From Paraburkholderia gardini (GTDB lineage: Bacteria > Pseudomonadota > Gammaproteobacteria > Burkholderiales > Burkholderiaceae), in the NCBI RefSeq assembly GCF_907164575.1, contig NZ_CAJQYY010000006.1:1-64000 (forward strand): a DNA stretch of 64,000 nucleotides. The letters run 5' to 3'. The position numbers and the translations under genes were made by a program. Shown here one piece after another: positions 1-64,000 of this stretch. Each line of letters begins with the position of its first letter. Positions within the stretch are counted from its first letter, which is position 1. The notes beneath the pieces were generated by a model, which was not told the origin of the DNA, did no database searches, and was given only the letters and a program-made list of their open reading frames with translations.

Positions 1-24
1 AGCATGCGCCACAGCCGCCGGCCC

Positions 25-74
25 GGAGCCAGGAACCGGACATTTCTAATGAGCCAGAACCAGACATTACTAAA
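25..74. mobile_element. Possible IS21-type element end (tandem 24-nt repeats)
   Basis: Two imperfect copies of a ~24-nt unit lie side by side at 25-50 and 51-74. Each begins GAGCCAG and continues AACCRGACATTWCTAA. Tandem short repeats of this kind occur at the ends of IS21-family elements, where they bind transposase. No transposase gene is inside the window, so the element, if present, lies to the left or survives only as an end. The assignment is an inference from the repeat pattern. Confidence 0.35.
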
Positions 75-280
75 AAGCTCTGACACACCAATGCTTGATA
101 ATTTATATTATGTCAAATACAGGGCGCTTTCCTATACGCAATGCGAAGCCCTGACGCCTGGCGTTCAACGTGACACCAATGACCTTTGCATTGACCAGGC
201 GACAGAGTTGGATTGCAAAGGCCCCGAGACCTCCAACGCCAGTCTGTGCATGGCTTGCAGACAAATCTGGCCTTATCGAA

Positions 281-304
281 AAACCCGCAACCCGTTACGG
301 GTTT
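281..304. terminator. Possible terminator hairpin downstream of the porin remnant
   Basis: A short inverted repeat, AACCCG-TTA-CGGGTT, sits inside an AAACCCG...CGGGTTT context about 100 bases beyond the porin remnant's stop codon. It resembles common Burkholderia terminators but is short and lacks a clear T-tract on either side. Apart from this, 75-400 shows no gene I can support. Confidence 0.3.
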
Positions 305-404
305 CCCGTTCGACGTTGATTACCTTTTGCGCTGCGGATTCCCCTGCTTCTAACCGACCCTCACTATCGCCAGTTCACGACTGGGTTATCCATTCCCGTC
401 CCGC

Positions 405-560
405 TCAAAAATAGTGAATAACGCCAAGCATCGCACCGGTCTGATTGTGGCCGGCGACGATGTCGGTGTCGTAGCCGTTAAGACCAAGGTTCGAGCCGTG
501 GCTGTTCTTCACGTAGCCGACCTGGGTATACCACGACGTCCGCTTCGACAACCGGTCATG
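405..560 (-). pseudogene. Outer-membrane porin, C-terminal remnant
   Basis: Only the last ~50 codons of a Burkholderia-type general porin (OmpC/Porin_4 family) remain. The readable peptide runs from LSKRTSWYTQVGYV to a terminal ...GVIHYF, with the usual LSKRT-x-x-Y-x-Q-V-G strand and the obligatory C-terminal aromatic (Phe) of the beta-barrel assembly signal. A full porin is about 350-390 residues, so about 85% including the signal peptide is missing. The break coincides with the start of a truncated LysR gene on the other strand. It cannot make a functional barrel. Confidence 0.75.
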
Positions 561-571
561 GTGTACTGATG

Positions 572-793
572 CGTTCGGAGTGGGACGTACAGGCGCATTT
601 GCGTTCGGGCGCATTGCGCATCGCGTTGCCCGACTGGTCGTTGCCGAGTGCGGATATCTATGCGGTGTACGGCGAGCGGATGAATGTGTCAGCCAAGGTC
701 GTCGCGTTTGTGGATTTTCTGGCTGACTGGTTCGCGCGTATTCTCGAGCACGCCGACGACGCTGCACTGACCCAGACAGCGAGAAGCTATTGA
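572..793 (+). pseudogene. LysR-type regulator, C-terminal remnant
   Basis: The frame encodes ~74 residues that match the end of a LysR effector-binding domain: W-D-V-x-x-x-L-x-S-G-x-L, then ALPDWSLPSADIYAVY and SAKVVAFVDFLADWFAR. The HTH and most of the effector domain (about 230 residues) are absent. An ATG at 569 opens the frame, but no regulator could result. It lies head-to-head with the porin remnant, as if one deletion removed both 5' ends and the shared promoter region. The stretch 794-985 holds no gene I can support. Confidence 0.65.
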
Positions 794-985
794 GGCGTCC
801 AGGGCCGTGACAGGCCAGGTTGCTCGCAAAGGACCTGGATTGCCGCGCCCAATAGCAGCGCACAACATCGCAGGCAGGCCTACCGTTCCGCCACGCCTGC
901 CGGTGGTGCCAGCCAGCAATTCAGACGAACCCGGTCGTTCGCGCCGCGCCCGCCATTGAACCGGTAAGGAACGTAAAAACCACGC

Positions 986-1303
986 TCAACGACCCGACGA
1001 ACGCCTCGCCCGCGCTCGCAGCGTGTTGATTTCATCGAGCAGGTCGAGGGCGAGCGCAATGCCGGGTGCGTTGATCTCGAGATCCTGTGCAAGTCGTCGA
1101 GCGGTTCGCACGCGGCGCAGTGCGGCACCGCTGAAGCGCCATTCGCGCGGCGTGGCACCTTGCGGCTCGACTGCGCCTTCCTCGATCCATAACGTCAACT
1201 GTTCTTCCGACGCGCCGCTCGCCCTGCACAATTCAACGAGCGTGAACTCGACGTCTTCCTCGACAATCTGACCTTGTACAAAGACCGCCACCGATTCTTT
1301 CAT
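986..1303 (-). CDS. cbpM: Chaperone modulatory protein CbpM
   Basis: A 105-residue MerR-like protein that binds the J-domain of CbpA and inhibits its co-chaperone and DNA-binding activity. Typical features are the short N-terminal beta segment, the helix around ELCRASGASEEQLTLWIEEG, and the W-R-F-S-G-x-A-L-R-R-V-R-T-A-R-R-L motif, followed by a helix ending in LDLLDEI. It follows cbpA with an ATGA overlap (start codon inside the cbpA stop), so the two are translationally coupled. The length fits the family (about 100-110). Confidence 0.9.
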   Translation of the reverse strand: MKESVAVFVQGQIVEEDVEFTLVELCRASGASEEQLTLWIEEGAVEPQGATPREWRFSGAALRRVRTARRLAQDLEINAPGIALALDLLDEINTLRARARRSSGR

Positions 1304-2325
1304 GGTCGAGTACCCGTGAAATTCGCGCGCGGCTCGAAATGGAACGCCTGCCGCATCGCGTCGTAGGCCGCTCGCGCGCTGTCGCTGTCGGCCGGTGGCA
1401 GCACGATGGCCAATATCACATACAGGTCGCCCGGCGTCTTCCCCGGAATCCCCTTGCCCTTGAGTCGCAACCGCCGGCCAGCGGCCGACCCCGCTGGCAC
1501 GGTCAGCTCGACGGAGCCATCAGGCGTGGGAACGGTTACGTGCGCGCCGAGCGCGGCCTCCCAGGGCGCCACCGGTACGTCGAGCGAAACATCGCGCCCG
1601 TCGACGCGAAAATGCGGATGTTCCCGGAAAGTGATCTCCATATACAGGTCACCGGGAGGTCCCTGCCCCACCCTGGCAGCGCCCTGACCGGCGAGACGCA
1701 GGTGCTGTCCGGCACGCACGCCCCTGGGAATGGTGACGTTCAGCGTAAGCGGCTGCAGGACGACATGACCGTGTGCATCGAGGACCGGCATTTGCAGCGA
1801 AATCGAACGTTGCGCGCCGTGATAAGCATCCTCCAGATCGATCACGACTCTCGTGTGAAGATCCTGTCCGGGCATCGAACGTTGCGCACCGCGCCAGGCG
1901 CCCTCCAGATCGTCGGCCGCGCCGGCGGCGTGTTCCGATCCCCTGCCACGCCTTCCTGCTTGCCGTGCGTGCCCACCTGTACGCGCGTCGCTGAACATCG
2001 CCTCAAAGAAATCACTGAAACTGGCATCCGCGCCGCGCCCGTTACCTGCGCCGCTGAATTCGAAGCCTTCGTCCCAGTCAGGCGGCGGCTGAAAATCCTG
2101 ACCGTTCTGCCACTGGTGGCCCAAACGGTCGTAGGCCGCGCGTTTCTCCGTATCCTTGAGAACCTGATACGCCTCGCCCAGTTCCTTGAAACGCTCTTCC
2201 CCGTCGGTCTGCTGGCTGACGTCCGGATGATATTTGCGCGCGAGCTTCCGGTACGCGCGCCGGACCTCGTCCTGCGTCGCGGTGCGTTGCAGGCCGAGAA
2301 TCTCGTAGTAGTCCCTGTATTTCAT
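1300..2325 (-). CDS. cbpA: Curved-DNA-binding protein / DnaJ-class co-chaperone CbpA
   Basis: A 341-residue type II J-domain protein. The J-domain spans residues 1-70, with the HPD motif at 33-35 that stimulates DnaK. A Gly/Phe-rich linker follows, then two DnaJ C-terminal substrate-binding domains from about residue 160, with no zinc finger, which separates CbpA from DnaJ. I chose the ATG at 2325 (MKYRDYYEILG) because it matches the family N-terminus; a GTG 30 bases upstream would add 10 atypical residues. It probably acts as a stress or stationary-phase co-chaperone and nucleoid protein, controlled by the coupled cbpM. Confidence 0.92.
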   Translation of the reverse strand: MKYRDYYEILGLQRTATQDEVRRAYRKLARKYHPDVSQQTDGEERFKELGEAYQVLKDTEKRAAYDRLGHQWQNGQDFQPPPDWDEGFEFSGAGNGRGADASFSDFFEAMFSDARTGGHARQAGRRGRGSEHAAGAADDLEGAWRGAQRSMPGQDLHTRVVIDLEDAYHGAQRSISLQMPVLDAHGHVVLQPLTLNVTIPRGVRAGQHLRLAGQGAARVGQGPPGDLYMEITFREHPHFRVDGRDVSLDVPVAPWEAALGAHVTVPTPDGSVELTVPAGSAAGRRLRLKGKGIPGKTPGDLYVILAIVLPPADSDSARAAYDAMRQAFHFEPRANFTGTRP

Positions 2326-2396
2326 TCCCGCGTCCGCCTGATCAAAGCGTTTCACATCCGTTAGCGGCTCGTCTGTACTGTAACAGTCGACATGGC

Positions 2397-2612
2397 TCAG
2401 GCATGCGTCTTTTTCAGTGCGCCGCCTTTGTGCATCGCGACATGGCCGGTCTTGTCGCTCCTGATCTCGTACTGTGGATCGTCAATGCTGGCGTGATGGG
2501 TGTACCCCCTGTAGCCGGCGTCTTTCGTGTGCACCTCGATGATCTTGCCACTCACATGGCCGGCCTCCGAATTCCACGTCACGTGATCGCCAACCTTCAA
2601 TCTCGTCGTCAT
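2397..2612 (-). CDS. DUF2945 (Tudor-like 'hypervirulence-associated') small protein
   Basis: A 71-residue protein with the DUF2945 pattern: KVGDHVTWNSEAGHVSGKI near the start, a central H-x-K-D-x-x-x-R-G-Y-T-H-H-A region, then P-Q-Y-E-I-x-S-D-K-T-G-H-V-A-x-H-K-x-x-A-L-K. These proteins adopt a small SH3/Tudor-like fold and their role is unknown. The ATG at 2612 gives the family start; a longer frame upstream is low-complexity. It diverges from the HMA-fold gene across a 254-bp gap that contains an ATCAC-GTT-GTGAT palindrome at about 2731. Confidence 0.85.
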   Translation of the reverse strand: MTTRLKVGDHVTWNSEAGHVSGKIIEVHTKDAGYRGYTHHASIDDPQYEIRSDKTGHVAMHKGGALKKTHA

Positions 2613-2724
2613 GATGGACGCCCTCCGTTCAGTGCGGCGTACAGTGCAGTGATGTCGATGCCGGCGCACGCGGACGCTGCCGGACATTCAACAGCACATT
2701 TTCATGATGATTCAGTGCATTTCA

Positions 2725-2747
2725 CTATAGATCACGTTGTGATATAG
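2725..2747. promoter_or_regulatory. Palindromic operator candidate, ATCAC-GTT-GTGAT
   Basis: A core inverted repeat ATCAC/GTGAT with a 3-nt spacer and AT-rich flanks (CTATAG on the left, ATATAG on the right). It sits between the divergent DUF2945 and HMA-fold genes. The same core recurs near 20.6, 22.0, 22.2 and 23.8 kb around a marR gene, so MarR binding is inferred. Confidence 0.55.
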
Positions 2748-2866
2748 CTTGAATTTAATTGAATCGCCGAAGTTTTCGACGCACAGGAATGAAGGTACAA
2801 CTGCATCGGGCAGGCGCATCATGGGCCGTTCGAAGCACCCAATAACCCGAATTGAAGGAGCTGCAC

Positions 2867-3082
2867 GTGGAATTCGAACATATGGAATTCGAAGTGGAGA
2901 AGATGACCGGCGATGTCGATGCGCAGACGCTTGTCCGGGCCATCGGTGCGGTCGACCCGGACGCGAAAGTCGACGTCGACGTCAAAGCAGGAGTTGTGAA
3001 GGTCGACTCGTGGCTGATGGCCGAGGAGTTCCTCGTCGCGTTCGAGGACACGGGCTACACGGCGAAAATCAGCAAAGGCTGA
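2867..3082 (+). CDS. HMA-fold small protein lacking the CxxC metal site (copy 1)
   Basis: About 71 residues with the beta-alpha-beta-beta-alpha-beta pattern of heavy-metal-associated domains: F-E-V-E-K-M-T, a helix with V-R-A-I-G-A-V, D-A-K-V-D-V-D-V, then AEEFLVAFEDTGYTAKI. The MTCxxC metal loop is replaced by MTGDVD, so classical Cu or Zn chelation is not expected. The GTG at 2867 is preferred because AAGGAG lies 6 bases upstream; an ATG at 2882 is the alternative and matches the start of the paralogue at 18690. An AhpD scrap follows at once. Function unknown. Confidence 0.7.
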   Translation: MEFEHMEFEVEKMTGDVDAQTLVRAIGAVDPDAKVDVDVKAGVVKVDSWLMAEEFLVAFEDTGYTAKISKG

Positions 3083-3103
3083 TCCGGCGTGCGGACTCTG
3101 TAG

Positions 3104-3187
3104 CTGGCACCCGCCCCGCATGCCGCGTTCAAGGCGTTCAGCGACAGCGTTTTCGCCGATGGCGCGCTGCGGTACCACCAGCCCTGA
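3104..3187 (+). pseudogene. AhpD-like (carboxymuconolactone decarboxylase family), N-terminal scrap
   Basis: This 28-codon piece reads LAPAPHAAFKAFSDSVF-ADGAL, matching the conserved N-terminus of AhpD/CMD-family alkylhydroperoxidase-like proteins, then departs and stops at 3185. An in-frame TAG at 3101 precedes it. No CxxC catalytic part follows. A complementary C-terminal piece of the same family lies at 18927-19193, also directly behind an HMA-fold gene. Family assignment is from pattern memory, so confidence is moderate. Confidence 0.5.
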
Positions 3188-3280
3188 ACTCGAAGCACAA
3201 CGTGGAGCGTGACGGCACTCCGGTCCATTCGCTCATGGCGGCACCGCCCCGCCGGTCTGTAGCAATCAAGGAGAGTACAC

Positions 3281-5356
3281 ATGAACCCAGCGGCTTCCCT
3301 CTCGTCCAGCGCCGCGACGCTGGACGATCTGTGCGTCAACACGCTGCGTTTTCTGTCGGTCGATGCGGTGCAGAAAGCCGACAGTGGCCATCCCGGTCTG
3401 CCGCTCGGCGCCGCATCGATGGCTTACGTGCTGTGGACCCGCTTTCTCAAACACAACCCGGCGAATCCGGCATGGCTCGATCGCGATCGCTTCGTGTTGT
3501 CGGCCGGACATGGCTCGATGCTGCTTTATAGCCTGCTTCATATGACGGGCTACGATCTGCCGCTCGAACAGATCAAGCAGTTTCGCCAATGGGGCAGTCT
3601 CACGCCGGGCCATCCGGAACGCGGTTTGACACCCGGCGTCGAGACGACGACGGGGCCGCTCGGCCAGGGCCTCGCCAACGGAGTCGGCATGGCGATGGCC
3701 GAAGCGCACCTTGCCGCGCGCTACAACCGGCCGGGCTTCGACATCGTCGATCACTTCACCTACGGCATCGTCAGCGACGGTGATCTGATGGAAGGCGTCG
3801 CATCGGAAGCCGTGTCGCTCGCCGGTCATTTGCAGCTAGGCAAGCTGATCTATCTCTATGACGACAACGAGGTCACGCTTTCCGCAGGCACGGACATCAC
3901 GTTCAGCGAAGACCGTGCGCGGCGTTTCGAAGCCTATGGCTGGCACGTCCAGTCCATCGGCGACGGCAACGACAGGGGCGCCATCGAGCAGGCGCTCGGC
4001 AATGCGCGTGCCGAAATCCGGCGCCCGTCGCTGATTCTGGTGCGCACGCATCTCGGCTACGGTTCGCCGAACAGGCAGGACACCTACAAGGCGCACGGCT
4101 CGCCGCTCGGCGAAGAAGAAGTGCGTCTGACCAAACAGAACCTCGGCTGGCCAACCGGGCCGGCGTTTTATATTCCCGAGCCGGCAAGCACGCATTTTCG
4201 TCGTGCGCTTGACGAGGGTCGGCAAAAAGAAACCGAATGGAACACGCGCTTTTCCGCCTATAAGCAGGCGTTTCCAGAGCTTGCTGAGGAACTGCTGAAC
4301 GCGACGCGCGGTGAATTGCCGGCCGGCTGGGATCAGGATATCCCGCTCTTTCCCGCCGATGCCAAAGGTATCGCCACGCGGGTCGCATCGGGCAAGGTGA
4401 TGAAGGCGATCGCGCCGCGCCTGCCGTCGCTGACTGGTGGCTCCGCGGATCTCGATCCGTCCACCTTTACTGCACTGTCCGGGCTCGGCGACTTCGAAGC
4501 GCCCGGCGCCAGTGCCCGCGACCGGCAAGGCTCCGAAGGAGGCGGCTGGAGCCGCGCCGGCCGCAATCTGCACTTCGGCGTGCGCGAGCATGGCATGGGC
4601 GCGATCCTGAACGGCCTCGCCGCCCACGGCGGGACCATCCCGTTCGGCGCGACGTTCCTGATTTTTTCGGACTACATGCGTCCACCGATCCGGCTTGCCG
4701 CGCTCATGCATCTACGCGTGATCTATGTCTTCACCCACGACAGTCTGGCGCTCGGCGAAGACGGCTCGACGCATCAGCCCATCGAACAGCTCGCCAGCCT
4801 GCGGGCCGTGCCGAACCTCAACGTGATTCGCCCCGCCGATGCCAACGAAACCGCCGTGGCGTGGCGCGTAGCGCTCGAAACGCGTGACCGGCCGACCGCA
4901 CTCATCCTGACGCGCCAGAACGTGCCGACCATCGACCGTGCCCAGTTCGGCGCCGCCGACGGTCTGCGGCGCGGCGGCTACATCCTCGCGGACGCGCCGG
5001 GCGGCAAGCCGGCACTGATCCTGATCGCGACCGGCTCGGAAGTCGGGCTCGCGATGGCCGCACGCGAGCGCCTGCAGGCGCAAAACGTTGCGGTGCGCGT
5101 GGTCTCGCTGCCCTGCTGGTCGCTGTTCGACGCGCAGCCGCAAGCGTACCGGGACGTGGTGCTGCCGCCCCCGGTCGGCGCGCGGCTGGCTATCGAGGCC
5201 GGCGTGCCGCAAGGCTGGCATCGCTATGTCGGCGAAAGCGGAGAGGTGCTCGGCATCGAACGCTTCGGCGCATCGGCACCCGCTGATATTCTGATGCGCG
5301 AGTATGGTTTCACCGTCGACAACGTCTGCGCATGCGCGCTGGCGCTGTCAGTCTAG
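3281..5356 (+). CDS. tkt: Transketolase
   Basis: A 691-residue thiamine-diphosphate enzyme of the non-oxidative pentose phosphate pathway, transferring two-carbon ketol units between sugar phosphates in the cytosol. The N-terminal domain has [11 protein letters not shown], the TPP signature beginning GDLMEG near residue 167, and YDDNEVTLS for cofactor binding. The pyrimidine domain carries [17 protein letters not shown] and the THDS-x-x-L-G-E-D-G-x-T-H-Q-P motif; a C-terminal domain completes it. Length is normal. The start has a good AAGGAG site. It stands alone, not in a visible cbb operon. The next 200 bp show nothing recognisable. Confidence 0.95.
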
Positions 5357-5558
5357 CGATTGAAGGCGTGTGCCCGGAGTATGTGCGGGGCCGCGCCTCA
5401 CGCTCGTGCTTTACCGCAGCGGGCCATCATGCACGACCGTCTGCGCCTCAAGCATGCTGTCGACCAGCGCGATCACGTCTATGTCCCCACCACGGCCATC
5501 GTCTCGCTGCTGTATGTGTATGGAATACAAGCCACGCTTTTCGTTGAAGCGTCGCTAA

Positions 5559-6287
5559 TCATTTCCACGCCTGCGTGAATTCTCCAACCACGCGGGACAG
5601 GTGCGCGTGCATCGCGCTCTTCGCCGCATCTGGATTACGGTCCGCGATCGCGGCAAAAATATGCTGATGGTCTTCCTGCGACGCCGCACGCAACCCGGAC
5701 GTATGAAAGTGCTCCTCGATTTTTTCCCACAACGGATCGCTGCGCGCGCAGTCCCACATCGCCGCGACCATATGCAACAGCACCGTGTTTCCCGTCGCTT
5801 CGGCAATGTACATATGAAACTGCCGGTCGGCCGCGTGATTGGCCTCTTTGTCGTGCATCTGCTCACGCATCGTGGTGAGCGCGGCAAAGATGCGATCCAG
5901 GTCACGATCCTTGCGCTCTGTTGCCGCGAGCGCCGCCACTTCCGATTCGATCAATGCTCGCGCGCGTAAGGTTTCGATCGGCCCGGGGCCACGCGGCAGC
6001 TCGAAGGTCACCGGCCGCGCGCCGATCCTGGCCGACACATAGATGCCCGAGCCCACTCGCACTTCCACCACACCCTGCACTTCCAGCGCGATGATCGCCT
6101 CGCGCACCTGCGTGCGGCTCACGGCGAACTTGTCGGCGAGCGCGCGCTCCGACGGCAATCTCGATCCCACCTCGAAATCGCCAGCCGCGATCAACGCATG
6201 AATCTGCCTGGCGAGCCCGATATAGGACCGGTCGGTAGCGTCGGCGTCCTGTCGTTGGGCAAAGGATTGAGTGGAGAGATCGGTCAT
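5559..6287 (-). CDS. GntR/FadR-family regulator of the hexuronate (uxu) operon
   Basis: A 242-residue FCD-type GntR regulator. A winged HTH spans about 20-90, with G-S-R-L-P-S-E-R-A-L-A and VSRTQVREAI, and an all-helical FCD effector domain follows. That domain has R-A-L-I-E-S-E, D-R-x-F-H-M-Y-I and a C-terminal H-A-H-L. It resembles UxuR/ExuR. It is divergent from mannonate dehydratase, and three TGGTNNACCA palindromes lie in the shared 260-bp gap, so it most likely represses both itself and the operon until a hexuronate intermediate binds. Confidence 0.9.
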   Translation of the reverse strand: MTDLSTQSFAQRQDADATDRSYIGLARQIHALIAAGDFEVGSRLPSERALADKFAVSRTQVREAIIALEVQGVVEVRVGSGIYVSARIGARPVTFELPRGPGPIETLRARALIESEVAALAATERKDRDLDRIFAALTTMREQMHDKEANHAADRQFHMYIAEATGNTVLLHMVAAMWDCARSDPLWEKIEEHFHTSGLRAASQEDHQHIFAAIADRNPDAAKSAMHAHLSRVVGEFTQAWK

Positions 6288-6339
6288 AAGGCGCTCGCGA
6301 ACAGGTAACGCGGCGGCTCACTCGCCTCCGCGCCGAAAA

Positions 6340-6349
6340 TGGTACACCA
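6340..6349. promoter_or_regulatory. GntR/UxuR-type operator TGGTACACCA
   Basis: A palindromic TGGT-AC-ACCA in AT context, 53 bp upstream of the GntR start. It matches the TGGTNNACCA core known for UxuR/ExuR-type regulators and probably mediates autorepression. Confidence 0.7.
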
Positions 6350-6440
6350 ATTTTCCGGTACATCGGATTCTGTGCCCCACTGGCGGCCCCTAAAGGGCCC
6401 ACCTCTCCTCCGCACCGCCCCTTGAGCCATGTGGAGAGAC

Positions 6441-6450
6441 TGGTAAACCA
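6441..6450. promoter_or_regulatory. GntR/UxuR-type operator TGGTAAACCA
   Basis: Second TGGTNNACCA site in the uxuA-gntR gap. It is 24 bp centre to centre from the third site, which suits cooperative binding on the uxuA promoter side. Confidence 0.7.
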
Positions 6451-6462
6451 CTATCGCCATAA

Positions 6463-6476
6463 ATTGGTCAACCAAT
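6463..6476. promoter_or_regulatory. GntR/UxuR-type operator ATTGGTCAACCAAT
   Basis: Third and longest palindrome, with ATTGGT/ACCAAT arms around CA. It lies about 70 bp upstream of the uxuA start and likely overlaps its promoter. Confidence 0.75.
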
Positions 6477-6546
6477 CATAATCCGCCCGTCCTGGATGTG
6501 GCATGGCCGCGTCCTGCCTGCCCAATCAGTCTCAAGGAGTGAAGTC

Positions 6547-7587
6547 GTGAAGATGTCTTTCCGGTGGTACGGCGAGTCCGATCCCGTCACGCTGCAATAC
6601 ATTCGCCAGATTCCCGGCATGACGGATATCGTGTCCGCCATTTACGACGAACCGGTGGGCGAAGTGTGGCCCATTCACAAGATCGCTGCGCTCAAGTCGG
6701 CAATCGAACAGGCCGGGTTGCGCTTCGAAGTGGTCGAGTCCGTGCCTGTGCATGAAAGCATCAAGCTCGGCAAGCCTGAGCGTGACCGGCTCATCGACAA
6801 CTATCGGCAAACCATTCGCAACCTGGCGGCTGCGGGCATCAAGGTGATCTGCTACAACTTCATGCCGGTGTTCGACTGGACCCGCACCGAGCTGTCGAAA
6901 ACGCTCGAAGACGGTTCGACATGTCTCGCGTTCAGCACGAAAGAAATCGAAGCGATCGACCCGGACGACGGCATTGCGCTGCCGGGGTGGGATTCGAGCT
7001 ACAAGCCCGATCAATTGAAAGCGCTGCTCGCTGAATACCGCGAAGTCGACGAAAACAGGCTCTGGCAACATCTGGAATATTTCCTGAAGGCCATCATTCC
7101 GGTCGCCGAAGAATGCGGTGTGAAAATGGCGATTCATCCGGACGACCCCCCGCGCCCGATTTTTGGCTTGCCGCGTATCGTGAAGAATCGCGACGACCTC
7201 GCACGCATCCTCCAGATCGTCGACTCGCCGGCGAACGGACTGACGCTGTGCTCCGGTTCGCTCGGTGCCGGACCGCAGAACAACGTGGAAGCACTCGTGC
7301 GCGAATTTGGCGGCATGGGACGCATCCACTTCGCGCACATCCGCAATGTGAAGATCACGCCCGCAGGCGATTTCGAAGAATCCGCTCACCTGTCCAGTTG
7401 CGGCTCGCTTGATATCGCCGCAATCGTCAAGGCCTATCACGACACCGGATTCACCGGCTATTTCCGTCCGGACCACGGCCGCATGATCTGGGGCGAAACC
7501 GGCAAGCCCGGCTACGGTCTGTACGACCGCGCGCTAGGCGCCGTGTACATCAACGGATTGTGGGAAGCGATGGACAAGGTGTCCTGA
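6547..7587 (+). CDS. uxuA: Mannonate dehydratase
   Basis: A 346-residue TIM-barrel lyase that dehydrates D-mannonate to 2-keto-3-deoxygluconate in the glucuronate pathway. It shows [11 protein letters not shown] at the N-terminus, [40 protein letters not shown] and the C-terminal MRPDHG-type motif (here [12 protein letters not shown]). Metal-binding His, Cys and Asp residues are therefore present. The GTG at 6547 is 7 bases after AAGGAG; an ATG at 6553 would give two fewer residues. The longer frame from 6496 lacks homology. It forms an operon with the MFS gene 85 bp downstream. Confidence 0.95.
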
Positions 7588-7672
7588 GCCCACGCGATAA
7601 CACCCTTCACCAGGACGCTGACGGACAGTTCGGTCGGCGTACATCACACCGCTATTACAGACGGAGACTTCC

Positions 7673-8977
7673 ATGCCACGAATCCGCTGGGCCATGATCT
7701 TCATGTGCTTCCTTGCCAACGTCATCAATTTCATCGACCGGGCCAACCTGGCGATCGCGGCGCCGAGCATCCGTGCGGAGCTCGGTCTGGACGCGGTGGG
7801 CATGGGACTCGTGCTGAGCGCGTTCTTCTGGACCTACGCATTCTTGCAACTGCCGGCCGGCTGGTTTATCGACAAGGTCGGCGTGCGCGTGAGTCTGGCG
7901 CTCGCGGTGGGCTGGTGGTCGGCGTTCACGATCGCCACCGGCATGGCGCGCGGTCTCGCGCAGCTGGTCGGCGTGCGGCTGATGCTCGGGGTGGGTGAAG
8001 CGGCGGCGATTCCGTCGTTTGCGAAGGTGGCCTTCAACTGGTTTCCGCGCAGCGAACGGGGGCTCGCGAGCAGTATCTTCGACAGCGGTTCGCGCGTCGG
8101 ATCGGCGCTCTCGCTGCCGCTCGTCGCGTGGTTGATCGCGCTCGTGGGCTGGCGCGGATCGTTCGCGATTACCGGCGGCCTCGGGCTTGTGTGGGCGCTC
8201 GCGTGGTGGTTCATCTATCGCGACCCGGAGCGTTATCGCGCGATCGCGCCCGGCGCGGTCGACGCGTTGCTGGCACAGCGCGGCGCACCCGCAACCGTTG
8301 ACGCTGCCGGCACGGTGTCATGGCTCGACCTGTTTCGCTACCGCACGGTGTGGGGCATGATGATCGGCCTGTTCTGCCTGAACTTCGCCATCTACTTTTT
8401 TATCACGTGGTTTCCGACCTATCTGCTGCAGTCACGCGGATTTTCGCTGACGTCGCTCGGCACGCTCGGCATGCTGCCGGCACTCCTGGCGATCCCCGGC
8501 GGCTGGCTCGGCGGCATCGTGTCGGATAGTCTTTTCAAACGCGGATGGAGTGCGACCGCAGCCCGCAAGACCTGTCTCGTCGTGGGCATGTTGCTGTCTT
8601 CGTCGATCGCGCTGTCCGTGTTCGTGGAAAGCACATGGGCCTGTCTTGCGCTCTTCGCGCTGGCCTATGCGAGTCTGTCGTTCGCCGGCGCCAATGTGTG
8701 GACGCTGGTCGGTGAAGTGGCACCCACACCGGCCCATGTTGCGTCGCTCGGCGGCATTCAGAATTTTGCGGGTAATCTGGCCGGCATCTTCATTACGACC
8801 TTTACGGGCGTCATGCTGTCCGTCACCAAAGGCTCGTTTGTGATTCCGCTGCTGACCGCGGGATCGCTCTGCATCGTCGGCGCGCTGTCCTATCTGTTCG
8901 TGGTCGGCAAGGTCGAGCCGTTGCCGCTGCTGCCGCGTCATCGAATGGGAAAAGTGACCGGCGAGCGTGTCGTCTGA
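7673..8977 (+). CDS. MFS transporter, hexuronate/sugar-acid (anion:cation symporter) type
   Basis: A 434-residue, 12-helix major facilitator of the ACS family (ExuT/GudP-like). The N-terminus has NFIDRANLAIAAPSI, the typical loop 1 of this family, followed by W-x-Y-x-x-L-Q-L-P-A-G-W and a loop 2-3 signature (IDKVGVR). Co-transcription with uxuA points to uptake of glucuronate, galacturonate or a related sugar acid by proton symport. RBS CGGAGA lies 8 bases before ATG. Confidence 0.88.
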   Translation: MPRIRWAMIFMCFLANVINFIDRANLAIAAPSIRAELGLDAVGMGLVLSAFFWTYAFLQLPAGWFIDKVGVRVSLALAVGWWSAFTIATGMARGLAQLVGVRLMLGVGEAAAIPSFAKVAFNWFPRSERGLASSIFDSGSRVGSALSLPLVAWLIALVGWRGSFAITGGLGLVWALAWWFIYRDPERYRAIAPGAVDALLAQRGAPATVDAAGTVSWLDLFRYRTVWGMMIGLFCLNFAIYFFITWFPTYLLQSRGFSLTSLGTLGMLPALLAIPGGWLGGIVSDSLFKRGWSATAARKTCLVVGMLLSSSIALSVFVESTWACLALFALAYASLSFAGANVWTLVGEVAPTPAHVASLGGIQNFAGNLAGIFITTFTGVMLSVTKGSFVIPLLTAGSLCIVGALSYLFVVGKVEPLPLLPRHRMGKVTGERVV

Positions 8978-9009
8978 GCGATGACGACACGCTGTTTCGC
9001 TGGAGCAAG

Positions 9010-9034
9010 CATGCGTCTCACTTTGAGGCGCATG
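9010..9034. terminator. Hairpin after the uxu operon
   Basis: The arms CATGCGTCTC and GAGGCGCATG form a 10-bp stem (one G-U) around a 5-nt loop, 33 bases after the MFS stop. There is no U-tract, so it may be a terminator stem or an mRNA-end stabiliser. Confidence 0.35.
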
Positions 9035-9141
9035 AACAGTCGTTCGCCCGCGTTATGACGCCTGTACGTTTCGCGGTCGTTTTCCCCTGGGCTCGAGTCC
9101 AGTCTTCTGACCAGCGCACTCGCCTTCGGCGACCGAGGCCT

Positions 9142-10035
9142 CTACGCCGACGAAGACGGCCGGGAGCCGATGCTTTGCCCGATCCCAGGCCTGTCATGGG
9201 CCATGGCTACCATGCGCAGACCGTGACGCACGCGGTCGATCGCATGTGCCTCCTGTCGTGTCGCATAGACCGTGAAAGCTGACCAGGAAAATTCCGGCGC
9301 ATTGGCCACGCGGCGCAGGCGGCCGTCCGTCAGAAAGGGCTGCGCCGTACCAATACGGAAATAGCCCGAGCCGCCGACGGTCAGCAGGTAGGTCAGCGCA
9401 AGCGGGCCGAGGGAAATGGAAACAGGCGGATTCGCAAGCTCGGGAAAGGCAGCTTGATGGTTGACGGCGAAGCTCGGCCCCCAGTCGACATAAACATACC
9501 TGTCCGGATCCATTGCACCATCTGGCGCGCTCGTGACCATGATCAGCTTCTCTTCGACGAGCAGTTCGGAAACCAGATCGGCGCGTTGCGGCGGATTGTA
9601 GAGAACAGCAATATCGAGCGAGCCTTCCTGCACGCGATCGAGCAGGCGAGCCGGACTGTCGACTTCAGCCCGCAAGGCGATCTCCGGGCACTCGCGATGC
9701 ATCCAGATAAGCCAGTCGGCGAGTAGCGGATGCCACAGGCTCAATTCGCCACCCAGACTCACCCCCTCCTCCCGCCCAGGCGGAAGCGCCACGTGCTGGC
9801 GCGCCTGCTCCCACACCTGGACGAGCGTCGTGGCATGCCGCACGAAACGCTCACCGGCCGCGGTCAGGCGGGCTCCTGCCTTGTTGCGCACAAAAAGCCG
9901 GCGCCCCAGTTGTTCTTCCAGCGTTTTGATCCGCGCGCTCACCGCCGTTTGCGTCAGATGCAGACGCTCCGCGGCCGATATGAAACTTCCACTTACCGAG
10001 ACTTCCAGAAAGGTACGTGCCAGCGTGATGTCCAT
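9142..10035 (-). CDS. LysR-family regulator divergent from cysJI
   Basis: A 297-residue LTTR with an N-terminal winged HTH (FLEVSVSGSFISAAERLHLTQTAVSARI) and a periplasmic-binding-protein-like effector domain. Its position and orientation, divergent from cysJ across 173 bp, suggest control of the sulfite reductase operon. The effector domain is not an obvious CysB, so a local regulator is more likely. The gap contains a TTATTG-N10-CAATAA palindrome that could be its site. Effector unknown. Confidence 0.88.
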   Translation of the reverse strand: MDITLARTFLEVSVSGSFISAAERLHLTQTAVSARIKTLEEQLGRRLFVRNKAGARLTAAGERFVRHATTLVQVWEQARQHVALPPGREEGVSLGGELSLWHPLLADWLIWMHRECPEIALRAEVDSPARLLDRVQEGSLDIAVLYNPPQRADLVSELLVEEKLIMVTSAPDGAMDPDRYVYVDWGPSFAVNHQAAFPELANPPVSISLGPLALTYLLTVGGSGYFRIGTAQPFLTDGRLRRVANAPEFSWSAFTVYATRQEAHAIDRVRHGLRMVAMAHDRPGIGQSIGSRPSSSA

Positions 10036-10050
10036 GATTTCATATCAATT

Positions 10051-10072
10051 TTATTGCGGTTATTTCCAATAA
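10051..10072. promoter_or_regulatory. LysR-site candidate TTATTG-N10-CAATAA
   Basis: A perfect 6-bp inverted repeat with a 10-nt spacer in an AT-rich stretch, 16 bp upstream of the lysR start and about 140 bp from cysJ. Size and place fit an LTTR autoregulatory box. Confidence 0.45.
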
Positions 10073-10208
10073 TAATGCATTTGTGTGTTGACAATCCAGG
10101 GCGGAAAATAGGGACGATCACATCAATGCTGTACCGACCGGACGTGCAAGCAAGCGGGTACCTGCCGCCTCGACCGGGCGGAGCGCACATCTGGAGCCGG
10201 TAGCGGAA

Positions 10209-12065
10209 ATGACTGTTTCGGAGTTTCGAGGCCCGGGGTTGACCGGGGCGCAGTGGGAACACATCAGCGGTCTTGCTTCATCGCTCGACTCAAAGCAACT
10301 TTTGTGGGTAAGCGGCTTTCTTGCCGGGGTCGAGCAAGCCGCGACGCGCGACGTATCGCCGTTGGGTACGGCGGTCGATGCATCACCCGCTCCGGGTGAT
10401 GCAGGTCATCCCGGTCAGCGTCCGTTGACGGTGCTTTACGGTAGCGAGACCGGCAACAGCGCCGCGCTGGCAACCACGCTCGCCGGACACGCGGCGAAGC
10501 GCGGCCTTACCCTCTCGCTCCACGACATGGCCACGTACAAGACGCGGCAACTCAAGGACGAGCACGACATGCTGATCATCGTCAGCACGTATGGCGAAGG
10601 CGATCCACCCCAGCCGGCGGCGGGATTTTTCGAATTCGTGGAAGGCCGCAAGGCGCCGAAACTGCCTGCCGTACGCTTTGCCGTGCTTGCACTCGGCGAT
10701 TCGACCTATGAACATTATTGCGAGGCCGGCAAGCGCCTCGATCGCCGTCTGGAAGAACTGGGCGCGCAGCGTCTAAAACCCAGAGTCGATTGCGACATCG
10801 ACTACGACGAAGCCGCCAGCGCATGGATCGACGATATCGCGGCCACGCTGGGAAATACGTCGCTTACCGGTGGCAAGTCCGCGGACGGGATGTCTTCAGC
10901 GGCACTGCCAGCTTCGACGAAGACACAGACGCCGGCCTTCGACAAACGCAATCCGTTTTCCGCACGGATCATCGAAAACATCGCGCTGACAGGACGCGGA
11001 TCGTCAAAGGAAACGCGGCACATCGAACTGTCGCTCGAAGAGTCGGGTCTTGCCTTCGAGCCAGGCGACGCATTGGGTGTCATGCCGGCCAACGCCCCTG
11101 CTCTGGTCGAGACGATCCTGATCGAACTCGGCCTTGCCCCGCAGACCGTGATCGACGTGAAGGGTGAGCCCGTCACACTGGGCGACGCGCTGGCGAACCG
11201 CTTTGAAATCACGACACTCACGCCCCGCTTTCTGGATCACTGGGCTCATCTTTCCGGCGCGGATGCGCTCAGGCGCCTGACGTTGGCCGATCGCGCCGTA
11301 GAGCGTACCGACTTCGCGCACGGCCACCATGTCATCGATGTGATCCGGCAATTCCCGGTCAAGGGGATCGATGCACAGCATCTCATTGCAGGGTTGCGGC
11401 CGCTGGCGCCACGGCTCTATTCGATTGCGTCGAGCCTCGCGGTCGCACCCGATGAAGTCCATCTGACTGTCTCCACGGTGCGCTACACCCTGCATGGCGA
11501 GCGCCGCTCCGGGATCGCGTCCGGCCATTTCGCGGAGCGCGGCGAGCTGGACGCGCGGTTGCCCGTCTATGTGCAGAAGAACCCGAATTTCCGGCTGCCC
11601 GCGGATGACGTGCCGCTCATCATGATCGGTGCGGGAACCGGTGTCGCACCCTACCGCGCTTTCATGCAGGAACGTGAGGCACGCGGCGCCGGCGGCCGGT
11701 CCTGGCTCGTCTTCGGCGAACGCAACTTCCGCACGGATTTTCTCTACCAGACCGAGTGGCAGACCCTGCTCAAGGACGGCGTGCTCACACGCATGGACGT
11801 CGCCTTTTCGCGTGACCGGCACATCGAGGATCGCGCGAAAGTTTATGTGCAACATCGGTTAAAGGAGCAGGCCCGCGATATTTTCGCGTGGCTCGAAGAA
11901 GGCGCGCACGTCTATGTCTGCGGCGACGCGAACCGGCTCGCCCCCGACGTCCATCAGGCGCTGGCTGCTGTCATCTCGACCGAAGGCGGGCTCGGCCCGG
12001 CCGCGGCGGAAGACTACCTCCATCGACTTCAGCAGGATCGCCGCTATCAGCGCGATGTTTATTGA
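10209..12065 (+). CDS. cysJ: NADPH-sulfite reductase flavoprotein (alpha) subunit
   Basis: A 618-residue diflavin reductase that passes electrons from NADPH through FAD and FMN to CysI. The FMN flavodoxin domain begins with YGSETGNSAALA near residue 77 and has STYGEGDPPQPA. The FAD domain contains RLYSIASS, and the NADP domain has GAGTGVAPYRAFMQER from about residue 474 and YVCGDANRLAPDV near the end. The C-terminus D-R-R-Y-Q-R-D-V-Y matches the enterobacterial protein. Eleven bases separate it from cysI. Length is close to the 599 of E. coli CysJ. Confidence 0.95.
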   Translation: MTVSEFRGPGLTGAQWEHISGLASSLDSKQLLWVSGFLAGVEQAATRDVSPLGTAVDASPAPGDAGHPGQRPLTVLYGSETGNSAALATTLAGHAAKRGLTLSLHDMATYKTRQLKDEHDMLIIVSTYGEGDPPQPAAGFFEFVEGRKAPKLPAVRFAVLALGDSTYEHYCEAGKRLDRRLEELGAQRLKPRVDCDIDYDEAASAWIDDIAATLGNTSLTGGKSADGMSSAALPASTKTQTPAFDKRNPFSARIIENIALTGRGSSKETRHIELSLEESGLAFEPGDALGVMPANAPALVETILIELGLAPQTVIDVKGEPVTLGDALANRFEITTLTPRFLDHWAHLSGADALRRLTLADRAVERTDFAHGHHVIDVIRQFPVKGIDAQHLIAGLRPLAPRLYSIASSLAVAPDEVHLTVSTVRYTLHGERRSGIASGHFAERGELDARLPVYVQKNPNFRLPADDVPLIMIGAGTGVAPYRAFMQEREARGAGGRSWLVFGERNFRTDFLYQTEWQTLLKDGVLTRMDVAFSRDRHIEDRAKVYVQHRLKEQARDIFAWLEEGAHVYVCGDANRLAPDVHQALAAVISTEGGLGPAAAEDYLHRLQQDRRYQRDVY

Positions 12066-12075
12066 AAAGGCACAT

Positions 12076-13809
12076 ATGTCGCAGACGCTTGCGCCGACAG
12101 ATCGCAGCCGCGATCTGTCCCAGCCCGTTGAAAACCTTGGCCCCGACGAACGCATGAAGGCCTCGAGCGACCAGCTGCGCGGCACGATCCGGCACAGCCT
12201 GATCGATCAGATCACGGGCGCCGTGTCCGATGTCGACACCAAACTGCTGAAATTCCACGGCATCTATCAGCAGGACGATCGCGATGTACGCGACGAACGC
12301 AGACGTCAGAAGCTCGAACCCGCGTATCAGTTCATGATCCGGGTGCGACTGCCCGGTGGCGTCTGCACGCCCGCGCAGTGGCTGAAGCTCGACGAGCTCG
12401 CGCGCAGCTACGGCAGCGAGATGCTGCGCCTGACGACGCGGCAGACTTTTCAGTTTCATTGGGTGCTCAAGGACGATCTGCGCCCGACGCTGGCAGGGCT
12501 GCACGAAGTGCTGCTCGATACCATCGCAGCCTGCGGGGACGACTCGCGTGGCGTGATGTGCTCGGTCAACCCGCATCTGTCGGCACTGCACGCCGAAGTC
12601 CATGATCTCGCCCAGCGTGCGAGCGATCGCGCCATCCCGCGGATGCGGGCCTATCACGAGATCTGGTACGGCGAAGAGCGGCTGGCCTCTTCCGGGCCGG
12701 AGGAACCGTTCTATGGCGCCACGTATATGCCGCGCAAGTTCAAGATCGGCTTTGCCATTCCGCCGGTCAACGACATCGACGTCTATACGCAGGATCTGGG
12801 TTTCATCGCGATCGCCGGCAACGAGGGTCTCGAAGGTTTCAACGTCGCCATTGGCGGCGGCATGGGTCGCACTGACCAGGTGCCGTCGACTTACCCGCGT
12901 CTCGCCGATGTCATCGGCTTCGTCACGCTGGACAACGTTCCCGCGACCTGCGATGCGGTGATGGAACTGCAACGCGATCTTGGCGATCGGAAGGACCGCG
13001 CGCATGCGCGGTTCAAATACACGATCGACGACCGCGGTCTCGACTGGATCAAGGCAGACATCGAGCGTCGACTCGGTTTCAGGCTGGATGCGCCACGCCC
13101 TTACGTATTCGATTCGAACGGCGATACCCTCGGCTGGCAAACCGGCGACGACGGACGCCACCACGTGACACTCTTTATCGAAAACGGACGCCTTGCCAAC
13201 CGGCCTGACCGGGCGTTGATGGATGGCCTGCGCGCCATCGCGCGCATCCACGACGGTACGTTCCGTCTGACGCCCAATCAGAACCTGACGATCGCGCAGA
13301 TCTCCGATGCGAAGCGGCCGGACATCGAACGGCTGCTCGACGAATACCGGCTTCTCGCGTCCGCTGAAGGCAGCGCGTTGCGACTCGGGTCGATGGCGTG
13401 CGTCGCATTGCCGACCTGCGGTCTTGCCATGGCGGAAAGCGAACGCTACCTGCCGTCCCTCGTCAGCCGGATCGAGACGATCCTTGAGCGTCACCGTCTT
13501 TCGGACGTGCCCATCACGCTGCGCATCAGCGGCTGCCCGAATGGCTGTTCGCGGCCCTACGTCGCCGAGATCGGCCTGACGGGGCGTGCGCCGGGCAAGT
13601 ACAACCTGTATCTCGGCGGGGGCTTCCACGGTAATCGACTCAACCGGATGTATCTCGGGAATGCCGGCGAAGCAGCCATTCTCGATGCGCTTGACGCCAC
13701 GCTCGGCCACTTCGCACGTGAGCGCGGCGAGCACGAACATTTCGGGGACTTTGTCATTCGGACGGGCTACGTGAAGGCCGTCGCGGCCGGCCGCGATTTC
13801 AACAGCTAA
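12076..13809 (+). CDS. cysI: NADPH-sulfite reductase hemoprotein (beta) subunit
   Basis: A 577-residue siroheme/[4Fe-4S] enzyme reducing sulfite to sulfide with electrons from CysJ. The four cluster cysteines are at about C442, C448, C487 and C491 (C-x5-C in ACVALPTCGLAM and C-x3-C in SGCPNGCSR). The N-terminal half-domain has L-R-L-T-T-R-Q-T-F-Q and a substrate-binding arginine region. The start is the ATG at 12076 right after cysJ; the frame remains open upstream into cysJ but that part is not coding here. Many Burkholderia use a one-gene CysI, so a two-subunit cysJI is of note. Confidence 0.95.
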   Translation: MSQTLAPTDRSRDLSQPVENLGPDERMKASSDQLRGTIRHSLIDQITGAVSDVDTKLLKFHGIYQQDDRDVRDERRRQKLEPAYQFMIRVRLPGGVCTPAQWLKLDELARSYGSEMLRLTTRQTFQFHWVLKDDLRPTLAGLHEVLLDTIAACGDDSRGVMCSVNPHLSALHAEVHDLAQRASDRAIPRMRAYHEIWYGEERLASSGPEEPFYGATYMPRKFKIGFAIPPVNDIDVYTQDLGFIAIAGNEGLEGFNVAIGGGMGRTDQVPSTYPRLADVIGFVTLDNVPATCDAVMELQRDLGDRKDRAHARFKYTIDDRGLDWIKADIERRLGFRLDAPRPYVFDSNGDTLGWQTGDDGRHHVTLFIENGRLANRPDRALMDGLRAIARIHDGTFRLTPNQNLTIAQISDAKRPDIERLLDEYRLLASAEGSALRLGSMACVALPTCGLAMAESERYLPSLVSRIETILERHRLSDVPITLRISGCPNGCSRPYVAEIGLTGRAPGKYNLYLGGGFHGNRLNRMYLGNAGEAAILDALDATLGHFARERGEHEHFGDFVIRTGYVKAVAAGRDFNS

Positions 13810-13847
13810 CGCAAAACGTCCGCAATTTGCATCAAGGAGAACGTGCC

Positions 13848-15365
13848 ATGTCGATCCAGATCAACCTCACGTCGGAGGCCAACGACATTGTGAGCACCCT
13901 GCATCGCCCCGTCTGCGATCTGCTCGGCTGCACGTGGCCGGTCGTGCTGGCAGGCATGGGCGGCGTCGCGCGTTCGGAACTCGTCAGCGCGGTGACGGGC
14001 GCCGGCGGTTTCGGCTTTCTGGGCATGGTGCGCGAACCGGTGGCGCTGATCCGCGAGGAAGTCCAGCGCGTGCGCGCACATACCGACCGAAAGTTCGGCG
14101 TCAACCTGATCCCGGCCGCGACAGACCCGGAACTGCTGGACGCGCAGATCGATACCTGTATCGAACTCGGCGTGCCGGTCATCGGGCTGTTCTGGGATGT
14201 GGTTCCCGCAGTCGTCAAACGGTTGCGCGATGCCGGCATCCTGGTCGTCTATCAGGTCGGATCGACGAGAGACGCGCGTCTTGCCGAAGAGGCCGGCGCC
14301 CAGGTACTGATTGCCCAGGGACGGGAGGCCGGCGGCCACGTCTGGGGCGACCGGCCGCTCGCGATGCTGCTGCCGGAAATCGTCGCGGCGGCGCGGATTC
14401 CCGTTCTCGCCGCAGGCGGTCTCGTCGATGGAACCGATATCGCAACAGCGCTTTCTTTCGGCGCGCAAGGCGTCGTGCTCGGTACGGCATTGATTCCCAC
14501 TCACGAATCCTTCGCCCATCCCTATCACAAGCAACGCATCGCCGATGCTGCTGAAGACGCGACCCTTCTGACCGACGCCTTCCACATCAACTGGCCGCGC
14601 GGCGCGCGCGTACGGGTGCTTGCGAACAGCGTCACCAGCGGCCAGCGGGGCGACCCGTTCGGCACGGACAGGACCGTGATCGGAGATGAGGAAGGTCGAC
14701 CCATCTACCTGTTCAGCACCGACTCGCCGCTGCGTTCGATGACCGGCGATTTCGAAGCCATGGCGCTTTATGCGGGCACGGGCGCGGGAAGGATCGGCAC
14801 GATCGTCGGTGCGGCGGAACGTCTGCATCGCATCGTCACCGACGCGGCTGCCCTCCTCGACTCTGGTGCCGCACCGATGCAGCCCGCCGACGCCGGCGGG
14901 ATGCATGACACACTGCCGGCGGAGACGAACCGGGGTGAGTTGCTGGCCGCGCTGAACGAATTGCTGGAGGCCGAGCGCGCGGGTGCGCGCGTGACGTCGC
15001 AGACAGCGGCTGAAATCACCGCGCCGGAACTCAGACAACTGATAGCCGGCATCCGTCAGGACGAAGCACGCTGGTGCGGTGTACTGACGAAAGCGATTTT
15101 GTCGCTGGGCGCGACGCCGACCCGTCGCACCGGCGCCTTCTATGAAAAGGCGATGGCTATCGCCGATCTGCCTCAACGCATGGCTTTTCTGAACCGCGGC
15201 CAGGGATGGGTTGTCCGCAGGTTGCAGGCGTTGCTGCCGGAAATTCATGACGGGCGCATCCGCAACGACCTGGTCGCGATGCTCGCCTCTCACGAAAAAA
15301 ACATCAGGCGCGTCGAAATTCAGCTTTCCCCTACTGACGACCGCGCGCCGTCAGTCAACGTATGA
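13848..15365 (+). CDS. Nitronate monooxygenase with C-terminal helical (ferritin-like, DUF6306-type) domain
   Basis: A 505-residue protein. Residues ~15-320 are an FMN TIM-barrel of the nitronate monooxygenase/2-nitropropane dioxygenase family: C-T-W-P-V-V-L-A-G-M-G-G-V, F-G-V-N-L-I, AQGREAGGHVWG, and AAGGLVDG followed by SFGAQGVVLGT. A ~135-residue helical tail follows from LLAALNELLEAERAGARV to LASHEKNIRRVE, resembling the small four-helix proteins called DUF6306. NMO oxidises nitronates or propionate-3-nitronate. The RBS AAGGAG precedes ATG 13848. It sits 38 bp after cysI, so it is probably co-transcribed with sulfite reductase; the link is unexplained. Confidence 0.85.
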   Translation: MSIQINLTSEANDIVSTLHRPVCDLLGCTWPVVLAGMGGVARSELVSAVTGAGGFGFLGMVREPVALIREEVQRVRAHTDRKFGVNLIPAATDPELLDAQIDTCIELGVPVIGLFWDVVPAVVKRLRDAGILVVYQVGSTRDARLAEEAGAQVLIAQGREAGGHVWGDRPLAMLLPEIVAAARIPVLAAGGLVDGTDIATALSFGAQGVVLGTALIPTHESFAHPYHKQRIADAAEDATLLTDAFHINWPRGARVRVLANSVTSGQRGDPFGTDRTVIGDEEGRPIYLFSTDSPLRSMTGDFEAMALYAGTGAGRIGTIVGAAERLHRIVTDAAALLDSGAAPMQPADAGGMHDTLPAETNRGELLAALNELLEAERAGARVTSQTAAEITAPELRQLIAGIRQDEARWCGVLTKAILSLGATPTRRTGAFYEKAMAIADLPQRMAFLNRGQGWVVRRLQALLPEIHDGRIRNDLVAMLASHEKNIRRVEIQLSPTDDRAPSVNV

Positions 15366-15396
15366 CGGACACACCTTCCTTTAAAGAACTGCCTGA

Positions 15397-15969
15397 CCCC
15401 TGTCTAACACCAGAAAAACGGAGAAGTCGGACTATCGGGACGTCAAGGGTCAGTTCGACCGGATCACGAGCGTCGGCATGTTCGAACACGTCGGCCGCGA
15501 GAATCTGCCGGACTACTTCACGCGCGTGCAGAAGCGCCTCGCCGACGATGGCGTCATCATGAATCACGGCATTACATCGACCGATCCGGGCAGCGGCGAA
15601 GCAGCGTACGGCGGCGGTGAATTCATCGACAGGTACGTGTTTCCCGACGGCGAGCTTCCCCACCTCAGCCTTGCGCTGAATGCGATGCAGGAGGGCGGGC
15701 TCGAAGCCTTCGACGTCGAAAACCTGCGTCGCCGCTATGCAAGGACCCTGCGGCTCTGGAGCGATAACTACGAAGCTCATGCATCGACGCTGCGCAAGAT
15801 GGTCGACGAGGAGAAGTACCGCATCTGGCGTATCTATCTGGCGGGCTGCGCCTACGCGTTCGAGAACGACGATGTCGCCATTTACCAGATCGTTGGGCGC
15901 AAGGCGGGCCGTCGGGCCGACACACTGCCCTGGTCTCGCCGCTATATCTATCAGGGAGATTCCCACTGA
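15397..15969 (+). pseudogene. Cyclopropane-fatty-acyl-phospholipid synthase, C-terminal remnant
   Basis: The frame encodes the C-terminal ~180 residues of a CFA synthase-like SAM methyltransferase. Homology begins at DYRDVKGQFDRITSVGMFEHVG and runs through FIDRYVFPDGELPH, the active-site-region Y-A-R-T-L-R-L-W and W-R-I-Y-L-A-G-C-A-Y-A-F. The first ~220 residues, including the SAM-binding Gly-rich loop, are missing, and an in-frame TGA lies at 15394. A start codon at 15362 that overlaps the NMO stop is in a different frame. No product with CFA activity is expected. A fragment starting at ATG 15478 could be translated. Confidence 0.8.
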
Positions 15970-16133
15970 CGCAAAAAACCTGCGCGACCGGCAAGGTCGG
16001 GACCGGCGACGGCCCGGTGCGTTGAAACCGCGCACATCCCGTGCAAAACCGGCCTCCGGTCACGCGATAAAAAGCCTGCCGTACCGAAAACTTCAGCCCC
16101 TGGTCAGGGCGTTCCACATGAGAGGTCAATGTC

Positions 16134-16775
16134 ATGAGCACTATCCGTCTGGGCGATACCGTGCCCGACTTCGAGCAGGACACGTCGATGGGCCATATCA
16201 GGTTTCATGAATGGGCCGGTGACACCTGGGTCGTTCTCTTTTCCCATCCCGCGGATTTCACCCCGGTCTGCACCACTGAGTTGGGGCTGACCGGAAAGCT
16301 GCAGCCCGAATTCGAAAAACGCAACGTCAAGGCCATCGCCCTTTCGGTGGACGACGTCGAGTCGCACAAGGCGTGGAGGAAGGATATCGAAGCAACACAG
16401 AAGACGGTCGTCGGCTTTCCCATCATTGCCGACAAGGACCGGAAAGTCGCCACGCTCTACGACATGATTCACCCGAATCAGTCGGGAACGGCGACGGTAC
16501 GCGCCGTCTTTATCATCGATCCGCAGAAGAAGCTGCGCCTGACGCTCACCTACCCCTTGAGCATCGGCCGCAACTTCGACGAGATCCTGCGCGCTATCGA
16601 CGCGCTGCAGTTGAGTGATGCCTGCAATATCGCAACGCCTGGCAACTGGAAAAATGGCGACGACGTGATCATCCCGCTCACGTTTCAGGACGAGGACGTC
16701 ATCAAACAGAAGTTTCCGAAGGGATATCGCGCCGAGCGGCCTTACCTGCGCTTCACGCCGCAACCGGACAAGTAA
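16134..16775 (+). CDS. 1-Cys peroxiredoxin (Prx6/LsfA type)
   Basis: A 213-residue thiol peroxidase of the Prx6 subfamily. The peroxidatic Cys46 is in DFTPVCTTELG, with Arg in the AVFIIDPQKKLRLTL strand region, and the long C-terminal domain typical of 1-Cys Prx ends PYLRFTPQPDK. No resolving cysteine is seen. Related LsfA is induced by sulfate starvation in Pseudomonas, which fits the adjoining cysJI block. It reduces H2O2 and organic peroxides in the cytosol. Confidence 0.93.
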   Translation: MSTIRLGDTVPDFEQDTSMGHIRFHEWAGDTWVVLFSHPADFTPVCTTELGLTGKLQPEFEKRNVKAIALSVDDVESHKAWRKDIEATQKTVVGFPIIADKDRKVATLYDMIHPNQSGTATVRAVFIIDPQKKLRLTLTYPLSIGRNFDEILRAIDALQLSDACNIATPGNWKNGDDVIIPLTFQDEDVIKQKFPKGYRAERPYLRFTPQPDK

Positions 16776-16862
16776 GCGGCTGGCTGGCGCCCGGTCGATG
16801 ACGCCCGGAGTAGCGTGCCGGCGCTCCTGACAATGCCGCCTGTTGATCCGGCAACAAGATGT

Positions 16863-16891
16863 CCGGAGGGTACCGCGTCAGTGCCCTCCGG
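16863..16891. terminator. Rho-independent-type terminator after the peroxiredoxin gene
   Basis: CCGGAGGG and CCCTCCGG form a perfect 8-bp GC-rich stem with a 13-nt loop, followed by TTTC on the plus strand. It sits between the convergent peroxiredoxin and hmp genes and may serve the former. Confidence 0.6.
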
Positions 16892-16975
16892 TTTCACCCT
16901 GCGCCTTTCCTCATCGCGAGGATCAAGCTACGGCTCCGAGGGCCGTAGACCGCCTCGAACGAGATCGCTCCCCTG

Positions 16976-18181
16976 CTAGCCGAGCATGCCTGAACCGAAA
17001 ATCTCGGTATGGACGCGCGCTGCCTCGACTCCGAGACGACCAAGAGTTTCCTTCTGCTCGATCATGAACGGCAATGGGCCGCACACATAGAAGTCAGCGC
17101 CAGCGATCAGCTCTTCGTCAACCAGCGACGACAGGTCGATCCGGCCGGTCGCATCGTAGTCGGTGCCGGGAATATCGTCTTCACCGACCGCCTCATAATA
17201 GACGTGCTTCGAGAGCATCCTGCGACGAGTCGCACATTCATTCACCCAGTCCTTGAATGCGTGGACGCGACCGTTGCGGCACGCATGCGCGAACACGATC
17301 CGTCGATCGTTCCGATCCTGAACCAGAAACGAAAGCATTGAGATCATTGGTGTGATGCCAACACCGCCGCTCACTAGCACCACCGGCGTATGTTTTGTCG
17401 TATCGAGTGCAAAGACCCCTGCGGGCGCGCTGACCTCGAGCAACGCACCTACGTTGACGCCATCATGCAGTACGTTCGAGATGACACCGGGTGTCGTCTC
17501 AATGTTGCCCGGTTCACGTTTTACCGAAATGCGCAGGTAATTGCTGTTGGGTGCATCCGATAAACTATATTGACGTGGTTGTTCATAGCCGAGCACGTCG
17601 ATGTAACGCTTTACGCTTACATACTGACCTGGCTTGAAGCGACCCGGCGATCTGCCGTCGACCGGTTCCAGATAGAACGAGGAGATCTCATCGCTTTCGT
17701 GAACCTTGCGAACCACGGTAAAAGGGCGAAACCCTTCCCAGTCGGCAAGATCGTACAGCTTTCTTTCGACCCCGATCATCAGGCCCGCAAGCTGCGCATA
17801 GGCGGCCGACCATGCGTCGACAGTCTCGGCGTCGACTGCGTCGCCCAGTACCTCCACGATCGACGCGAGCAGATGCTCGCCGACGATGTCGTATTGCGCG
17901 GGCGCGATGTTCAGGCTGACGTGCTTGTTCGCAATGTGCGCGACGGCTGGACCAAGCGCGTCGATATTGTCGATGTGTGCAGCGTAGGCCCATACCGCGT
18001 GCGCGAGTGTCTCCGCCTGGTTCCCGTTTTTCTGGTTCGTTTGATTGAAAACGTTCCTGAGCTCCGGATGATGCGTGAACAGCCGTCGATAGAAATGTTT
18101 TGTGATCGTCACGCCATGTTCGGCAAGAACGGGAGCCGTGGATTTGACCTTCTTCATCTGTGTGGGAGTGAGTTGCGTCAT
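16976..18181 (-). CDS. hmp: Flavohemoprotein (nitric oxide dioxygenase)
   Basis: A 401-residue protein that converts NO and O2 to nitrate using NAD(P)H. Residues 1-138 are the globin domain, with the proximal-His helix ANKHVSLNI and distal Tyr/Gln region HFYRRLF. The FAD domain has RQYSLSD and the NAD domain GGVGITPMISM and YVCGPLPFM. The start at 18181 gives the family N-terminus MTQLTPTQ; an upstream extension of 30 residues would run through the palindrome. A 26-bp palindrome just upstream suggests NO-responsive control, probably by NsrR. Confidence 0.95.
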   Translation of the reverse strand: MTQLTPTQMKKVKSTAPVLAEHGVTITKHFYRRLFTHHPELRNVFNQTNQKNGNQAETLAHAVWAYAAHIDNIDALGPAVAHIANKHVSLNIAPAQYDIVGEHLLASIVEVLGDAVDAETVDAWSAAYAQLAGLMIGVERKLYDLADWEGFRPFTVVRKVHESDEISSFYLEPVDGRSPGRFKPGQYVSVKRYIDVLGYEQPRQYSLSDAPNSNYLRISVKREPGNIETTPGVISNVLHDGVNVGALLEVSAPAGVFALDTTKHTPVVLVSGGVGITPMISMLSFLVQDRNDRRIVFAHACRNGRVHAFKDWVNECATRRRMLSKHVYYEAVGEDDIPGTDYDATGRIDLSSLVDEELIAGADFYVCGPLPFMIEQKETLGRLGVEAARVHTEIFGSGMLG

Positions 18182-18201
18182 GATGTCCTTCCGCCTAAAG
18201 A

Positions 18202-18227
18202 TGCACAAATGATGCATTATTTGTGCA
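18202..18227. promoter_or_regulatory. 26-bp palindrome upstream of hmp (NsrR-like)
   Basis: Outer arms TGCACAAAT and ATTTGTGCA are exact inverse complements, and the centre GATGCATT contains ATGCAT. Only two inner positions break symmetry. It lies 21 bp upstream of the hmp start. ATGCAT-rich dyads are typical NsrR sites in proteobacteria; the regulator gene is not in this window. Confidence 0.7.
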
Positions 18228-18324
18228 CGATCCGCGGTGGGCGTTTTGTCGCACGATAAGGCGATATCCAAGCCGCCTCCCGGCGGTCATGGCGAGGCCG
18301 GACTGGTCCACAAAGTGGACCGGG

Positions 18325-18648
18325 TACATAACGAACCGGGAGGCAAGATCCACTTCTGGGGCACGATGATCACGTTCAACCTCACGTTCTTCCCCGTACA
18401 CTTTCCGGGCCTGGCCGGTATGCCGCGTCGATGTTCAGACTATCCAGAACAGTTCAAGGATTTCAATCATGTGGCAACAATTAGCGCGTTTGGCTTTGGA
18501 CTGCTGCAGGTGTATTTTCTATTTTTCGTCGCATTGCCCACTTATCGCGGAGTCGGCCACGAGAAGGCGGCCGGAAAGCCATGGGAAGGCGCGAAGGGCG
18601 CGAATGGACGGTCTCAGGCCCTGCGGATTTCACCCATCCTCGGGTAAG
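18325..18648 (+). pseudogene. Cytochrome c oxidase subunit I, C-terminal remnant with frameshift
   Basis: Peptide NEPGGKIHFWGTMITFNLTF followed by PVHFPGLAGMPRRCSDYPEQF matches helices XI-XII of CoxA (aa3 oxidase subunit I), and KPWEGAKGA the tail. Near 18595 the frame slips: the expected continuation, REWTVSGPADFTHP, lies in the next frame. About 400 N-terminal residues with the heme and CuB ligands are missing. It is a fragment with no neighbouring cox genes, in a decayed stretch between hmp and the second HMA-fold gene. Confidence 0.8.
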
Positions 18649-18689
18649 CAACCAGAGTGCTCCCCATCACTGGTGTAAAGGAACAACGG

Positions 18690-18878
18690 ATGAAATTCGA
18701 AGTAAAGAACATGACGGGTGGCGATGACTCGCGCGTCATTGCTAAAGCGATCGGCAGCGTCCATCCGGATGCGAAGGTCGACGTCGACGAAAGCACGCGC
18801 TGCGTCACAGTGGGCTCATGGCTGCTGGCGGAAGAATTCCTGATCGCATTCGAGGAAGCTGGTACAACGTGCGGATAA
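18690..18878 (+). CDS. HMA-fold small protein lacking CxxC (copy 2, C-terminal frameshift)
   Basis: A 62-residue paralogue of the product at 2867: MKFEVKNMTGG, K-A-I-G-S-V-H-P-D-A-K-V-D-V-D, W-L-L-A-E-E-F-L-I-A-F-E-E. The metal-loop cysteines are again absent. The last strand is disrupted: one missing base after GGT (about 18863) turns the expected AGYNVRITEG end, with a TAG at 18887, into AGTTCG-stop. The RBS AAGGAA is good. It may still fold poorly or be dying. An AhpD remnant follows, as with copy 1. Confidence 0.6.
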   Translation: MKFEVKNMTGGDDSRVIAKAIGSVHPDAKVDVDESTRCVTVGSWLLAEEFLIAFEEAGTTCG

Positions 18879-18926
18879 CGGAAGGCTAGCGCCGCTCGCT
18901 GCCAGTCCGTTTTGGGGAGGTGATTC

Positions 18927-19193
18927 ATGAACCAGCCCAGGTACCCTGCATCAAGTGCGGCGATCGCGGTGGCCGACGCGCACGTCACGCAATTCCCCTG
19001 CTGCATACGCGGCCCTGTCAGGACGGACGCTGGAAGCGGGGCAACTGAACAGGAAATCATGGAGGCCATCCGGGTTGCTGCTGAAATGCGCGCTGACGTG
19101 CCATATGCGCATTCAGTGCTGACGCTCGAAACGATGGACGTTCAACCCATACTCACATCCCGCGCACGATACACGACGACGAGCCCCACATAG
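18927..19193 (+). pseudogene. AhpD-like (CMD family), C-terminal remnant with mutated CxxC
   Basis: The frame carries the catalytic half of an AhpD-like protein: AVADAHVTQ, then FPCCIRG where CPYCIRG is expected, ATEQEIMEAIRVAAEMRA and YAHS. The first catalytic cysteine is replaced by Phe, and the N-terminal half is missing. A strong GGGGAGG site before ATG 18927 could still drive translation. The tail after TLETMD has no counterpart. AhpD-type proteins reduce peroxiredoxin or hydroperoxides via the CxxC pair, so this product should be inactive. Confidence 0.6.
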
Positions 19194-19205
19194 AGCAATC
19201 AGACA

Positions 19206-19829
19206 GTGAACAAGCATAAGCGTCCACCTTCTTCCCTCGCAAGCCTTCTGACCGATGTGCGTGCCTGTCGGGTATGTTCGCAATATCTGCCACTCGGCCC
19301 TCGCCCGATCGTACGCGCTGGAGCGGATGCACGCATTCTCATTGTCGGTCAGGCACCGGGTGCCCGCGTGCATGAATCGGGCATTCCATGGAACGACGCC
19401 AGCGGCGATCGCTTACGCAAATGGCTCGGCGTCGACGTCGCCACATTCATGGACGAGTCGCAGTTCGCCATTATTCCAATGGGATTCTGTTATCCGGGGC
19501 GAGGCAATGGCGGCGACAAACCGCCGCGCCGTGAGTGCGCGCAATTATGGCTCGACAGCCTGCTTGAGAAGCTGCCGGAGATCCAGCTAACCTTGCTGAT
19601 CGGGCAATATTCGCAACGTCATTTTCTGGGGAGCGACCGCAAGCCGTCGCTAACTGAAACGGTCAGGGCCTGGCGAGAATACGCACCCGCCTTCATTCCG
19701 TTGCCGCACCCGTCACCGCGTAACCAGGCGTGGTTTCAGCGACACGTCTGGTTCGAAAGCGAGGTACTCCCGATGCTGCGTGAAAGGATCGACCAGCTCG
19801 TGACGCATGGCGTGAGTCAGAACGGATAA
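19206..19829 (+). CDS. Uracil-DNA glycosylase family protein
   Basis: A 207-residue member of the UDG superfamily. Motif A is GQAPGARVHESGIPWND and the HPSPRN motif near the C-terminus is motif B. An N-terminal CRVC pair plus later cysteines in GFCYPGRGNGGDKPPRREC could hold an Fe-S cluster, as in family 4/5 and related enzymes. Activity on uracil is not assured, since several branches of this superfamily bind other lesions. It is 35 bp upstream of the DUF488 gene and probably co-transcribed. Confidence 0.85.
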   Translation: MNKHKRPPSSLASLLTDVRACRVCSQYLPLGPRPIVRAGADARILIVGQAPGARVHESGIPWNDASGDRLRKWLGVDVATFMDESQFAIIPMGFCYPGRGNGGDKPPRRECAQLWLDSLLEKLPEIQLTLLIGQYSQRHFLGSDRKPSLTETVRAWREYAPAFIPLPHPSPRNQAWFQRHVWFESEVLPMLRERIDQLVTHGVSQNG

Positions 19830-19864
19830 CACGCATCGAAACGTTTTCCAGAACGGAGCAAGAC

Positions 19865-20251
19865 ATGCCACGCACGAACCGGAAAAAATCGAAAATCCTC
19901 GTCAAACGGGCCTATGAAGATGCCAGGCCGGAAGATGGTTACCGTGTGCTCGTCGACCGCATCTGGCCTCGCGGGCTAAGCAAGGCGACGCTTGAACTCG
20001 ATCAGTGGGAGCGCGACCTCGCGCCAGGCACGGAACTGCGCAAATGGTTTGGCCACGATCCGAAGCGATGGGACGCCTTTCAGCAACGCTACCGAAGCGA
20101 ACTTGAAAGTGAAGAGATGCAGGAACGTATGCGACACCTGCTAGCCGAAGCGGACGGCCAGACCATCACGCTCGTTTATGGCGCAAAGGACGAGGAGCAC
20201 AATCAGGCAATCGTTCTCCAGAGCGTATTGTCGAGTCTGAATGGAGGATGA
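19865..20251 (+). CDS. DUF488 family protein (YeaO-like)
   Basis: A 128-residue protein with the hallmark DRIWPRGLSKATLELDQWERDLAPGTELRKWFGHDPKRWDAF region of DUF488 (written here in part as the R-I-W-P-R-G and L-R-K-W-F-G-H motifs) and a C-terminal T-L-V-Y-G-A-K-D-E-E-H-N-Q-A. The fold is a small alpha/beta domain of unknown biochemistry. RBS GGAGCAAGAC precedes ATG. The region 20252-20667 holds no gene but has an operator-like palindrome at 20577. Confidence 0.9.
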   Translation: MPRTNRKKSKILVKRAYEDARPEDGYRVLVDRIWPRGLSKATLELDQWERDLAPGTELRKWFGHDPKRWDAFQQRYRSELESEEMQERMRHLLAEADGQTITLVYGAKDEEHNQAIVLQSVLSSLNGG

Positions 20252-20576
20252 CGCTCGCAGCGTGCTCATGTTTTCGACGAGGTTCGATACCGCGCGAACG
20301 GACGGGCAGATCGGCAGCGGACACGTTGCCCTGCGTAGCGTGCGCCCGGCGGACAGAGAACATCACTGATCAGGGATCGCACGGCTCGCCTCTGGCACTC
20401 GCGGAATGCCCGCGAACTGAACGGAATGCAGGCACTCCGGCCAGATACCCGATTCGCCTGGTAGTCACGCAATAATCTCTGCGAATGCCGCCCGGTTTCC
20501 GTGTCCCATCCTTGCGATTTTCCATCCTGCCATCGCCATATGTGTTGCGTTGGCAACACCCGGTCCGCCCGGTCAT

Positions 20577-20597
20577 ATATATCACTTCATGATATAT
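20577..20597. promoter_or_regulatory. Palindromic operator candidate, ATCAC-TTC-ATGAT
   Basis: Arms ATATATCA and TGATATAT surround CTTCA. It lies about 70 bp upstream of the small membrane protein gene that precedes the first USP. One half-site position differs from the perfect version at 23808. Confidence 0.6.
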
Positions 20598-20667
20598 AAT
20601 TGAATGCAAGCCCTCGCGGTCTCGCGCGCGTGAGGCACCCAGTTCGTTACGACACGAGGGAGGTATC

Positions 20668-20853
20668 GTGATCATTAACAACGACTTCGAAATCGGCTAT
20701 CTGCTGGTTGCATTCGCATTGCTGGGCATCATTCTCATCGGCAGTCTGTTCAGCATGCTGCATCTCGAGCGGTGGCATCCGAGACTCATAGGCGCGGCAC
20801 TCGGCGCACTACTCGGCTTCGTGCTGATCGAAGCGGTGCCGATGTTCACCTGA
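20668..20853 (+). CDS. Small two-helix membrane protein
   Basis: A 61-residue protein with two hydrophobic segments: about 10-30 (GYLLVAFALLGIILIGSLF) and about 39-58 (IGAALGALLGFVLIEAVPM), joined by a short basic loop with LHLERWHPR. The start is GTG at 20668 behind GAGGGAGG with good spacing. It is 71 bp upstream of the first USP and probably in the same transcript under the 20577 palindrome. Function unknown; it could be an inner-membrane stress peptide. Confidence 0.6.
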   Translation: MIINNDFEIGYLLVAFALLGIILIGSLFSMLHLERWHPRLIGAALGALLGFVLIEAVPMFT

Positions 20854-20924
20854 ACCGGTTCACGGCAAAACCCATTCGGGCGCGCAATCCAGAAGGCGCA
20901 GCGAAACCTGGCAAAGGACTGACG

Positions 20925-21380
20925 ATGACCCCGTTCAACCGGATCCTGCTCTGCTACGACGGCACGCCGGAAGGGCAGCTTGCGTTGCGCTGCGGCGCAG
21001 CACTCGCGCAGCAACTCCAGGCTGAAACCCATCTGCTGTCGATTCTCGATTGCTCGTACTGGTCGAGTGGATTCGACGTTCTGTCCGCGATGAAATTCGA
21101 AGTCGATGAGCAGGCGGCGCGGGAAACACTGCGCGAGGGCATTGACCGTCTGCAGGCATGGGGTGTGGCCGCGACGGGCCACTATTCGACAGGAAACGCG
21201 GTCGACCAGATTTCCCGTCTGGCCAATTCATTGAAGGTCGACCTGATCGTCATCGGACATCACCCACATGGCTTTTTTGCGCGCTGGTGGACCGGAGAAA
21301 ACCACGCATTGCTGCTCAACCGCGTGTCGTGCGGCGTCCTGTTCGAGGTCACTGAAGCGCGCGCGGAATCTTCCAGATGA
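20925..21380 (+). CDS. Universal stress protein (copy 1)
   Basis: A 151-residue UspA-domain protein: NRILLCYDGTPEGQLAL at the start, a long helix, and LKVDLIVIGHHPHGFFARWW near the end. The canonical ATP loop G-2x-G-9x-G-S/T is altered, with G-E-N where G-S/T-x is normal, so nucleotide binding is uncertain. ATG 20925 is chosen over a longer upstream frame because of the family start and an AAAGGA site. The last 32 bases overlap the convergent DUF1840 gene. A paralogue lies at 23959. Confidence 0.85.
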   Translation: MTPFNRILLCYDGTPEGQLALRCGAALAQQLQAETHLLSILDCSYWSSGFDVLSAMKFEVDEQAARETLREGIDRLQAWGVAATGHYSTGNAVDQISRLANSLKVDLIVIGHHPHGFFARWWTGENHALLLNRVSCGVLFEVTEARAESSR

Positions 21381-21681
21381 TGTCGGCATTGTGTTCGCGG
21401 GCTTCACGCATCATGTCGAGAAACGACCAGGCTGGCTGCGAAAGTCCACTGCCAGATTCCTGACCGTGTTCGCGGGGGAATTGCAGCGATTCGAGGGCAA
21501 GCTCCGCTTTTTCGTCATCGGAGATAGCCGCTTCAACACGCCTGATCGCGCCGGGTAGTTCGTCGTGCAGGATGACACCACGCGCATCGAGCCGTTTGCC
21601 GACGAGCCCCAGCAGATACTGGGCAAGCTCCCTGAGCATCACGACATCAGGCGTTGCGGGCGATTGAAACGTGATCAGCAT
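21349..21681 (-). CDS. DUF1840 family protein
   Basis: A 110-residue protein with MLITFQSPATPDVVML at the start, then A-Q-Y-L-L-G-L-V-G-K-R-L, a low-complexity acidic/polar middle and QPAWSFLDMMREAREHNADI-type end, as in DUF1840. A strong AAGGAG precedes ATG 21681. Family function is unknown. The 3' ends of this gene and USP 1 overlap convergently by 32 bp. Confidence 0.85.
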   Translation of the reverse strand: MLITFQSPATPDVVMLRELAQYLLGLVGKRLDARGVILHDELPGAIRRVEAAISDDEKAELALESLQFPREHGQESGSGLSQPAWSFLDMMREAREHNADIIWKIPRALQ

Positions 21682-21987
21682 GATGGCTCCTTGATTTGAT
21701 CTTATTGCACGATCGCACCGGAAAGCCGTTGAGCAAAACGAATGAGGCGCGTCTCGACGATGCAGACGGAAAGGCCTCGGATCTACCCACGGCGATGCTC
21801 TCGTGGAAGTGAGGCAACGCATCTTTCACACTGTGACGACAGCGAGGGCCTTCAGGATGGCTGGCATTGCGCATCGGAGCGAAGCACGGCGTCCCCATCG
21901 GTACGCGCAATCCGGGCAAATCATCGTTGTAGTTTCATCCGGACTGCTCCTGCTCAAGGTCCAGCCACCAGAAGGCCTGCCATCATT

Positions 21988-22008
21988 TTATATCACGACA
22001 TGATTTAT
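21988..22008. promoter_or_regulatory. Palindromic operator candidate, ATCAC-GAC-ATGAT
   Basis: TATATCAC-GAC-ATGATTTAT. First of three related sites in the 550-bp gap 21682-22231, which contains no gene, between DUF1840 and marR. Confidence 0.5.
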
Positions 22009-22115
22009 TAGGGCTGGAAATAGCATCTATTGACGTTCCTTGCGACAGCCGTCGAACTGTTTTGACTCTATGGTCAACCCGCTTCTGCTGCACTGCCGCA
22101 GTCCGAACCACTTTT

Positions 22116-22134
22116 TATACCACGACGAAATATA
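22116..22134. promoter_or_regulatory. Degenerate operator candidate in the marR upstream region
   Basis: TATACCAC-GAC-GAAATATA keeps the AT-rich ends and the CAC half but loses the right GTGAT. A weaker member of the set. Confidence 0.3.
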
Positions 22135-22179
22135 CCTGGCATAGCCACCGTTCCGTTGCCAGATTGAATTCAGATATAA

Positions 22180-22196
22180 ATATCATAATTTGATAT
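22180..22196. promoter_or_regulatory. Operator candidate at the marR promoter
   Basis: ATATCA-TAATT-TGATAT, 35 bp before the marR start, where it could overlap the promoter and give autorepression. Confidence 0.55.
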
Positions 22197-22231
22197 AATT
22201 TACGTTTCCCCTGTTTCTCGACGGAGCGCCG

Positions 22232-22645
22232 ATGAAAGCCCTCGCTCGCAGCTTGACCAAGACAGACTTCGAGCAACTATCCGAGTTTCGCTATCAGATG
22301 CGGCGCTTCGAGCGTTTTTCTGAACAGGCCGCCCAGCACGAGGACATCACGCCATTGCAGTATTTGCTGCTCCTGCACATCAAGGGCTACCCGAAGCGCG
22401 ACTGGGCGACCGTCGGCGAACTCGCGGAACGGTTCCAGGCGCAGCATCACGGCGTAGTCGCGCTCGTGTCCCGCTGTGAGGCGCTCGATCTCGTCCGCAG
22501 AAAAGTCAGTGAGACAGACCGGCGGCAGGTCGAGGTCCATTTGCTGAAAGCGGGCGAGCAAGTGCTTGCCCGTCTCGCCGAGATGCATCGTACCGAACTG
22601 AAGTCGCTCGACGGCGCCTTTAACGTCCCCCAGATTGATTTTTGA
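22232..22645 (+). CDS. MarR-family transcriptional regulator (stress island)
   Basis: A 137-residue winged-helix regulator: ITPLQYLLLLHIKGYP, T-V-G-E-L-A-E-R-F-Q-A-Q-H-H-G-V-V-A-L-V-S-R as recognition helix, V-R-R-K-V-S-E-T-D-R-R-Q-V-E-V as the wing with its D-R-R. Dimerisation helices flank it. In Burkholderia this type often precedes a CLC chloride channel gene, and here a broken clc fragment follows in frame right after the stop. It is the best candidate to bind the ATCAC-N3-RTGAT sites in front of it and before nearby stress genes. Confidence 0.85.
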   Translation: MKALARSLTKTDFEQLSEFRYQMRRFERFSEQAAQHEDITPLQYLLLLHIKGYPKRDWATVGELAERFQAQHHGVVALVSRCEALDLVRRKVSETDRRQVEVHLLKAGEQVLARLAEMHRTELKSLDGAFNVPQIDF

Positions 22646-22985
22646 GTCACAGCGCGTTTCGATATCCGTAAGCGCGACTTTTCCATCAATACGCGGCTTG
22701 CCGGCATTTCCGCGCTCGCCGCGGCGATCGGCACGCTCAGCACGTTCGCGGTGTTCGTGCTGCCGGGCCTGATTCACCTGTTCACCAGCCTGTTTTCTTC
22801 CAGGAATTTTCGTTTGCGAACCGCTCGCGGGCCCTTAATGCACTGGGGATCCCGGTGGTAATCATTCCGGTAACCGGCGGCCTCATCGCCGGCTTCATGG
22901 CGCGCTACGGCCCGGAGAAGATTCGTGGGCACGGCATTCCGGAAACAATTGAAGCCATCCTGTTCGGCAATTGCTTCAAAGACGC
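22646..22985 (+). pseudogene. CLC-family chloride channel, N-terminal remnant with frameshift
   Basis: Reads RFDIRKRDFSINTRLAGISA and continues AIGTLSTFAVFVLPGLIHLFTSLF; then near 22800 a base is lost and the next frame continues FQEFSF-like ANRSRALNALGIPVVII, TGGLIAGFMARYGPEKIRGHG and I-P-E-T-I-E-A-I-L-F-G, where it stops matching. About 110 of some 570 residues remain, with the GSGGPFGAEGP-type filter and most helices missing. The interval 22986-23275 holds no recognisable gene. Confidence 0.75.
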
Positions 22986-23275
22986 GCGCCTCGCAGACCG
23001 TAACCAGGAAGGCGGGAACGCGGGAACGCGGCTCGCTCACGTGACATCGAACACCCTATCCACGATCCGACCGGTTGCGGATCGCGTGCGCACCGGATGC
23101 CCGGATACTTTGTGCAGACGGAAATCGTCGTGTCAAAATATGTACCGGCGGTTTTGTCCTTTCCTGCACGAATCATCATCGCGCGAAATCGATGCCGCAG
23201 TGTGCGACGTATCCAGATTCGACGGCACCCGCTGCAATCGGATGATCGCGAACGTACTATCACGGGTAGCTGGCG

Positions 23276-23677
23276 ATGATGGCCACGACACTTGCACACC
23301 AACGATATAAATCCCCTCCTCTCCCCGGAGCCTCTCACTGTGTCCTGGCGATACTGGGCATTCTCTGCGTGGTCGCAAGCCCGGGTGCGCAAGCGCGGGC
23401 AATCAGGATCGTATCGGGTAGCGACGGCATGAACTGCGGAGCGCCACGAGGCAACGCGACTCATGACCTCGCCCGTCAGTGCGACGGTCTCCAGACTTGC
23501 CGGTACGTACTGCACAAGGGAATCACGGGTGCTCCATCCATGAGCTGCCACAAGGACTTTCGAGCCGAATGGCGGTGTACCGACACCGAATTCCACACCG
23601 CCGCGCTTAGCCCTGAAGCAGGGTCGAGCAGTACCCTTGTACTGAGTTGCGTCGAAGAGACCGGCCCAGGCAGATAG
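23276..23677 (+). CDS. Secreted Cys-rich protein with SUEL/galactose-binding-lectin-like domain
   Basis: A 133-residue protein. A signal peptide (VLAILGILCVVASPGAQARA, about 23-42) leads to a mature ~90-residue domain: I-R-I-V-S-G-S-D-G-M-N-C-G, RGNATHDLARQCDG, C-R-Y-V-L, C-H-K-D-F-R-A-E-W-R-C and a closing V-L-S-C. The six or more cysteines and the N-A-T/C-x-G/C pattern resemble small SUEL (rhamnose/galactose-binding) lectin-like modules in Proteobacteria. Ligand unknown; it is likely periplasmic or secreted, with disulfides. The start is ATG 23276 or 23279; no strong RBS. Confidence 0.55.
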   Translation: MMATTLAHQRYKSPPLPGASHCVLAILGILCVVASPGAQARAIRIVSGSDGMNCGAPRGNATHDLARQCDGLQTCRYVLHKGITGAPSMSCHKDFRAEWRCTDTEFHTAALSPEAGSSSTLVLSCVEETGPGR

Positions 23678-23807
23678 ACGCCGCAGTGCAAACGGCTCAC
23701 GAAAAATACCTGGTTTGCCTGGGTACCTGACGGCATCTCGAACGGCATGAGCCATTCGGGGTCGTGCGGGCTCCAGCCAGAACCCTTCGCGCGATTGGGG
23801 CAGAACA

Positions 23808-23830
23808 TATATATCACAAAGTGATATATA
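23808..23830. promoter_or_regulatory. Perfect 23-bp palindrome, ATCAC-AAA-GTGAT
   Basis: Arms TATATATCAC and GTGATATATA are exact inverse complements with spacer AAA, about 130 bp upstream of the second USP. It is the best copy of the ATCAC-N3-RTGAT family. Confidence 0.7.
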
Positions 23831-23958
23831 ATGATTTTGACACAGTGCGCTCCCCGAGGCTGGGCAGCAGCACGCGTGAGCAGTGGCCATTCATGCGGCG
23901 GCGTAGCCGCTGCCCGGCTGCTGGATAGTGGGTATCTCGAATCGGAGCGAATGACGAT

Positions 23959-24441
23959 ATGCCTGCGTTCGGGCGCATCCTGTTGTGCTATGACGCAACC
24001 CGTGAGGGGCGGCGAGCATTGCGTCATGGCGCCTCACTGGCCGGGCAGGTCAAGGCGGAAACGCACCTGCTTGCTGTCCTGAATAGCTCGACGTGGCAGC
24101 AAGGGACCGAGATTGCGTCGACCGTACCGCTCGATGTCCTGGAACAGTCTGCGAGAGAGATCCTTCGCGATGGAATCGAAAAGCTCGCCGCGCGTGGAAT
24201 CATCGCAACGGCCCATTTCGCGATTGGCGATCCTCTGGAGCAGATTCCGCTTTTTGCCAATGAACTGAAAGTCGACCTGATCGTCGTTGGACATCGCCGA
24301 AGCGGTCGGGTCAGGCGATGGTGGAGCGGCAAGAACGACGGATTGCTGCTGGACAGGGTTTCCTGCGCCGTGCTCGTCGCCATGGAGCCGGAAGACGCGG
24401 ATACACACGAGCCGGTAGAGGTGCTCTCCGCTCGCGTGTAA
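23959..24441 (+). CDS. Universal stress protein (copy 2)
   Basis: A 160-residue UspA-domain protein, paralogous to the one at 20925: GRILLCYDATREGRRAL, LKVDLIVVGHRRSGRVRRWW, G-K-N-D-G-L-L-L-D-R-V-S-C. As in the other copy, the final G-S/T of the ATP loop is changed (G-K-N). It is preceded by a perfect 23-bp palindrome and followed after ~70 bp by cysM. Role: probably a stress or hypoxia response protein; the exact partner is unknown. Confidence 0.87.
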   Translation: MPAFGRILLCYDATREGRRALRHGASLAGQVKAETHLLAVLNSSTWQQGTEIASTVPLDVLEQSAREILRDGIEKLAARGIIATAHFAIGDPLEQIPLFANELKVDLIVVGHRRSGRVRRWWSGKNDGLLLDRVSCAVLVAMEPEDADTHEPVEVLSARV

Positions 24442-24511
24442 GCGCATCGTGAAAAACTCGTCGCCAGACGGCTGGACAGCCATGACTCAGACCGCGCCAA
24501 TACTTCGGAAC

Positions 24512-25414
24512 ATGACTTACAGAACCATTGAAAGTGTCATTGGCAACACGTCGCTCGTCGAACTCGTTCGTCTTCCCGATGAAACGATCCGGGCGCGCAA
24601 CAATGTCATCCTCGGCAAGCTGGAGGGCAACAACCCTGCGGGTTCAGTCAAGGATCGCGCCGCGCTGTCGATGATCAAGGGGGCTGAGCGTCGCGGACGC
24701 ATACGGCCTGGCGACGTACTGATCGAAGCGACCAGTGGCAACACCGGCATTGCGCTAGCCATGGTGGCCGCCCTGCGCGGCTACCGGATGGTGCTGCTCA
24801 TGCCGGAGGATGTTTCCGTCGAGCGGTGTCGCAGCATGGCAGCGTATGGCGCCGAAATAATCCTGACGCCGGCCAAGGGCGGCATGGAGTGTGCGCGGGA
24901 CATCGCCGGGCAGATGGAACGGGAAGGCAAGGGAATCGTCCTCGACCAGTTCTCCAATCCGGATAACCCGCTTGCTCACTACGAAGGAACCGGTCCCGAG
25001 ATCTGGCGTGAAACACAGGGACGCATCACTCATTTCGTTTCGGCCATGGGAACGACCGGGACCATCATGGGCGTGAGCCGGTTTCTGAAAGAGCAGAATT
25101 CCGCCGTGCAGATCGTGGGGGCCCAGCCTGAAGAAGGCTCACGCATTCCAGGCATACGCAAATGGTCCGACGGATATCTGCCGGCATTCTTTGAGCCCAC
25201 ACGAATCGATCGGACCGAGTCGGTGAGTCAGGCGGCGGCCGAAACCACAGCGCGTCGCCTTGCTGCGCTCGAGGGAATCTTTTGTGGAATTTCAGCGGGT
25301 GGTGCGTGCGCCGTCGCAATGCGCATCGCTCAGGAGGTCGAGAACGCGACGATCGTGTTCGTCGTTTGTGATCGAGGCGACCGTTACCTGTCAACAGGCG
25401 TGTTTCCAGCGTGA
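24512..25414 (+). CDS. cysM: Cysteine synthase B (O-acetylserine sulfhydrylase B)
   Basis: A 300-residue PLP enzyme making cysteine from O-acetylserine and sulfide or thiosulfate. K47 in GNNPAGSVKDRAAL is the PLP lysine; EATSGNTGIALAM is the substrate loop; GTTGTIMGVSRF binds phosphate; the C-terminus CDRGDRYLSTGVFPA is typical of CysM. The ATG at 24512 matches homologues; earlier in-frame ATGs at 24449 and 24482 would add 10-21 unconserved residues. It follows USP 2 in the same direction. Confidence 0.93.
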   Translation: MTYRTIESVIGNTSLVELVRLPDETIRARNNVILGKLEGNNPAGSVKDRAALSMIKGAERRGRIRPGDVLIEATSGNTGIALAMVAALRGYRMVLLMPEDVSVERCRSMAAYGAEIILTPAKGGMECARDIAGQMEREGKGIVLDQFSNPDNPLAHYEGTGPEIWRETQGRITHFVSAMGTTGTIMGVSRFLKEQNSAVQIVGAQPEEGSRIPGIRKWSDGYLPAFFEPTRIDRTESVSQAAAETTARRLAALEGIFCGISAGGACAVAMRIAQEVENATIVFVVCDRGDRYLSTGVFPA

Positions 25415-25587
25415 TGAACATCGCGAAGGCCGGCCTGGCGCTACCTGCAACCTGCTGCTTCTCGTGCAGAAGGGGGCGATAGCACGAGCGATCAGCCTGG
25501 CAGGTGAATATAACCGGCAACACGGAATGCGATCCCGCTTTCACACGGTGACGGACTTGAGCGCAATCTCAGGAGATGGAGCCGATC

Positions 25588-25848
25588 ATGAGCGCCGACG
25601 AGGCCTGGGTATGGCTGATTGCACTGGTGGCTGTGTGTTGCGTCCTCGGCGTCGCGCTGTCTGAACTTCTCCGCGATGCCAACTCCGAACCTGTATCGCG
25701 TCTGCACACGACAGGATTGCCGGATCGGCAAGATAGCGCGTCTCCCACCAGGGTGGGAAAAAGCGTCGCAAGCCGCCAACCGCCAGCACTTCCGTGGCGT
25801 AGATGTATCAGGTGGCCAAAGACACGACGGAGAACGCATCGTCCCTGA
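25588..25848 (+). CDS. Hypothetical small membrane-anchored protein
   Basis: An 86-residue frame with one clear hydrophobic segment near the start (WVWLIALVAVCCVLGVALSELL) and a polar, Arg/Pro-rich tail. The ATG at 25588 has GGAG 6 bases upstream. The tail looks low in constraint, so the gene may be a remnant or shorter than drawn. The interval 25415-25922 otherwise shows no gene I recognise. Confidence 0.35.
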   Translation: MSADEAWVWLIALVAVCCVLGVALSELLRDANSEPVSRLHTTGLPDRQDSASPTRVGKSVASRQPPALPWRRCIRWPKTRRRTHRP

Positions 25849-25922
25849 CGGCCATGCCCTTCAGTAACAGCCTGATCCGTCCGGCGCTCTCGCTATCGAA
25901 TGGCAACAGCACCCTGCCAGAG

Positions 25923-27224
25923 TCAGGAGTGATCCACTAACCGCCCATCGGCTGCAGCCTCAGCCTCCGCCCCGGCTCTCGCGAAACTGACACGAATACG
26001 CGCCCCTTCCCTGAACACACGTAACTCACCACGCTTCATCAGATACCGGATCGCAACGATCGCCGCGGCAAAACCAGACGCCGCACCGACCACGAGCGCC
26101 CAGCGCGGGCCAAAATGATCGGCCACCCAGCCAACGACAGGTGCACCGAGCGGCGTACCGCCCAGCGCGATGGCCAGCAGGATCGCGACGACACGTCCAC
26201 GCATCTCGGGCTCGGTTGCCAGTTGCACGTAGCTGTTCGTCGACGTCGTGACCGTCTGCGCCGAAACGCCGATCATCACGAGCACCGCGCCGAACAGCCA
26301 GTAGGTCGGCATGAGCGCAGCCAGTCCGCAGCCCAGGCCGAAAACCGCCGACGCCAGCAGCAATAGCGTGATGTGAGGTCGCGCGCGACGGGCCGAAAGG
26401 AGTGCGCCACTGACCGAGCCGATTGCCATGATCGACGTCAGCAACCCGTACTCGCTGGCCCCCGCGTGAAATGCCGTGACGGACATCGTCGCGATGAAAA
26501 TCGGAAAATTGAGTCCGAACGTGCCGATCAGGAAAAGCATCAATAGAACGGCTTTAAGATCAGGGCGCTTCCAGACGTAACGGAAACCATCGGCAAGACT
26601 GCCGCGGGTGTGCGCGACCCTGCTCTTCCGATAAAGCTCGTCCAGACGAAGAAATCGTAGCGAGCCAAGCACGGCCACGAACGACGCCGCGTTGATCAGG
26701 AACACCCATCCCATACCCACTGCCGCGATCAGGACGCCGGCCACGGCGGGACCGATCATTCGCGCTGCGTTGAACGACGTCGAATTGAGCGCCACGGCGT
26801 TCGACAGATCGGCCTCGCCGACCAGCTCCGACACGAACGTCTGACGCGCGGGCGAATCGAACGCGGTGACGCATCCGAGCAGAAACGCAAATACATACAC
26901 GTGCCACAACTGCACGAATCCCGCGACTGTCAGTATTCCAAGGCCGAGCGCCAGCGCGCCCATTGAACCCTGTGTGGCGAACAGCAGTCTGCGCCGGTCG
27001 AGATGGTCGGCCGCATAGCCTGTCAAGGGCAACAGGAGCATCTGCGGCCCGAACTGCAACGACATCACGATGCCGACGGCGGTCGCGTTGTGATGCGTCA
27101 GTTGTGTCAGCACCAGCCAGTCCTGCGCCGTGCGCTGCATCCACGTCCCGACGTTGGACACGATCGCCCCGCTCGCCCATACCCGATAGTTGTATCCGCG
27201 CAGCGAACGGAATGTGCCGCTCAC
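25923..27224 (-). CDS. MFS exporter (EntS/MFS_3-like)
   Basis: A 433-residue, 12-helix transporter: F-R-S-L-R-G-Y-N-Y-R-V-W at the start, a YAADHLDRRRLL loop and DSPARQTFVSELVG, the mark of the EntS/bacterial MFS_3 branch that exports siderophores or drugs. Operon: it overlaps the 114-residue membrane protein gene by 4 bases and lies downstream of a MarR gene. Substrate unknown; the local MarR suggests an efflux pump for a toxic compound. Confidence 0.85.
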   Translation of the reverse strand: MSGTFRSLRGYNYRVWASGAIVSNVGTWMQRTAQDWLVLTQLTHHNATAVGIVMSLQFGPQMLLLPLTGYAADHLDRRRLLFATQGSMGALALGLGILTVAGFVQLWHVYVFAFLLGCVTAFDSPARQTFVSELVGEADLSNAVALNSTSFNAARMIGPAVAGVLIAAVGMGWVFLINAASFVAVLGSLRFLRLDELYRKSRVAHTRGSLADGFRYVWKRPDLKAVLLMLFLIGTFGLNFPIFIATMSVTAFHAGASEYGLLTSIMAIGSVSGALLSARRARPHITLLLLASAVFGLGCGLAALMPTYWLFGAVLVMIGVSAQTVTTSTNSYVQLATEPEMRGRVVAILLAIALGGTPLGAPVVGWVADHFGPRWALVVGAASGFAAAIVAIRYLMKRGELRVFREGARIRVSFARAGAEAEAAADGRLVDHS

Positions 27225-27562
27225 CTGCCCGCTCCCGGCTCGAGTGGCGCATTGCCGCCGTTAAACCGTCCAAACTGGCGTGCGAGTATCAAGCTCATCA
27301 ATAACAGGCCCAGTCCCGTCGAAACAGCATATGCCATGGAGAACAGGTCCGCGCTGCCGACACGGCACAACAGCAGCCAGGCAACGACAAGATTGAAACC
27401 ACCCCACAGCACGTTCATCGTCGAAGACGAAAGTCCTTCACCAGGCGGTTTCGCAAACGGCGTCTGAAACGCACGTCCCATCACGCCGCTCACGAAATGC
27501 GGAACGGCATTGGCCAAAAACGCACCGCCAAAGAACCACGAAACCAGGTGAATCCAGTTCAT
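27221..27562 (-). CDS. Small integral membrane protein, MarR-MFS operon
   Basis: A 113-residue protein with three hydrophobic segments: about 5-25 (SWFFGGAFLANAVPHFVSGV), 48-66 (NVLWGGFNLVVAWLLL) and 78-97 (STGLGLLLMSLILA). ATG 27562 follows AAGGAG by 9 bases; a TTG 6 bases earlier is the alternative. The start of the MFS gene overlaps its 3' end by 4 bases, so they are translationally coupled. Function unknown. Confidence 0.75.
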   Translation of the reverse strand: MNWIHLVSWFFGGAFLANAVPHFVSGVMGRAFQTPFAKPPGEGLSSSTMNVLWGGFNLVVAWLLLCRVGSADLFSMAYAVSTGLGLLLMSLILARQFGRFNGGNAPLEPGAGR

Positions 27563-27644
27563 CGTCAAACGCTCCTTTCATTGAGTGCAGGGCTTGCCCG
27601 GTGCGGCCCAAAGGCATTTTCGGCAATAGCGCGTGCCGGTGCGA

Positions 27645-28109
27645 TCAGGTATCGAGGAGGCGCTTGAGCAATTCGATCGCTGCGGCAAGCTTCTTTTGTT
27701 CGGCGGCCGCGAGCTTCGCGCGAATGGCACGGAAGAGCCAGTCCTCGCGCGCCGCACGGCCTGCCTTGATCGCTTTCCTGCAGGCTGCGGTGAGCGACAG
27801 TACCGTTTGCCGGCCGTCCACCGGATCGGGCTCGCCGCTAACAAACCCGGCCGCCTTTAGCGAGGAAACGGTCTCGCCCATCGATTGCGGGCGCACGCCT
27901 TCCGCGCGCGCAAGCGCCGTTACGGTGGCGGGCCCTTCGCGTTCGAGCAAGGCCAGCACGCGTGTTTGCGAAAACGTGAGATCGCCAAGGTTCGCCTCTT
28001 CGCGCATCCGTCGCTTCAGTTTGCCGACAAGAACCCGCAATTCGCCCGCCAGCGACAATGCCAGCGCGATGTCGTCGTCATCGCACGCACCTTTCGTTTG
28101 ACTGACCAT
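27645..28109 (-). CDS. MarR-family regulator of the MFS exporter operon
   Basis: A ~154-residue winged-helix regulator: LTFSQTRVLALLEREG, A-L-A-R-A-E-G-V-R-P-Q-S-M-G-E-T-V recognition helix and D-P-V-D-G-R-Q wing. ATG 28109 is preferred; a GTG at 28127 is possible. It heads the operon with the membrane protein (83 bp away) and MFS exporter. A 24-bp palindrome just upstream at 28133 is its likely autoregulatory operator. Confidence 0.88.
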   Translation of the reverse strand: MVSQTKGACDDDDIALALSLAGELRVLVGKLKRRMREEANLGDLTFSQTRVLALLEREGPATVTALARAEGVRPQSMGETVSSLKAAGFVSGEPDPVDGRQTVLSLTAACRKAIKAGRAAREDWLFRAIRAKLAAAEQKKLAAAIELLKRLLDT

Positions 28110-28132
28110 TTTTTGTCTTGCCGCCACATATG

Positions 28133-28156
28133 AAGGTAACCTTCACAGGTTACCTT
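28133..28156. promoter_or_regulatory. MarR operator, AAGGTAACC-N6-GGTTACCTT
   Basis: A perfect 9-bp inverted repeat with a 6-nt spacer, 24 bp upstream of the marR start. It differs from the ATCAC-N3-RTGAT sites, so it belongs to this second MarR. Confidence 0.75.
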
Positions 28157-28297
28157 TTCACATGCGCGCGCGTCAAGCACGCCTGAAAAGGGGCCTGGCG
28201 GCCCGGATCGATCAATAAAAGACGCTGGCACCATACGAAGGGTATACAGTGAGAAAAGGCCGGCCGCCCCTTGCGGCCTCCTGTTCATGGATCAATC

Positions 28298-28489
28298 ATG
28301 CAATTACAGACCAAACCGGCTTCGACCCCTGTCGGCAAAGAGAGCGCGTACTCTTACGAGCGCAGGACGCAGGCCCTTGTCCTCGCAACGGCAGACGCTT
28401 TGCGCGCGGAACAGAGACGTGTCAGTTACGCCTCTATCGATTCGAACGCCAGTAAGTGGCGTTACTCAGTTGTACGCGAGAAAGGCTGA
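28298..28489 (+). CDS. Hypothetical 63-residue protein upstream of DUF1488
   Basis: Starts MQLQTKPASTPVGKESAYSY and includes LVLATADALRAEQRRVSYAS, a helix of hydrophobic/charged character. It ends only 2 bases before the GTG of the DUF1488 gene, so the two are probably coupled. No clear RBS and no recognised family. Confidence 0.4.
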   Translation: MQLQTKPASTPVGKESAYSYERRTQALVLATADALRAEQRRVSYASIDSNASKWRYSVVREKG

Positions 28490-28491
28490 TC

Positions 28492-28743
28492 GTGGTGCTT
28501 GAATTCCCCAATCCCAGTCGTAGTTACGATGCCTCCAGGCATTGCGTGTGTTTCTGGGGATACGACAATTCACGCGAAATCACCTTCCAGGTCGACGACG
28601 CGATGATAAGAAATCTGCAACCTGGCGCGGGCTCCGACGAGCGTTCGATACTCAGTGCCTTTGACCAGTTTCGCGAAAAGCTTCTTGAAATCGCCAGGAA
28701 GCAGTATGTCAGCGGCCCACGGAATCGATATTCGATTTCCTGA
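28492..28743 (+). CDS. DUF1488 family protein
   Basis: An 83-residue protein with the family pattern L-E-F-P-N-P-S-R-S-Y-D, H-C-V-C-F-W-G-Y-D-N-S-R-E-I-T-F, then S-I-L-S-A-F-D and a C-terminal Y-x-S-G-P-R-N-R-Y. Starts at GTG 28492 or 28495 behind GAAAGG. DUF1488 proteins are small, widespread in Burkholderiales, and of unknown function. Confidence 0.75.
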   Translation: MVLEFPNPSRSYDASRHCVCFWGYDNSREITFQVDDAMIRNLQPGAGSDERSILSAFDQFREKLLEIARKQYVSGPRNRYSIS

Positions 28744-28836
28744 GCGGAACCCCTTTCACCAGAATGCTCCAGGATCGGCTAACCCGCGGCGGGCCTTGGG
28801 CCGCACCACACTGACGGACCCATGGCCGACGGTACG

Positions 28837-29280
28837 CTAGCATGCATCGAGGCGCTCCCATTTGAAGGATCCGCTCATGACATCCACGACCAGGCCATCA
28901 ACCGGAATTGAGTCGACCGAGCCGCACCACGCGGCTGGATAGGCCTGCTGAAGCTTTCCCGCCGCGTACAAGGCCGCCCAGACCTCGTGGCTCATTTGTG
29001 CTTTTTGCCGCAGCGCTTCCCCGGCGTACAGGCGTTTAACGTCGCATCCATATCGCACGAGCCCGTCGCTCTCCGCCCAGGTTTCCCGCAATGTCAGGCG
29101 GCGTACTGGTTGTCCGGCATCATGGCATGCCTTGCCGGCGGTTTGCTCCCAGTGCTGATTTCGCGAAAACCAGAGTATGGGCTTGCCGGACGGTTCAGTT
29201 CCCATGCCGCCTGGAATCAGCATCCCGCTTGCGGTGATGTGTTGCAATTTCCGTCCCGTGGTGTAGTGCCATGCCAACAT
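28837..29280 (-). CDS. Hypothetical protein with HYTTG / WFS..WE motif
   Basis: A 147-residue protein beginning MLAWHYTTGRKLQHITASGM, followed by P-I-L-W-F-S-R-N-Q-H-W-E-Q-T-A and, near the end, V-W-A-A-L-Y-A-A-G-K. The W-H-Y-T-T-G-x-K-L-x-x-I-x-x-S-G opening is reminiscent of the H-Y-T-S NAD-binding strand in ADP-ribosyltransferase-like folds, but I cannot place a catalytic Glu with confidence. It may be a stand-alone accessory gene. Nothing recognisable is in 29281-29402. Confidence 0.55.
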   Translation of the reverse strand: MLAWHYTTGRKLQHITASGMLIPGGMGTEPSGKPILWFSRNQHWEQTAGKACHDAGQPVRRLTLRETWAESDGLVRYGCDVKRLYAGEALRQKAQMSHEVWAALYAAGKLQQAYPAAWCGSVDSIPVDGLVVDVMSGSFKWERLDAC

Positions 29281-29402
29281 CGTTTTCCCTGATTCAAAGG
29301 TCCGGCGCCAGGCGACCTGCCAGCGCCCCTGGGTAAGGCGTCAACAGCCTGGCGGAAACATCGCCGAAGGTCGGGCGAAAAAGCTGGAGGGAAGCCGGAG
29401 CA

Positions 29403-32400
29403 TCACGCAACCCGTTCGTCACGCTCGACGTTCTCGCCCGCTCCCTGACGAAGCGAAATCACGAGGGTATGCGACTTCGCATCCAGCGGCCCACGTACAG
29501 GCCCGCCGTCGCAATCAATACTCGCGCCGTCGAGCAGCACACGCATCACACCTCGCGCAGCCGCGGATTCAACGCGAATTTCATACCGCGTCGAATGCAC
29601 ATTGACCGTCGCTTCAAATCCCGGCCACGCATCCGGAATACACGGATCAACCACGAGAAAATCCCCCTCGCGACGAATGCCCAGAATGCCCTCGACACCA
29701 GCGCGGTACATCCATCCAGCGGACCCCGTGTACCAGGTCCAGCCACCGCGCCCGGCGTGCGGCGTCACGGAATAGACGTCGGCGGCAACCACATAAGGTT
29801 CGACCTTGTAGCGCTCGACGTCCATCGGCGTACGCGCGTGGTTGACCGGATTGAGCAGTGAAAACAGTCCGGCCGCCTTGTTGCCATCGCCCAGCTTCGC
29901 GAACGCGAGAATCGCCCACATCGCCGCGTGGCTGTACTGACCGCCGTTTTCACGTAGCCCCGGCGGATAGCCCTTGATGTAACCGGGATCGTGCGACGTT
30001 TTATCGAACGGCGGTGCGAACAGCAAGGCAAGACCATCCTCGTGACGGATCAGGTGCTTCTCCAGCGATGCCATCGCCTGCGCCGCGCGCGCAGGATCGG
30101 CCGCGCCCGACAGCACAGCCCACGATTGTGCAATCGAATCGATCTGACACTCGTCGCTGTTTTTCGAGCCGAGCCACGTGCCGTCGTCGAAAGTCGCGCG
30201 GCGATACCACTCACCGTCCCACGCATCGCGTTCCAGTGCCCCGCGCACCGACCTGGCATGCGCGCGCCAGCGCCCGGCACGCGCAACGCACGCTGCGTCA
30301 CGCGCTTCAGCCAGCGGTGCGAACAGCTCGATGGTTCGCAATAGCAGCCAGCCGAGCCAGACGCTTTCTCCCTTGCCATCCGCGCCGACGCGGTTCATGC
30401 CGTCATTCCAGTCACCCGTGCCGATCAGGGGCAAACCATGCTTGCCGGTCAGCTCGATGCATTGATCGAGTCCACGTGCGCAGTGTTCGAACAGCGACGC
30501 CAGTTCGTCAGCAACCATCGGCTGGAAGAACGCATCGTGTTCGCCCGGACGAAGCGGCGGCCCATCGAGGAACGGCACGATCTCGTCGAGGATCGCGGCG
30601 TCGCCGGTGCACCCGGCATAGGTCGCCGTCGCGAACGCGAGCCACACGCGGTCATCTGAAATCCGCGTGCGTACGCCCTGCCCCGACTGCGGCAACCACC
30701 AATGCTGAAAATCGCCTTCGACGAACTGTCGCGCCGCGGAGCGCAGCAAATGCCGACGTGTCTCGTCCGGCTGTGCATGCGTTAGCGCCATGCCGTCCTG
30801 CAACTGATCGCGGAACCCATACGCCCCGCTCGCCTGATAAAACGCCGAGCGTGCCCAGACACGGCACGCGAGCGTCTGATACAGCAGCCAGCCGTTTAGC
30901 ATCAGGTCCATCGCCCGGTCGGGCGTCTTCACCTGTACGGTGCCGAGCACGGTCTGCCAGTGGTTCGTCACTTCGGCGAGGACGGCGTCGAGATCAGCCT
31001 TGCGATAGTGTTCGATCAACGCGCGCGCCTCTTCGACGGATGCGCATTGCCCGACAAACGACACGACTTCGACGGTTTCGCCCACACCCAGCTCAATCAC
31101 ACCCTGCAACGCCGCGCATGGATCGAGGCCCGCGCCGGTTGCACCAGACAGTGGCTCCCTGCCGGCGAGCGCAGCGGGCGCGGCAGTCCGGCCGTTGCGG
31201 CCGAGAAATTCAGTGCGATCCGCCGTCCACGCGGTCTGCCGGCCACCAAGATCGGCGAATGCGACACGCCCCGCGAACCCGATACTCCACGGATTGCGCG
31301 CGAGCATCGCGCCGGTAGCGGAGTCCATTTCCGTCACGATGAACGGCCCCGACGCACCACGCGACGTGCCGAGCACCCATTCCAGCCACGCCGTCACGGA
31401 CAGGCGGCGCGACACGCCAGACAGATTGCGCAACGTCAGCCGCGAAATCTTCAACGGGTCGGCGAGCGGCACGTATTGCAGCAAGTCGAGTGCGATGCCA
31501 TTCGCCTCGTGTTCGAAACGGCTATAGCCGTGCCCGTGACGCGCGATATAGGTACCGCTGTCGCGGATCGGCAGCGCGGTGGCGCCCCACACGTCGCCGG
31601 TCACTTCGTCACGCACGTAGATGGCTTCGCCGGCTGGGTCTTCGACCGGATCGTTCGACCACGGCGTGAGCTGGTTTTCACGGCTGTTTTCAGCCCACGT
31701 GTAACCACTGCCTTCTGCCGCGACCTGGAAACCGAAGCCGGGATTGGCGATCACATTGATCCACGGTGCGGGCGTCGTCGCGCCCGCCGCAAGAACGGTC
31801 ACGTATTCCCGACCGTCTTTATCGAAGCCGCCAAGACCGTTGAAAAACTCCAGTCGTGCAGTTAAAGCCAAAGGCGCGAGGGGTGGGTGAACCGGTGCGG
31901 GCCAGGGCGACGACATCGGCACCTTCTGCCGTCGAAGTGCCGACGGCTGACCCTGCATCGATGGCAACCGTGCGAGCTGGTCGGCGATGGAGCCGCGACG
32001 CGCGATCAACGCGACACGCGCGACCGATTGCAGCAACGCGCGCGCCTCCACGCTCATCAAATCGGCGCGCAGCGTATAGACCGCCCCTTGCGCAAGTTCT
32101 TCGCCGAAATGCGGCCGCGACTGGCTGCTGCGTACGGCTGTTTCGATCGCGCCCTGCAATTCCTGGGTATACGACGAAGCCCGCTCGTTGACGATCACGA
32201 GATCGACGCCCAGCCGCTTCATCCGCCAGTACTCGTGCGCCCTCAATAGCTGCCGCACCTGTGCGATATCCTCGACATCGTCGATCCGCAACAGCACGAT
32301 CGGCAGATCACCGGAAATCGCGTTGGGCCACAGTCCCGACTGCACGCCGGCCCCGCGAATGATCGTGTCCGACGGTGCCCTGAAACGCGCATCAGCGTAA

Positions 32401-35400
32401 ATGACCGGCGCGGCGAGGCGCTGAAAATCCGCCGCCTCTTCAGCCTTGACGTCGAGATGGCGCAACTGCACCTGAGCCTGCGTCCATGCGAGCGTTTTGG
32501 CGCGATCGAACGCGTTGCGGTCATGATGCTGGTCGACCAGATCGAGCAGCAGTGCCCGCGACTCGGCCACCACCGTCCAGAACGCGACGCGCACGACCTT
32601 GCCCGGCGGCACCAGCACGCGATACCTGAGCGCGAAGACCGGATCGAGTACGGTGCCGGTGGTGTTGGTCAGCGGCTGATTGTCGAAAATCGCCGCCGCC
32701 GTGCCCGCGTTGCGCCCGCGGCCCAGAAAGCGCGCGCGATCCGATTCGTATTGCGGATCGGCGACGATCTCACCGTCGACCACCGCGAAATGCGCGGCCC
32801 ACACCTGTTTTTCGTCGTGCGAACGCGGACGGCGCGTTGCCACCAGCGCGCCGAATTCGGCGAGGTGCCCGGTCTGGACAAACATGCGTGAGAAGGCCGG
32901 ATGCGCGTTGTCGGCGGCGGGTGTAGCCAGCACGATTTCGGCGCAGGAAGTCAGCTCGATCTCGCGCGCCCGGCGGCCGCTGTTCGCCAGCGACACGCGG
33001 CGCACTTCGCCGTCCGCTTCGCCGGAAACCAGCACGTCCATCGTGGTCGTCAGCGAGCCGTCGCGGCGGATGAATTCCGCGTGGTCCTCGCCAAACACGA
33101 CCTCTTCGTACTCGGCTTCGCTGCCCACCGGCTGTGCACTGGCCGACCACACCTGACCGCTGCGCGTATCGCGCAGGAAGATGAACGAGCCCCAGTCGTC
33201 ACGGGTCGCGTCTTCACGCCAGCGCGTCACGGCCGTGTCGCGCCAGCGGCTGTAGCCGCCGCCGGTCGCCGTCAGCATGACCGCGTAGCGTCCATTCGAC
33301 AGCAGGTGTGTCACCGGCGCCGCGTCAGCCACAGCCGACGCAGCGACGCGCCGCACGGTCGGCAGCACGGCGCCGTCTTCGACTGCGGACGTGCTCACTT
33401 CCTCGGCACGCGGTTGCGCCACGGCGACATTGCGCGGCATGCGTTCCTGCAACAGCAGTTCGCTCGCCTGGATCATCGGCTCGCGATGGAAACGCGCGCG
33501 CATCTGCGCATCGAGTAACGTGTTCGCGATCGAGACGATCGTCATGCCCTGGTGATGCGCCATGAAATTGCGGACAATCGCGGCATCCTCGTTATCCGGC
33601 AACCGCGAGCGCGTGAAATCGAGTGCTTCGTAGAAACCGTAACGACCCAGCGCGCCGAGTGCGGCGAGTTGCGCGTAGTTCTGTCGCGCGGCCTGCGGGT
33701 CGACCATCGCGGCGAGCCCTGTCGCATACGGAGCAATCACGCGATTCTCCGAAAGACCGCGCTTGAGACCCAGACCCGGCACACCGAAATTCGAGTACTG
33801 GTAGGTGAATTCGATGTCGCGGGCGTTATAGGCCGATTCCGAAATACCCCATGGAATACCGAGTGACCTGCCGTACGACACCTGCCGCTCGACGACAAGA
33901 CGACTCGTCTGTTCGAGCAGGCTGCCGACCGGCGCGCGCATCACGAGCGAGGGCATCAGGTATTCGAACATCGATCCCGACCACGAGATCAGCGCCGAGC
34001 CATTACCGACCGGCGTCGCGGCGCGACCGAGACGGAACCAGTGGCGCGTCGTGACGTCGCCCTTCGCGATGGCAAACAGGCTCGCGAGCCGCGCTTCTGA
34101 CGCGAGCAGATCATAGCAACTCGGGTCGAGGCTGTTGTCGGACTGCGAATAGCCGATCGAGAGCAGCTTGCGTTCCGGATCGAGCAGGAACGCGAAGTCC
34201 ATGCCGAGCGCCATCGCGCGCGAGGTGTCGGCGAGCGACTTCAAACGTTCCCGCAGGCGATCCGGCGCGTCGGCGAGTTGTTGCCGGTCGCGGCCATGCT
34301 CGACGACGCTCTTGCCTGACGCATCGATCCAGAACATCAGGTCGGCCGAACTGTCGTCGCCGCTGGCCGGCACGATTTCGCGCGTTGCTTTCGCGGCTTT
34401 TTCCGTTAAACGGGCCAGCGATGGCGACAGGGCTTCGAGCGTTTGCGGCCCTTGCAATTGCGCTTCGATCTCGTCGAAGATCGCGGCAATCTGCCTGCCA
34501 CGCGTGCCGCTTGCGGCGGGTAGCGCATCGACGGCTTCACGCGCGAGTTGCAGGTTATCCATCATCCCTCGTCGCGCAGCCGGTGCGAGCGACGCATGCA
34601 GCCATTCTTCGCAGGCGTTTGCGACGACGATCAGATGCCCCGCCAGATTGCCGCTATCCACCGACGAAACATAAGCCGGCGCCAACGCCTTGAGATCCAG
34701 TGTCCCGTACCAGTTATAGAAATGTCCCTTGAAACGCGGGAGTTTCTGCATCGACGCGAACGCCGCTTCGAGGCGCTCGACGGTTTCCGTCGTGCCGGTC
34801 CAGCCGAAATCGCGCGCGGCGACCGCCGACAGAAGATAAAGACCGAGATTGGTCGGTGAAGTCCGATGCGCGACGACAGGCTTCGGGTCTTCCTGGAAAT
34901 TGTCGGGCGGCAGCATGTTTTCCGCTGGCGTGACGAAGGTCTCGAAGAAGCGCCACGTGCGCCGCGCGATCAGGCGCAGGTCGCGCGCGTCCGGGTCCGA
35001 CATGGCGAAGCGCCGCGCGACGTCCGGTGAGCGGCTCGCCCACAACGCGAGCGCCGGCGCGGCAAGCCATAACAACGCAAACGGCAGCGCGAGCGGCCAA
35101 TGCGACGGTGCGAACGCGATCGCGCTAACCGGCAGCGCCAGTCCGAGCATGGTGCCGCCCGCCATTTGCCGATAAAAACCTTGCAGGTCGAGCCGCGGAC
35201 TCCCCTTCGACTGCGCAGCCGTCGTCCATTCAAGCAGACGGCGGTGCGTCACGAACAACCGTGTCAGCGACCGGACAATCGCATCGCCCATGTGCCATGC
35301 GTGATCGGCAAGGAATGCGACCGACAGGAAGATTTGCAGCGCGGCGAGCCGCACATCGGCGGCCAGCACACCGATGTGATTGCGCAGACGGATGCCGGTG

Positions 35401-38009
35401 CGCCGCGGCACGATCGCGAACAGCGTCGGCAGGAAGGCGGGAATCGCCAGCGCGCCTGACACCAGCAAGCCGCCCGCAATCCCGGCGCGGATCGGCATCA
35501 GCCAGCACAGACCGAATGCGGCGACCATCGACGGTGCGAGCAGGGAACGCCGCAAATTGTCGAGCATCTTGAAGCGACCAATCGACGGCATCGCGTGCCG
35601 GTCGCGACCGCGATGCCCGACGATCCATGGCAGCAATTGCCAGTCGCCACGCGTCCAGCGATGCTGCCGCCTGACCGTCACGTCATAACGTGACGGCACT
35701 TCCTCGACCACTTCGACATCCGATGCCAGACCGGCGCGCGCAAAAATCCCTTCGAACAGATCGTGACTGAGCAACGCATTTTCCGGCACGCGGCCATGCA
35801 AAGCCGCTTCGAATGCATCGACGTCGTAGATGCCCTTGCCGGTAAACGAACCTTCGCCGAACAGATCCTGATAGACGTCGGACACGGCCGCAGCATACGG
35901 GTCCATTCCGCCCGGACCGGAGAAGACGCGCTGATACAGCGAACCCTCCTGGCCAACGGGCAGCGAAGGTGTGACACGCGGCTGGAGAATTGCGTATCCA
36001 TCGACGACGCGTTGTTCGACGTCGCTGAATTTCGGCCGGTTCAACGGATGCGCCATCTTGCCGATCAACCGCAACGCCGCGTCTCGCGGCAAACGCGTAT
36101 CGGCATCCAGCGTGATCACATAACGCACGTCGGACGGCACGTGCGGTGCTCGCCCGGCGATCGACAGGAAGGTTGTGTCGGTCGCGCCGCGCAGCAAACG
36201 GTTCAGTTCGTGCAGCTTGCCGCGCTTGCGCTCCCAGCCCATCCATTTGTTCTCGCTCGCGTTGAAGACGCGTCGACGGTGTAGCAGCAGGAAGCGGCTA
36301 CCGCCGGGACCTGGCTCGTACCGGCGGTTCAACGCCTCGATGGCATCGGCGGCGACGGCGAGCAGATGCGCGTCGCCGGCCACCACCTCCTGATCTGCAT
36401 CGAGGCCGTCCGCCAGAAGCGCGAACGACAGGTCACCACCCGCACCCGCGAGGTGATGCACCTCGAGACGTTCGATCTGCTCGCGCAGGTCGGCTTCGCT
36501 CGTCAGGAGCGTCGGCACGGCGACCAGCGTGCGCAGCGACGACGGCACCCCCGCCGTCAGTTCGAGACCCGGCAACGTGATCGCGCCGAAAGTCCACGCG
36601 ATCGTCCGGTTGATGAGCGCGGTCGCGACCTCGGTGGCGGGCAGGAATCCGCACACGGCAAACAGCACGAACACACTGGCGTCGAGACCGCGTGGCGCCA
36701 GCGACCAGAGCAGCCACAACGCCAGCGCCAGCATCGTCGTGGCGAGCGCGAGAATCTCGCCGACGTAGCCGCTGATGCCGAGGTGGAGGTTGAATCGCGT
36801 GATCCGCAAACGTGACGGTGGATGGAACCCGATCGTCTGTTCAAGCACGCGGCGGCCCTCCGCGATCAGGTGGTAGCCGGGGTCGCTGGTTCGCTCCGCG
36901 TGCGCGGCATCGCCTGTTTCTCCGGCCGCCGCCTGCGCCGAGCGAAGCGCGAGATCGGCGACTTCGAGTTCGGTAAAGTGCGAGCCGCGCGCCAGCTGCT
37001 CGATCGCGCTGCGGTACAGATTGCGGGTCGGAAAATCCATCGCACCAAAGGCGCTGCCCGCACGCAGCCGGGCGTCGACGAGACTCATGCTCTCGAACAG
37101 TTCCGCCCAGTCGATGTCGGAAATCAGCCGCATGCTGGTGATCACGTTGCGCACGGTGACGTTCGACGCGCCCTGCCGCTGCTGCGCGTGCTGCACGACT
37201 TCGTCGACGCTGGCGCCCTGGAGCCTGAGCCGCTCTTCCAGCCAGCCCAGCGCGGGTGTGGTTCGCGGATCCTGATCGCGCAGCCGTTTAGCCAGTTGTG
37301 CGGCGAACAGTTCCGAGAGCAGGTCCGACGAACGCGTCGAGATATCCGCTTCGAGTGCCGAGCGCGCGCTGCCCGATTCGAGCAGACGGTCGGTGAGCGC
37401 ATCGGCGTCCGCGCGTGCGCCGCGCCCCGCGGTGATCTGGTCGGTAAGACGTCGCAGGTTTTCGATCAGGACGATGCGCAGCGTGATCGCGACCGCCCAC
37501 AGTTCACCGATCGTCAGTGGCTGAACCCGTTGATACGCATCGATGAAACGCCGCAGGATCTGCGGATCGAAGTGGCTGTCGGTATGCGCGACGAACGCCC
37601 ATGCGAGGCCGAATACGCGCGGATAGCCGGCGAACGGGCCAGCGGCGAGCTTGGGCAATTGCCGGTAGTAGCCGTGCGGCAGGTCGTCGCGGATTTCGCG
37701 GATCTGTTCCTCGACGAGGTGATAGTTGTCGAGCAGCCATTCGGCCGCTGGCACGACGCCCCGGCCGCTCTCCAGTTCCCAGGCGCTCGCCCGGTAGGCC
37801 GCGAGCAGGACGGCGGCGTTGTCGTCAAGCCGCGTGTGCAGCGATAGCACGACGGGCGGCGTCTTCGTCACCGGCTGCGCGGCAGCGAGGCTCTGCGCGT
37901 GTTGCTCGAGCCGTTCGACGCCAAACAGTTCCTCTCGCACCGGTGCGGTGTCGGTCCACGGCGGCGACACGAAGCGACGTCGCGTGACATAGTGAAGAAT
38001 CGCGTTCAC
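29403..38009 (-). CDS. ndvB: Cyclic beta-1,2-glucan synthase (NdvB/ChvB/Cgs type)
   Basis: A 2,868-residue membrane enzyme that starts, elongates, cyclises and releases periplasmic cyclic beta-1,2-glucans from UDP-glucose. In order: an N-terminal helical region, transmembrane helices around 440-510 and 860-960, a GT84 domain with LDADTRLPRD and the QHRWTRGDWQ motif near residue 780, a glycoamylase-like domain near 1,395 (SESAYNARDIEF), and a C-terminal GH94 phosphorylase domain with FRDQLQDGM near 2,400. The length nearly equals Brucella Cgs. GTG 38009 overlaps the stop of a 42-codon leader ORF. Role: osmotic adaptation, host interaction. Confidence 0.95.
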   Translation of the reverse strand: MNAILHYVTRRRFVSPPWTDTAPVREELFGVERLEQHAQSLAAAQPVTKTPPVVLSLHTRLDDNAAVLLAAYRASAWELESGRGVVPAAEWLLDNYHLVEEQIREIRDDLPHGYYRQLPKLAAGPFAGYPRVFGLAWAFVAHTDSHFDPQILRRFIDAYQRVQPLTIGELWAVAITLRIVLIENLRRLTDQITAGRGARADADALTDRLLESGSARSALEADISTRSSDLLSELFAAQLAKRLRDQDPRTTPALGWLEERLRLQGASVDEVVQHAQQRQGASNVTVRNVITSMRLISDIDWAELFESMSLVDARLRAGSAFGAMDFPTRNLYRSAIEQLARGSHFTELEVADLALRSAQAAAGETGDAAHAERTSDPGYHLIAEGRRVLEQTIGFHPPSRLRITRFNLHLGISGYVGEILALATTMLALALWLLWSLAPRGLDASVFVLFAVCGFLPATEVATALINRTIAWTFGAITLPGLELTAGVPSSLRTLVAVPTLLTSEADLREQIERLEVHHLAGAGGDLSFALLADGLDADQEVVAGDAHLLAVAADAIEALNRRYEPGPGGSRFLLLHRRRVFNASENKWMGWERKRGKLHELNRLLRGATDTTFLSIAGRAPHVPSDVRYVITLDADTRLPRDAALRLIGKMAHPLNRPKFSDVEQRVVDGYAILQPRVTPSLPVGQEGSLYQRVFSGPGGMDPYAAAVSDVYQDLFGEGSFTGKGIYDVDAFEAALHGRVPENALLSHDLFEGIFARAGLASDVEVVEEVPSRYDVTVRRQHRWTRGDWQLLPWIVGHRGRDRHAMPSIGRFKMLDNLRRSLLAPSMVAAFGLCWLMPIRAGIAGGLLVSGALAIPAFLPTLFAIVPRRTGIRLRNHIGVLAADVRLAALQIFLSVAFLADHAWHMGDAIVRSLTRLFVTHRRLLEWTTAAQSKGSPRLDLQGFYRQMAGGTMLGLALPVSAIAFAPSHWPLALPFALLWLAAPALALWASRSPDVARRFAMSDPDARDLRLIARRTWRFFETFVTPAENMLPPDNFQEDPKPVVAHRTSPTNLGLYLLSAVAARDFGWTGTTETVERLEAAFASMQKLPRFKGHFYNWYGTLDLKALAPAYVSSVDSGNLAGHLIVVANACEEWLHASLAPAARRGMMDNLQLAREAVDALPAASGTRGRQIAAIFDEIEAQLQGPQTLEALSPSLARLTEKAAKATREIVPASGDDSSADLMFWIDASGKSVVEHGRDRQQLADAPDRLRERLKSLADTSRAMALGMDFAFLLDPERKLLSIGYSQSDNSLDPSCYDLLASEARLASLFAIAKGDVTTRHWFRLGRAATPVGNGSALISWSGSMFEYLMPSLVMRAPVGSLLEQTSRLVVERQVSYGRSLGIPWGISESAYNARDIEFTYQYSNFGVPGLGLKRGLSENRVIAPYATGLAAMVDPQAARQNYAQLAALGALGRYGFYEALDFTRSRLPDNEDAAIVRNFMAHHQGMTIVSIANTLLDAQMRARFHREPMIQASELLLQERMPRNVAVAQPRAEEVSTSAVEDGAVLPTVRRVAASAVADAAPVTHLLSNGRYAVMLTATGGGYSRWRDTAVTRWREDATRDDWGSFIFLRDTRSGQVWSASAQPVGSEAEYEEVVFGEDHAEFIRRDGSLTTTMDVLVSGEADGEVRRVSLANSGRRAREIELTSCAEIVLATPAADNAHPAFSRMFVQTGHLAEFGALVATRRPRSHDEKQVWAAHFAVVDGEIVADPQYESDRARFLGRGRNAGTAAAIFDNQPLTNTTGTVLDPVFALRYRVLVPPGKVVRVAFWTVVAESRALLLDLVDQHHDRNAFDRAKTLAWTQAQVQLRHLDVKAEEAADFQRLAAPVIYADARFRAPSDTIIRGAGVQSGLWPNAISGDLPIVLLRIDDVEDIAQVRQLLRAHEYWRMKRLGVDLVIVNERASSYTQELQGAIETAVRSSQSRPHFGEELAQGAVYTLRADLMSVEARALLQSVARVALIARRGSIADQLARLPSMQGQPSALRRQKVPMSSPWPAPVHPPLAPLALTARLEFFNGLGGFDKDGREYVTVLAAGATTPAPWINVIANPGFGFQVAAEGSGYTWAENSRENQLTPWSNDPVEDPAGEAIYVRDEVTGDVWGATALPIRDSGTYIARHGHGYSRFEHEANGIALDLLQYVPLADPLKISRLTLRNLSGVSRRLSVTAWLEWVLGTSRGASGPFIVTEMDSATGAMLARNPWSIGFAGRVAFADLGGRQTAWTADRTEFLGRNGRTAAPAALAGREPLSGATGAGLDPCAALQGVIELGVGETVEVVSFVGQCASVEEARALIEHYRKADLDAVLAEVTNHWQTVLGTVQVKTPDRAMDLMLNGWLLYQTLACRVWARSAFYQASGAYGFRDQLQDGMALTHAQPDETRRHLLRSAARQFVEGDFQHWWLPQSGQGVRTRISDDRVWLAFATATYAGCTGDAAILDEIVPFLDGPPLRPGEHDAFFQPMVADELASLFEHCARGLDQCIELTGKHGLPLIGTGDWNDGMNRVGADGKGESVWLGWLLLRTIELFAPLAEARDAACVARAGRWRAHARSVRGALERDAWDGEWYRRATFDDGTWLGSKNSDECQIDSIAQSWAVLSGAADPARAAQAMASLEKHLIRHEDGLALLFAPPFDKTSHDPGYIKGYPPGLRENGGQYSHAAMWAILAFAKLGDGNKAAGLFSLLNPVNHARTPMDVERYKVEPYVVAADVYSVTPHAGRGGWTWYTGSAGWMYRAGVEGILGIRREGDFLVVDPCIPDAWPGFEATVNVHSTRYEIRVESAAARGVMRVLLDGASIDCDGGPVRGPLDAKSHTLVISLRQGAGENVERDERVA

Positions 38010-38134
38010 AGATGCGTTTCCTGCGACGTCTGTGCCATCGGCAGACCGGACTGGTCGCGGCGACGCGCGATGTTCGCGATGCTTGCATCGGACGCCGTCG
38101 TTGCATCGGCGCACTGTTCATCGAACTGGGACAT
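38006..38134 (-). CDS. 42-codon leader ORF coupled to ndvB
   Basis: MSQFDEQCADATTASDASIA continuing to ...SQETHL, acidic at the start and polar throughout. AAGGAAG lies 9 bases before ATG 38134. The TGA overlaps the GTG start of ndvB in a GTGA overlap, so translation of the leader should deliver ribosomes to ndvB. The 437 bp between this ORF and 38572 holds no other gene and should contain the promoter. Confidence 0.5.
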   Translation of the reverse strand: MSQFDEQCADATTASDASIANIARRRDQSGLPMAQTSQETHL

Positions 38135-38571
38135 GATCGGTTCTTCCTTCGAGGGCGGCCGGATTACGCGTGTCGCGCGTGTGGACGCCTGCCGGCCGTG
38201 GTGGGTCCGACGGATGCGGAAAGAGCACGCAAACCCGTCAGGACGAACAAGCGGCCACGTGCGGCCTCTGCCGACGTGGTCAGCCATGACGCGACGCGGC
38301 CACTGACGCAGCCGCGGATTACCGGCGAATCGAAACATTCCGCAGGAACCATGCGGGCAAAGGGAATGGGTCAGTCGACCGTCACACGCAAACCGTTAGC
38401 GGCCGTTTAGCGATGCACGAAAAGTCGGATGGACTTCGCATCGGACCGATGCGGCTCTGAATGAGAGACAGAGGGGCACTTGCGCATCCCTGTCCTTAAA
38501 GATGAAGTTCCCGGCTCAACATCCGGAAAGGGTGAAACAGAAAGGCCACGAATCCGTGCCCCGGGTGCCTG

Positions 38572-38712
38572 CTATTTTTTTCTGGCCGGGGCGCTGGCCG
38601 CGACGGCCTTCGGCGCACTCGCCGGGGACACGCCTGCCGCAGGAGCGATCACCTTTTTGGGTTGTTTAGGCTTTTTAGCCTCGCGATTGCCGCGCATCGT
38701 GCTCTTTGCCAA
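38572..38712 (-). CDS. 46-residue basic, Lys/Ala/Pro-rich protein
   Basis: The frame reads AKSTMRGNREAKKPKQPKK, then VIAPAAGVSPASAPKAVAA and a basic tail ending in R-K-K. The start is a TTG at 38712 with AGGAG 8 bases upstream; no ATG is available except an internal Met. The R-G-N-R-E-A-K-K-P-K core is shared by short Burkholderia/Ralstonia proteins of unknown role. A nucleic-acid-binding or disordered function is an inference from charge. The interval 38713-39059 holds no further gene. Confidence 0.6.
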   Translation of the reverse strand: MAKSTMRGNREAKKPKQPKKVIAPAAGVSPASAPKAVAASAPARKK

Positions 38713-39059
38713 TATGTTTCTCCTGATTCGCCGGTCGCGAAAGCGACCACCATGTCGCCCAGTCTGGGCGCATTTGGCGATACTGTCGCGATTTTTCTTT
38801 TTGAATGCCCGTTGCGCATCTTCCGGAGGAAGCCAGCCAGACGGGTCGCAATCAGCTCACCAATCTGTCGGCGACGAATATAGCGTATGCTGCTGGTATG
38901 ACGTCATGTGTTTGCGACGGTCATAGCTTGATTCCCCTATTTTCTGCATTCCAGAATATTTCCTTTCCCCCCCGGCCAGCACGACTGGCGCAATGAATCG
39001 GGTTATTCCCCGAGTTGCTGCCTTGCGAGCCGGCCCCTTGCATTACGTTTGAGATAACC

Positions 39060-39422
39060 ATGTTTTTACAGAAACAAAGCCACGTGGTGAACCCGCCATC
39101 CGCTCCACAAATACCGCATCGCAATTTTGACGGAGAAGCCCGCGATCGCCTGATCGTCTGGATTCGCCGGCGCATGGACGAATATGGAATAAGCACCGAG
39201 AATCTTGCCGCCGCCATCGAAGCGGATAAACCGTTGACGCCCCGTTACCGTGATCACAAAGGCAACGAGTGGAACGGTGAGGGCGATATGCCGGACTGGC
39301 TTAAACATGTCCAGCAACTCGGTGTAGACGTCGATTTTTTCGCAGTCCGTAAACAGGACGCCGCGCCAGGATCGGGTTCGCCTGGCGATGCGGGAATGTC
39401 GATTTTTACCGGTGCCCGATAA
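39060..39422 (+). CDS. H-NS-type DNA-binding protein
   Basis: A 120-residue protein with the H-NS C-terminal binding motif: PRYRDHKGNEWNGEGDMPDW, i.e. Y-R-D-x-K-x-x-x-W-x-G-x-G-x-x-P-x-W-L. The preceding helix (RRMDEYGISTENLAAAI) could serve for self-association but is shorter than the oligomerisation domain of classic H-NS, and the motif is followed by about 35 extra residues. It could be a xenogeneic silencer or an adapter of this decaying region. ATG 39060 has only a weak RBS. Confidence 0.75.
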   Translation: MFLQKQSHVVNPPSAPQIPHRNFDGEARDRLIVWIRRRMDEYGISTENLAAAIEADKPLTPRYRDHKGNEWNGEGDMPDWLKHVQQLGVDVDFFAVRKQDAAPGSGSPGDAGMSIFTGAR

Positions 39423-39632
39423 CGCCTCGCGTTACGCTGCCTGGAGTCGACCCAGGATAAAGGCGAGCAAATCGCCACTGGTCGCATGAGCCATGCCAGT
39501 CGAAAAACTGGCTCAACAACAAGCCTTGAATCGAGTCCGCGCCAGCGCCAGTCGTCGCGCATGTTCACACCGTGCTCCAGCAACTCGTTTTCTTCGAACG
39601 ATCGACCTGCTTGCAGGCGACACTGCATCCGC

Positions 39633-40514
39633 TTACCAGGCGACCAGTTCCCCGGCGCGTGAAAGAAAGAGCTTCAGCACGGCGGACGTATTCGCCCTGC
39701 TGTAGCCGATCACCAGATCGACCGTGGGCGCATCTCCTTCGAGCGGCCGGCTGACGACCGACCACGGCAGCAGATTGTTCGCGTACTCGGGCATCAACGC
39801 GAGGCCCCGCGTGGAAGCGACGAGCGACATCGCCATCGCGAGATTGTCGACACCGTGTTCCGCTGCGACTTCCACGCCGCTTTGCTGCAGATACTTTTCG
39901 ATCACGTCGTGCAGCACGCTCGCCTTGTTCGACGCCATGATGAAGGGTTCACCCACGAAATCCCGCGGGCTGATTGCCGCTTTGGCCGTCAACGGATGAT
40001 CACTCGGCATGAGCGCGAGCAGCTTCTCCCGGTTGACCACGCGATAGTCGAGATCGAATCCCGGTTCGGCACGCAGAAACGCGAGATCGAGCTTGCCGCG
40101 CGCGAGCGCATCGGCGAGATCCGGTGAATAGTGGCTCGAGACCGTGACCTCGATGTTCGGCAGTTCGTCACGCAGCACCTGCATGGCACGCGGCAGCCAC
40201 GTCATTTCCTGCCCGGTCAGAAAACCGAGCGCAAACACCTGCCTTGCGGGTTGCGCCGCGCGGCGCGCTGCCTCGGTCGCGGCGTCGACCTGCGTGAGCG
40301 CGAGTCGGGCGTGATCGAGAAACGCCTTGCCCGCCGCAGTCAGTTCAACCCCACGCGCGCTGCGGTTGAACAGCTCGGCCCCCACCTCGTCCTCCAGATC
40401 GCGAATCTGGCGGCTAAGCGATGGCTGCGAGGTATGGAGCCGGCGCTCGGCCGCCACCGTCAGGCTGCCGGCCTCAGCGACCGCCACAAAGTACCGCAGA
40501 TGTCGAAGCTCCAT
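39633..40514 (-). CDS. LysR-family regulator divergent from the reductase/hydrolase operon
   Basis: A 293-residue LTTR: HTH in MELRHLRYFVAVAEAGSLTV and QPSLSRQIRDLEDEVG, then an effector domain with LGFLTGQEMTWLP and GLALMPEYA. The A-E-R-R-L-H-T-S-Q-P pattern resembles the HcaR/CbeR-type branch. It is divergent from the hydrolase-SDR-OYE-oxidoreductase operon across 226 bp, so it most likely activates it in response to an aromatic or electrophilic ligand. Confidence 0.88.
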   Translation of the reverse strand: MELRHLRYFVAVAEAGSLTVAAERRLHTSQPSLSRQIRDLEDEVGAELFNRSARGVELTAAGKAFLDHARLALTQVDAATEAARRAAQPARQVFALGFLTGQEMTWLPRAMQVLRDELPNIEVTVSSHYSPDLADALARGKLDLAFLRAEPGFDLDYRVVNREKLLALMPSDHPLTAKAAISPRDFVGEPFIMASNKASVLHDVIEKYLQQSGVEVAAEHGVDNLAMAMSLVASTRGLALMPEYANNLLPWSVVSRPLEGDAPTVDLVIGYSRANTSAVLKLFLSRAGELVAW

Positions 40515-40740
40515 GGTCTCTCTTCAGTTAGCCATACCTCAAAGGCATGCCAGTCAGCCTACAAAGTCTTTTTGTTTTCCGCAAGCCTCCACTAAATTAC
40601 CGTTCAGGCAGCGACACAACGAGGACCCAGCGGCGAAGGCCCGGCAACCCGATCGTCGACCTGCTTCATGCCTTTCATCTATATCGCAGGAATCGGGAAG
40701 CGACAGCCGGGCTGTCCACTGACCTTACAGGAGTTTCGCC

Positions 40741-41604
40741 ATGACCCGCCATACCCATCAGAACGCACCGACGCAATACGTTGAAGCAAACGGCACTCGC
40801 TTCGCCTTTCGCCGGTTCGGCAAAACGGGCGGCGTGCCGCTCGTGTTCAACATCCACTTCACCGGCACGATGGATCACTGGGATCCGGCCGTGACCGACG
40901 GTCTTGCGCAAAGCCGCGAAGTGATCCTGTTCAATAACGCGGGCATTTCCAGCTCGTCGGGCGAGGTGCCGGAGTCGATCGAGGAAATGGCGGCCAACGC
41001 TGCGGCGTTCATCAAGGCCCTTGACCTCACGAAGGTAGACGTGCTCGGTTTTTCGATGGGCGGCCTGATCGCCCAGGAACTCGCGCTCGCCGAACCGCAA
41101 CTCGTACGCCGCCTGATTCTCGTCGGTACGGGCCCGCGTAGCGGCGAAGGTATGAGTTCGCTTACACCCGAAGCGCAGGACATTTTCGGCGCGACATATG
41201 AGGAACCGGATCAGCTGTGGCTGCGTGTGCACTTCTCGCCTTCGGCGGCGAGTCAGGCAGCCGGACGTCAGTTCCTCCAGCGTTTCCGCCAGCGCACTGA
41301 AGGCCGCGACCCTGAAGCCAATGAAAAGGTCGCGCCGGCACAACTCGCCGCGCTCGGCAAATGGGGCGCTTCGCGCGAAAACCCGTACGACTATCTGAAC
41401 GCACTCACGCAACCGACGCTCGTCGTCAACGGCGACAACGACGTGATCATCTATTCGATCAACTCGTGGATTCTTCAACAGCACATCCCTGATGCGCAAC
41501 TGATCATCTACCCCGACGCGAATCATGGCTCGCTTTACCAGTATCCGGAGCGTTTCGTGACTCACGCCAGCCAGTTTCTGGACGAAGGCAACGAACGCGC
41601 TTAA
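40741..41604 (+). CDS. Alpha/beta hydrolase
   Basis: A 287-residue alpha/beta-hydrolase-fold enzyme. The nucleophile is Ser105 in GFSMGG, with Asp in NGDNDVI and His in NHGSLYQYP as the likely remaining triad. The oxyanion segment is N-I-H-F-T-G-T-M-D-H-W-D. It could be an esterase or C-C hydrolase. It leads the operon; the SDR starts 33 bp later. Confidence 0.88.
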   Translation: MTRHTHQNAPTQYVEANGTRFAFRRFGKTGGVPLVFNIHFTGTMDHWDPAVTDGLAQSREVILFNNAGISSSSGEVPESIEEMAANAAAFIKALDLTKVDVLGFSMGGLIAQELALAEPQLVRRLILVGTGPRSGEGMSSLTPEAQDIFGATYEEPDQLWLRVHFSPSAASQAAGRQFLQRFRQRTEGRDPEANEKVAPAQLAALGKWGASRENPYDYLNALTQPTLVVNGDNDVIIYSINSWILQQHIPDAQLIIYPDANHGSLYQYPERFVTHASQFLDEGNERA

Positions 41605-41637
41605 GCCTGTGCTGAACCCATACTCAGGAGTCTTGTC

Positions 41638-42384
41638 ATGAGCAACCTCACCGGAAAGACCGCCCTTGTCACGGGCGCATCACGCGGCATCGGCCGCGCC
41701 AGCGCACTCGCACTCGCAAAGGCTGGCGCCCAGGTCCTCGTTCATTACAGCAGCGGAGAAAAGGCGGCAGACGCGGTGGTCGCCGAAATCCGCGCGGCGG
41801 GTGGCAACGCCCAGAAAATCGCGGCTGATCTGCGTGCCGCGGATGGTCCACACTCTCTTGCACAACGTGTGCGCGCCGTGGTCGGACATCGCCTTGACAT
41901 CCTCGTGGCGAACGCCGGCATTTCGAAAGCGGCGAGCATCGAGGACACGACCGTGGAAGACTTCGACAATCTCTTTGCCGTGAACGTACGTGCGCCCTTC
42001 TTTCTCGTACAACAGCTGTTGCCGGTGATGTGCAAGGGCAGCAGCGTGGTGATGCTCTCTTCGCTGGCGGCCCGTGCCTCGCTGGGCACCCTGCCCGCCT
42101 ACGCCGCCACCAAGGGTGCAATCGACACGCTGGTCCGGCATTTCGCTACCGCACTCGGTGCGCGCGGCATCCGCGTGAACGCCGTCGCACCGGGCGTCGT
42201 CGACACCGACATGTCGAGTTTCACGAAGACAGAGGCGGGCCGCGAAGCCGCTCTCGGCATGCAGGCGTTGAAGCGCGTCGCGCAGCCCGACGATATTGCC
42301 GGCGCGGTCGTCTTTCTCGCGTCCGACGCGGCACGCTGGGTTACCGGCGATACATTGAGCGTGGACGGCGGATCAAGGCTCTGA
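41638..42384 (+). CDS. Short-chain dehydrogenase/reductase
   Basis: A 248-residue classical SDR: TGASRGIGRA cofactor loop, N-A-G-I, catalytic Ser in MLSSLAAR, YAATKGA (Y-x3-K), and C-terminal WVTGDTLSVDGGS. NADPH is likely from the R in the loop region. Probably reduces a ketone or aldehyde in the operon's pathway. ATG has AGGAG 8 bases upstream. Confidence 0.92.
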   Translation: MSNLTGKTALVTGASRGIGRASALALAKAGAQVLVHYSSGEKAADAVVAEIRAAGGNAQKIAADLRAADGPHSLAQRVRAVVGHRLDILVANAGISKAASIEDTTVEDFDNLFAVNVRAPFFLVQQLLPVMCKGSSVVMLSSLAARASLGTLPAYAATKGAIDTLVRHFATALGARGIRVNAVAPGVVDTDMSSFTKTEAGREAALGMQALKRVAQPDDIAGAVVFLASDAARWVTGDTLSVDGGSRL

Positions 42385-42555
42385 ACTGATCGGCAGTATA
42401 TGGATGTCATGGTCGCATCTGAATTCGAAATAGTTAGTCATCCATATTTATAAATTGTCACAAAGATACGGTGCAATCCAGCTGCGAGCGCCAGGCGCAT
42501 ATCGCGACGCAATCCCTCACCGCACTGCCTCACCCTGACCGCTTAAGGAAAGATC

Positions 42556-43668
42556 ATGGCTCATCTGTTCACATCAACGAAGCTCGGCCCGTACACCCTC
42601 TCACATCGCGTCGTGCTGGCGCCGATGACTCGCCTTCGCACCATCCAGCCCGGGGACATTCCCAGCCCGATGATGGCCGACTTCTATGGCCAGCGCGCTT
42701 CGGAAGGTGGCCTCGAAATCATCGAAGGCGTCAGCATTTCGATTCCCGCGCGCTCCTATCTCGGCGCGGCAAGCTTCTATCACGACGGCCAGACGGAAGG
42801 CTGGAAGGCCATTGCGAACGCCGTTCACGCAAAGGGTGGCCGCGTATTCATGCAACTCATCCACGGCGGCCGGCAAAGCCACGTCGAAATGACGGGCGGT
42901 GTCGATCCGGTCGCGCCTTCGGTGGTGCCATTCGAAGGCGTGGCGCTGACGAAGGACGGCTTCGTGCCCGCGTCGCCGCACCGCGCGCTCGATATCGGGG
43001 AAATCCCCGGCGTCATCGAGGAATTCCGCGTCGCGGCGCAGCGCGCGCTCGATGCAGGCTTCGACGGCGTCGAGCTTCACGGCGCCAACGGCTATCTCGT
43101 CGACCAGTTCATCCAGGACGGCACGAACAGGCGCACGGACGCGTACGGCGGCCCGATCGAAAACCGCGTGCGCTTCCTGCGCGAAGCCGTCGAAGCGCTC
43201 ATCCCGGTGTGGGGCGCGGACCGCGTGGGCGTGCGCATCTCGCCGTCAGGCGAATGGGGCGGCATTGCCGACAGCGATCCGGAAACGACGTTCAGCCATG
43301 TCGCCCGCGTGCTCGACGAATACAAGATCGCCTACCTGCACGTAATCGAACCGCGTATCAAGGGCGACGACACGCTTCACGAAGATCATCCGCCAGTTGC
43401 TACGCGCTATCTGCGCCCGCATTTCCACGGTCCCATCATTGCGGCAGGCGGCTTTGACGGCGAAAGCGCCGAAGCGATCGTCGCGTCGGGCGATGCCGAT
43501 CTCGTCGCGTTCGGTCGTCACTTCACGTCGAATCCAGATTTGCCGTATCGTCTGGAGCACAAGCTGCCGCTGACACCTTATGTCCGCGCGGCGTTCTGGG
43601 GCGGCGACGAGAAGCATTACTCGGATTTCCCGCCTTATCAGGCTGTCGAGGCCACCGCGGCTGCATAA
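42556..43668 (+). CDS. Old yellow enzyme-family alkene reductase (NemA-like)
   Basis: A 370-residue FMN TIM-barrel ene-reductase: LAPMTRLRTIQPGDIPSPMM with FMN-binding region, Q-L-I-H-G-G-R, HGANGYLVDQFIQDGTNRRT and AYGGPIENRVRFL, then FGRHFTSNPDLPYR. It reduces activated C=C bonds or nitro groups with NAD(P)H. It sits in an operon with an SDR and a quinone oxidoreductase, matching a detoxification module for electrophiles. Confidence 0.93.
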   Translation: MAHLFTSTKLGPYTLSHRVVLAPMTRLRTIQPGDIPSPMMADFYGQRASEGGLEIIEGVSISIPARSYLGAASFYHDGQTEGWKAIANAVHAKGGRVFMQLIHGGRQSHVEMTGGVDPVAPSVVPFEGVALTKDGFVPASPHRALDIGEIPGVIEEFRVAAQRALDAGFDGVELHGANGYLVDQFIQDGTNRRTDAYGGPIENRVRFLREAVEALIPVWGADRVGVRISPSGEWGGIADSDPETTFSHVARVLDEYKIAYLHVIEPRIKGDDTLHEDHPPVATRYLRPHFHGPIIAAGGFDGESAEAIVASGDADLVAFGRHFTSNPDLPYRLEHKLPLTPYVRAAFWGGDEKHYSDFPPYQAVEATAAA

Positions 43669-43712
43669 GCCGAGGTGAACCCGGTTTCAACCATCCCGTT
43701 CAAGAGGTTCAC

Positions 43713-44702
43713 ATGTCACGCACGATCAGGTTTGCAAAAGCAGGCGGTCCGGAAGTCCTCGAATTCGTCGAGACCGACGTCCCCGCCCCTGGCCCGAACG
43801 AAGTTCGCATCAAAGTCAAGGCAATTGGTATCAACCGCGCCGAATCGATGTGGCGCACCGACGTCTATATCGAGCCGGTCGAGTTTCCCGCGGGGCTCGG
43901 CTACGAGGCGGCCGGTATCGTCGACGCGCTCGGTGCGGATGTCAAAGGTCTGGCAGTTGGCGACAAGGTCAACGTAATTCCGTCGTTCTCGATGAACCAG
44001 TACTTCACCTATGGCGAAGTGATCATCGCGCCGGGCCATGCGGTCGTGAAGCATCCGGAGTCGCTTTCGTTCGACGAGGCCGCTTCTGTGTGGATGATGT
44101 TCGTGACCGCATATGGCGCGCTGATCGAAGACGCCAAAATCACCAGAGGCGACGTCGTGCTCATTCCGGCTGCATCCAGCAGCGTCGGGCTGGCCGCGAT
44201 ACAGATCGCCCGCTACGCCGGCGCAACGCCCGTTGCGCTGACGCGGACCTCCGCCAAGCGCCAGCCGCTGCTCGATGCGGGCGCCGCGCACGTAATCGCC
44301 ACCGACGAGGTCGATCTCGTCAAGGAAGTCATGCGGATCACCGAAGGCAAAGGTGCGCGCGTGGCGTTCGATCCAGTCGGGGGCGCGAACTTCGCGAAGC
44401 TGATTGCGGCTCTGTCGTTCGGGGGAATCGCGTTCATCTACGGGGCGCTCGACGAGGGTGTAACGCCGCTGCCGGTGCTGGACATGATCGCTAAAGTGAT
44501 CACCGTGAAGGCGCACAACATCTGGCTGACAAGCGGCGACGCGACACGTCGCGGCGCTGCGGTCGAGTTCGTTCTGAAGGGGCTTGAGGCCGGCGCGCTC
44601 AAACCTGTCATCGACCGCACGTTCAGTTTCGATGACATCGTGGAGGTTCACCGCTATCTGGAAACGAACGGTCAGTTCGGCAAGATCGTCGTGACCGTAT
44701 GA
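43713..44702 (+). CDS. NADPH:quinone oxidoreductase / zinc-independent MDR alcohol dehydrogenase-like protein
   Basis: A 329-residue medium-chain dehydrogenase/reductase: GroES-like N-terminal half with I-G-I-N-R-A-E, a G-Y-E-A-A-G-I-V-D-A-L turn, NADP Rossmann motif A-A-S-S-S-V-G-L-A-A, and a C-terminal G-Q-F-G-K-I-V-V-T-V. The catalytic zinc Cys/His set is absent, so a quinone or enone reductase fits better than an alcohol dehydrogenase. Final gene of the LysR-controlled operon. Confidence 0.88.
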   Translation: MSRTIRFAKAGGPEVLEFVETDVPAPGPNEVRIKVKAIGINRAESMWRTDVYIEPVEFPAGLGYEAAGIVDALGADVKGLAVGDKVNVIPSFSMNQYFTYGEVIIAPGHAVVKHPESLSFDEAASVWMMFVTAYGALIEDAKITRGDVVLIPAASSSVGLAAIQIARYAGATPVALTRTSAKRQPLLDAGAAHVIATDEVDLVKEVMRITEGKGARVAFDPVGGANFAKLIAALSFGGIAFIYGALDEGVTPLPVLDMIAKVITVKAHNIWLTSGDATRRGAAVEFVLKGLEAGALKPVIDRTFSFDDIVEVHRYLETNGQFGKIVVTV

Positions 44703-44777
44703 ACACGTTCACCGGCTGGGCCCGCTCTTAAGCACAGCTGGTGCAGGCGCGCGCGTGCCTTGGGCGTCTGCTGTGGG

Positions 44778-45077
44778 TCAGCGCGTGCTGACACGCCGCA
44801 AGGGCGCGTCGACTACGCGTGGTTGAAGCTGCGCGACCTGGCGAGTCAGTTTCGTCAGGTCACGCGCGACAGCGCCGCACCAGATCGTGTCCTGCTGTGC
44901 CGAACGACGGTTGAGCGCATCGCCGCAGTGATTGCGCGAGTCCGTCATGTCGCTCGCGACGCGTTGATTGCGCGAGCGCGCCGCCCGGTCCATTTCCCGC
45001 TGAAGCCAGTTCCCGAATCCCACAACGGAAATCACCGCCACCGCCAGAAACGCATACTCAATTTTCCGCAAACGCAT
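44778..45077 (-). CDS. Hypothetical single-pass membrane protein
   Basis: A ~99-residue frame from ATG 45077: MRLRKIEYAFLAVAVISVVG then a polar, basic helical tail with R-D-L-T-K-L-T-R-Q-V-A-Q-L. One N-terminal transmembrane helix and a probable coiled tail. RBS CCGGAA is fair. No family recognised. The interval 45078-45713 shows no gene I can support; a 42-codon frame from ATG 45437 (MNSIVWIYGPDAATF...) lacks an RBS. Confidence 0.4.
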   Translation of the reverse strand: MRLRKIEYAFLAVAVISVVGFGNWLQREMDRAARSRNQRVASDMTDSRNHCGDALNRRSAQQDTIWCGAVARDLTKLTRQVAQLQPRVVDAPLRRVSTR

Positions 45078-45713
45078 CGTTGTTCCGGCTTCTCTTTTTG
45101 ATCCAATGATAGCGACGGGCTGACGCCGCTGCCGCAGCGAGCGAGATGATATCAACGACAGCGCGGGTGCGCTTGCGAACTGTGCCCTGATCGTGGCGCG
45201 CACGCCGCACGGTGTTGACGGACGTATTCCTGCTGGGCTTGACGTCTACGCTTGGCCGAAGCACGGCAGCTCCCTGGCGGGCCTACGGATTTTCCCTGAG
45301 CCTGTCCCTTTAGCTGGCCTTGATGCGCACCGCACGCGCGTCGCGACGTAACGCGCGCTGGCCCTGCGCACCGGCGCCGCACCCCGATACATCCCACCGC
45401 GTTGCCCCTCCTCTATGCGCCAGTTTCATACTGGATATGAATTCGATTGTATGGATTTATGGGCCAGACGCGGCTACCTTCGCAACACGTCTGAAAAAAG
45501 AGGCGCAGTGGCGGGCAATCGAACACTCCACCAACGACTTTTATATCGAACCGGATGAACATTAGTTCGTCATCCGATTTATTTTTTAAAGCACAAAAGA
45601 CGACAAATATTAATTTCAAACGTCCGGGGCCGCCTGCGATGTCTCGCGGAAAAGGCTTGCTCAGTCTCATGCGGACAGCGTGACGATTCAAAAATAATGA
45701 AGGAGACAAAACC

Positions 45714-47309
45714 GTGATTAAAAAAGAGGCGCTGCTGCGCGCGACGACGCTAGCGTGCGTGACCGCGATACTGACCGCCTGTGGCGGCTCCAATGGCAAC
45801 CCCGCGCAATCCGCTGTGCTGGCAAACAGTCAGGCCCAGGTCGAGACCGGTCTTGTCACCGGCAATCCTGCTGACTCGTCCGGCATTATCAGCTTCAAGG
45901 GCATCCCATACGCAGCGGCGCCCGTCGGCGCGTTGCGCTGGCAGGCGCCTCAACCGCCCGTCAAGTGGACCGGCAGCAAGGCGGCCACGCAATACGGCAA
46001 CACATGCTGGCAAGGCACCGCATTCGGCCCCGTCGACAACAGCAAGGCAAGCGAAGACTGCCTGTTCCTCAACGTGTGGACCGGCGCGAAATCAACCACT
46101 GAAAAACGCCCTGTGATGGTGTGGCTGCATGGCGGCGGCTTCCAGTTCGGCACATCGGGAGATCCGCGCTGGGAAGGCGGCAACCTCGCGAAGAAAGGGG
46201 TGGTCGTCGTATCGCTTAACTACCGGCTCGGCGTGTTCGGTTTTCTTGCGCGCCAGGATCTCGACGCCGAATCGGGTGGCAAGTCGTCCGGGATGTATGG
46301 CCTGCTCGACCAGATCGCCGCGCTGCATTGGGTAAAGACAAACATCGCGGCGTTCGGTGGCGACCCGAACAACATTACCGTGTTCGGCGAATCGGCCGGG
46401 GCGCATGCGGTCGGGATGCTTCTGGCGTCGCCACTCGCCGCGGGCACCTTCAACAAGGCGATCGCCGAAAGCGGAGCCTTCTGGGAAACACCGCAGGGCG
46501 TGATGCGATCGCATGCTGCCGTGTCGCAGATCGGCGCGCAACTGGGCGTGACGATGGGCGCCAAAACGCTGGCCGATCTTCGTGCCTTGCCGGCTTCGCA
46601 GCTGATGACCGACCCGACGGAACCGGCCTGTAACCCGAGCGTCGACGGTTATGTGCTCACAACCGATCCTTACTCGCGATTTGCCGCCGGCCAGCAAAAC
46701 GACGTACCGCTGCTCGAAGGACAAAATGCGGACGAAGGCACGATTTTCGCCGCAACGGCAGGCATTTCCGCCGACACGAAAGATCACTTCGTCACGGCGG
46801 CTACTGCCGCGTTTGGCTCCGCGAACATCAATACGTTCCTGCAGTTCTACCCGGCAACCACCGACGCCGCGGCACAGCAGTCGGAAGTCACGCTTGCGGG
46901 CGATCTGATCATCGCGTCGCAAACGTGGGAGATGGCCAATCTGCAGCTGAAAACCGGCAAGTCGCCTGTCTACTCGTACTACTTCAGCCAGACGTCCGCC
47001 TACAATCCGCTGCCCATCCACGTGTCGGAAGTGCCGTACGTCTTCCAGAATCTCGTGGCAAACGGCCACGGCGCGCCTGATGCGACTGACGCCGCGGTCG
47101 CGGATGCGATGTCGTCGTACTGGACGAACTTCGCGAAGACCGGCAATCCGAACGGCAACGGTCTGCCGGACTGGCCCGCGTACACGGGTGCGGGCGGCAA
47201 GGTCATGGGGCTCGCGACGCCGCTTCAGGCGCAGTCCGAAGTGTCCACGGCCCGCTTCCAGTTCCTGAACAGCTTCAGAAGCAACGGCAGCCTCGGATTC
47301 GCGTTCTAA
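45714..47309 (+). CDS. Type B carboxylesterase, lipoprotein
   Basis: A 531-residue alpha/beta-hydrolase of the carboxylesterase/lipase family. The N-terminus is a lipoprotein signal (TAILTAC lipobox, Cys at ~24). G-G-G-F (oxyanion), the nucleophile Ser227 in FGESAGAHAVG, Glu in NADEGTIFAA, and His in the E-V-P-Y-V-F region form the triad and neighbours. GTG start behind GAAGGAGA. Likely anchored in the outer or inner membrane facing the periplasm or surface; hydrolyses esters of unknown origin. Confidence 0.88.
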   Translation: MIKKEALLRATTLACVTAILTACGGSNGNPAQSAVLANSQAQVETGLVTGNPADSSGIISFKGIPYAAAPVGALRWQAPQPPVKWTGSKAATQYGNTCWQGTAFGPVDNSKASEDCLFLNVWTGAKSTTEKRPVMVWLHGGGFQFGTSGDPRWEGGNLAKKGVVVVSLNYRLGVFGFLARQDLDAESGGKSSGMYGLLDQIAALHWVKTNIAAFGGDPNNITVFGESAGAHAVGMLLASPLAAGTFNKAIAESGAFWETPQGVMRSHAAVSQIGAQLGVTMGAKTLADLRALPASQLMTDPTEPACNPSVDGYVLTTDPYSRFAAGQQNDVPLLEGQNADEGTIFAATAGISADTKDHFVTAATAAFGSANINTFLQFYPATTDAAAQQSEVTLAGDLIIASQTWEMANLQLKTGKSPVYSYYFSQTSAYNPLPIHVSEVPYVFQNLVANGHGAPDATDAAVADAMSSYWTNFAKTGNPNGNGLPDWPAYTGAGGKVMGLATPLQAQSEVSTARFQFLNSFRSNGSLGFAF

Positions 47310-47463
47310 CCGTTCCTTGAATCGTGATGCCCGCTCGAAGGCGCTTGCGTCTCGACGGGCATGACGCCGACGTACAGTTTCATCAAAACGGCCATACAGG
47401 TGTCGTTCGACGGCAATCTGCGAGACAGACGGTTGCCCTGGAACGCAGCCCATTGGAGACCCG

Positions 47464-48618
47464 ATGCACAAGTTTGTTCCAACCATCAAGTTTCGCCTGG
47501 CGATGGCCCTTGGCATCCCAGCGCTGCTCACACTGGGCATCGGTGTGGTGGCGACGGTCGCGCTGCGCGATTCGCATTCGTTTGCCGGCGTGTCCACACA
47601 CGCCCTGCTCTGGCTACTACCTGTTGCCACAGGCGGGACGATTGCGATACTCGCGTTTGGCTTTGTGCATCTGCAAGCCATCGTGGTCGACGGTCTGGGC
47701 AGGCAATCGCGTTCGTTCCAGTACCTGTCGCAGACACTGGATCTGTCGAGGCGATCCGCCGCGCGCCGCATGGATGAGTTCGGGCGCGGCGCCGTATGGT
47801 TCGACCGGTTCATGAACCGCGTCGAGGAAACCGTGCTGACCGTCCAGGCCGCGACCGATTCGGTCAGTACGGCCACGCAGCAGATCGCGGCGGGCAATAT
47901 GGATCTTTCAGCCCGCACCGAGGAACAGGCGGCGTCGCTTGAGGAGACCGCTGCGAGCATGGTCGAACTCACGGAGACGGTCAGGCACAACACCGACAAC
48001 GCACGTCAGGCAAACAACCTCGCGAGCCGCGCGTCCGGGATGGCGGACGACGGTCACGACGCAGTTCAGGCGATGATGCACACCATCGAGCAGATCAACC
48101 AGGGATCGACCAAAATCTCCGAGATCACCGGTCTTATCGAAGGCATTGCGTTCCAGACGAACATTCTCGCGCTCAACGCCGCAGTGGAAGCCGCGAGAGC
48201 CGGCGATCACGGGCGCGGCTTCGCGGTCGTCGCAAGCGAGGTGCGCAATCTCGCGCAACGCTCTTCAACGGCGGCAAAGGAAATCAAGGCGCTCATCGGC
48301 TCGTCGGTTGCAATGGTGCGCGAGGGATCATCGCAGGCGGCGCATGTCGGCTCGACGGTGGAGCAGGTCAAGACCGCGATCGGACAGGTCTCGGCCATCG
48401 TGGCGGAAATTGCGAGCGCATCGGAAGAACAGAGCCGGGGAATTGAACAGGTCGCAGCGGCCGTCACGCAGATGGATCAGGTCACGCAGCAAAATGCCGC
48501 GCTCGTCGAACAGGCGGCGGCCGCAGCCCAGTCGCTCGAAGAACAGGTGACGCGCGTGCGAGGCACGTTATCGGAATTCAAGGTTGGCACGGCAAACACG
48601 GCGAAGCTGTCGGCTTGA
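47464..48618 (+). CDS. Methyl-accepting chemotaxis protein with minimal sensor region
   Basis: A 384-residue chemoreceptor. Two hydrophobic segments (about 13-33 and 46-68) are separated by only ~12 residues, so no periplasmic ligand domain exists. A short linker, without a clear HAMP, joins a full MCP signalling domain from ~100 on, with the conserved hairpin tip [20 protein letters not shown] and [11 protein letters not shown]. Methylation sites likely lie in the E-E-Q-x-x-S/A repeats. It may sense a membrane or cytoplasmic state (redox, energy) rather than an external ligand. Confidence 0.9.
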
Positions 48619-48698
48619 GCGCGCATGGCCGCGCGCCCGTCGCACGTGACGTGGGATTCGCCTCGGCACCTTCATTTCGGTCTGGCGTGAAAAACACT

Positions 48699-48926
48699 TC
48701 AGGGTATGCGATACCAGATCCGGATGCCCGAATACCAGTGGCTGACGCTCGTGTCGTCACCGCTGCCGAACGTCGACAGACTTTCTACGTTCACGACATC
48801 GATGCTTTCTTCGGCAATCCATGCGTTTGCGCGTTCAACGAGCGCCGCCGCGTTTTCGTAGACGTGTCCCTTGATGAGGTGACGCTGCATGACCTGCCGC
48901 TCGAAATCCTTGAAAGCGATTTTCAT
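48699..48926 (-). CDS. Hypothetical small protein downstream of cold-shock gene
   Basis: A 75-residue protein: MKIAFKDFERQVMQRHLIKG, HVYENAAALVERANAWIAEE, V-N-V-E-S-L-S, then a Trp/Tyr-rich end (S-H-W-Y-S-G-I-R-I-W-Y-R-I). It may be a conserved Burkholderia protein next to csp genes. It lies on the same strand as cspA, downstream of a hairpin. Function unknown. Confidence 0.7.
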   Translation of the reverse strand: MKIAFKDFERQVMQRHLIKGHVYENAAALVERANAWIAEESIDVVNVESLSTFGSGDDTSVSHWYSGIRIWYRIP

Positions 48927-49029
48927 TGTTGAAGTCTCCTGTGTCCGGGTCTTGTTGTGTGCCTCGGGACATCAGTCTATCAATCAAACGGAGCGAACGG
49001 AAACGCACGAAACGGTTGCGCAAACGAAA

Positions 49030-49054
49030 CTGCCGCTCCGATAAGGAGCGGCAG
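49030..49054. terminator. Terminator-like hairpin between csp and the small downstream gene
   Basis: CTGCCGCTCC and GGAGCGGCAG form a perfect 10-bp stem around a 5-nt loop. On the minus strand it follows the csp stop by about 100 bases and is followed by TTTCG. A terminator of the csp message is likely. Confidence 0.55.
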
Positions 49055-49158
49055 CAGACGGCGACCTTAAAGGTTGCCGTTATACCCCGATCAGCCGTGT
49101 GCCCTTGAGGCCCACTGTTGCGGGGTCGTTCAGGCCTTGACGCGCCCGAAACAGCGAC

Positions 49159-49362
49159 TTAAAGCGGCGTGATATTCGCTGCCTGCATGCCCTTCGGGCC
49201 GCGCTTCGTTTCGTAGCTGACCTTCTGGTTTTCAGCCAGGGTCTTGAAGCCATCGCCTTTCACTTCCGAGAAGTGCGCGAAAAGATCTTCACCACCTGCG
49301 TCCGGCGTAATGAAGCCAAAGCCTTTGCTGTCGTTGAACCACTTGACGGTACCGGTTTCCAT
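49159..49362 (-). CDS. Cold-shock protein, CspA family
   Basis: A 67-residue OB-fold RNA chaperone: [18 protein letters not shown] (RNP-1 K-G-F-G-F-I), [10 protein letters not shown] (RNP-2 D-L-F-A-H-F) and [20 protein letters not shown]. It binds single-stranded RNA. The RBS AAGGTGGG lies before ATG 49362. An upstream AT-rich leader of about 150 bases could form a temperature-sensitive 5' UTR. Confidence 0.95.
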
Positions 49363-49666
49363 AACCCACCTTGCGAAAAAAATAAATAATCCGCCCTGTT
49401 AAGGAGCGGCTGAGAAGGATCAAGGAGTGAGAGGACAACGAATACCGCTGAAGAGGCGACACATTGATGATCAGCAATCGATCTTCTTGAACTTCGGCCC
49501 TCACAGTACGCTGTGAAGGCTTTCAAAGCAAGGTTTATTAAGTAACGGTTTGTTGGTCAGACCCGCGGCGGCCGCCACAAAAGGGTTACGCGCGACCTTG
49601 AACAAACGGTTCTGACGTCCTGAACATACAGCAAATGGCATGAACCCGTAGCTCTGGGCCGACGCT

Positions 49667-50152
49667 TTACGTCTGCTCGATACTGAGTAGCCGCGCGTGC
49701 AGAAGACGTGCAAGCGATTCACCGCCCTCGCGCATCACCGCATCGTGATTCCAGCGAAAGACCGGACGTGCGATGGGCGCGAGCAGATTCATCCACGACC
49801 GGCTCGTATGGATCTGCCAGTCGTAACGCACGATGGTTGCGTCGCCATCGTTTGCAAACTGCCACCGGCCGGTGCCCCGCACGTCGCCGGTCGCCTCGCC
49901 TTCGAGCGCGACCAGCGGATCGACGTGCGTCACGTGCATGTCGAAGACGATCCGGTACGGCAACGCGCCTTTCCACGTATAGCGATGAACGGCGCCGATG
50001 CCCTCGCCCGTTCCCGGCGCGATTTCGACCACGCGTTCGACGTTCTTCCACCACCGCGGCCAGCGCGACGCATCGCGAACCACAGCCCAGACCGCAGGCA
50101 ACGGCGCTTCGATTCGCCATGTCGTCGAAAAGCGGTATTGCGCTGTGTGCAC
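49667..50152 (-). CDS. SRPBCC (START/Bet v1-like) ligand-binding protein
   Basis: A 161-residue helix-grip-fold protein: T-T-W-R-I-E-A-P-L-P-A-V-W, RDASRWPRWWKNVERV, then W-K-G-A-L-P-Y-R-I-V-F-D and G-R-W-Q-F with a long C-terminal helix (HDAVMREGGESLARLL). GTG 50152 is favoured because GGAG lies 5 bases before; a GTG at 50170 would lengthen it by six. SRPBCC proteins bind lipids, polyketides or act on small hydrophobic ligands. Ligand unknown. Confidence 0.8.
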   Translation of the reverse strand: MHTAQYRFSTTWRIEAPLPAVWAVVRDASRWPRWWKNVERVVEIAPGTGEGIGAVHRYTWKGALPYRIVFDMHVTHVDPLVALEGEATGDVRGTGRWQFANDGDATIVRYDWQIHTSRSWMNLLAPIARPVFRWNHDAVMREGGESLARLLHARLLSIEQT

Positions 50153-50295
50153 GATTTCTCCTGCAATCACGTTGCCATTCCCGATTGCACCTGCCGGGTT
50201 TTACGCACCATATTGCCCGATTCCATCGATATACGACCACGAAAAAACGACTCCAGGCCGCCCGTTCCGGTCCATGTCGCCACAGATGAACGGTT

Positions 50296-51162
50296 TCAGG
50301 CCGCCCGCCCGATCAGGCCGCGCAACACCGTTTCGACTGTCACGACACCTTTCACCGTTTCGGCCTCCGACACCTCGAACCTGATCCAGCCTTCGTTGAA
50401 GCCGTCGAGCATCCGCATGCGCGGTACCGGATTCCGCATGCCTTGCGCGCGAAACAGCGACTCCCACGTATCGCGCGGCACGGGTTGCGCCCGCACATCC
50501 CGGTCCAGCAGATGACCGAACGCGGCGGCAAGGTCATCAGGGCTCACCCGGCGCGGACCTTCGAGCTCCACCACACGACGCCCCGCCCATGTTTCGCCCA
50601 GCAATCGAGCCGCGACGCGACCGACATCAGCGGTTGCGACCATAGGCACAGCGCGCTCCAGCGGCTGCAGAAAGCTCGGCATGATGCCGGTCGTGCTGGC
50701 AGGCTCGACATCCCACACCGCGTTTTCGATGAACCACGCGGCCCGCAAAAACGCGACGGGCATCGACAGCGTGCCGAGTTCCTGTTCCATGATCTGCAGT
50801 TGCTGCAACAAGTTGATCTCTTCTGCCTGAGCACCGATCGTCGACAGGCACACGACCTTCCGTGGCTGCGCGGCTTCCAGTGCCTGCCGCAAAGCCGCGA
50901 TAATCCGGCGCGATTCCGGAAAGCCTGGTGACGGATCGAAATTCGGCGGCAACAGAACAAACACACCTTCCGAGCCAGCGAACGCGCGGGCCAAAGCCTG
51001 CGCGTCATCCATGCCGGCGAGCACCACTTCACAACCTGCCCCGGCCCAGGCAGCGCCCTTTGTCGCGTCACGTACTACCGCGCGAACGTCATGCTGCTGC
51101 GCCAGCAGTTGCCGTGCCACAACCCCTCCAACCTGCCCTGTGATTCCGGTAATCGCGAACAT
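50296..51162 (-). CDS. NmrA-like NAD(P)-binding protein
   Basis: A 288-residue atypical SDR: FAITGITGQVGGVVARQLL (G-x-x-G-x-x-G), A-V-V-R-D cofactor-selective strand, and A-D-V-G-R-V-A-A-R-L-L-G. No Y-x3-K active site, as in NmrA redox-sensing proteins or quinone oxidoreductase-like (QorB) enzymes. ATG 51162 follows GGAGAG. It may act as a redox sensor or reductase. The intergenic 51163-51601 contains no gene I can support. Confidence 0.87.
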   Translation of the reverse strand: MFAITGITGQVGGVVARQLLAQQHDVRAVVRDATKGAAWAGAGCEVVLAGMDDAQALARAFAGSEGVFVLLPPNFDPSPGFPESRRIIAALRQALEAAQPRKVVCLSTIGAQAEEINLLQQLQIMEQELGTLSMPVAFLRAAWFIENAVWDVEPASTTGIMPSFLQPLERAVPMVATADVGRVAARLLGETWAGRRVVELEGPRRVSPDDLAAAFGHLLDRDVRAQPVPRDTWESLFRAQGMRNPVPRMRMLDGFNEGWIRFEVSEAETVKGVVTVETVLRGLIGRAA

Positions 51163-51601
51163 TGCTCTCTCCAGTGAATTGCGACCCACGCCGCACAGGA
51201 AAGCATTCTGGTCACGATATCCCGCTTCATCCAGCGCATGAATGTCATTTGATTAATGCCGTTACGTCATGTACGTGTTCACTCGAAGTTGAAACAGGAT
51301 CGACCCGGCGAGTGGTGTTATTGCCTGTTTCACAGGCGTCTCCGGGGCGCCAGCATGAATAAAACCAGCTTGTCTCAAGCCACAAGGTCAGCCCCCCGCC
51401 CGCATGACCGGTCAGCAGGTACGGTGCCGCGCGTGCACCTGGGCCGGGCGATTGCAGCGAATCCGGGGTTTTTGGCCGATTTATTGAGGATTTTTTTCGA
51501 CTTTTTTTGGGCTACCCTGGTGTCGCATGGCGAGCAGTTCGTCATGGGAGCGGGCTGTATTGACCCTCACGAACACAGGCTCACGAACCAGGGCGAACCA
51601 G

Positions 51602-52549
51602 ATGACGACGCAAACGAAGGTCTCCATTTGTCTGCCGACCTGCAACCGTCCGGATCTCATTGTCGAGTGCATCGAGTCGTGCCTCGCGCAGACTCACACA
51701 AACATCGAGATCCTGATAGGCGACGATTCAAAAGACGACCGCACGCAAAGGATGATCGCGACGCGCTATCAGCACGAACCACGCATCCGTTACGTGAGGA
51801 ATACACCCTCGCTTGGACAGGCGCGCAATGTGTCGAGTCTTTTTGCGCGAGCGGGCGGCAGCAAGATTCTGCTGATTCACGACGATGACTATCTTGCCGT
51901 CGATGGCATCGAGCGTCTGGTTTCGCTCTGGCAGCGCCATCCGGATCTCGACGTGGCGTTCGCGAACCAGTACGAGGTCGATCAGGCGGGTCATGTCGAT
52001 CGCGACGCCAGCGACCGCCTGAACGCCGATTTTTACCGCACGAAAGGCGCTGAAGGATTGCAGCGGCAACCGGGGCGCACGGGCCTCATCCAGATGTTCC
52101 CGAACAATGGCTGGATGGCGGATGCCGATCTCGTGCGCCGCATCAGCTACAAGGAGCGGTACGGGATGTGCTGCGACTATGTATTTGGCGTCGAACTCTG
52201 CCTTGCTGCGAAGCAGGTGTATTACCTCAACGAATACGTGTCGTTCTATCGCAAGACCGACGTCTCGATTTCGACGACGACCAGACGTTCGACAAACGCG
52301 GCTTCGGTTTCCGCCTATGCGTTCATCGAAAAGCTTCGCCTTGACCGTCAGCTTGAACCGGCGCGCAAGCTCGCATTGCGACGTATCGTACCGATCGTCG
52401 TTTCGGTCTATTCTCGCAACCACGATCCGGTCAAGGGGCTGCGTATCGCGGTAAAGAACCTGTTCGCCTATAACTACGGCTTCAGCATGCGGCTTTACTA
52501 TCACCTCATGATGATTTCGCGTTCGATGCTTACGCTCAAAGCGCGTTGA
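51602..52549 (+). CDS. GT2-family glycosyltransferase
   Basis: A 315-residue GT-A enzyme: VSICLPTCNRPDLIVECIES at the start (nucleotide-sugar binding), IEILIGDDSKDDRT and the D-x-D motif in LLIHDDDYLAV, then F-P-N-N-G-W-M-A-D-A-D-L. C-terminal helices are amphipathic or membrane-adjacent. It has no other polysaccharide genes nearby, so it is an isolated transferase whose acceptor is unknown. Start ATG 51602 is after AGGGCGAA. Confidence 0.88.
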   Translation: MTTQTKVSICLPTCNRPDLIVECIESCLAQTHTNIEILIGDDSKDDRTQRMIATRYQHEPRIRYVRNTPSLGQARNVSSLFARAGGSKILLIHDDDYLAVDGIERLVSLWQRHPDLDVAFANQYEVDQAGHVDRDASDRLNADFYRTKGAEGLQRQPGRTGLIQMFPNNGWMADADLVRRISYKERYGMCCDYVFGVELCLAAKQVYYLNEYVSFYRKTDVSISTTTRRSTNAASVSAYAFIEKLRLDRQLEPARKLALRRIVPIVVSVYSRNHDPVKGLRIAVKNLFAYNYGFSMRLYYHLMMISRSMLTLKAR

Positions 52550-52603
52550 TCCGTCAATCAGCGCTGCGCACGCGCGGTGGCTAACGTACCGCGCTCACAC
52601 CGA

Positions 52604-53491
52604 TCAATGCTGCACACCCCAACGACGCACCGTCACGCGCTCCAGCGTGTCGAATACAAGATGCTCGACGAGGAGACCAATCGCAATCACCGCGGCGAGT
52701 CCGGCGAACACGCGGTCGGTATAGAGTTCGTTGCGGTTCTGGAAGATGTACCAGCCGAGGCCGCCATTGCCGCTGCTGGCACCGAATACGAGTTCCGCGG
52801 CGATCAGCGTGCGCCACGCAAAGGCCCAGCCCACACGCAGACCGGCAAGAATCGACGGCAAAGCCGCCGGCACGAGAATCAGCGTCACGTGGCGCAAACC
52901 GCTCAATCCATAATTGCGTCCAGTCATGCGCAGCGTTTCAGGCACGGCCTGAAAACCTGAATACGTATTGAGCGCGAGCGGCCACAGTACTGCGTGTACG
53001 AGCACGAACAGCAGGCTGCCCGTGCCAAGCCCAAACCACAGCAGCGCAAGCGGCAGCAGCGCGATAGACGGCAACGGGTTGAACATCGCGGTGAGCATCG
53101 AAAGCAGGTCACGGCCAATGCGCGTCGACACCGCCAGCGACGTCAGCAGAAACGCGAACAGCACACCCAGCAGATAGCCGCGCAGCAGAACCGACAGCGA
53201 CACCGCCGTCTTCTGCAACAGCTCGCCCGACAGGACGCCCTGAACGAACGCATTCAACGTCGCGCCAAACCCCGGCAGCAGCAGATCGTTATTCAGCACG
53301 CGCGCCGCGAGCTCCCACGCCGCGAGCAGCACCAGCGCGATCAGCGTCTTGCGCAACCACGATTGCGCCATCAAACGCCGCGCCACCGGCAACGGCGCTT
53401 CGGCGACGACGTCGCCCGGCAACTCCGGCGAGCGCTCGTACTCAGGCCGCACAGGCGGCAACCACGACGTACTGGAAGTGGGCGTGCTCAT
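52604..53491 (-). CDS. ABC transporter permease, taurine/sulfonate type
   Basis: A 295-residue inner-membrane permease with six hydrophobic segments and the EAA-like loop L-R-M-T-G-R-N-Y-G-L-S-G. The LLPGFGATLNAF, NPLPSIALLPLALLWFGLGT and FGASSGNGGLGWYIF stretches are typical of the SsuC/TauC group. Its start overlaps the ATPase stop by 4 bases. Part of an operon with the ATPase, binding protein and dioxygenase. Confidence 0.9.
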   Translation of the reverse strand: MSTPTSSTSWLPPVRPEYERSPELPGDVVAEAPLPVARRLMAQSWLRKTLIALVLLAAWELAARVLNNDLLLPGFGATLNAFVQGVLSGELLQKTAVSLSVLLRGYLLGVLFAFLLTSLAVSTRIGRDLLSMLTAMFNPLPSIALLPLALLWFGLGTGSLLFVLVHAVLWPLALNTYSGFQAVPETLRMTGRNYGLSGLRHVTLILVPAALPSILAGLRVGWAFAWRTLIAAELVFGASSGNGGLGWYIFQNRNELYTDRVFAGLAAVIAIGLLVEHLVFDTLERVTVRRWGVQH

Positions 53492-54330
53492 TGGACAGGC
53501 TCCGTCTCTTCGAACAGCAGGCGATGAATGTGCGCCACGCTGCGCTGAAAATCGATACGCCCGAAGCTGTCGTGCGAGTATTGATGGCTGTTGAGTTCCG
53601 CGCGAACGCGCCCCGGATGCGGAGAAAGCAGCAGGATCCGGTTGCCGACCACGAGCGCCTCCTCGATCGAATGCGTGACGAACAGCAATGTAAAACGCGT
53701 CTCTTCCCACAGGCGCAGCAGTTCTTCCTGCATCTTGCGTCGCGTGAGTGCATCGAGCGCGGCGAACGGTTCGTCCATCAGCAGCACGCGCGGCTCCATC
53801 GCGAGCGCACGCGCTATCGCGACACGCTGTTTCATGCCGCCGGATAACGTATGCGGGTAAGCGTCGACAAATGCAGCAAGGCCCACCTTCTCCAGATAGT
53901 GCAACGCTCGTTCTTTCGCTTCCGCGCGTCCGAGCTTCTTTGCGGTACGCAGCGGAAACATCACGTTTTGCAGCACCGTCTTCCATGGTGGCAGCTGGTC
54001 AAACTCCTGAAACACGACGATGCGATCCGCGCCTGGCCCGCGCACCGGTTTGCCATCAAGTGAAATCGAGCCCGAACGCGGCGCGATGAATCCCGCTACC
54101 GCCTTGAGCAACGTCGATTTTCCGCAACCGGAAGGCCCGAGCAGCACGAAACGGTCGGCGCCGTAGACGTCGAAACTCACGTTGTGCGTCGCACGCACGA
54201 TGCGTTCGCGGGTGTGGTATTCGAGGTTGACGCTATCCACGGCGAGCAGCCGCTCGCTATGTCCGGGCTGTGATACGGCGGCGGCCTCGCCGGCCGCATC
54301 CGGGAAAAGCGTAGAAGGATTGGCTACCAT
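53488..54330 (-). CDS. ABC transporter ATP-binding protein, taurine/sulfonate type
   Basis: A 280-residue ATPase: Walker A GPSGCGKSTLLKAVAG, Q-loop VVFQEFDQLPPWKT, signature LSGGMKQRVAIARAL, Walker B VLLMDEPFAALD, and H-loop VTHSIEEAL. A 25-residue N-terminal extension precedes the fold. ATG 54330 has GGAG 7 bases before it; a GTG three bases earlier is possible. Works with the permease and the binding protein at 54520. Confidence 0.93.
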   Translation of the reverse strand: MVANPSTLFPDAAGEAAAVSQPGHSERLLAVDSVNLEYHTRERIVRATHNVSFDVYGADRFVLLGPSGCGKSTLLKAVAGFIAPRSGSISLDGKPVRGPGADRIVVFQEFDQLPPWKTVLQNVMFPLRTAKKLGRAEAKERALHYLEKVGLAAFVDAYPHTLSGGMKQRVAIARALAMEPRVLLMDEPFAALDALTRRKMQEELLRLWEETRFTLLFVTHSIEEALVVGNRILLLSPHPGRVRAELNSHQYSHDSFGRIDFQRSVAHIHRLLFEETEPVQ

Positions 54331-54519
54331 CACTCGGCTCCTTGCGCAAAAGCTGTATCGAATGGTTCGGGCGTCATGGCGTTCACGACTGGATACCGCA
54401 AGTGCAAACCAGCACGATACGGTTCACACGCCCGCTGACCAACCAACGATTGCGCATATTCAATACAGCCTGACGCATAAGCATCGATTTCACTGCGATG
54501 ACGTCCGCCAGCGCGCGAA

Positions 54520-55581
54520 TCAGCTTCCACCCGCTGTGGCCGGGTCGTCGAAGAAATAATCCTTCCATGACCTGGGCTCATTGCGGATCGCGCCGACGCG
54601 ATACATGAACTGCGCGAGCGCTAGCGTGTTCTGCGGCGCGACCTTGAACTGCACCTGCGGATCGCGGATGATCGACAACAGCAGCGCGCGATCGATCTTC
54701 GAATGATTCACGCGGATATAGGTATCGGCGGCCGCCTCGGGATTGGCACTCACGTAACGCGCGGCGTCGACGAGTGCGTCGACGAATGCGCGATACGTCT
54801 TCGGATTGTCGTTGCGGAATTTTTCCGTCGTATAAAGTACGGTGGCCGAGCTCGGGCCGCCCAGCACGTCGTACGAATTGAGAACGATGTGCGCTTTCGG
54901 ATTGCTGGCCAGTTCCTGCTCCTGGAACGGCGGATTGCCAAAGTGCCCGGTGATTTCCGTTCCACCCGCGATGATCGCGGCTGTCGCATCCGGATGCGGC
55001 ACCGTCTGCGTCAGTCTGTCGAGCCGGTTGAAATCCTTTTCGCCCCAGCGCTGCGCGGCGGCGAACTGCAACATCCGTGATTGCACGGAGACCGATACCG
55101 CCGGCAACGCGATGCGATCCTTCTCCGTGAAGTCCGCGATTGTCTTCACGTTCGGATTGTTCGACACGAGGTAATAAGGGAAATTGCCGAGCGACGCGAC
55201 GCCCTTCACGTTCTGGCGGCCATGCGTACGGTCCCAGATCGTCAGCAACGGACCGACCCCAGCACCCGCGATATCGACCGAACCGGACAGCAGCGCGTCG
55301 TTGACCGCGGAGCCGCCGGAAAGCTGTATCCAGTCGACCTTGATGTCGATGCCGGCCTTGCGCCCTTCTTTCTCGATCAGTTGCTGGTCACGCGCGACGT
55401 TCAGCAGCAAATAGACAATGCCGAACTGTTCAGCGATACGGATCTGGCCTTCGGCATGTGCCGGAACGGCCACGCCAAAGCCTGCGGCGGAAACCACGAG
55501 CGCCAGGAACGCGGCGGCGAACCGGCGCACGAAGCGCGCGCGTTTAAACGGCCGGGGAGCGGCCGGACGAATTGAATGCAT
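54520..55581 (-). CDS. ABC transporter substrate-binding protein, taurine/nitrate/sulfonate type
   Basis: A 353-residue periplasmic protein (SsuA/TauA/NMT1-like). An N-terminal signal peptide to about residue 43 (FLALVVSAAGFGVAVPAHA) is followed by I-R-I-A-E-Q-F-G-I-V-Y-L, SGGSAVNDALLSGSVDIAGA, Y-Y-L-V-S-N-N-P and NGWGEKDFN-type lobes. It has an unusually long D-F-T-E-K-D-R-I-A-L-P region, as in family members. 190 bases separate it from the ATPase gene downstream. Confidence 0.92.
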   Translation of the reverse strand: MHSIRPAAPRPFKRARFVRRFAAAFLALVVSAAGFGVAVPAHAEGQIRIAEQFGIVYLLLNVARDQQLIEKEGRKAGIDIKVDWIQLSGGSAVNDALLSGSVDIAGAGVGPLLTIWDRTHGRQNVKGVASLGNFPYYLVSNNPNVKTIADFTEKDRIALPAVSVSVQSRMLQFAAAQRWGEKDFNRLDRLTQTVPHPDATAAIIAGGTEITGHFGNPPFQEQELASNPKAHIVLNSYDVLGGPSSATVLYTTEKFRNDNPKTYRAFVDALVDAARYVSANPEAAADTYIRVNHSKIDRALLLSIIRDPQVQFKVAPQNTLALAQFMYRVGAIRNEPRSWKDYFFDDPATAGGS

Positions 55582-55632
55582 GGGAAACCTCAGGGTGCGT
55601 GGAGCGGCGCGTCAGGGCGCGCGTGAACGCCG

Positions 55633-56604
55633 TTAGAACGGCACATCGCCTTCGATGGTCGTGCGATACATCTTGCGGCGCAGATGGTTGGGGGTGCCGG
55701 CGGCAAGATGCATCAGCGAGCGGTTGTCCCAGAACACCAGATCGTGTTCCGCCCAGACGTGGCGATATAGATGCTCCGGCCGCACGCTATGCGCGAAGAG
55801 TGCGTCAAGCAGTTCCCGGCTTTCGTCGTCGGGCAGGCCCGCGATGTGCGTGGTGAAATGTTCGCTGACAAAGAGCGCCTTGCGGCCCGTTTCGGGATGC
55901 GTGCGCACCACCGGCTGCAGGACGGGTTTTACCTGCGCGATCTGTTGCGCCGAAAGATCCGGACGCCACGGGCTGCGCTGCTGCAGTTCCGCGTATTTCG
56001 CGAGATAGGTGTGCTGCGCGAGCCGCCCTTCGACCGCGTTGCGCAGATGGGCGGGCAGCGTGTCCCACGCGAGATGCATGTTGGCAAAGAGCGTGTCGCC
56101 GCCTTCGGACGGCAATTCCTGCGCATGCAGCAGCGAGCCGAGGCTGGGGTTTTCCTTGTACGACAGGTCGGAATGCCAGAAATGGCCGGCATCCCCGAGC
56201 CCGACTGGCTTGCCGTCCTCGACGATGTTCGATACCACCAGCACTTCGGGATAACCGGCCAGCTGGAACTGGTGCAGCACATGAATCTGCAGCGGGCCGA
56301 AGCGGCGGCTGAACGCAATGTGCTGATCGGGCGTAATGCGTTGATCGCGGAACACCAGCACATGATGATCGAGATGCGCGCGATGAATGCGCGCGAAATC
56401 GTCCACGCCGAGCGGCAGGCTCAGGTCGAGACCGAGCACCTCGGCGCCGGCTGGCGCATCGAATGCGCGGATTTCGATGCGCTGCGATGGCACGGATCCG
56501 GATGACTGGATATCGGCTTCGATACCGGATCGATAAGGGTCCTGATGCACGGAGCGATGAACGGCTCCGTGAGGCGGTTGATGGTCGGAAGTAGCAAGTG
56601 TCAC
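55633..56604 (-). CDS. TauD/TfdA-family Fe(II)/2-oxoglutarate dioxygenase
   Basis: A 323-residue cytosolic enzyme: iron ligands His and Asp in FWHSDLSYKENPS (H-x-D) and a distal His in DNRSLMHLA, with Arg in M-Y-R-T-T-I for 2-oxoglutarate. TauD desulfonates taurine, and relatives act on alkylsulfates or aryloxyacids. Operon position, just upstream of the sulfonate-type transporter on the same strand, suggests desulfonation of an imported sulfonate. A ~45-residue N-terminal extension is unusual. Confidence 0.9.
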   Translation of the reverse strand: MTLATSDHQPPHGAVHRSVHQDPYRSGIEADIQSSGSVPSQRIEIRAFDAPAGAEVLGLDLSLPLGVDDFARIHRAHLDHHVLVFRDQRITPDQHIAFSRRFGPLQIHVLHQFQLAGYPEVLVVSNIVEDGKPVGLGDAGHFWHSDLSYKENPSLGSLLHAQELPSEGGDTLFANMHLAWDTLPAHLRNAVEGRLAQHTYLAKYAELQQRSPWRPDLSAQQIAQVKPVLQPVVRTHPETGRKALFVSEHFTTHIAGLPDDESRELLDALFAHSVRPEHLYRHVWAEHDLVFWDNRSLMHLAAGTPNHLRRKMYRTTIEGDVPF

Positions 56605-56775
56605 GCAAAACTCTTCATCAGATCGTCGGATGGGCTAGCGTCGAAAGGCGCTCTTTCAAACCGTCAATCTACGGGTGTGGTCCATCGTGAGCAACGAAGC
56701 AAATCCGATACGTTTATCTGCTGGAACGATAAGCGCAACGCTCGTCTGGAAAAACTGTTGCGTTCCGCCAGTAAA

Positions 56776-56808
56776 AACGGCGGCACCGGAAATACCGGAG
56801 CCGCCGTT
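56776..56808 (-). terminator. Terminator after the MHS transporter gene
   Basis: AACGGCGGC/GCCGCCGTT arms plus an inner CCGG/CCGG pair with one A-A mismatch and a 5-nt loop, followed on the minus strand by TTTTAC. It lies about 30 bases past the transporter stop, a classic intrinsic terminator. Confidence 0.75.
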
Positions 56809-56834
56809 CTGACGCGCCGCGAAGCGTGTGTCGC

Positions 56835-58130
56835 TTACGGTTCGTTACGCAGATACCCTTCCTTGCCCGGGTCGCGCATGCGTAACGACACGAGGCCCGC
56901 GATCGCGCAAAGTGCCGTGACGTACCAGTAGAACATCGGTTCGCTGCCGGCCCGCTTGAGCCACAGCGCGACGTATTCCGCCGAGCCGCCGAAGATCGCG
57001 TTGGCGAGCGCATACGAGAGTCCGACGCCCAGGGCGCGCACTTCAGGCGGGAACATTTCAGCCTTGATCAGACCGCTGATCGACGTATAGAAGCTCACGA
57101 TAGCGAGCGCCAGCACGATCAGGCCGAATGCCGCGTACGGATTCGTGATGTCCTTCAGCGTATGCAGCAGCGGCACCGTGCCGATGGTGGCGAAAAGGCC
57201 GAACAGGATCATCGACGTGCGACGGCCGATGCGGTCCGACAATGCGCCGAAGAGCGGCTGCATGATCATGTAGACGAAGAGCGCACCCGTCATCACGCTG
57301 CTGGCCGTCTTTGCGTTCATGCCTGCTGTGTTGACGAGGTACTTCTGCATGTAGGTGGTGAACGTGTAGAAAATCAGCGAGCCGCCGGCCGTGAAGCCGA
57401 GCACCGTCGCAAACGCGCCCTTGTGCGCCCACAGCCCCCGCAGCGTGCCCGCTTCCTTGCGATGACGCATTTCGGCCGTCGTGGTTTCGTCGAGTGATTT
57501 ACGCAGATAGAGCGCGACGAGTGCGGCGAGCGCGCCGATGACGAACGGAATACGCCAGCCCCACGCCTTCAGTTCCGCGGTGGAGAGGGTCTGTTGCAGG
57601 ACCACGAGCACCAGCAGCGCACAGAGCTGTCCGCCGATCAGCGTGACGTACTGGAACGACGCGAAGAAGCCGCGACGACCCTTGAGCGCGACTTCACTCA
57701 TGTAGGTCGCGCTCGTGCCGTATTCGCCGCCGACCGACAGCCCCTGGAACAGGCGCGCGACGAGCAGAAGCGCGGGTGCGAGCGCGCCGATCTGCGCATA
57801 GGTTGGCAGCACGGCGATCACCAGCGAGCCGCCGCACATCATGAACACGGAGACCATCATCGCGGTGCGACGGCCTTTCTTGTCGGCGAGACGGCCAAAG
57901 AACCAGCCGCCGATTGGGCGCATCAGGAAGCCTGCCGCGAAGACACCGGCGGTATTGAGCAACTGGGTTGTTGTGTTGCCACTTGGGAAGAACGCGGGCG
58001 CGAAGTACAGGGCGCAGAACGAGTACACGTAGAAGTCGAACCATTCGACGAGATTGCCCGAGGAGGCGCCGACGATGGCGAAGATGCGGCGACGGGTGTC
58101 GTGAGGCTGGAGGACGGAGAGGTCGGTCAT
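56835..58130 (-). CDS. MFS transporter, metabolite:H+ symporter family (KgtP/ShiA-like)
   Basis: A 431-residue 12-helix carrier with the family signature [18 protein letters not shown], a [10 protein letters not shown] loop, [14 protein letters not shown], and SDRIGRR. MHS proteins import 2-oxoglutarate, shikimate, citrate or betaine. The dioxygenase downstream uses 2-oxoglutarate, but a functional link is speculative. A strong hairpin follows it, so it is probably a single-gene unit. Confidence 0.9.
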
Positions 58131-58256
58131 CGGGTTTGTTTTTCCTTTCTCTGTTTTTTGGTTTTTCTGGTCTGGTACTGTTTTTTTGTTTGGCTTGCGG
58201 CCGGAATTTTACCGGATGTAAGGTTTTGGTTAAGGGGTTTGTTGGCTTTTTGCTGG

Positions 58257-58490
58257 TATTTTTTGGGCCTTTCCTTGAATTCGTGTCGGTCTATTGGTGT
58301 TGCCCCTGTGCGGGGCGGCACTTACTTTTCTTTGTCTTCCAAGGGGACTTCCTTCGGGGCGTCTTCCAAAGAAAGGTAAGCAAAAGAAAGGCGCTTCGAA
58401 AGCGCTACTGTTTCCAGGTGCGTCATCCCCCGGGAATGGCAACCCATGAAGTGTCGCCCTCGCACTTCAGGCCGCATCGGTCCCCGCGCG
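58257..58490 (+). repeat. Left arm of a giant imperfect inverted repeat
   Basis: A 234-bp arm running from TATTTTTTGGGCCTTTCC through CGGGGCGGCACTTACTTTTC, GGAAGTCC-type segments and AACCCATGAAGTGTC to TCCCCGCGCG. It is matched base for base in long runs by the reverse complement of 58741-58972. Within it, 'CTTTGTCTTCC...GGGGCGTCTTCC' half-repeats can form smaller hairpins. The 130 bp before it is T-rich. No gene. Confidence 0.85.
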
Positions 58491-58740
58491 ATTTCGTCCC
58501 GCGCGCCTTCAGCACCCGTGACAAGGCGCTCATCCTCCCCGCTTCGCGCACGCGGACGGGTTCACAAAATGAGACCGGCCGAACGAAACACGCTGGTCTA
58601 CTGGAGTTGTCCGTGCCCGTCATGCGGGATTCGCGGAAGGAACGCACGCGCAATCCCGAGTCACCGGTCGGCGACGCACGCAGTGCGGAGCCGGGTGAAT
58701 GACTGCTTTGTCACGGGAGGTGCTGTGCGAGGGACGGTCC

Positions 58741-58972
58741 CGCGCGGGGACCAATGGGAGTTGACTTGTGAAGGAGACACTTCATGGGTTGCCATTCCCG
58801 GGCAATGACGCACCGGGAAACGGGGGCCTTTCGAAGCGCCTTTCTTTTGCTTACCTTTCTTTGGAAGACGCCCCGAAGGAAGTCCCCTTGGGGGGCAAAG
58901 AAAAGTAAGTGCCACCCCGCACAGGGGCAACACTAATAGACCGACACGAACACAAGGAAAGGCCAAAAAATA
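58741..58972 (-). repeat. Right arm of the giant imperfect inverted repeat
   Basis: A 232-bp arm that is the reverse complement of the left arm with few mismatches (e.g. TTGTGTTCG versus TTGAATTCG; CATTGCCCGGG versus CATCCCCCGGG). The 250-bp spacer continues weaker inverse homology (CAGCACCCGTGACAA against TTGTCACGGGAGGTGCTG), so 58257-58972 forms one ~715-bp near-palindrome. It abuts the 3' end of the spoVR-like gene at 58980. Confidence 0.85.
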
Positions 58973-58979
58973 CAGAACA

Positions 58980-60659
58980 TCAAGCCCTGATCAAGGGCGC
59001 CACATACCGACATTCATACCGCTTCCTTACTGTCCCACTCTCATCAACGCTTTCGAGAAAAACGTCAAACTGCCAGAGGCGAGCCATATGCTTCAAAACC
59101 TCTTCACTGTCACCAGAGAGATGCCGGTTATCGCTCATGAAATGCCGAAGGGTCAAACTCCGGTCGCCACGCGTATTCACCGACCACACCTGAATATTCG
59201 GCTCACGATGATGCATATCGTACTGCCGCGACAACGCCTGCCTCACATACTGATACCCGCTCTCATCATGAATCGCGGAAACCTCAAGCGCATCCCGCAT
59301 ATCGTCATCGAGCACTGAAAACAGCCGCATCTCCCGAATCAGATGCGGCGAAAGATACTGCGCCACAAAACTCTCATCCTTGAAATTGCGCATCGCGTAA
59401 TGCAGCGCTTCCAGCCACGGACTGCCGGCCAGTTCAGGGAACCATTGCCTGTCTTCGTCAGTAGGCGATTCGCAGATGCGCCGTATGTCGCTCATCATCG
59501 AAAAACCCAGTGCATACGGATTGATGCCGCTGTAATACGGCTTCGTCACCGGAGGCTGGTACACAACGTTGCTGTGCGAATGGAGAAACTCCATCATGAA
59601 GCCGTCTTCCAGCTTGCCCTGGTTATAGAGCGTGTTGAGCAACGTGTAATGCCAGAATGTCGCCCATCCTTCGTTCATGACCTGCGTCTGCCGCTGCGGA
59701 TAAAAATACTGCCCCACCTTGCGGACGATCCGGATTACTTCCCGCTCCCACGGCTCAAGCAAAGGCGAATTCTTTTCCGCGAAATACAGCAGATTTTCCT
59801 GCGGCTCAGGCGGATAACGATCTTCCGTCTCCTCTGGCAATGCTTCCTTCTTCGAAGGCAACGTGCGCCACAATTCATTCACCTGCGATTGCAGGTACGC
59901 CTCGCGCTCGCGCCGTGCCGCCGATTCCTTCGATAGCGACAGCTTCTGCGGACGCTTGTAACGGTCCACGCCATAATTCATCAATGCATGGCACGAATCG
60001 AGCAGCTCTTCCACGCGATCGAGACCGAAGCGTTCCTCACATTCCGCGATGTAGTTTTTTGCGTAGACGAGGTAGTCGATGATCGCGTGGGCATCCGTCC
60101 AGAGCCGGAACAGATAGTTGCCCTTGAAAAACGAGTTGTGCCCATACGCCGCGTGCGCGATGACGAGCGCCTGCATCGTCATCGTGTTCTCTTCCATCAG
60201 ATACGCGATGCACGGATTCGAATTGATGACGATTTCGTACGCAAGCCCCATCTGCCCGCGACGGTAGCTCTTTTCAGTGGAAAGATAATGCTTGCCGAAC
60301 GACCAGTGCCGGTAATTGACCGGCATGCCGACGGACGCATACGCGTCCATCATCTGTTCGGAACTGATGAGTTCGAGCTGGATGGGATACGTGTCGAGCC
60401 CATACTGCTCCGCAACATGGGAAATGTGCGTATCGTATTCTTCGATGAGCTCGAAGGTCCAGTCGGACGGGCACGGCAGAGGCCGTCTATCGGCAACGTT
60501 CATACGGACTTCCCTTTGCCCTTCCACGGGCACCGCGGTTTGCCCAGGTGCTGCTGCTGCCCCGGCGGGGCCAGCGCTACCGGAATCCCTCTCCTTCGCG
60601 CTCTTGCCGCGCTCTGGCTTGTAGCCGCGCGCTTCATTGTGCAGATGTCGTGTTGTCAT
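58980..60659 (-). CDS. SpoVR/YcgB family protein
   Basis: A 559-residue protein of the SpoVR family, unknown biochemistry, co-induced with YeaG/YeaH under nutrient stress. Features: F-E-L-I-E-E-Y-D-T-H-I near residue 70, YEIVINSNPCIAYLMEEN, A-H-A-A-Y-G-H-N-S-F-F-K, MNEGWATFWHYTLL and GINPYALGFSMMSDI. The ATG at 60659 overlaps the yeaH stop by 4 bases, indicating coupling; the first ~50 residues are low-complexity and an internal Met at about 53 could be an alternative start. Confidence 0.93.
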   Translation of the reverse strand: MTTRHLHNEARGYKPERGKSAKERDSGSAGPAGAAAAPGQTAVPVEGQREVRMNVADRRPLPCPSDWTFELIEEYDTHISHVAEQYGLDTYPIQLELISSEQMMDAYASVGMPVNYRHWSFGKHYLSTEKSYRRGQMGLAYEIVINSNPCIAYLMEENTMTMQALVIAHAAYGHNSFFKGNYLFRLWTDAHAIIDYLVYAKNYIAECEERFGLDRVEELLDSCHALMNYGVDRYKRPQKLSLSKESAARREREAYLQSQVNELWRTLPSKKEALPEETEDRYPPEPQENLLYFAEKNSPLLEPWEREVIRIVRKVGQYFYPQRQTQVMNEGWATFWHYTLLNTLYNQGKLEDGFMMEFLHSHSNVVYQPPVTKPYYSGINPYALGFSMMSDIRRICESPTDEDRQWFPELAGSPWLEALHYAMRNFKDESFVAQYLSPHLIREMRLFSVLDDDMRDALEVSAIHDESGYQYVRQALSRQYDMHHREPNIQVWSVNTRGDRSLTLRHFMSDNRHLSGDSEEVLKHMARLWQFDVFLESVDESGTVRKRYECRYVAPLIRA

Positions 60660-61927
60660 GAGGACGCCACCTGCTTTTCGAACAGTTCCCGGAAAACCGG
60701 GTAGATATCCGCTGCCGTTTCCACTTTCTTCATGGCCATCTGCGGCGCGCTCAGCGCGAGTTGCGCATATTCGAGCCACAGGTTCTGCTCTTCAGGCGTG
60801 ACCTGAATATATGCAAAATAGCGCACCTTGGTCAGAATGTCATCTGCCAGCATCTTGCGGCACTTCGGCGAATCGTCAGTCCAATTGTCGCCGTCCGATG
60901 CCTGGGCGCCGTAAATATTCCATTCACTCGGCGAATAGCGGTCCTCCATCACCTTCGTCATCAGTTCGAGCGCGCTCGACACCACCGTGCCGCCGCTCTC
61001 CGTCGAATGGAAAAACGTGTCTTCGTCGACTTCCTCGGCACGCGTGTGATGACGGATGAACACCACTTCAATCCGCTCGTAGTTACGCTTGAGAAAGAGA
61101 TACAACAGGATGAAAAAGCGCTTGGCCAGATCCTTGCGCTGCTCGTCCATCGAACCGGAGACATCCATCAGACAGAACATCACCGCCTGGCTCGACGGCT
61201 CCGGCTGCTTCACGCGGTTCACGTAACGCAGGTCGAACGGATCGATAAACGGAATGCGCCAGATGCGGCCGCGCAGATGATGGATTTCCTCTTCGAGCAC
61301 CTTGATCTCGTCGCGACGGTCAGCCGGATCGGCCTTCATCTCTTCGAGCTGCTTTTCGAGTTCGTGCAGTTCGTTGACGAGCGGCGCACCGAGCGCGATG
61401 CGGCGGCCAAGCGCGCTGCGCAGCGAACGTACGACGTCGATGTTGTTCGGCGTGCCTTCGGCCGCCCAGCCTGCGCGGATACTTTTCCACGTCGGCACAG
61501 CGAGCAGATGCGTCTTCACAAGACGCGGCAGTTCGAGATCGTCGAAGAAATACTGCATGAATTCTTCGCGGCTCAGTTCGAATACGAAGTCGTCCTGCCC
61601 TTCGCCTTCGTTGCTTGCGCTGTTTCCGCCGCCACCACCGCCTCCGCCGCCGGGACGCGGAATCCTGTCGCCGCGGATATAGTCGGCGTTGCCGGGATGC
61701 ACCATTTCACGCTTGCCGCCCGGGCCGTGCCGGAACGAAGGTTCCGCGATGTCCTTGCGCGGAATCGTGATGCTCTGCGTGTTCTGGATGTCCTTGATGC
61801 TACGGTCGCGAACCGCTTCCGATACGGCGCGACGAATATAGTTCTTTACGCGACGCAGAAAGCGTTCGCGATTTGCAATGCTCTTGTTCTTGCCTGCCAG
61901 CCTGCGGTCGATGATTTGATGAAGCAC
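60656..61927 (-). CDS. yeaH: YeaH/DUF444 family protein with von Willebrand A-like domain
   Basis: A 423-residue protein. An N-terminal basic region is followed by a 9-Gly tract at ~93-102, and a VWA-like fold with MIDAS-type DVSGSMDEQRKDLAK. It acts with the PrkA/YeaG kinase in stress and nitrogen-starvation responses in enterobacteria; the mechanism is unclear. It is 126 bp after prkA and overlaps spoVR by 4 bases. Confidence 0.93.
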   Translation of the reverse strand: MLHQIIDRRLAGKNKSIANRERFLRRVKNYIRRAVSEAVRDRSIKDIQNTQSITIPRKDIAEPSFRHGPGGKREMVHPGNADYIRGDRIPRPGGGGGGGGGNSASNEGEGQDDFVFELSREEFMQYFFDDLELPRLVKTHLLAVPTWKSIRAGWAAEGTPNNIDVVRSLRSALGRRIALGAPLVNELHELEKQLEEMKADPADRRDEIKVLEEEIHHLRGRIWRIPFIDPFDLRYVNRVKQPEPSSQAVMFCLMDVSGSMDEQRKDLAKRFFILLYLFLKRNYERIEVVFIRHHTRAEEVDEDTFFHSTESGGTVVSSALELMTKVMEDRYSPSEWNIYGAQASDGDNWTDDSPKCRKMLADDILTKVRYFAYIQVTPEEQNLWLEYAQLALSAPQMAMKKVETAADIYPVFRELFEKQVASS

Positions 61928-62053
61928 ACCCGGTCTCCCGCTCGAATTTCTGGAGCGCGAGACGCAAGTTGCGCATGCAACCTCATGTCCATGCGGCTTG
62001 CGCCTCGCAAGGTGCCCGCGCCGTTGCGCGACGCAGGCCGTACGCCTTGTGTG

Positions 62054-63976
62054 TCATGACGACTTGCGTACGCGCAGATACCAGTCGCACAGGAGCCGCA
62101 CCTGCTTCGGTGTGTATCCCTTCGCGACCATCCGGTTGACGAAGTCCTCGTGCTTGCGCTGTTCCTCCGCCGATCCCTTCGCATTGAACGAGATGACCGG
62201 CAAAAGTTCTTCCGTGTTCGAGAACATCTTCTTTTCGATCACGACACGCAGTTTCTCGTAGCTGATCCAGGCCGGATTTTTCCCGGCATTCGCAGCACGC
62301 GCGCGCAGCACGAAATTGACGATCTCGTTGCGAAAGTCCTTCGGGTTGCTGATACCCGCGGGCTTTTCGATCTTCTCCAGTTCGGCGTTGAGCGCGGCAC
62401 GGTCGAAGCTCTCGCCGGTATCGTGATCGCGGAACTCCTGATCCTGGATCCAGAAGTCCGCATACGTCACATAGCGATCGAAGATGTTCTGCCCGTACTC
62501 GGAATACGACTCCAGATAAGCGGTCTGGATTTCCTTGCCGATAAACTCCGCGTAGCGCGAGGCCAGCACGTCCTTCACGAACGACAGATACTTCTGCTCC
62601 GTTTCCGGCGGGAACTGCTCGCGTTCGATCTGCTGTTCCAGCACGTACATCAGATGCACCGGATTCGCCGCGATTTCCGTCGAATCGAAGTTGAACACGC
62701 GCGAGAGAATCTTGAACGCGAAACGGGTCGACACACCCGTCATGCCTTCGTCGACGCCGGCGAAATCTCGATACTCCTGGAACGATTTGGCTTTCGGATC
62801 GGTGTCCTTCAGATTTTCGCCGTCGTACACCTGCATCTTCGAAAAGAGGCTCGAGTTCTCCGGTTCGTGCAGACGCGTCAGCACCGAGAACTGCGACATC
62901 ATCTTCAACGTGCCCGGTGCGCATACCGCGTTCGACAGCGACGAATTGCGGATCAACTTTTCGTAGATCTTCATTTCTTCGCCGTAGCGCAGGCAGTACG
63001 GCACCTTCACGACGAAGATACGATCGAGCAGCGCTTCGTTGTTGCGGTTGTTGCGGAACGCCTTCCATTCCGACTCGTTCGAGTGGGCGAGGATGATGCC
63101 GTCGAACGGGATCGCGCCGAAGCCTTCCGTGCCCTTGAAGTTGCCTTCCTGCGTTGCAGTGAGCAGCGGGTGCAGCACCTTGATCGGTGCCTTGAACATT
63201 TCGACGAATTCGAGCAGGCCCTGGTTCGCGAGACACAGGCCACCGGAATAGCTGTATGCGTCAGCGTCGTCCTGTGCGTACTGTTCGAGCTTGCGAATGT
63301 CGACCTTGCCGACGAGCGAGGAAATGTCCTGATTGTTTTCGTCGCCCGGTTCGGTTTTGGCAATACCGATCTGCCGGAGAATCGACGGGAAGCGACGCAC
63401 AACGCGGAACTTGCGGATGTCGCCGTTATATTCGTGAAGGCGTTTGACGGCCCACGGACTGAGAATGGTTTTGAGGTAGCGGCGTGGAATACCGTACTGT
63501 TCTTCGAGGATCGGACCGTCCTCGTCGTAATCGAAAAGCCCGAGCGGCGATTCGTTCACGGGCGACCCCTTGATCGCATAGAACGGCACACGTTCGGCCA
63601 GTTGTTTCAGACGTTCCGCAATCGACGACTTGCCGCCGCCGACCGGCCCAAGCAGATACAGGATCTGCTTCTTTTCCTCGAGCCCCTGAGCCGAGTGCCG
63701 GAAATACGCGACCACCTGCTCGATCACTTCTTCCATTCCGTAGAACTCACGGAACGCGGGGTATACCTTGATCACCTTGTTCGCGAAGATACGCGACGTA
63801 CGCGGATCGTTACGGGTGTCGATCTGTTCGGGTTCCCCGATAGCTGTCAACATGCGTTCGCCCGCAGTGGCGTACGCGGCGGGATTGTCTTTGCAGAGCG
63901 CGAGATACTCCTCGAGCGAGAGTTCATCCTCCCGGGTTTTCTCGAAGCGGGTCGCGAAACTGCCGTAGATATCCAT
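62054..63976 (-). CDS. prkA: PrkA/YeaG serine protein kinase
   Basis: A 640-residue AAA-like protein kinase. Walker A is GPVGGGKSSIAERL near residue 110, followed by Y-A-I-K-G-S-P-V-N-E-S-P-L-G-L-F, D-G-I-I-L-A-H-S-N-E-S-E-W and a C-terminal helical kinase-type domain. PrkA is known as YeaG in E. coli, where it affects stress and nitrogen-starvation survival. GAGGAGG lies before ATG 63976, only 24 bases from the window end, so the promoter is not visible. First gene of prkA-yeaH-spoVR. Confidence 0.94.
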   Translation of the reverse strand: MDIYGSFATRFEKTREDELSLEEYLALCKDNPAAYATAGERMLTAIGEPEQIDTRNDPRTSRIFANKVIKVYPAFREFYGMEEVIEQVVAYFRHSAQGLEEKKQILYLLGPVGGGKSSIAERLKQLAERVPFYAIKGSPVNESPLGLFDYDEDGPILEEQYGIPRRYLKTILSPWAVKRLHEYNGDIRKFRVVRRFPSILRQIGIAKTEPGDENNQDISSLVGKVDIRKLEQYAQDDADAYSYSGGLCLANQGLLEFVEMFKAPIKVLHPLLTATQEGNFKGTEGFGAIPFDGIILAHSNESEWKAFRNNRNNEALLDRIFVVKVPYCLRYGEEMKIYEKLIRNSSLSNAVCAPGTLKMMSQFSVLTRLHEPENSSLFSKMQVYDGENLKDTDPKAKSFQEYRDFAGVDEGMTGVSTRFAFKILSRVFNFDSTEIAANPVHLMYVLEQQIEREQFPPETEQKYLSFVKDVLASRYAEFIGKEIQTAYLESYSEYGQNIFDRYVTYADFWIQDQEFRDHDTGESFDRAALNAELEKIEKPAGISNPKDFRNEIVNFVLRARAANAGKNPAWISYEKLRVVIEKKMFSNTEELLPVISFNAKGSAEEQRKHEDFVNRMVAKGYTPKQVRLLCDWYLRVRKSS

Positions 63977-64000
63977 GCTACCTCCTCGCCGAAGTCTAGA

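Follow-up and report, generated by a model that had tools for sequence, protein, structure and literature searches.

The 64,000-nt stretch of Paraburkholderia gardini DNA that we analyzed (the window) carries several copies of a similar palindrome, and these raise the question of which protein reads them. The initial annotation listed four good and two weaker sites and proposed the product of the marR gene at 22232 as the regulator. Our analysis indicates that the palindromes are very probably operators of this MarR and its paralogues, the predicted repressors of their own gene, of ClC chloride channels, and of wider stress genes. This reading relies on a conserved site before marR, the co-distribution of site and regulator, their pairing outside the family, and covariation with residue 74 of the protein; by these four lines, the proposed role of MarR as reader is supported in silico.

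In a scan of the window, the core ATCAC-N3-RTGAT was matched at 2731, 20581, 21992, and 23813, the four sites rated as good. On its own, this short core is only modestly enriched in the window (13 matches with at most one mismatch versus 5.95 expected; 13 was reached in 2 of 100 shuffles), and it was dropped as stand-alone evidence. The full pattern in the window is a 19-mer, TATATCAY-N3-RTGATATA, found in five boxes that all carry A at the position following TATATC in both arms (A/A type). Scored by a matrix built on 66 distinct 27-mers (59 distinct 19-mers) taken from marR promoters in other species, the boxes at 2728, 20578, 21989, 22179, and 23810 reached 24.9 to 34.1 bits, and the next-best score in the window was 8.9 bits. 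The 60 simulated 64-kb windows (order-3 Markov) had a mean maximum of 6.9 bits and a top score of 21.06 bits. Such repetition had been called unlikely by chance in AT-poor DNA; the G+C content of the window is 0.611. Each of the four good sites lies inside one of these 19-mers. As for the two sites called weaker, 22182 is strong (25.8 bits) and belongs to the marR promoter box, while 22121 (8.6 bits) is unsupported. An exact core match at 52500 (8.9 bits) and a one-mismatch core at 12326 (1.3 bits) lack the flanking arms and were rejected.

The 3-nt spacer, described from the start as fixed, proved to be so. Across 125 sources (2.0 Mb, at most one mismatch), the arms TATATCA and TGATATA were found with N5 between them at 177 places (5 in the window) and with N0, 1, 2, 4, 6, 7, or 8 at none; a reversed-control box had no match in the 2.0 Mb. 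Arms separated by N3 occurred at 35 places, of which 33 precede HPP genes and all coincide with 19-mer places. A second spacing class (17-mer) was rejected because it marks the same places as the 19-mer, mostly degenerate HPP-promoter boxes.

Table 1. Boxes, promoter elements, and genes of the palindrome-bearing region (window coordinates)
Feature	Position	Strand	Details
DUF2945/Hva1_TUDOR small protein, predicted target	2397..2612	-	Pfam PF11160, 5e-20 (2397-2687)
Box 1	2728..2746	.	TAGATCAC-GTT-GTGATATA, 25.9 bits, 1 mismatch to 19-mer in own-genome search
71-aa protein, predicted target	2867..3082	+	Start 119 nt from box 1
Box 2	20578..20596	.	Perfect TATATCAC-TTC-ATGATATA, 33.2 bits, 0 mismatches
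TATAAT -10 hexamer overlapping box 2	20595..20600	+	Sequence
61-aa small membrane protein (by eye)	20668..20853	+	Kept behind box, 12 loci in box-target cluster
USP 1, after small membrane protein	20925..21380	+	Weak NCBIfam UspF match, 2.3e-5, below cutoff
DUF1840 protein, predicted target of box 3	21349..21681	-	Pfam PF08895, 3.2e-23 (21349-21822)
Box 3	21989..22007	.	TATATCAC-GAC-ATGATTTA, 24.9 bits; without overlapping TATAAT
Box 4, predicted autoregulatory marR box	22179..22197	.	AATATCAT-AAT-TTGATATA, 25.8 bits
Extended -10 TG-A-TATAAT, on box 4 right arm	22191..22199	+	Sequence
marR, 137 aa	22232..22645	+	Pfam MarR_2, 6.3e-13
ClC chloride channel gene, decayed remnant	22655..22995	+	Two pieces, two frames
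Box 5	23810..23828	.	Perfect TATATCAC-AAA-GTGATATA, 34.1 bits, 0 mismatches
TATAAT -10 hexamer overlapping box 5	23827..23832	+	Sequence
USP 2, predicted target	23959..24441	+	Pfam Usp, 1.1e-18

The genes around the boxes are listed in Table 1. Box 1, without an overlapping TATAAT, separates two divergent genes that had been annotated as a DUF2945/HMA pair. The DUF2945 (Hva1_TUDOR) assignment was confirmed, whereas the supposed HMA protein of 71 aa at 2867 had no match in a Pfam search at 1e-3. The DUF2945 gene starts 115 nt from the box, and a relative (locus L223 of genome G370) has an Hva1-like gene 179 nt from one. Pfam families sought for the 61-aa membrane protein gave no match; for USP 1, a syntenic USP is present in relatives. 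Clusters of genes near boxes include DUF1840 (45 places in 31 loci) and USP (21 places in 18 loci). These clusters (265 places, 1 within a called gene and 27 more than 350 nt from any gene start) come from the 125 sources and are biased, as 80 were picked by marR, and the remainder, 45 in all, consist of the window plus stretches picked by box; the unbiased figures are those of the own-genome searches and the genome-survey box counts. Genes were called by a simple coding-score script, with longest frames used for the wider out-of-family loci.

Comparison with relatives identified what the window locus has lost. In L106 and L108, the order is box, small membrane protein, and USP 1; DUF1840; boxes and HPP; box, marR, and ClC; and box and USP 2. 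In both and in L198, the boxes of the box 3 region sit between DUF1840 and HPP-CBS. In the window, an HPP search of positions 18001 to 26000 gave no match, and no intact Voltage_CLC gene stands behind marR (it is full length in L198 of genome G040). The two ClC pieces show 67 to 72% identity (tblastn) to residues about 2 to 115 of the L019 and L198 ClC proteins. The window copy is a remnant locus, with ClC decayed and HPP absent. Here the regulator has outlived its channel, with boxes persisting at two USP genes, DUF1840, DUF2945, and marR. The decayed ClC partner, like the paralogues and the promoter overlap described below, was absent from the initial annotation.

The window MarR carries a MarR winged-helix domain (Pfam MarR_2, 49.1 bits versus a cutoff of 27). 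Among the NCBIfam MarR equivalogs HpaR, OhrR, BilQ, LdtR, Saro_0803, and Rv0880, its best score was 30.6 bits against cutoffs of 121 to 250. The best of five predicted models (pLDDT of 85.2; others, 46 to 75) matches MarR structures with a probability of 1.00 and has no helix past residue 126. Gly74 and C82, the only cysteine of the protein, both fall within residues 72-84, the predicted recognition helix. C82 is conserved within the A-type branch. Redox sensing via C82 was not adopted, as Leu occupies this position in 15 of 18 proteins with G/G boxes.

A palindrome at the regulator's own promoter, as expected of the MarR family, was found by sequence in 72 of the 80 named relative loci (at most two mismatches). 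For 71 of these loci its start lies between -47 and -63, and for the last it is at -85; box 4 starts 53 nt upstream of marR. The remaining eight loci are box-less at this threshold. The reversed control occurred before marR in 0/80 loci at up to three mismatches and in 8/80 at four. Three other genera have a box immediately upstream of marR-ClC (L197, L203, and L205). By hand tally, a box is present in 247/294 genomes with this MarR subfamily versus 17/104 without it, and the control box matched in 17/398; at one mismatch, 47/294 genomes with this MarR lacked the box. Of the 104 MarR-less genomes, 60 belong to a single small genus, g13, where 13 carry a box; among the remaining 44, four have a box: G007 and G060, which also have control matches, and G225 and G296. 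At most 10 MarR candidates were scored per genome in this survey; all candidates were scored for six of the 104 (G085, G015, G225, G296, G147, and G267), which still had no close member.

The pairing extends beyond the family. TATATC-N7-GATATA (at most one mismatch, within 260 nt upstream) was present for 18/24 homologues of <50% identity, 12/31 at 50 to 70%, and 93/130 at ≥70%. For the 24 most distant homologues, reversed and swapped controls gave 0/24, and five of six other gap lengths gave 0, with N9 giving 4. The box accompanies marR on Klebsiella and Rhodococcus plasmids (perfect on Klebsiella plasmid p35), as it does in further classes of the phylum. For 20 of 26 out-of-family genomes, we examined the wider locus (16 at 33 to 44% and 4 at 58 to 66% identity). 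A ClC gene lies within about 5 kb in 15/20, including 13 of the 16 at <50% identity, and the box lies between ClC and marR in 11. Judged by these neighborhoods, the core partner of the MarR-box pair is the ClC chloride channel.

As read from the aligned proteins and boxes, residue 74 of the predicted recognition helix covaries with one box base per arm. Among distinct proteins whose boxes have at most two mismatches, residue 74 is Gly in 97, Ala in 2, and Ser in none of the 99 with A/A boxes; Ser in 16 and Thr in 2 of the 18 with G/G boxes; and Ser in 5 and Gly in 1 of the 6 with mixed boxes. In total, 99 Gly/Ala proteins go with A/A boxes and 23 Ser/Thr proteins with a G arm, the one exception being L075 (Gly74 with one G arm). 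The mismatch limit left out L034 and L109 (Gly74; weak three-mismatch boxes with a G arm); L257 (Ser74, T/G box) was set aside, and eight box-less Ser74 proteins were uninformative. Parsimony counted six changes for the residue, five for the box, and five for the two jointly. This covariation indirectly favors a MarR homodimer that would bind the DNA.

In the organism's own genome, a 21-mer search with at most three mismatches gave 28 strand-hits versus 4 for the reversed control; the pattern at two mismatches (19 versus 8) was near noise. The boxes fall at 15 distinct places, 0/15 within script-called genes. Predicted targets include ClC channels, HPP-CBS, SatP, and USP genes. SLAC1, an amino acid permease, and PqiA, all near own-genome boxes, were rejected as targets, given distances of 829 and 427 nt to the called starts and a box that combines a G arm with an odd one.

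At least five of six TATAAT bases lie at the right arm in 158/189 box-gene pairs within 150 nt (control, 1/136). Because TATA belongs to the box itself, the independent -10 signal is an invariant T at +20, present in 66/66 distinct sites, whereas the mirror position is A in 48%. This overlap of box and -10 element at most promoters leads to a prediction of repression. A MarR dimer would sit across the -10 element and likely block transcription of marR itself and of ClC-type anion channel genes, with a wider stress set in Burkholderiaceae; this binding and repression, and release of MarR by an inducer, are our inference.

That the repeats are simply AT-rich extended -10 promoters, palindromic by chance and without a dedicated regulator, is very improbable. 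Such an origin would accord with the TATAAT overlap at most places and with the better conservation of the outer right arm (0.82 to 1.00 versus 0.64 to 0.98 for the left), but the left-arm core TCA, invariant in the same 66 sites, is no promoter element, and neither the fixed spacing nor the empty reversed control fits. A dedicated reader could still be another MarR. The genome has three paralogues: the window copy, one on contig C5, and one on contig C3 (84% and 61% identity to the C5 MarR for the window and C3 copies, respectively). The C5 locus retains HPP and full-length ClC neighbors, and the C3 MarR also has Gly74; it is thus conceivable, if rather unlikely, that a paralogue mainly reads the window boxes and that the window MarR has been a bystander since its channel was lost. 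However, the window frame is intact, its Gly74 is the residue of nearly all A/A-box proteins, and its promoter retains an A/A box like the rest of the window, whereas the C5 MarR carries Ser74 and its gene is preceded by a mixed A/G box.

Regulators from outside this MarR subfamily were also weighed. Cupriavidus fits the MarR-box model poorly. All five marR loci of putative Cupriavidus (g3; L076-L078, L080, and L089) lack a box within 400 nt, one marR sitting behind another gene whose box is about 790 nt upstream, and G225 and G296, also putative Cupriavidus, carry boxes before HPP/ClC without this subfamily (best distant MarR, 5e-6). An Lrp/AsnC gene (88 to 100% identity) lies near ClC in 5/5 Cupriavidus genomes examined, and its product might bind the box, with marR only one target. 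Ten other genomes led to its rejection as a general binder (nine have only a 36 to 40% identical paralogue and one has none), and the travel of the box with marR to plasmids and other classes, together with its covariation with the MarR recognition helix, makes any such outside regulator improbable. We give equally little credence to a low-oxygen, FNR-type regulon in which the palindromes play a minor part. The FNR box has the form TTGAY-N4-RTCAA, unlike the box described here, and at most one mismatch yields no such site near the cluster and three in the window (13851, 37530, and 49464); FNR control was therefore rejected. In its favor, the available text of two reports describes B. cenocepacia USPs as raised in low oxygen (PMC3759415, PMC9104464), and relatives' boxes lie near flavohemoglobin, hemerythrin, and a PilJ/HAMP/GAF sensor kinase.

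With MarR preferred as the reader, the genes behind the boxes (ClC, HPP-CBS, SatP with acetyl coenzyme A synthetase, and USPs) allow a tentative guess that the trigger is anion, acid, or low-oxygen/nitrosative stress. In B. thailandensis, as far as the excerpted report goes, six USP genes went down, not up, in low oxygen (PMC3966863). Flavohemoglobin or hemerythrin genes occasionally stand behind boxes in relatives.

MarR, MepR, OhrR, and MftR are autorepressors of the MarR family whose promoters carry a palindromic operator. The window MarR resembles them in its winged-helix fold (structure matches) and in a palindrome that precedes both its own gene and a neighboring effector gene, and differs in operator sequence and in the ClC partner. 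From the portion of the report available, SydR of Sinorhizobium meliloti, also of the MarR type, has two operators, TATCGCGATA, in the sydR and neighboring promoters (PMC11633110). These share the TATC...GATA arms, but the SydR operator is a contiguous 10-bp palindrome without a spacer, and oxidant sensing by SydR depends on C16, which lies in helix 1 (PMC11633110); the lone cysteine here is in the predicted recognition helix. PA3458 of Pseudomonas aeruginosa, another MarR-type regulator, also has numerous sites and targets in the stress response; the excerpted source describes an only partly palindromic motif, TTHGNASDSRAARDA, and osmoadaptation targets (PMC8070244). The lxa locus of B. cenocepacia similarly groups several USP genes, but is linked to low oxygen, and the accessible passages mention regulators of the FNR type without any MarR (PMC9104464, PMC3759415). 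The sycA ClC channel of Rhizobium tropici is listed among acid tolerance genes; the same acid screen also yielded a MarR gene, not tied to ClC in the text available (PMC5936775). The literature searched held no description of the box or of a MarR-ClC pair, nor of a MarR regulator and operator linked to bacterial ClC channels or universal stress proteins, in line with the earlier statement that no MarR box of this form was known.

On balance, we lean toward an undescribed, old MarR branch that would act as a dedicated ClC regulator in alpha- and betaproteobacteria (the former label resting on plasmid records of Novosphingobium, Sphingobium, and Rhizobium), with relatives in Rhodococcus. Its operator would be TATATCRY-N3-RYGATATA, with one base per arm set by Gly74/Ser74, and in Burkholderiaceae it would have expanded to an anion-channel and universal stress protein regulon. 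Many bacteria carry ClC channels and universal stress proteins, and because the same MarR-palindrome pair stands beside ClC genes in many bacteria, control of the channel can now be tested. A box that follows its regulator across classes, with a residue that tracks its base, opens the question of how a MarR shifts its DNA preference, and the inducer, if found, would indicate the purpose of these ClC channels.

A pattern search of the window recovered the four ATCAC-N3-RTGAT sites named by the initial annotation exactly where it had placed them; of the two sites it called weaker, that at 22182 is one of five strong matrix sites, while that at 22121 is not among them. Within the window, the short core was only about twofold enriched (13 matches versus 5.95 expected, at up to one mismatch), and the signal is carried by the longer palindrome TATATCAY-N3-RTGATATA (the box) rather than by this core. 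Scored with a symmetrised matrix built on 66 distinct 27-mers (59 distinct 19-mers) taken from marR promoters in other species, five window sites (boxes 1 to 5, at 2728, 20578, 21989, 22179, and 23810) reached 24.9 to 34.1 bits, and the sixth-ranking site reached 8.9 bits. The maximum score in 60 simulated windows was 6.9 on average and 21.06 bits at its highest.

The proposal that these palindromes form a MarR operator held up as a candidate assignment, given the position of the box, its co-distribution with MarR, and the covariation described below. The box preceded marR in 72 of 80 named loci (at up to two mismatches), with a start between -47 and -63 for 71 of those 72, and the reversed control preceded marR in none of the 80 at up to three mismatches. 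A MarR member was present in 294 of 398 family genomes (E <= 1e-12). By hand count, the box (up to one mismatch) occurred in 247 of these 294 genomes versus 17 of the 104 without MarR; control matches were found in 17 of the 398. Thirteen of the 17 box-bearing genomes without MarR belong to one small-genome genus, in which box matches occurred in 13 of 60 small genomes without MarR versus a control match in one. These matches may reflect base composition or another system.

Counterevidence came from Cupriavidus, where no box lies within 400 nt of marR at any of the five loci. In two Cupriavidus genomes (G225 and G296; loci L219 and L193), the box lies between divergent HPP and chloride channel (ClC) genes, with no MarR of this subfamily. 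Among 15 genomes tested, an Lrp/AsnC gene near ClC was confined to Cupriavidus and might act there.

Recognition of the box by this MarR family is, in our reading, supported computationally by covariation between residue 74 (window numbering), at the start of the predicted recognition helix (residues 72 to 84), and the base following TATATC in each arm. Among distinct proteins with boxes of up to two mismatches, residue 74 was Gly in 97 and Ala in 2 of the 99 with A/A boxes, Ser in 16 and Thr in 2 of the 18 with G/G boxes, and Ser in 5 and Gly in 1 (L075) of the 6 with mixed boxes; for all rows, duplicates included, the tallies were 120 and 23, with 1 exception. Beyond this cutoff, two Gly74 proteins had three-mismatch mixed boxes and one Ser74 protein had a T/G box. 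Because the two big branches differ at many other columns as well, the evidential weight falls on cases within one branch. In the branch that keeps C82, all four Ser74 proteins with a box of up to two mismatches (L023, L079, L081, and L263; about three lineages) pair an A arm with a G arm; of the further Ser74 proteins there, four have no box and one has a weak mixed box. On a FastTree tree, parsimony counted six changes for the residue, five for the box, and five joint changes.

Homologues beyond the family also carry the box, which is perfect in a Klebsiella aerogenes plasmid homologue (62% identical; box start 65 nt before the annotated start). TATATC-N7-GATATA (up to one mismatch, within 260 nt upstream) was found for 18 of 24 homologues below 50% identity, 12 of 31 at 50 to 70%, and 93 of 130 at >=70%, sets that include near-identical relatives. 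For the <50% set, reversed and swapped controls gave 0 of 24, a nine-base gap gave 4 of 24, and five other gap lengths gave 0. These distant homologues derive from Rhodococcus, Rhizobium, and sphingomonad plasmids, three same-class genomes, and genomes of other classes in the phylum, and their boxes mostly read TATATCG..CGATATA in place of TATATCA..TGATATA. Across 20 wider loci (about 5 kb each side; 16 at 33 to 44% identity and 4 at 58 to 66%), a ClC gene was present in 15 (13 of the 16 more distant), and the box lay between ClC and marR in 11. In Novosphingobium and Sphingobium plasmid records, the box precedes marR and the divergent neighbour is annotated as a chloride channel protein; the Rhodococcus record has no annotated ClC gene within 4 kb.

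Two Klebsiella plasmids typed as conjugative (L237 and L288) carry the homologue and box, flanked on the opposite side by genes for a flavin reductase and a zinc-binding protein. On Burkholderia ubonensis plasmid pRF23 (L291), the homologue directly follows narJI, a PilJ-type sensor, and a response regulator, with no box in the preceding 260 nt. On Variovorax sp. RA8 plasmid 3 (L289), near a formate dehydrogenase operon, the homologue has a two-mismatch box and is followed by PAS protein and hemerythrin genes.

Named genomes best matching the window's MarR family were mostly Paraburkholderia. Loci L106 and L108 share a cluster comprising box-small membrane protein-universal stress protein (USP) 1, DUF1840, boxes-HPP, box-marR-ClC, and box-USP2. 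In the relative G040 (L198), the window's cluster recurs, likewise without HPP but with a full-length ClC gene. In the window, ClC is only a remnant, in two pieces and two frames (22655 to 22995), behind the intact marR frame. None of the five boxes is near the window's flavohaemoglobin gene (16976 to 18181, minus strand), and a 110-residue frame at 18315 to 18647, whose match is confined to the end of cytochrome oxidase subunit I (COX1), is likely a gene fragment.

The genome containing the window (5.83 Mb, 76 contigs) encodes two paralogues of its MarR, about 84% (contig C5) and 60% (contig C3) identical. A 21-mer pattern at up to three mismatches gave 28 strand-hits there versus 4 for the reversed control, representing 15 places, none within genes called by our own script, which called a fraction of 0.715 of the pieces as coding. 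Nine places have at most one mismatch, five of them in the 64-kb window. Neighbours of the places include ClC-CBS, HPP-CBS, SatP, and DUF1840 genes. The tail is near noise, as the pattern gave 19 hits versus 8 for the control at two mismatches. A SLAC1 channel gene, an amino-acid permease, and PqiA were left uncounted as targets, their box places being more distant or odd.

Genes near boxes elsewhere in the genome containing the window
Gene	Contig	Position relative to box
ClC-CBS channel	C30	47 nt after box
HPP-CBS, MarR paralogue, ClC-CBS	C5	Behind two weaker boxes
SatP with acetyl-CoA synthetase	C3	256 nt from box
DUF1840	C3	162 nt from box

Of 189 box-gene pairs no more than 150 nt apart, 158 have at least five of six TATAAT bases at the right arm (control, 1 of 136). 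Because the box itself already includes TATA, the informative observation is that T at +20 is invariant in 66 of 66 marR sites and that its mirror position holds A in only 48%. A perfect TATAAT overlaps window boxes 2, 4, and 5 but not boxes 1 and 3. The right arm runs into the -10 element, where a bound MarR dimer would block RNA polymerase; for this reason, the predicted effect is repression.

No named NCBIfam family scored above its cutoff for the window MarR, whose nearest matches among solved folds are MarR proteins of 16 to 24% identity. Full-text searches, with most subscription journals outside their coverage, returned no paper on the box or the MarR-ClC pair. We class the protein as a MarR-type regulator whose operator and regulon, as predicted from sequence, are undescribed. 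A box also precedes a flavohaemoglobin gene by 97 nt in a Cupriavidus genome (L221) and by 128 nt in a Caballeronia genome (L216). Judging by the genes behind boxes (ClC, HPP-CBS, SatP, and USPs, joined in relatives by flavohaemoglobin, hemerythrin, and a sensor kinase), the trigger may be an anion, acid, or low-oxygen stress.
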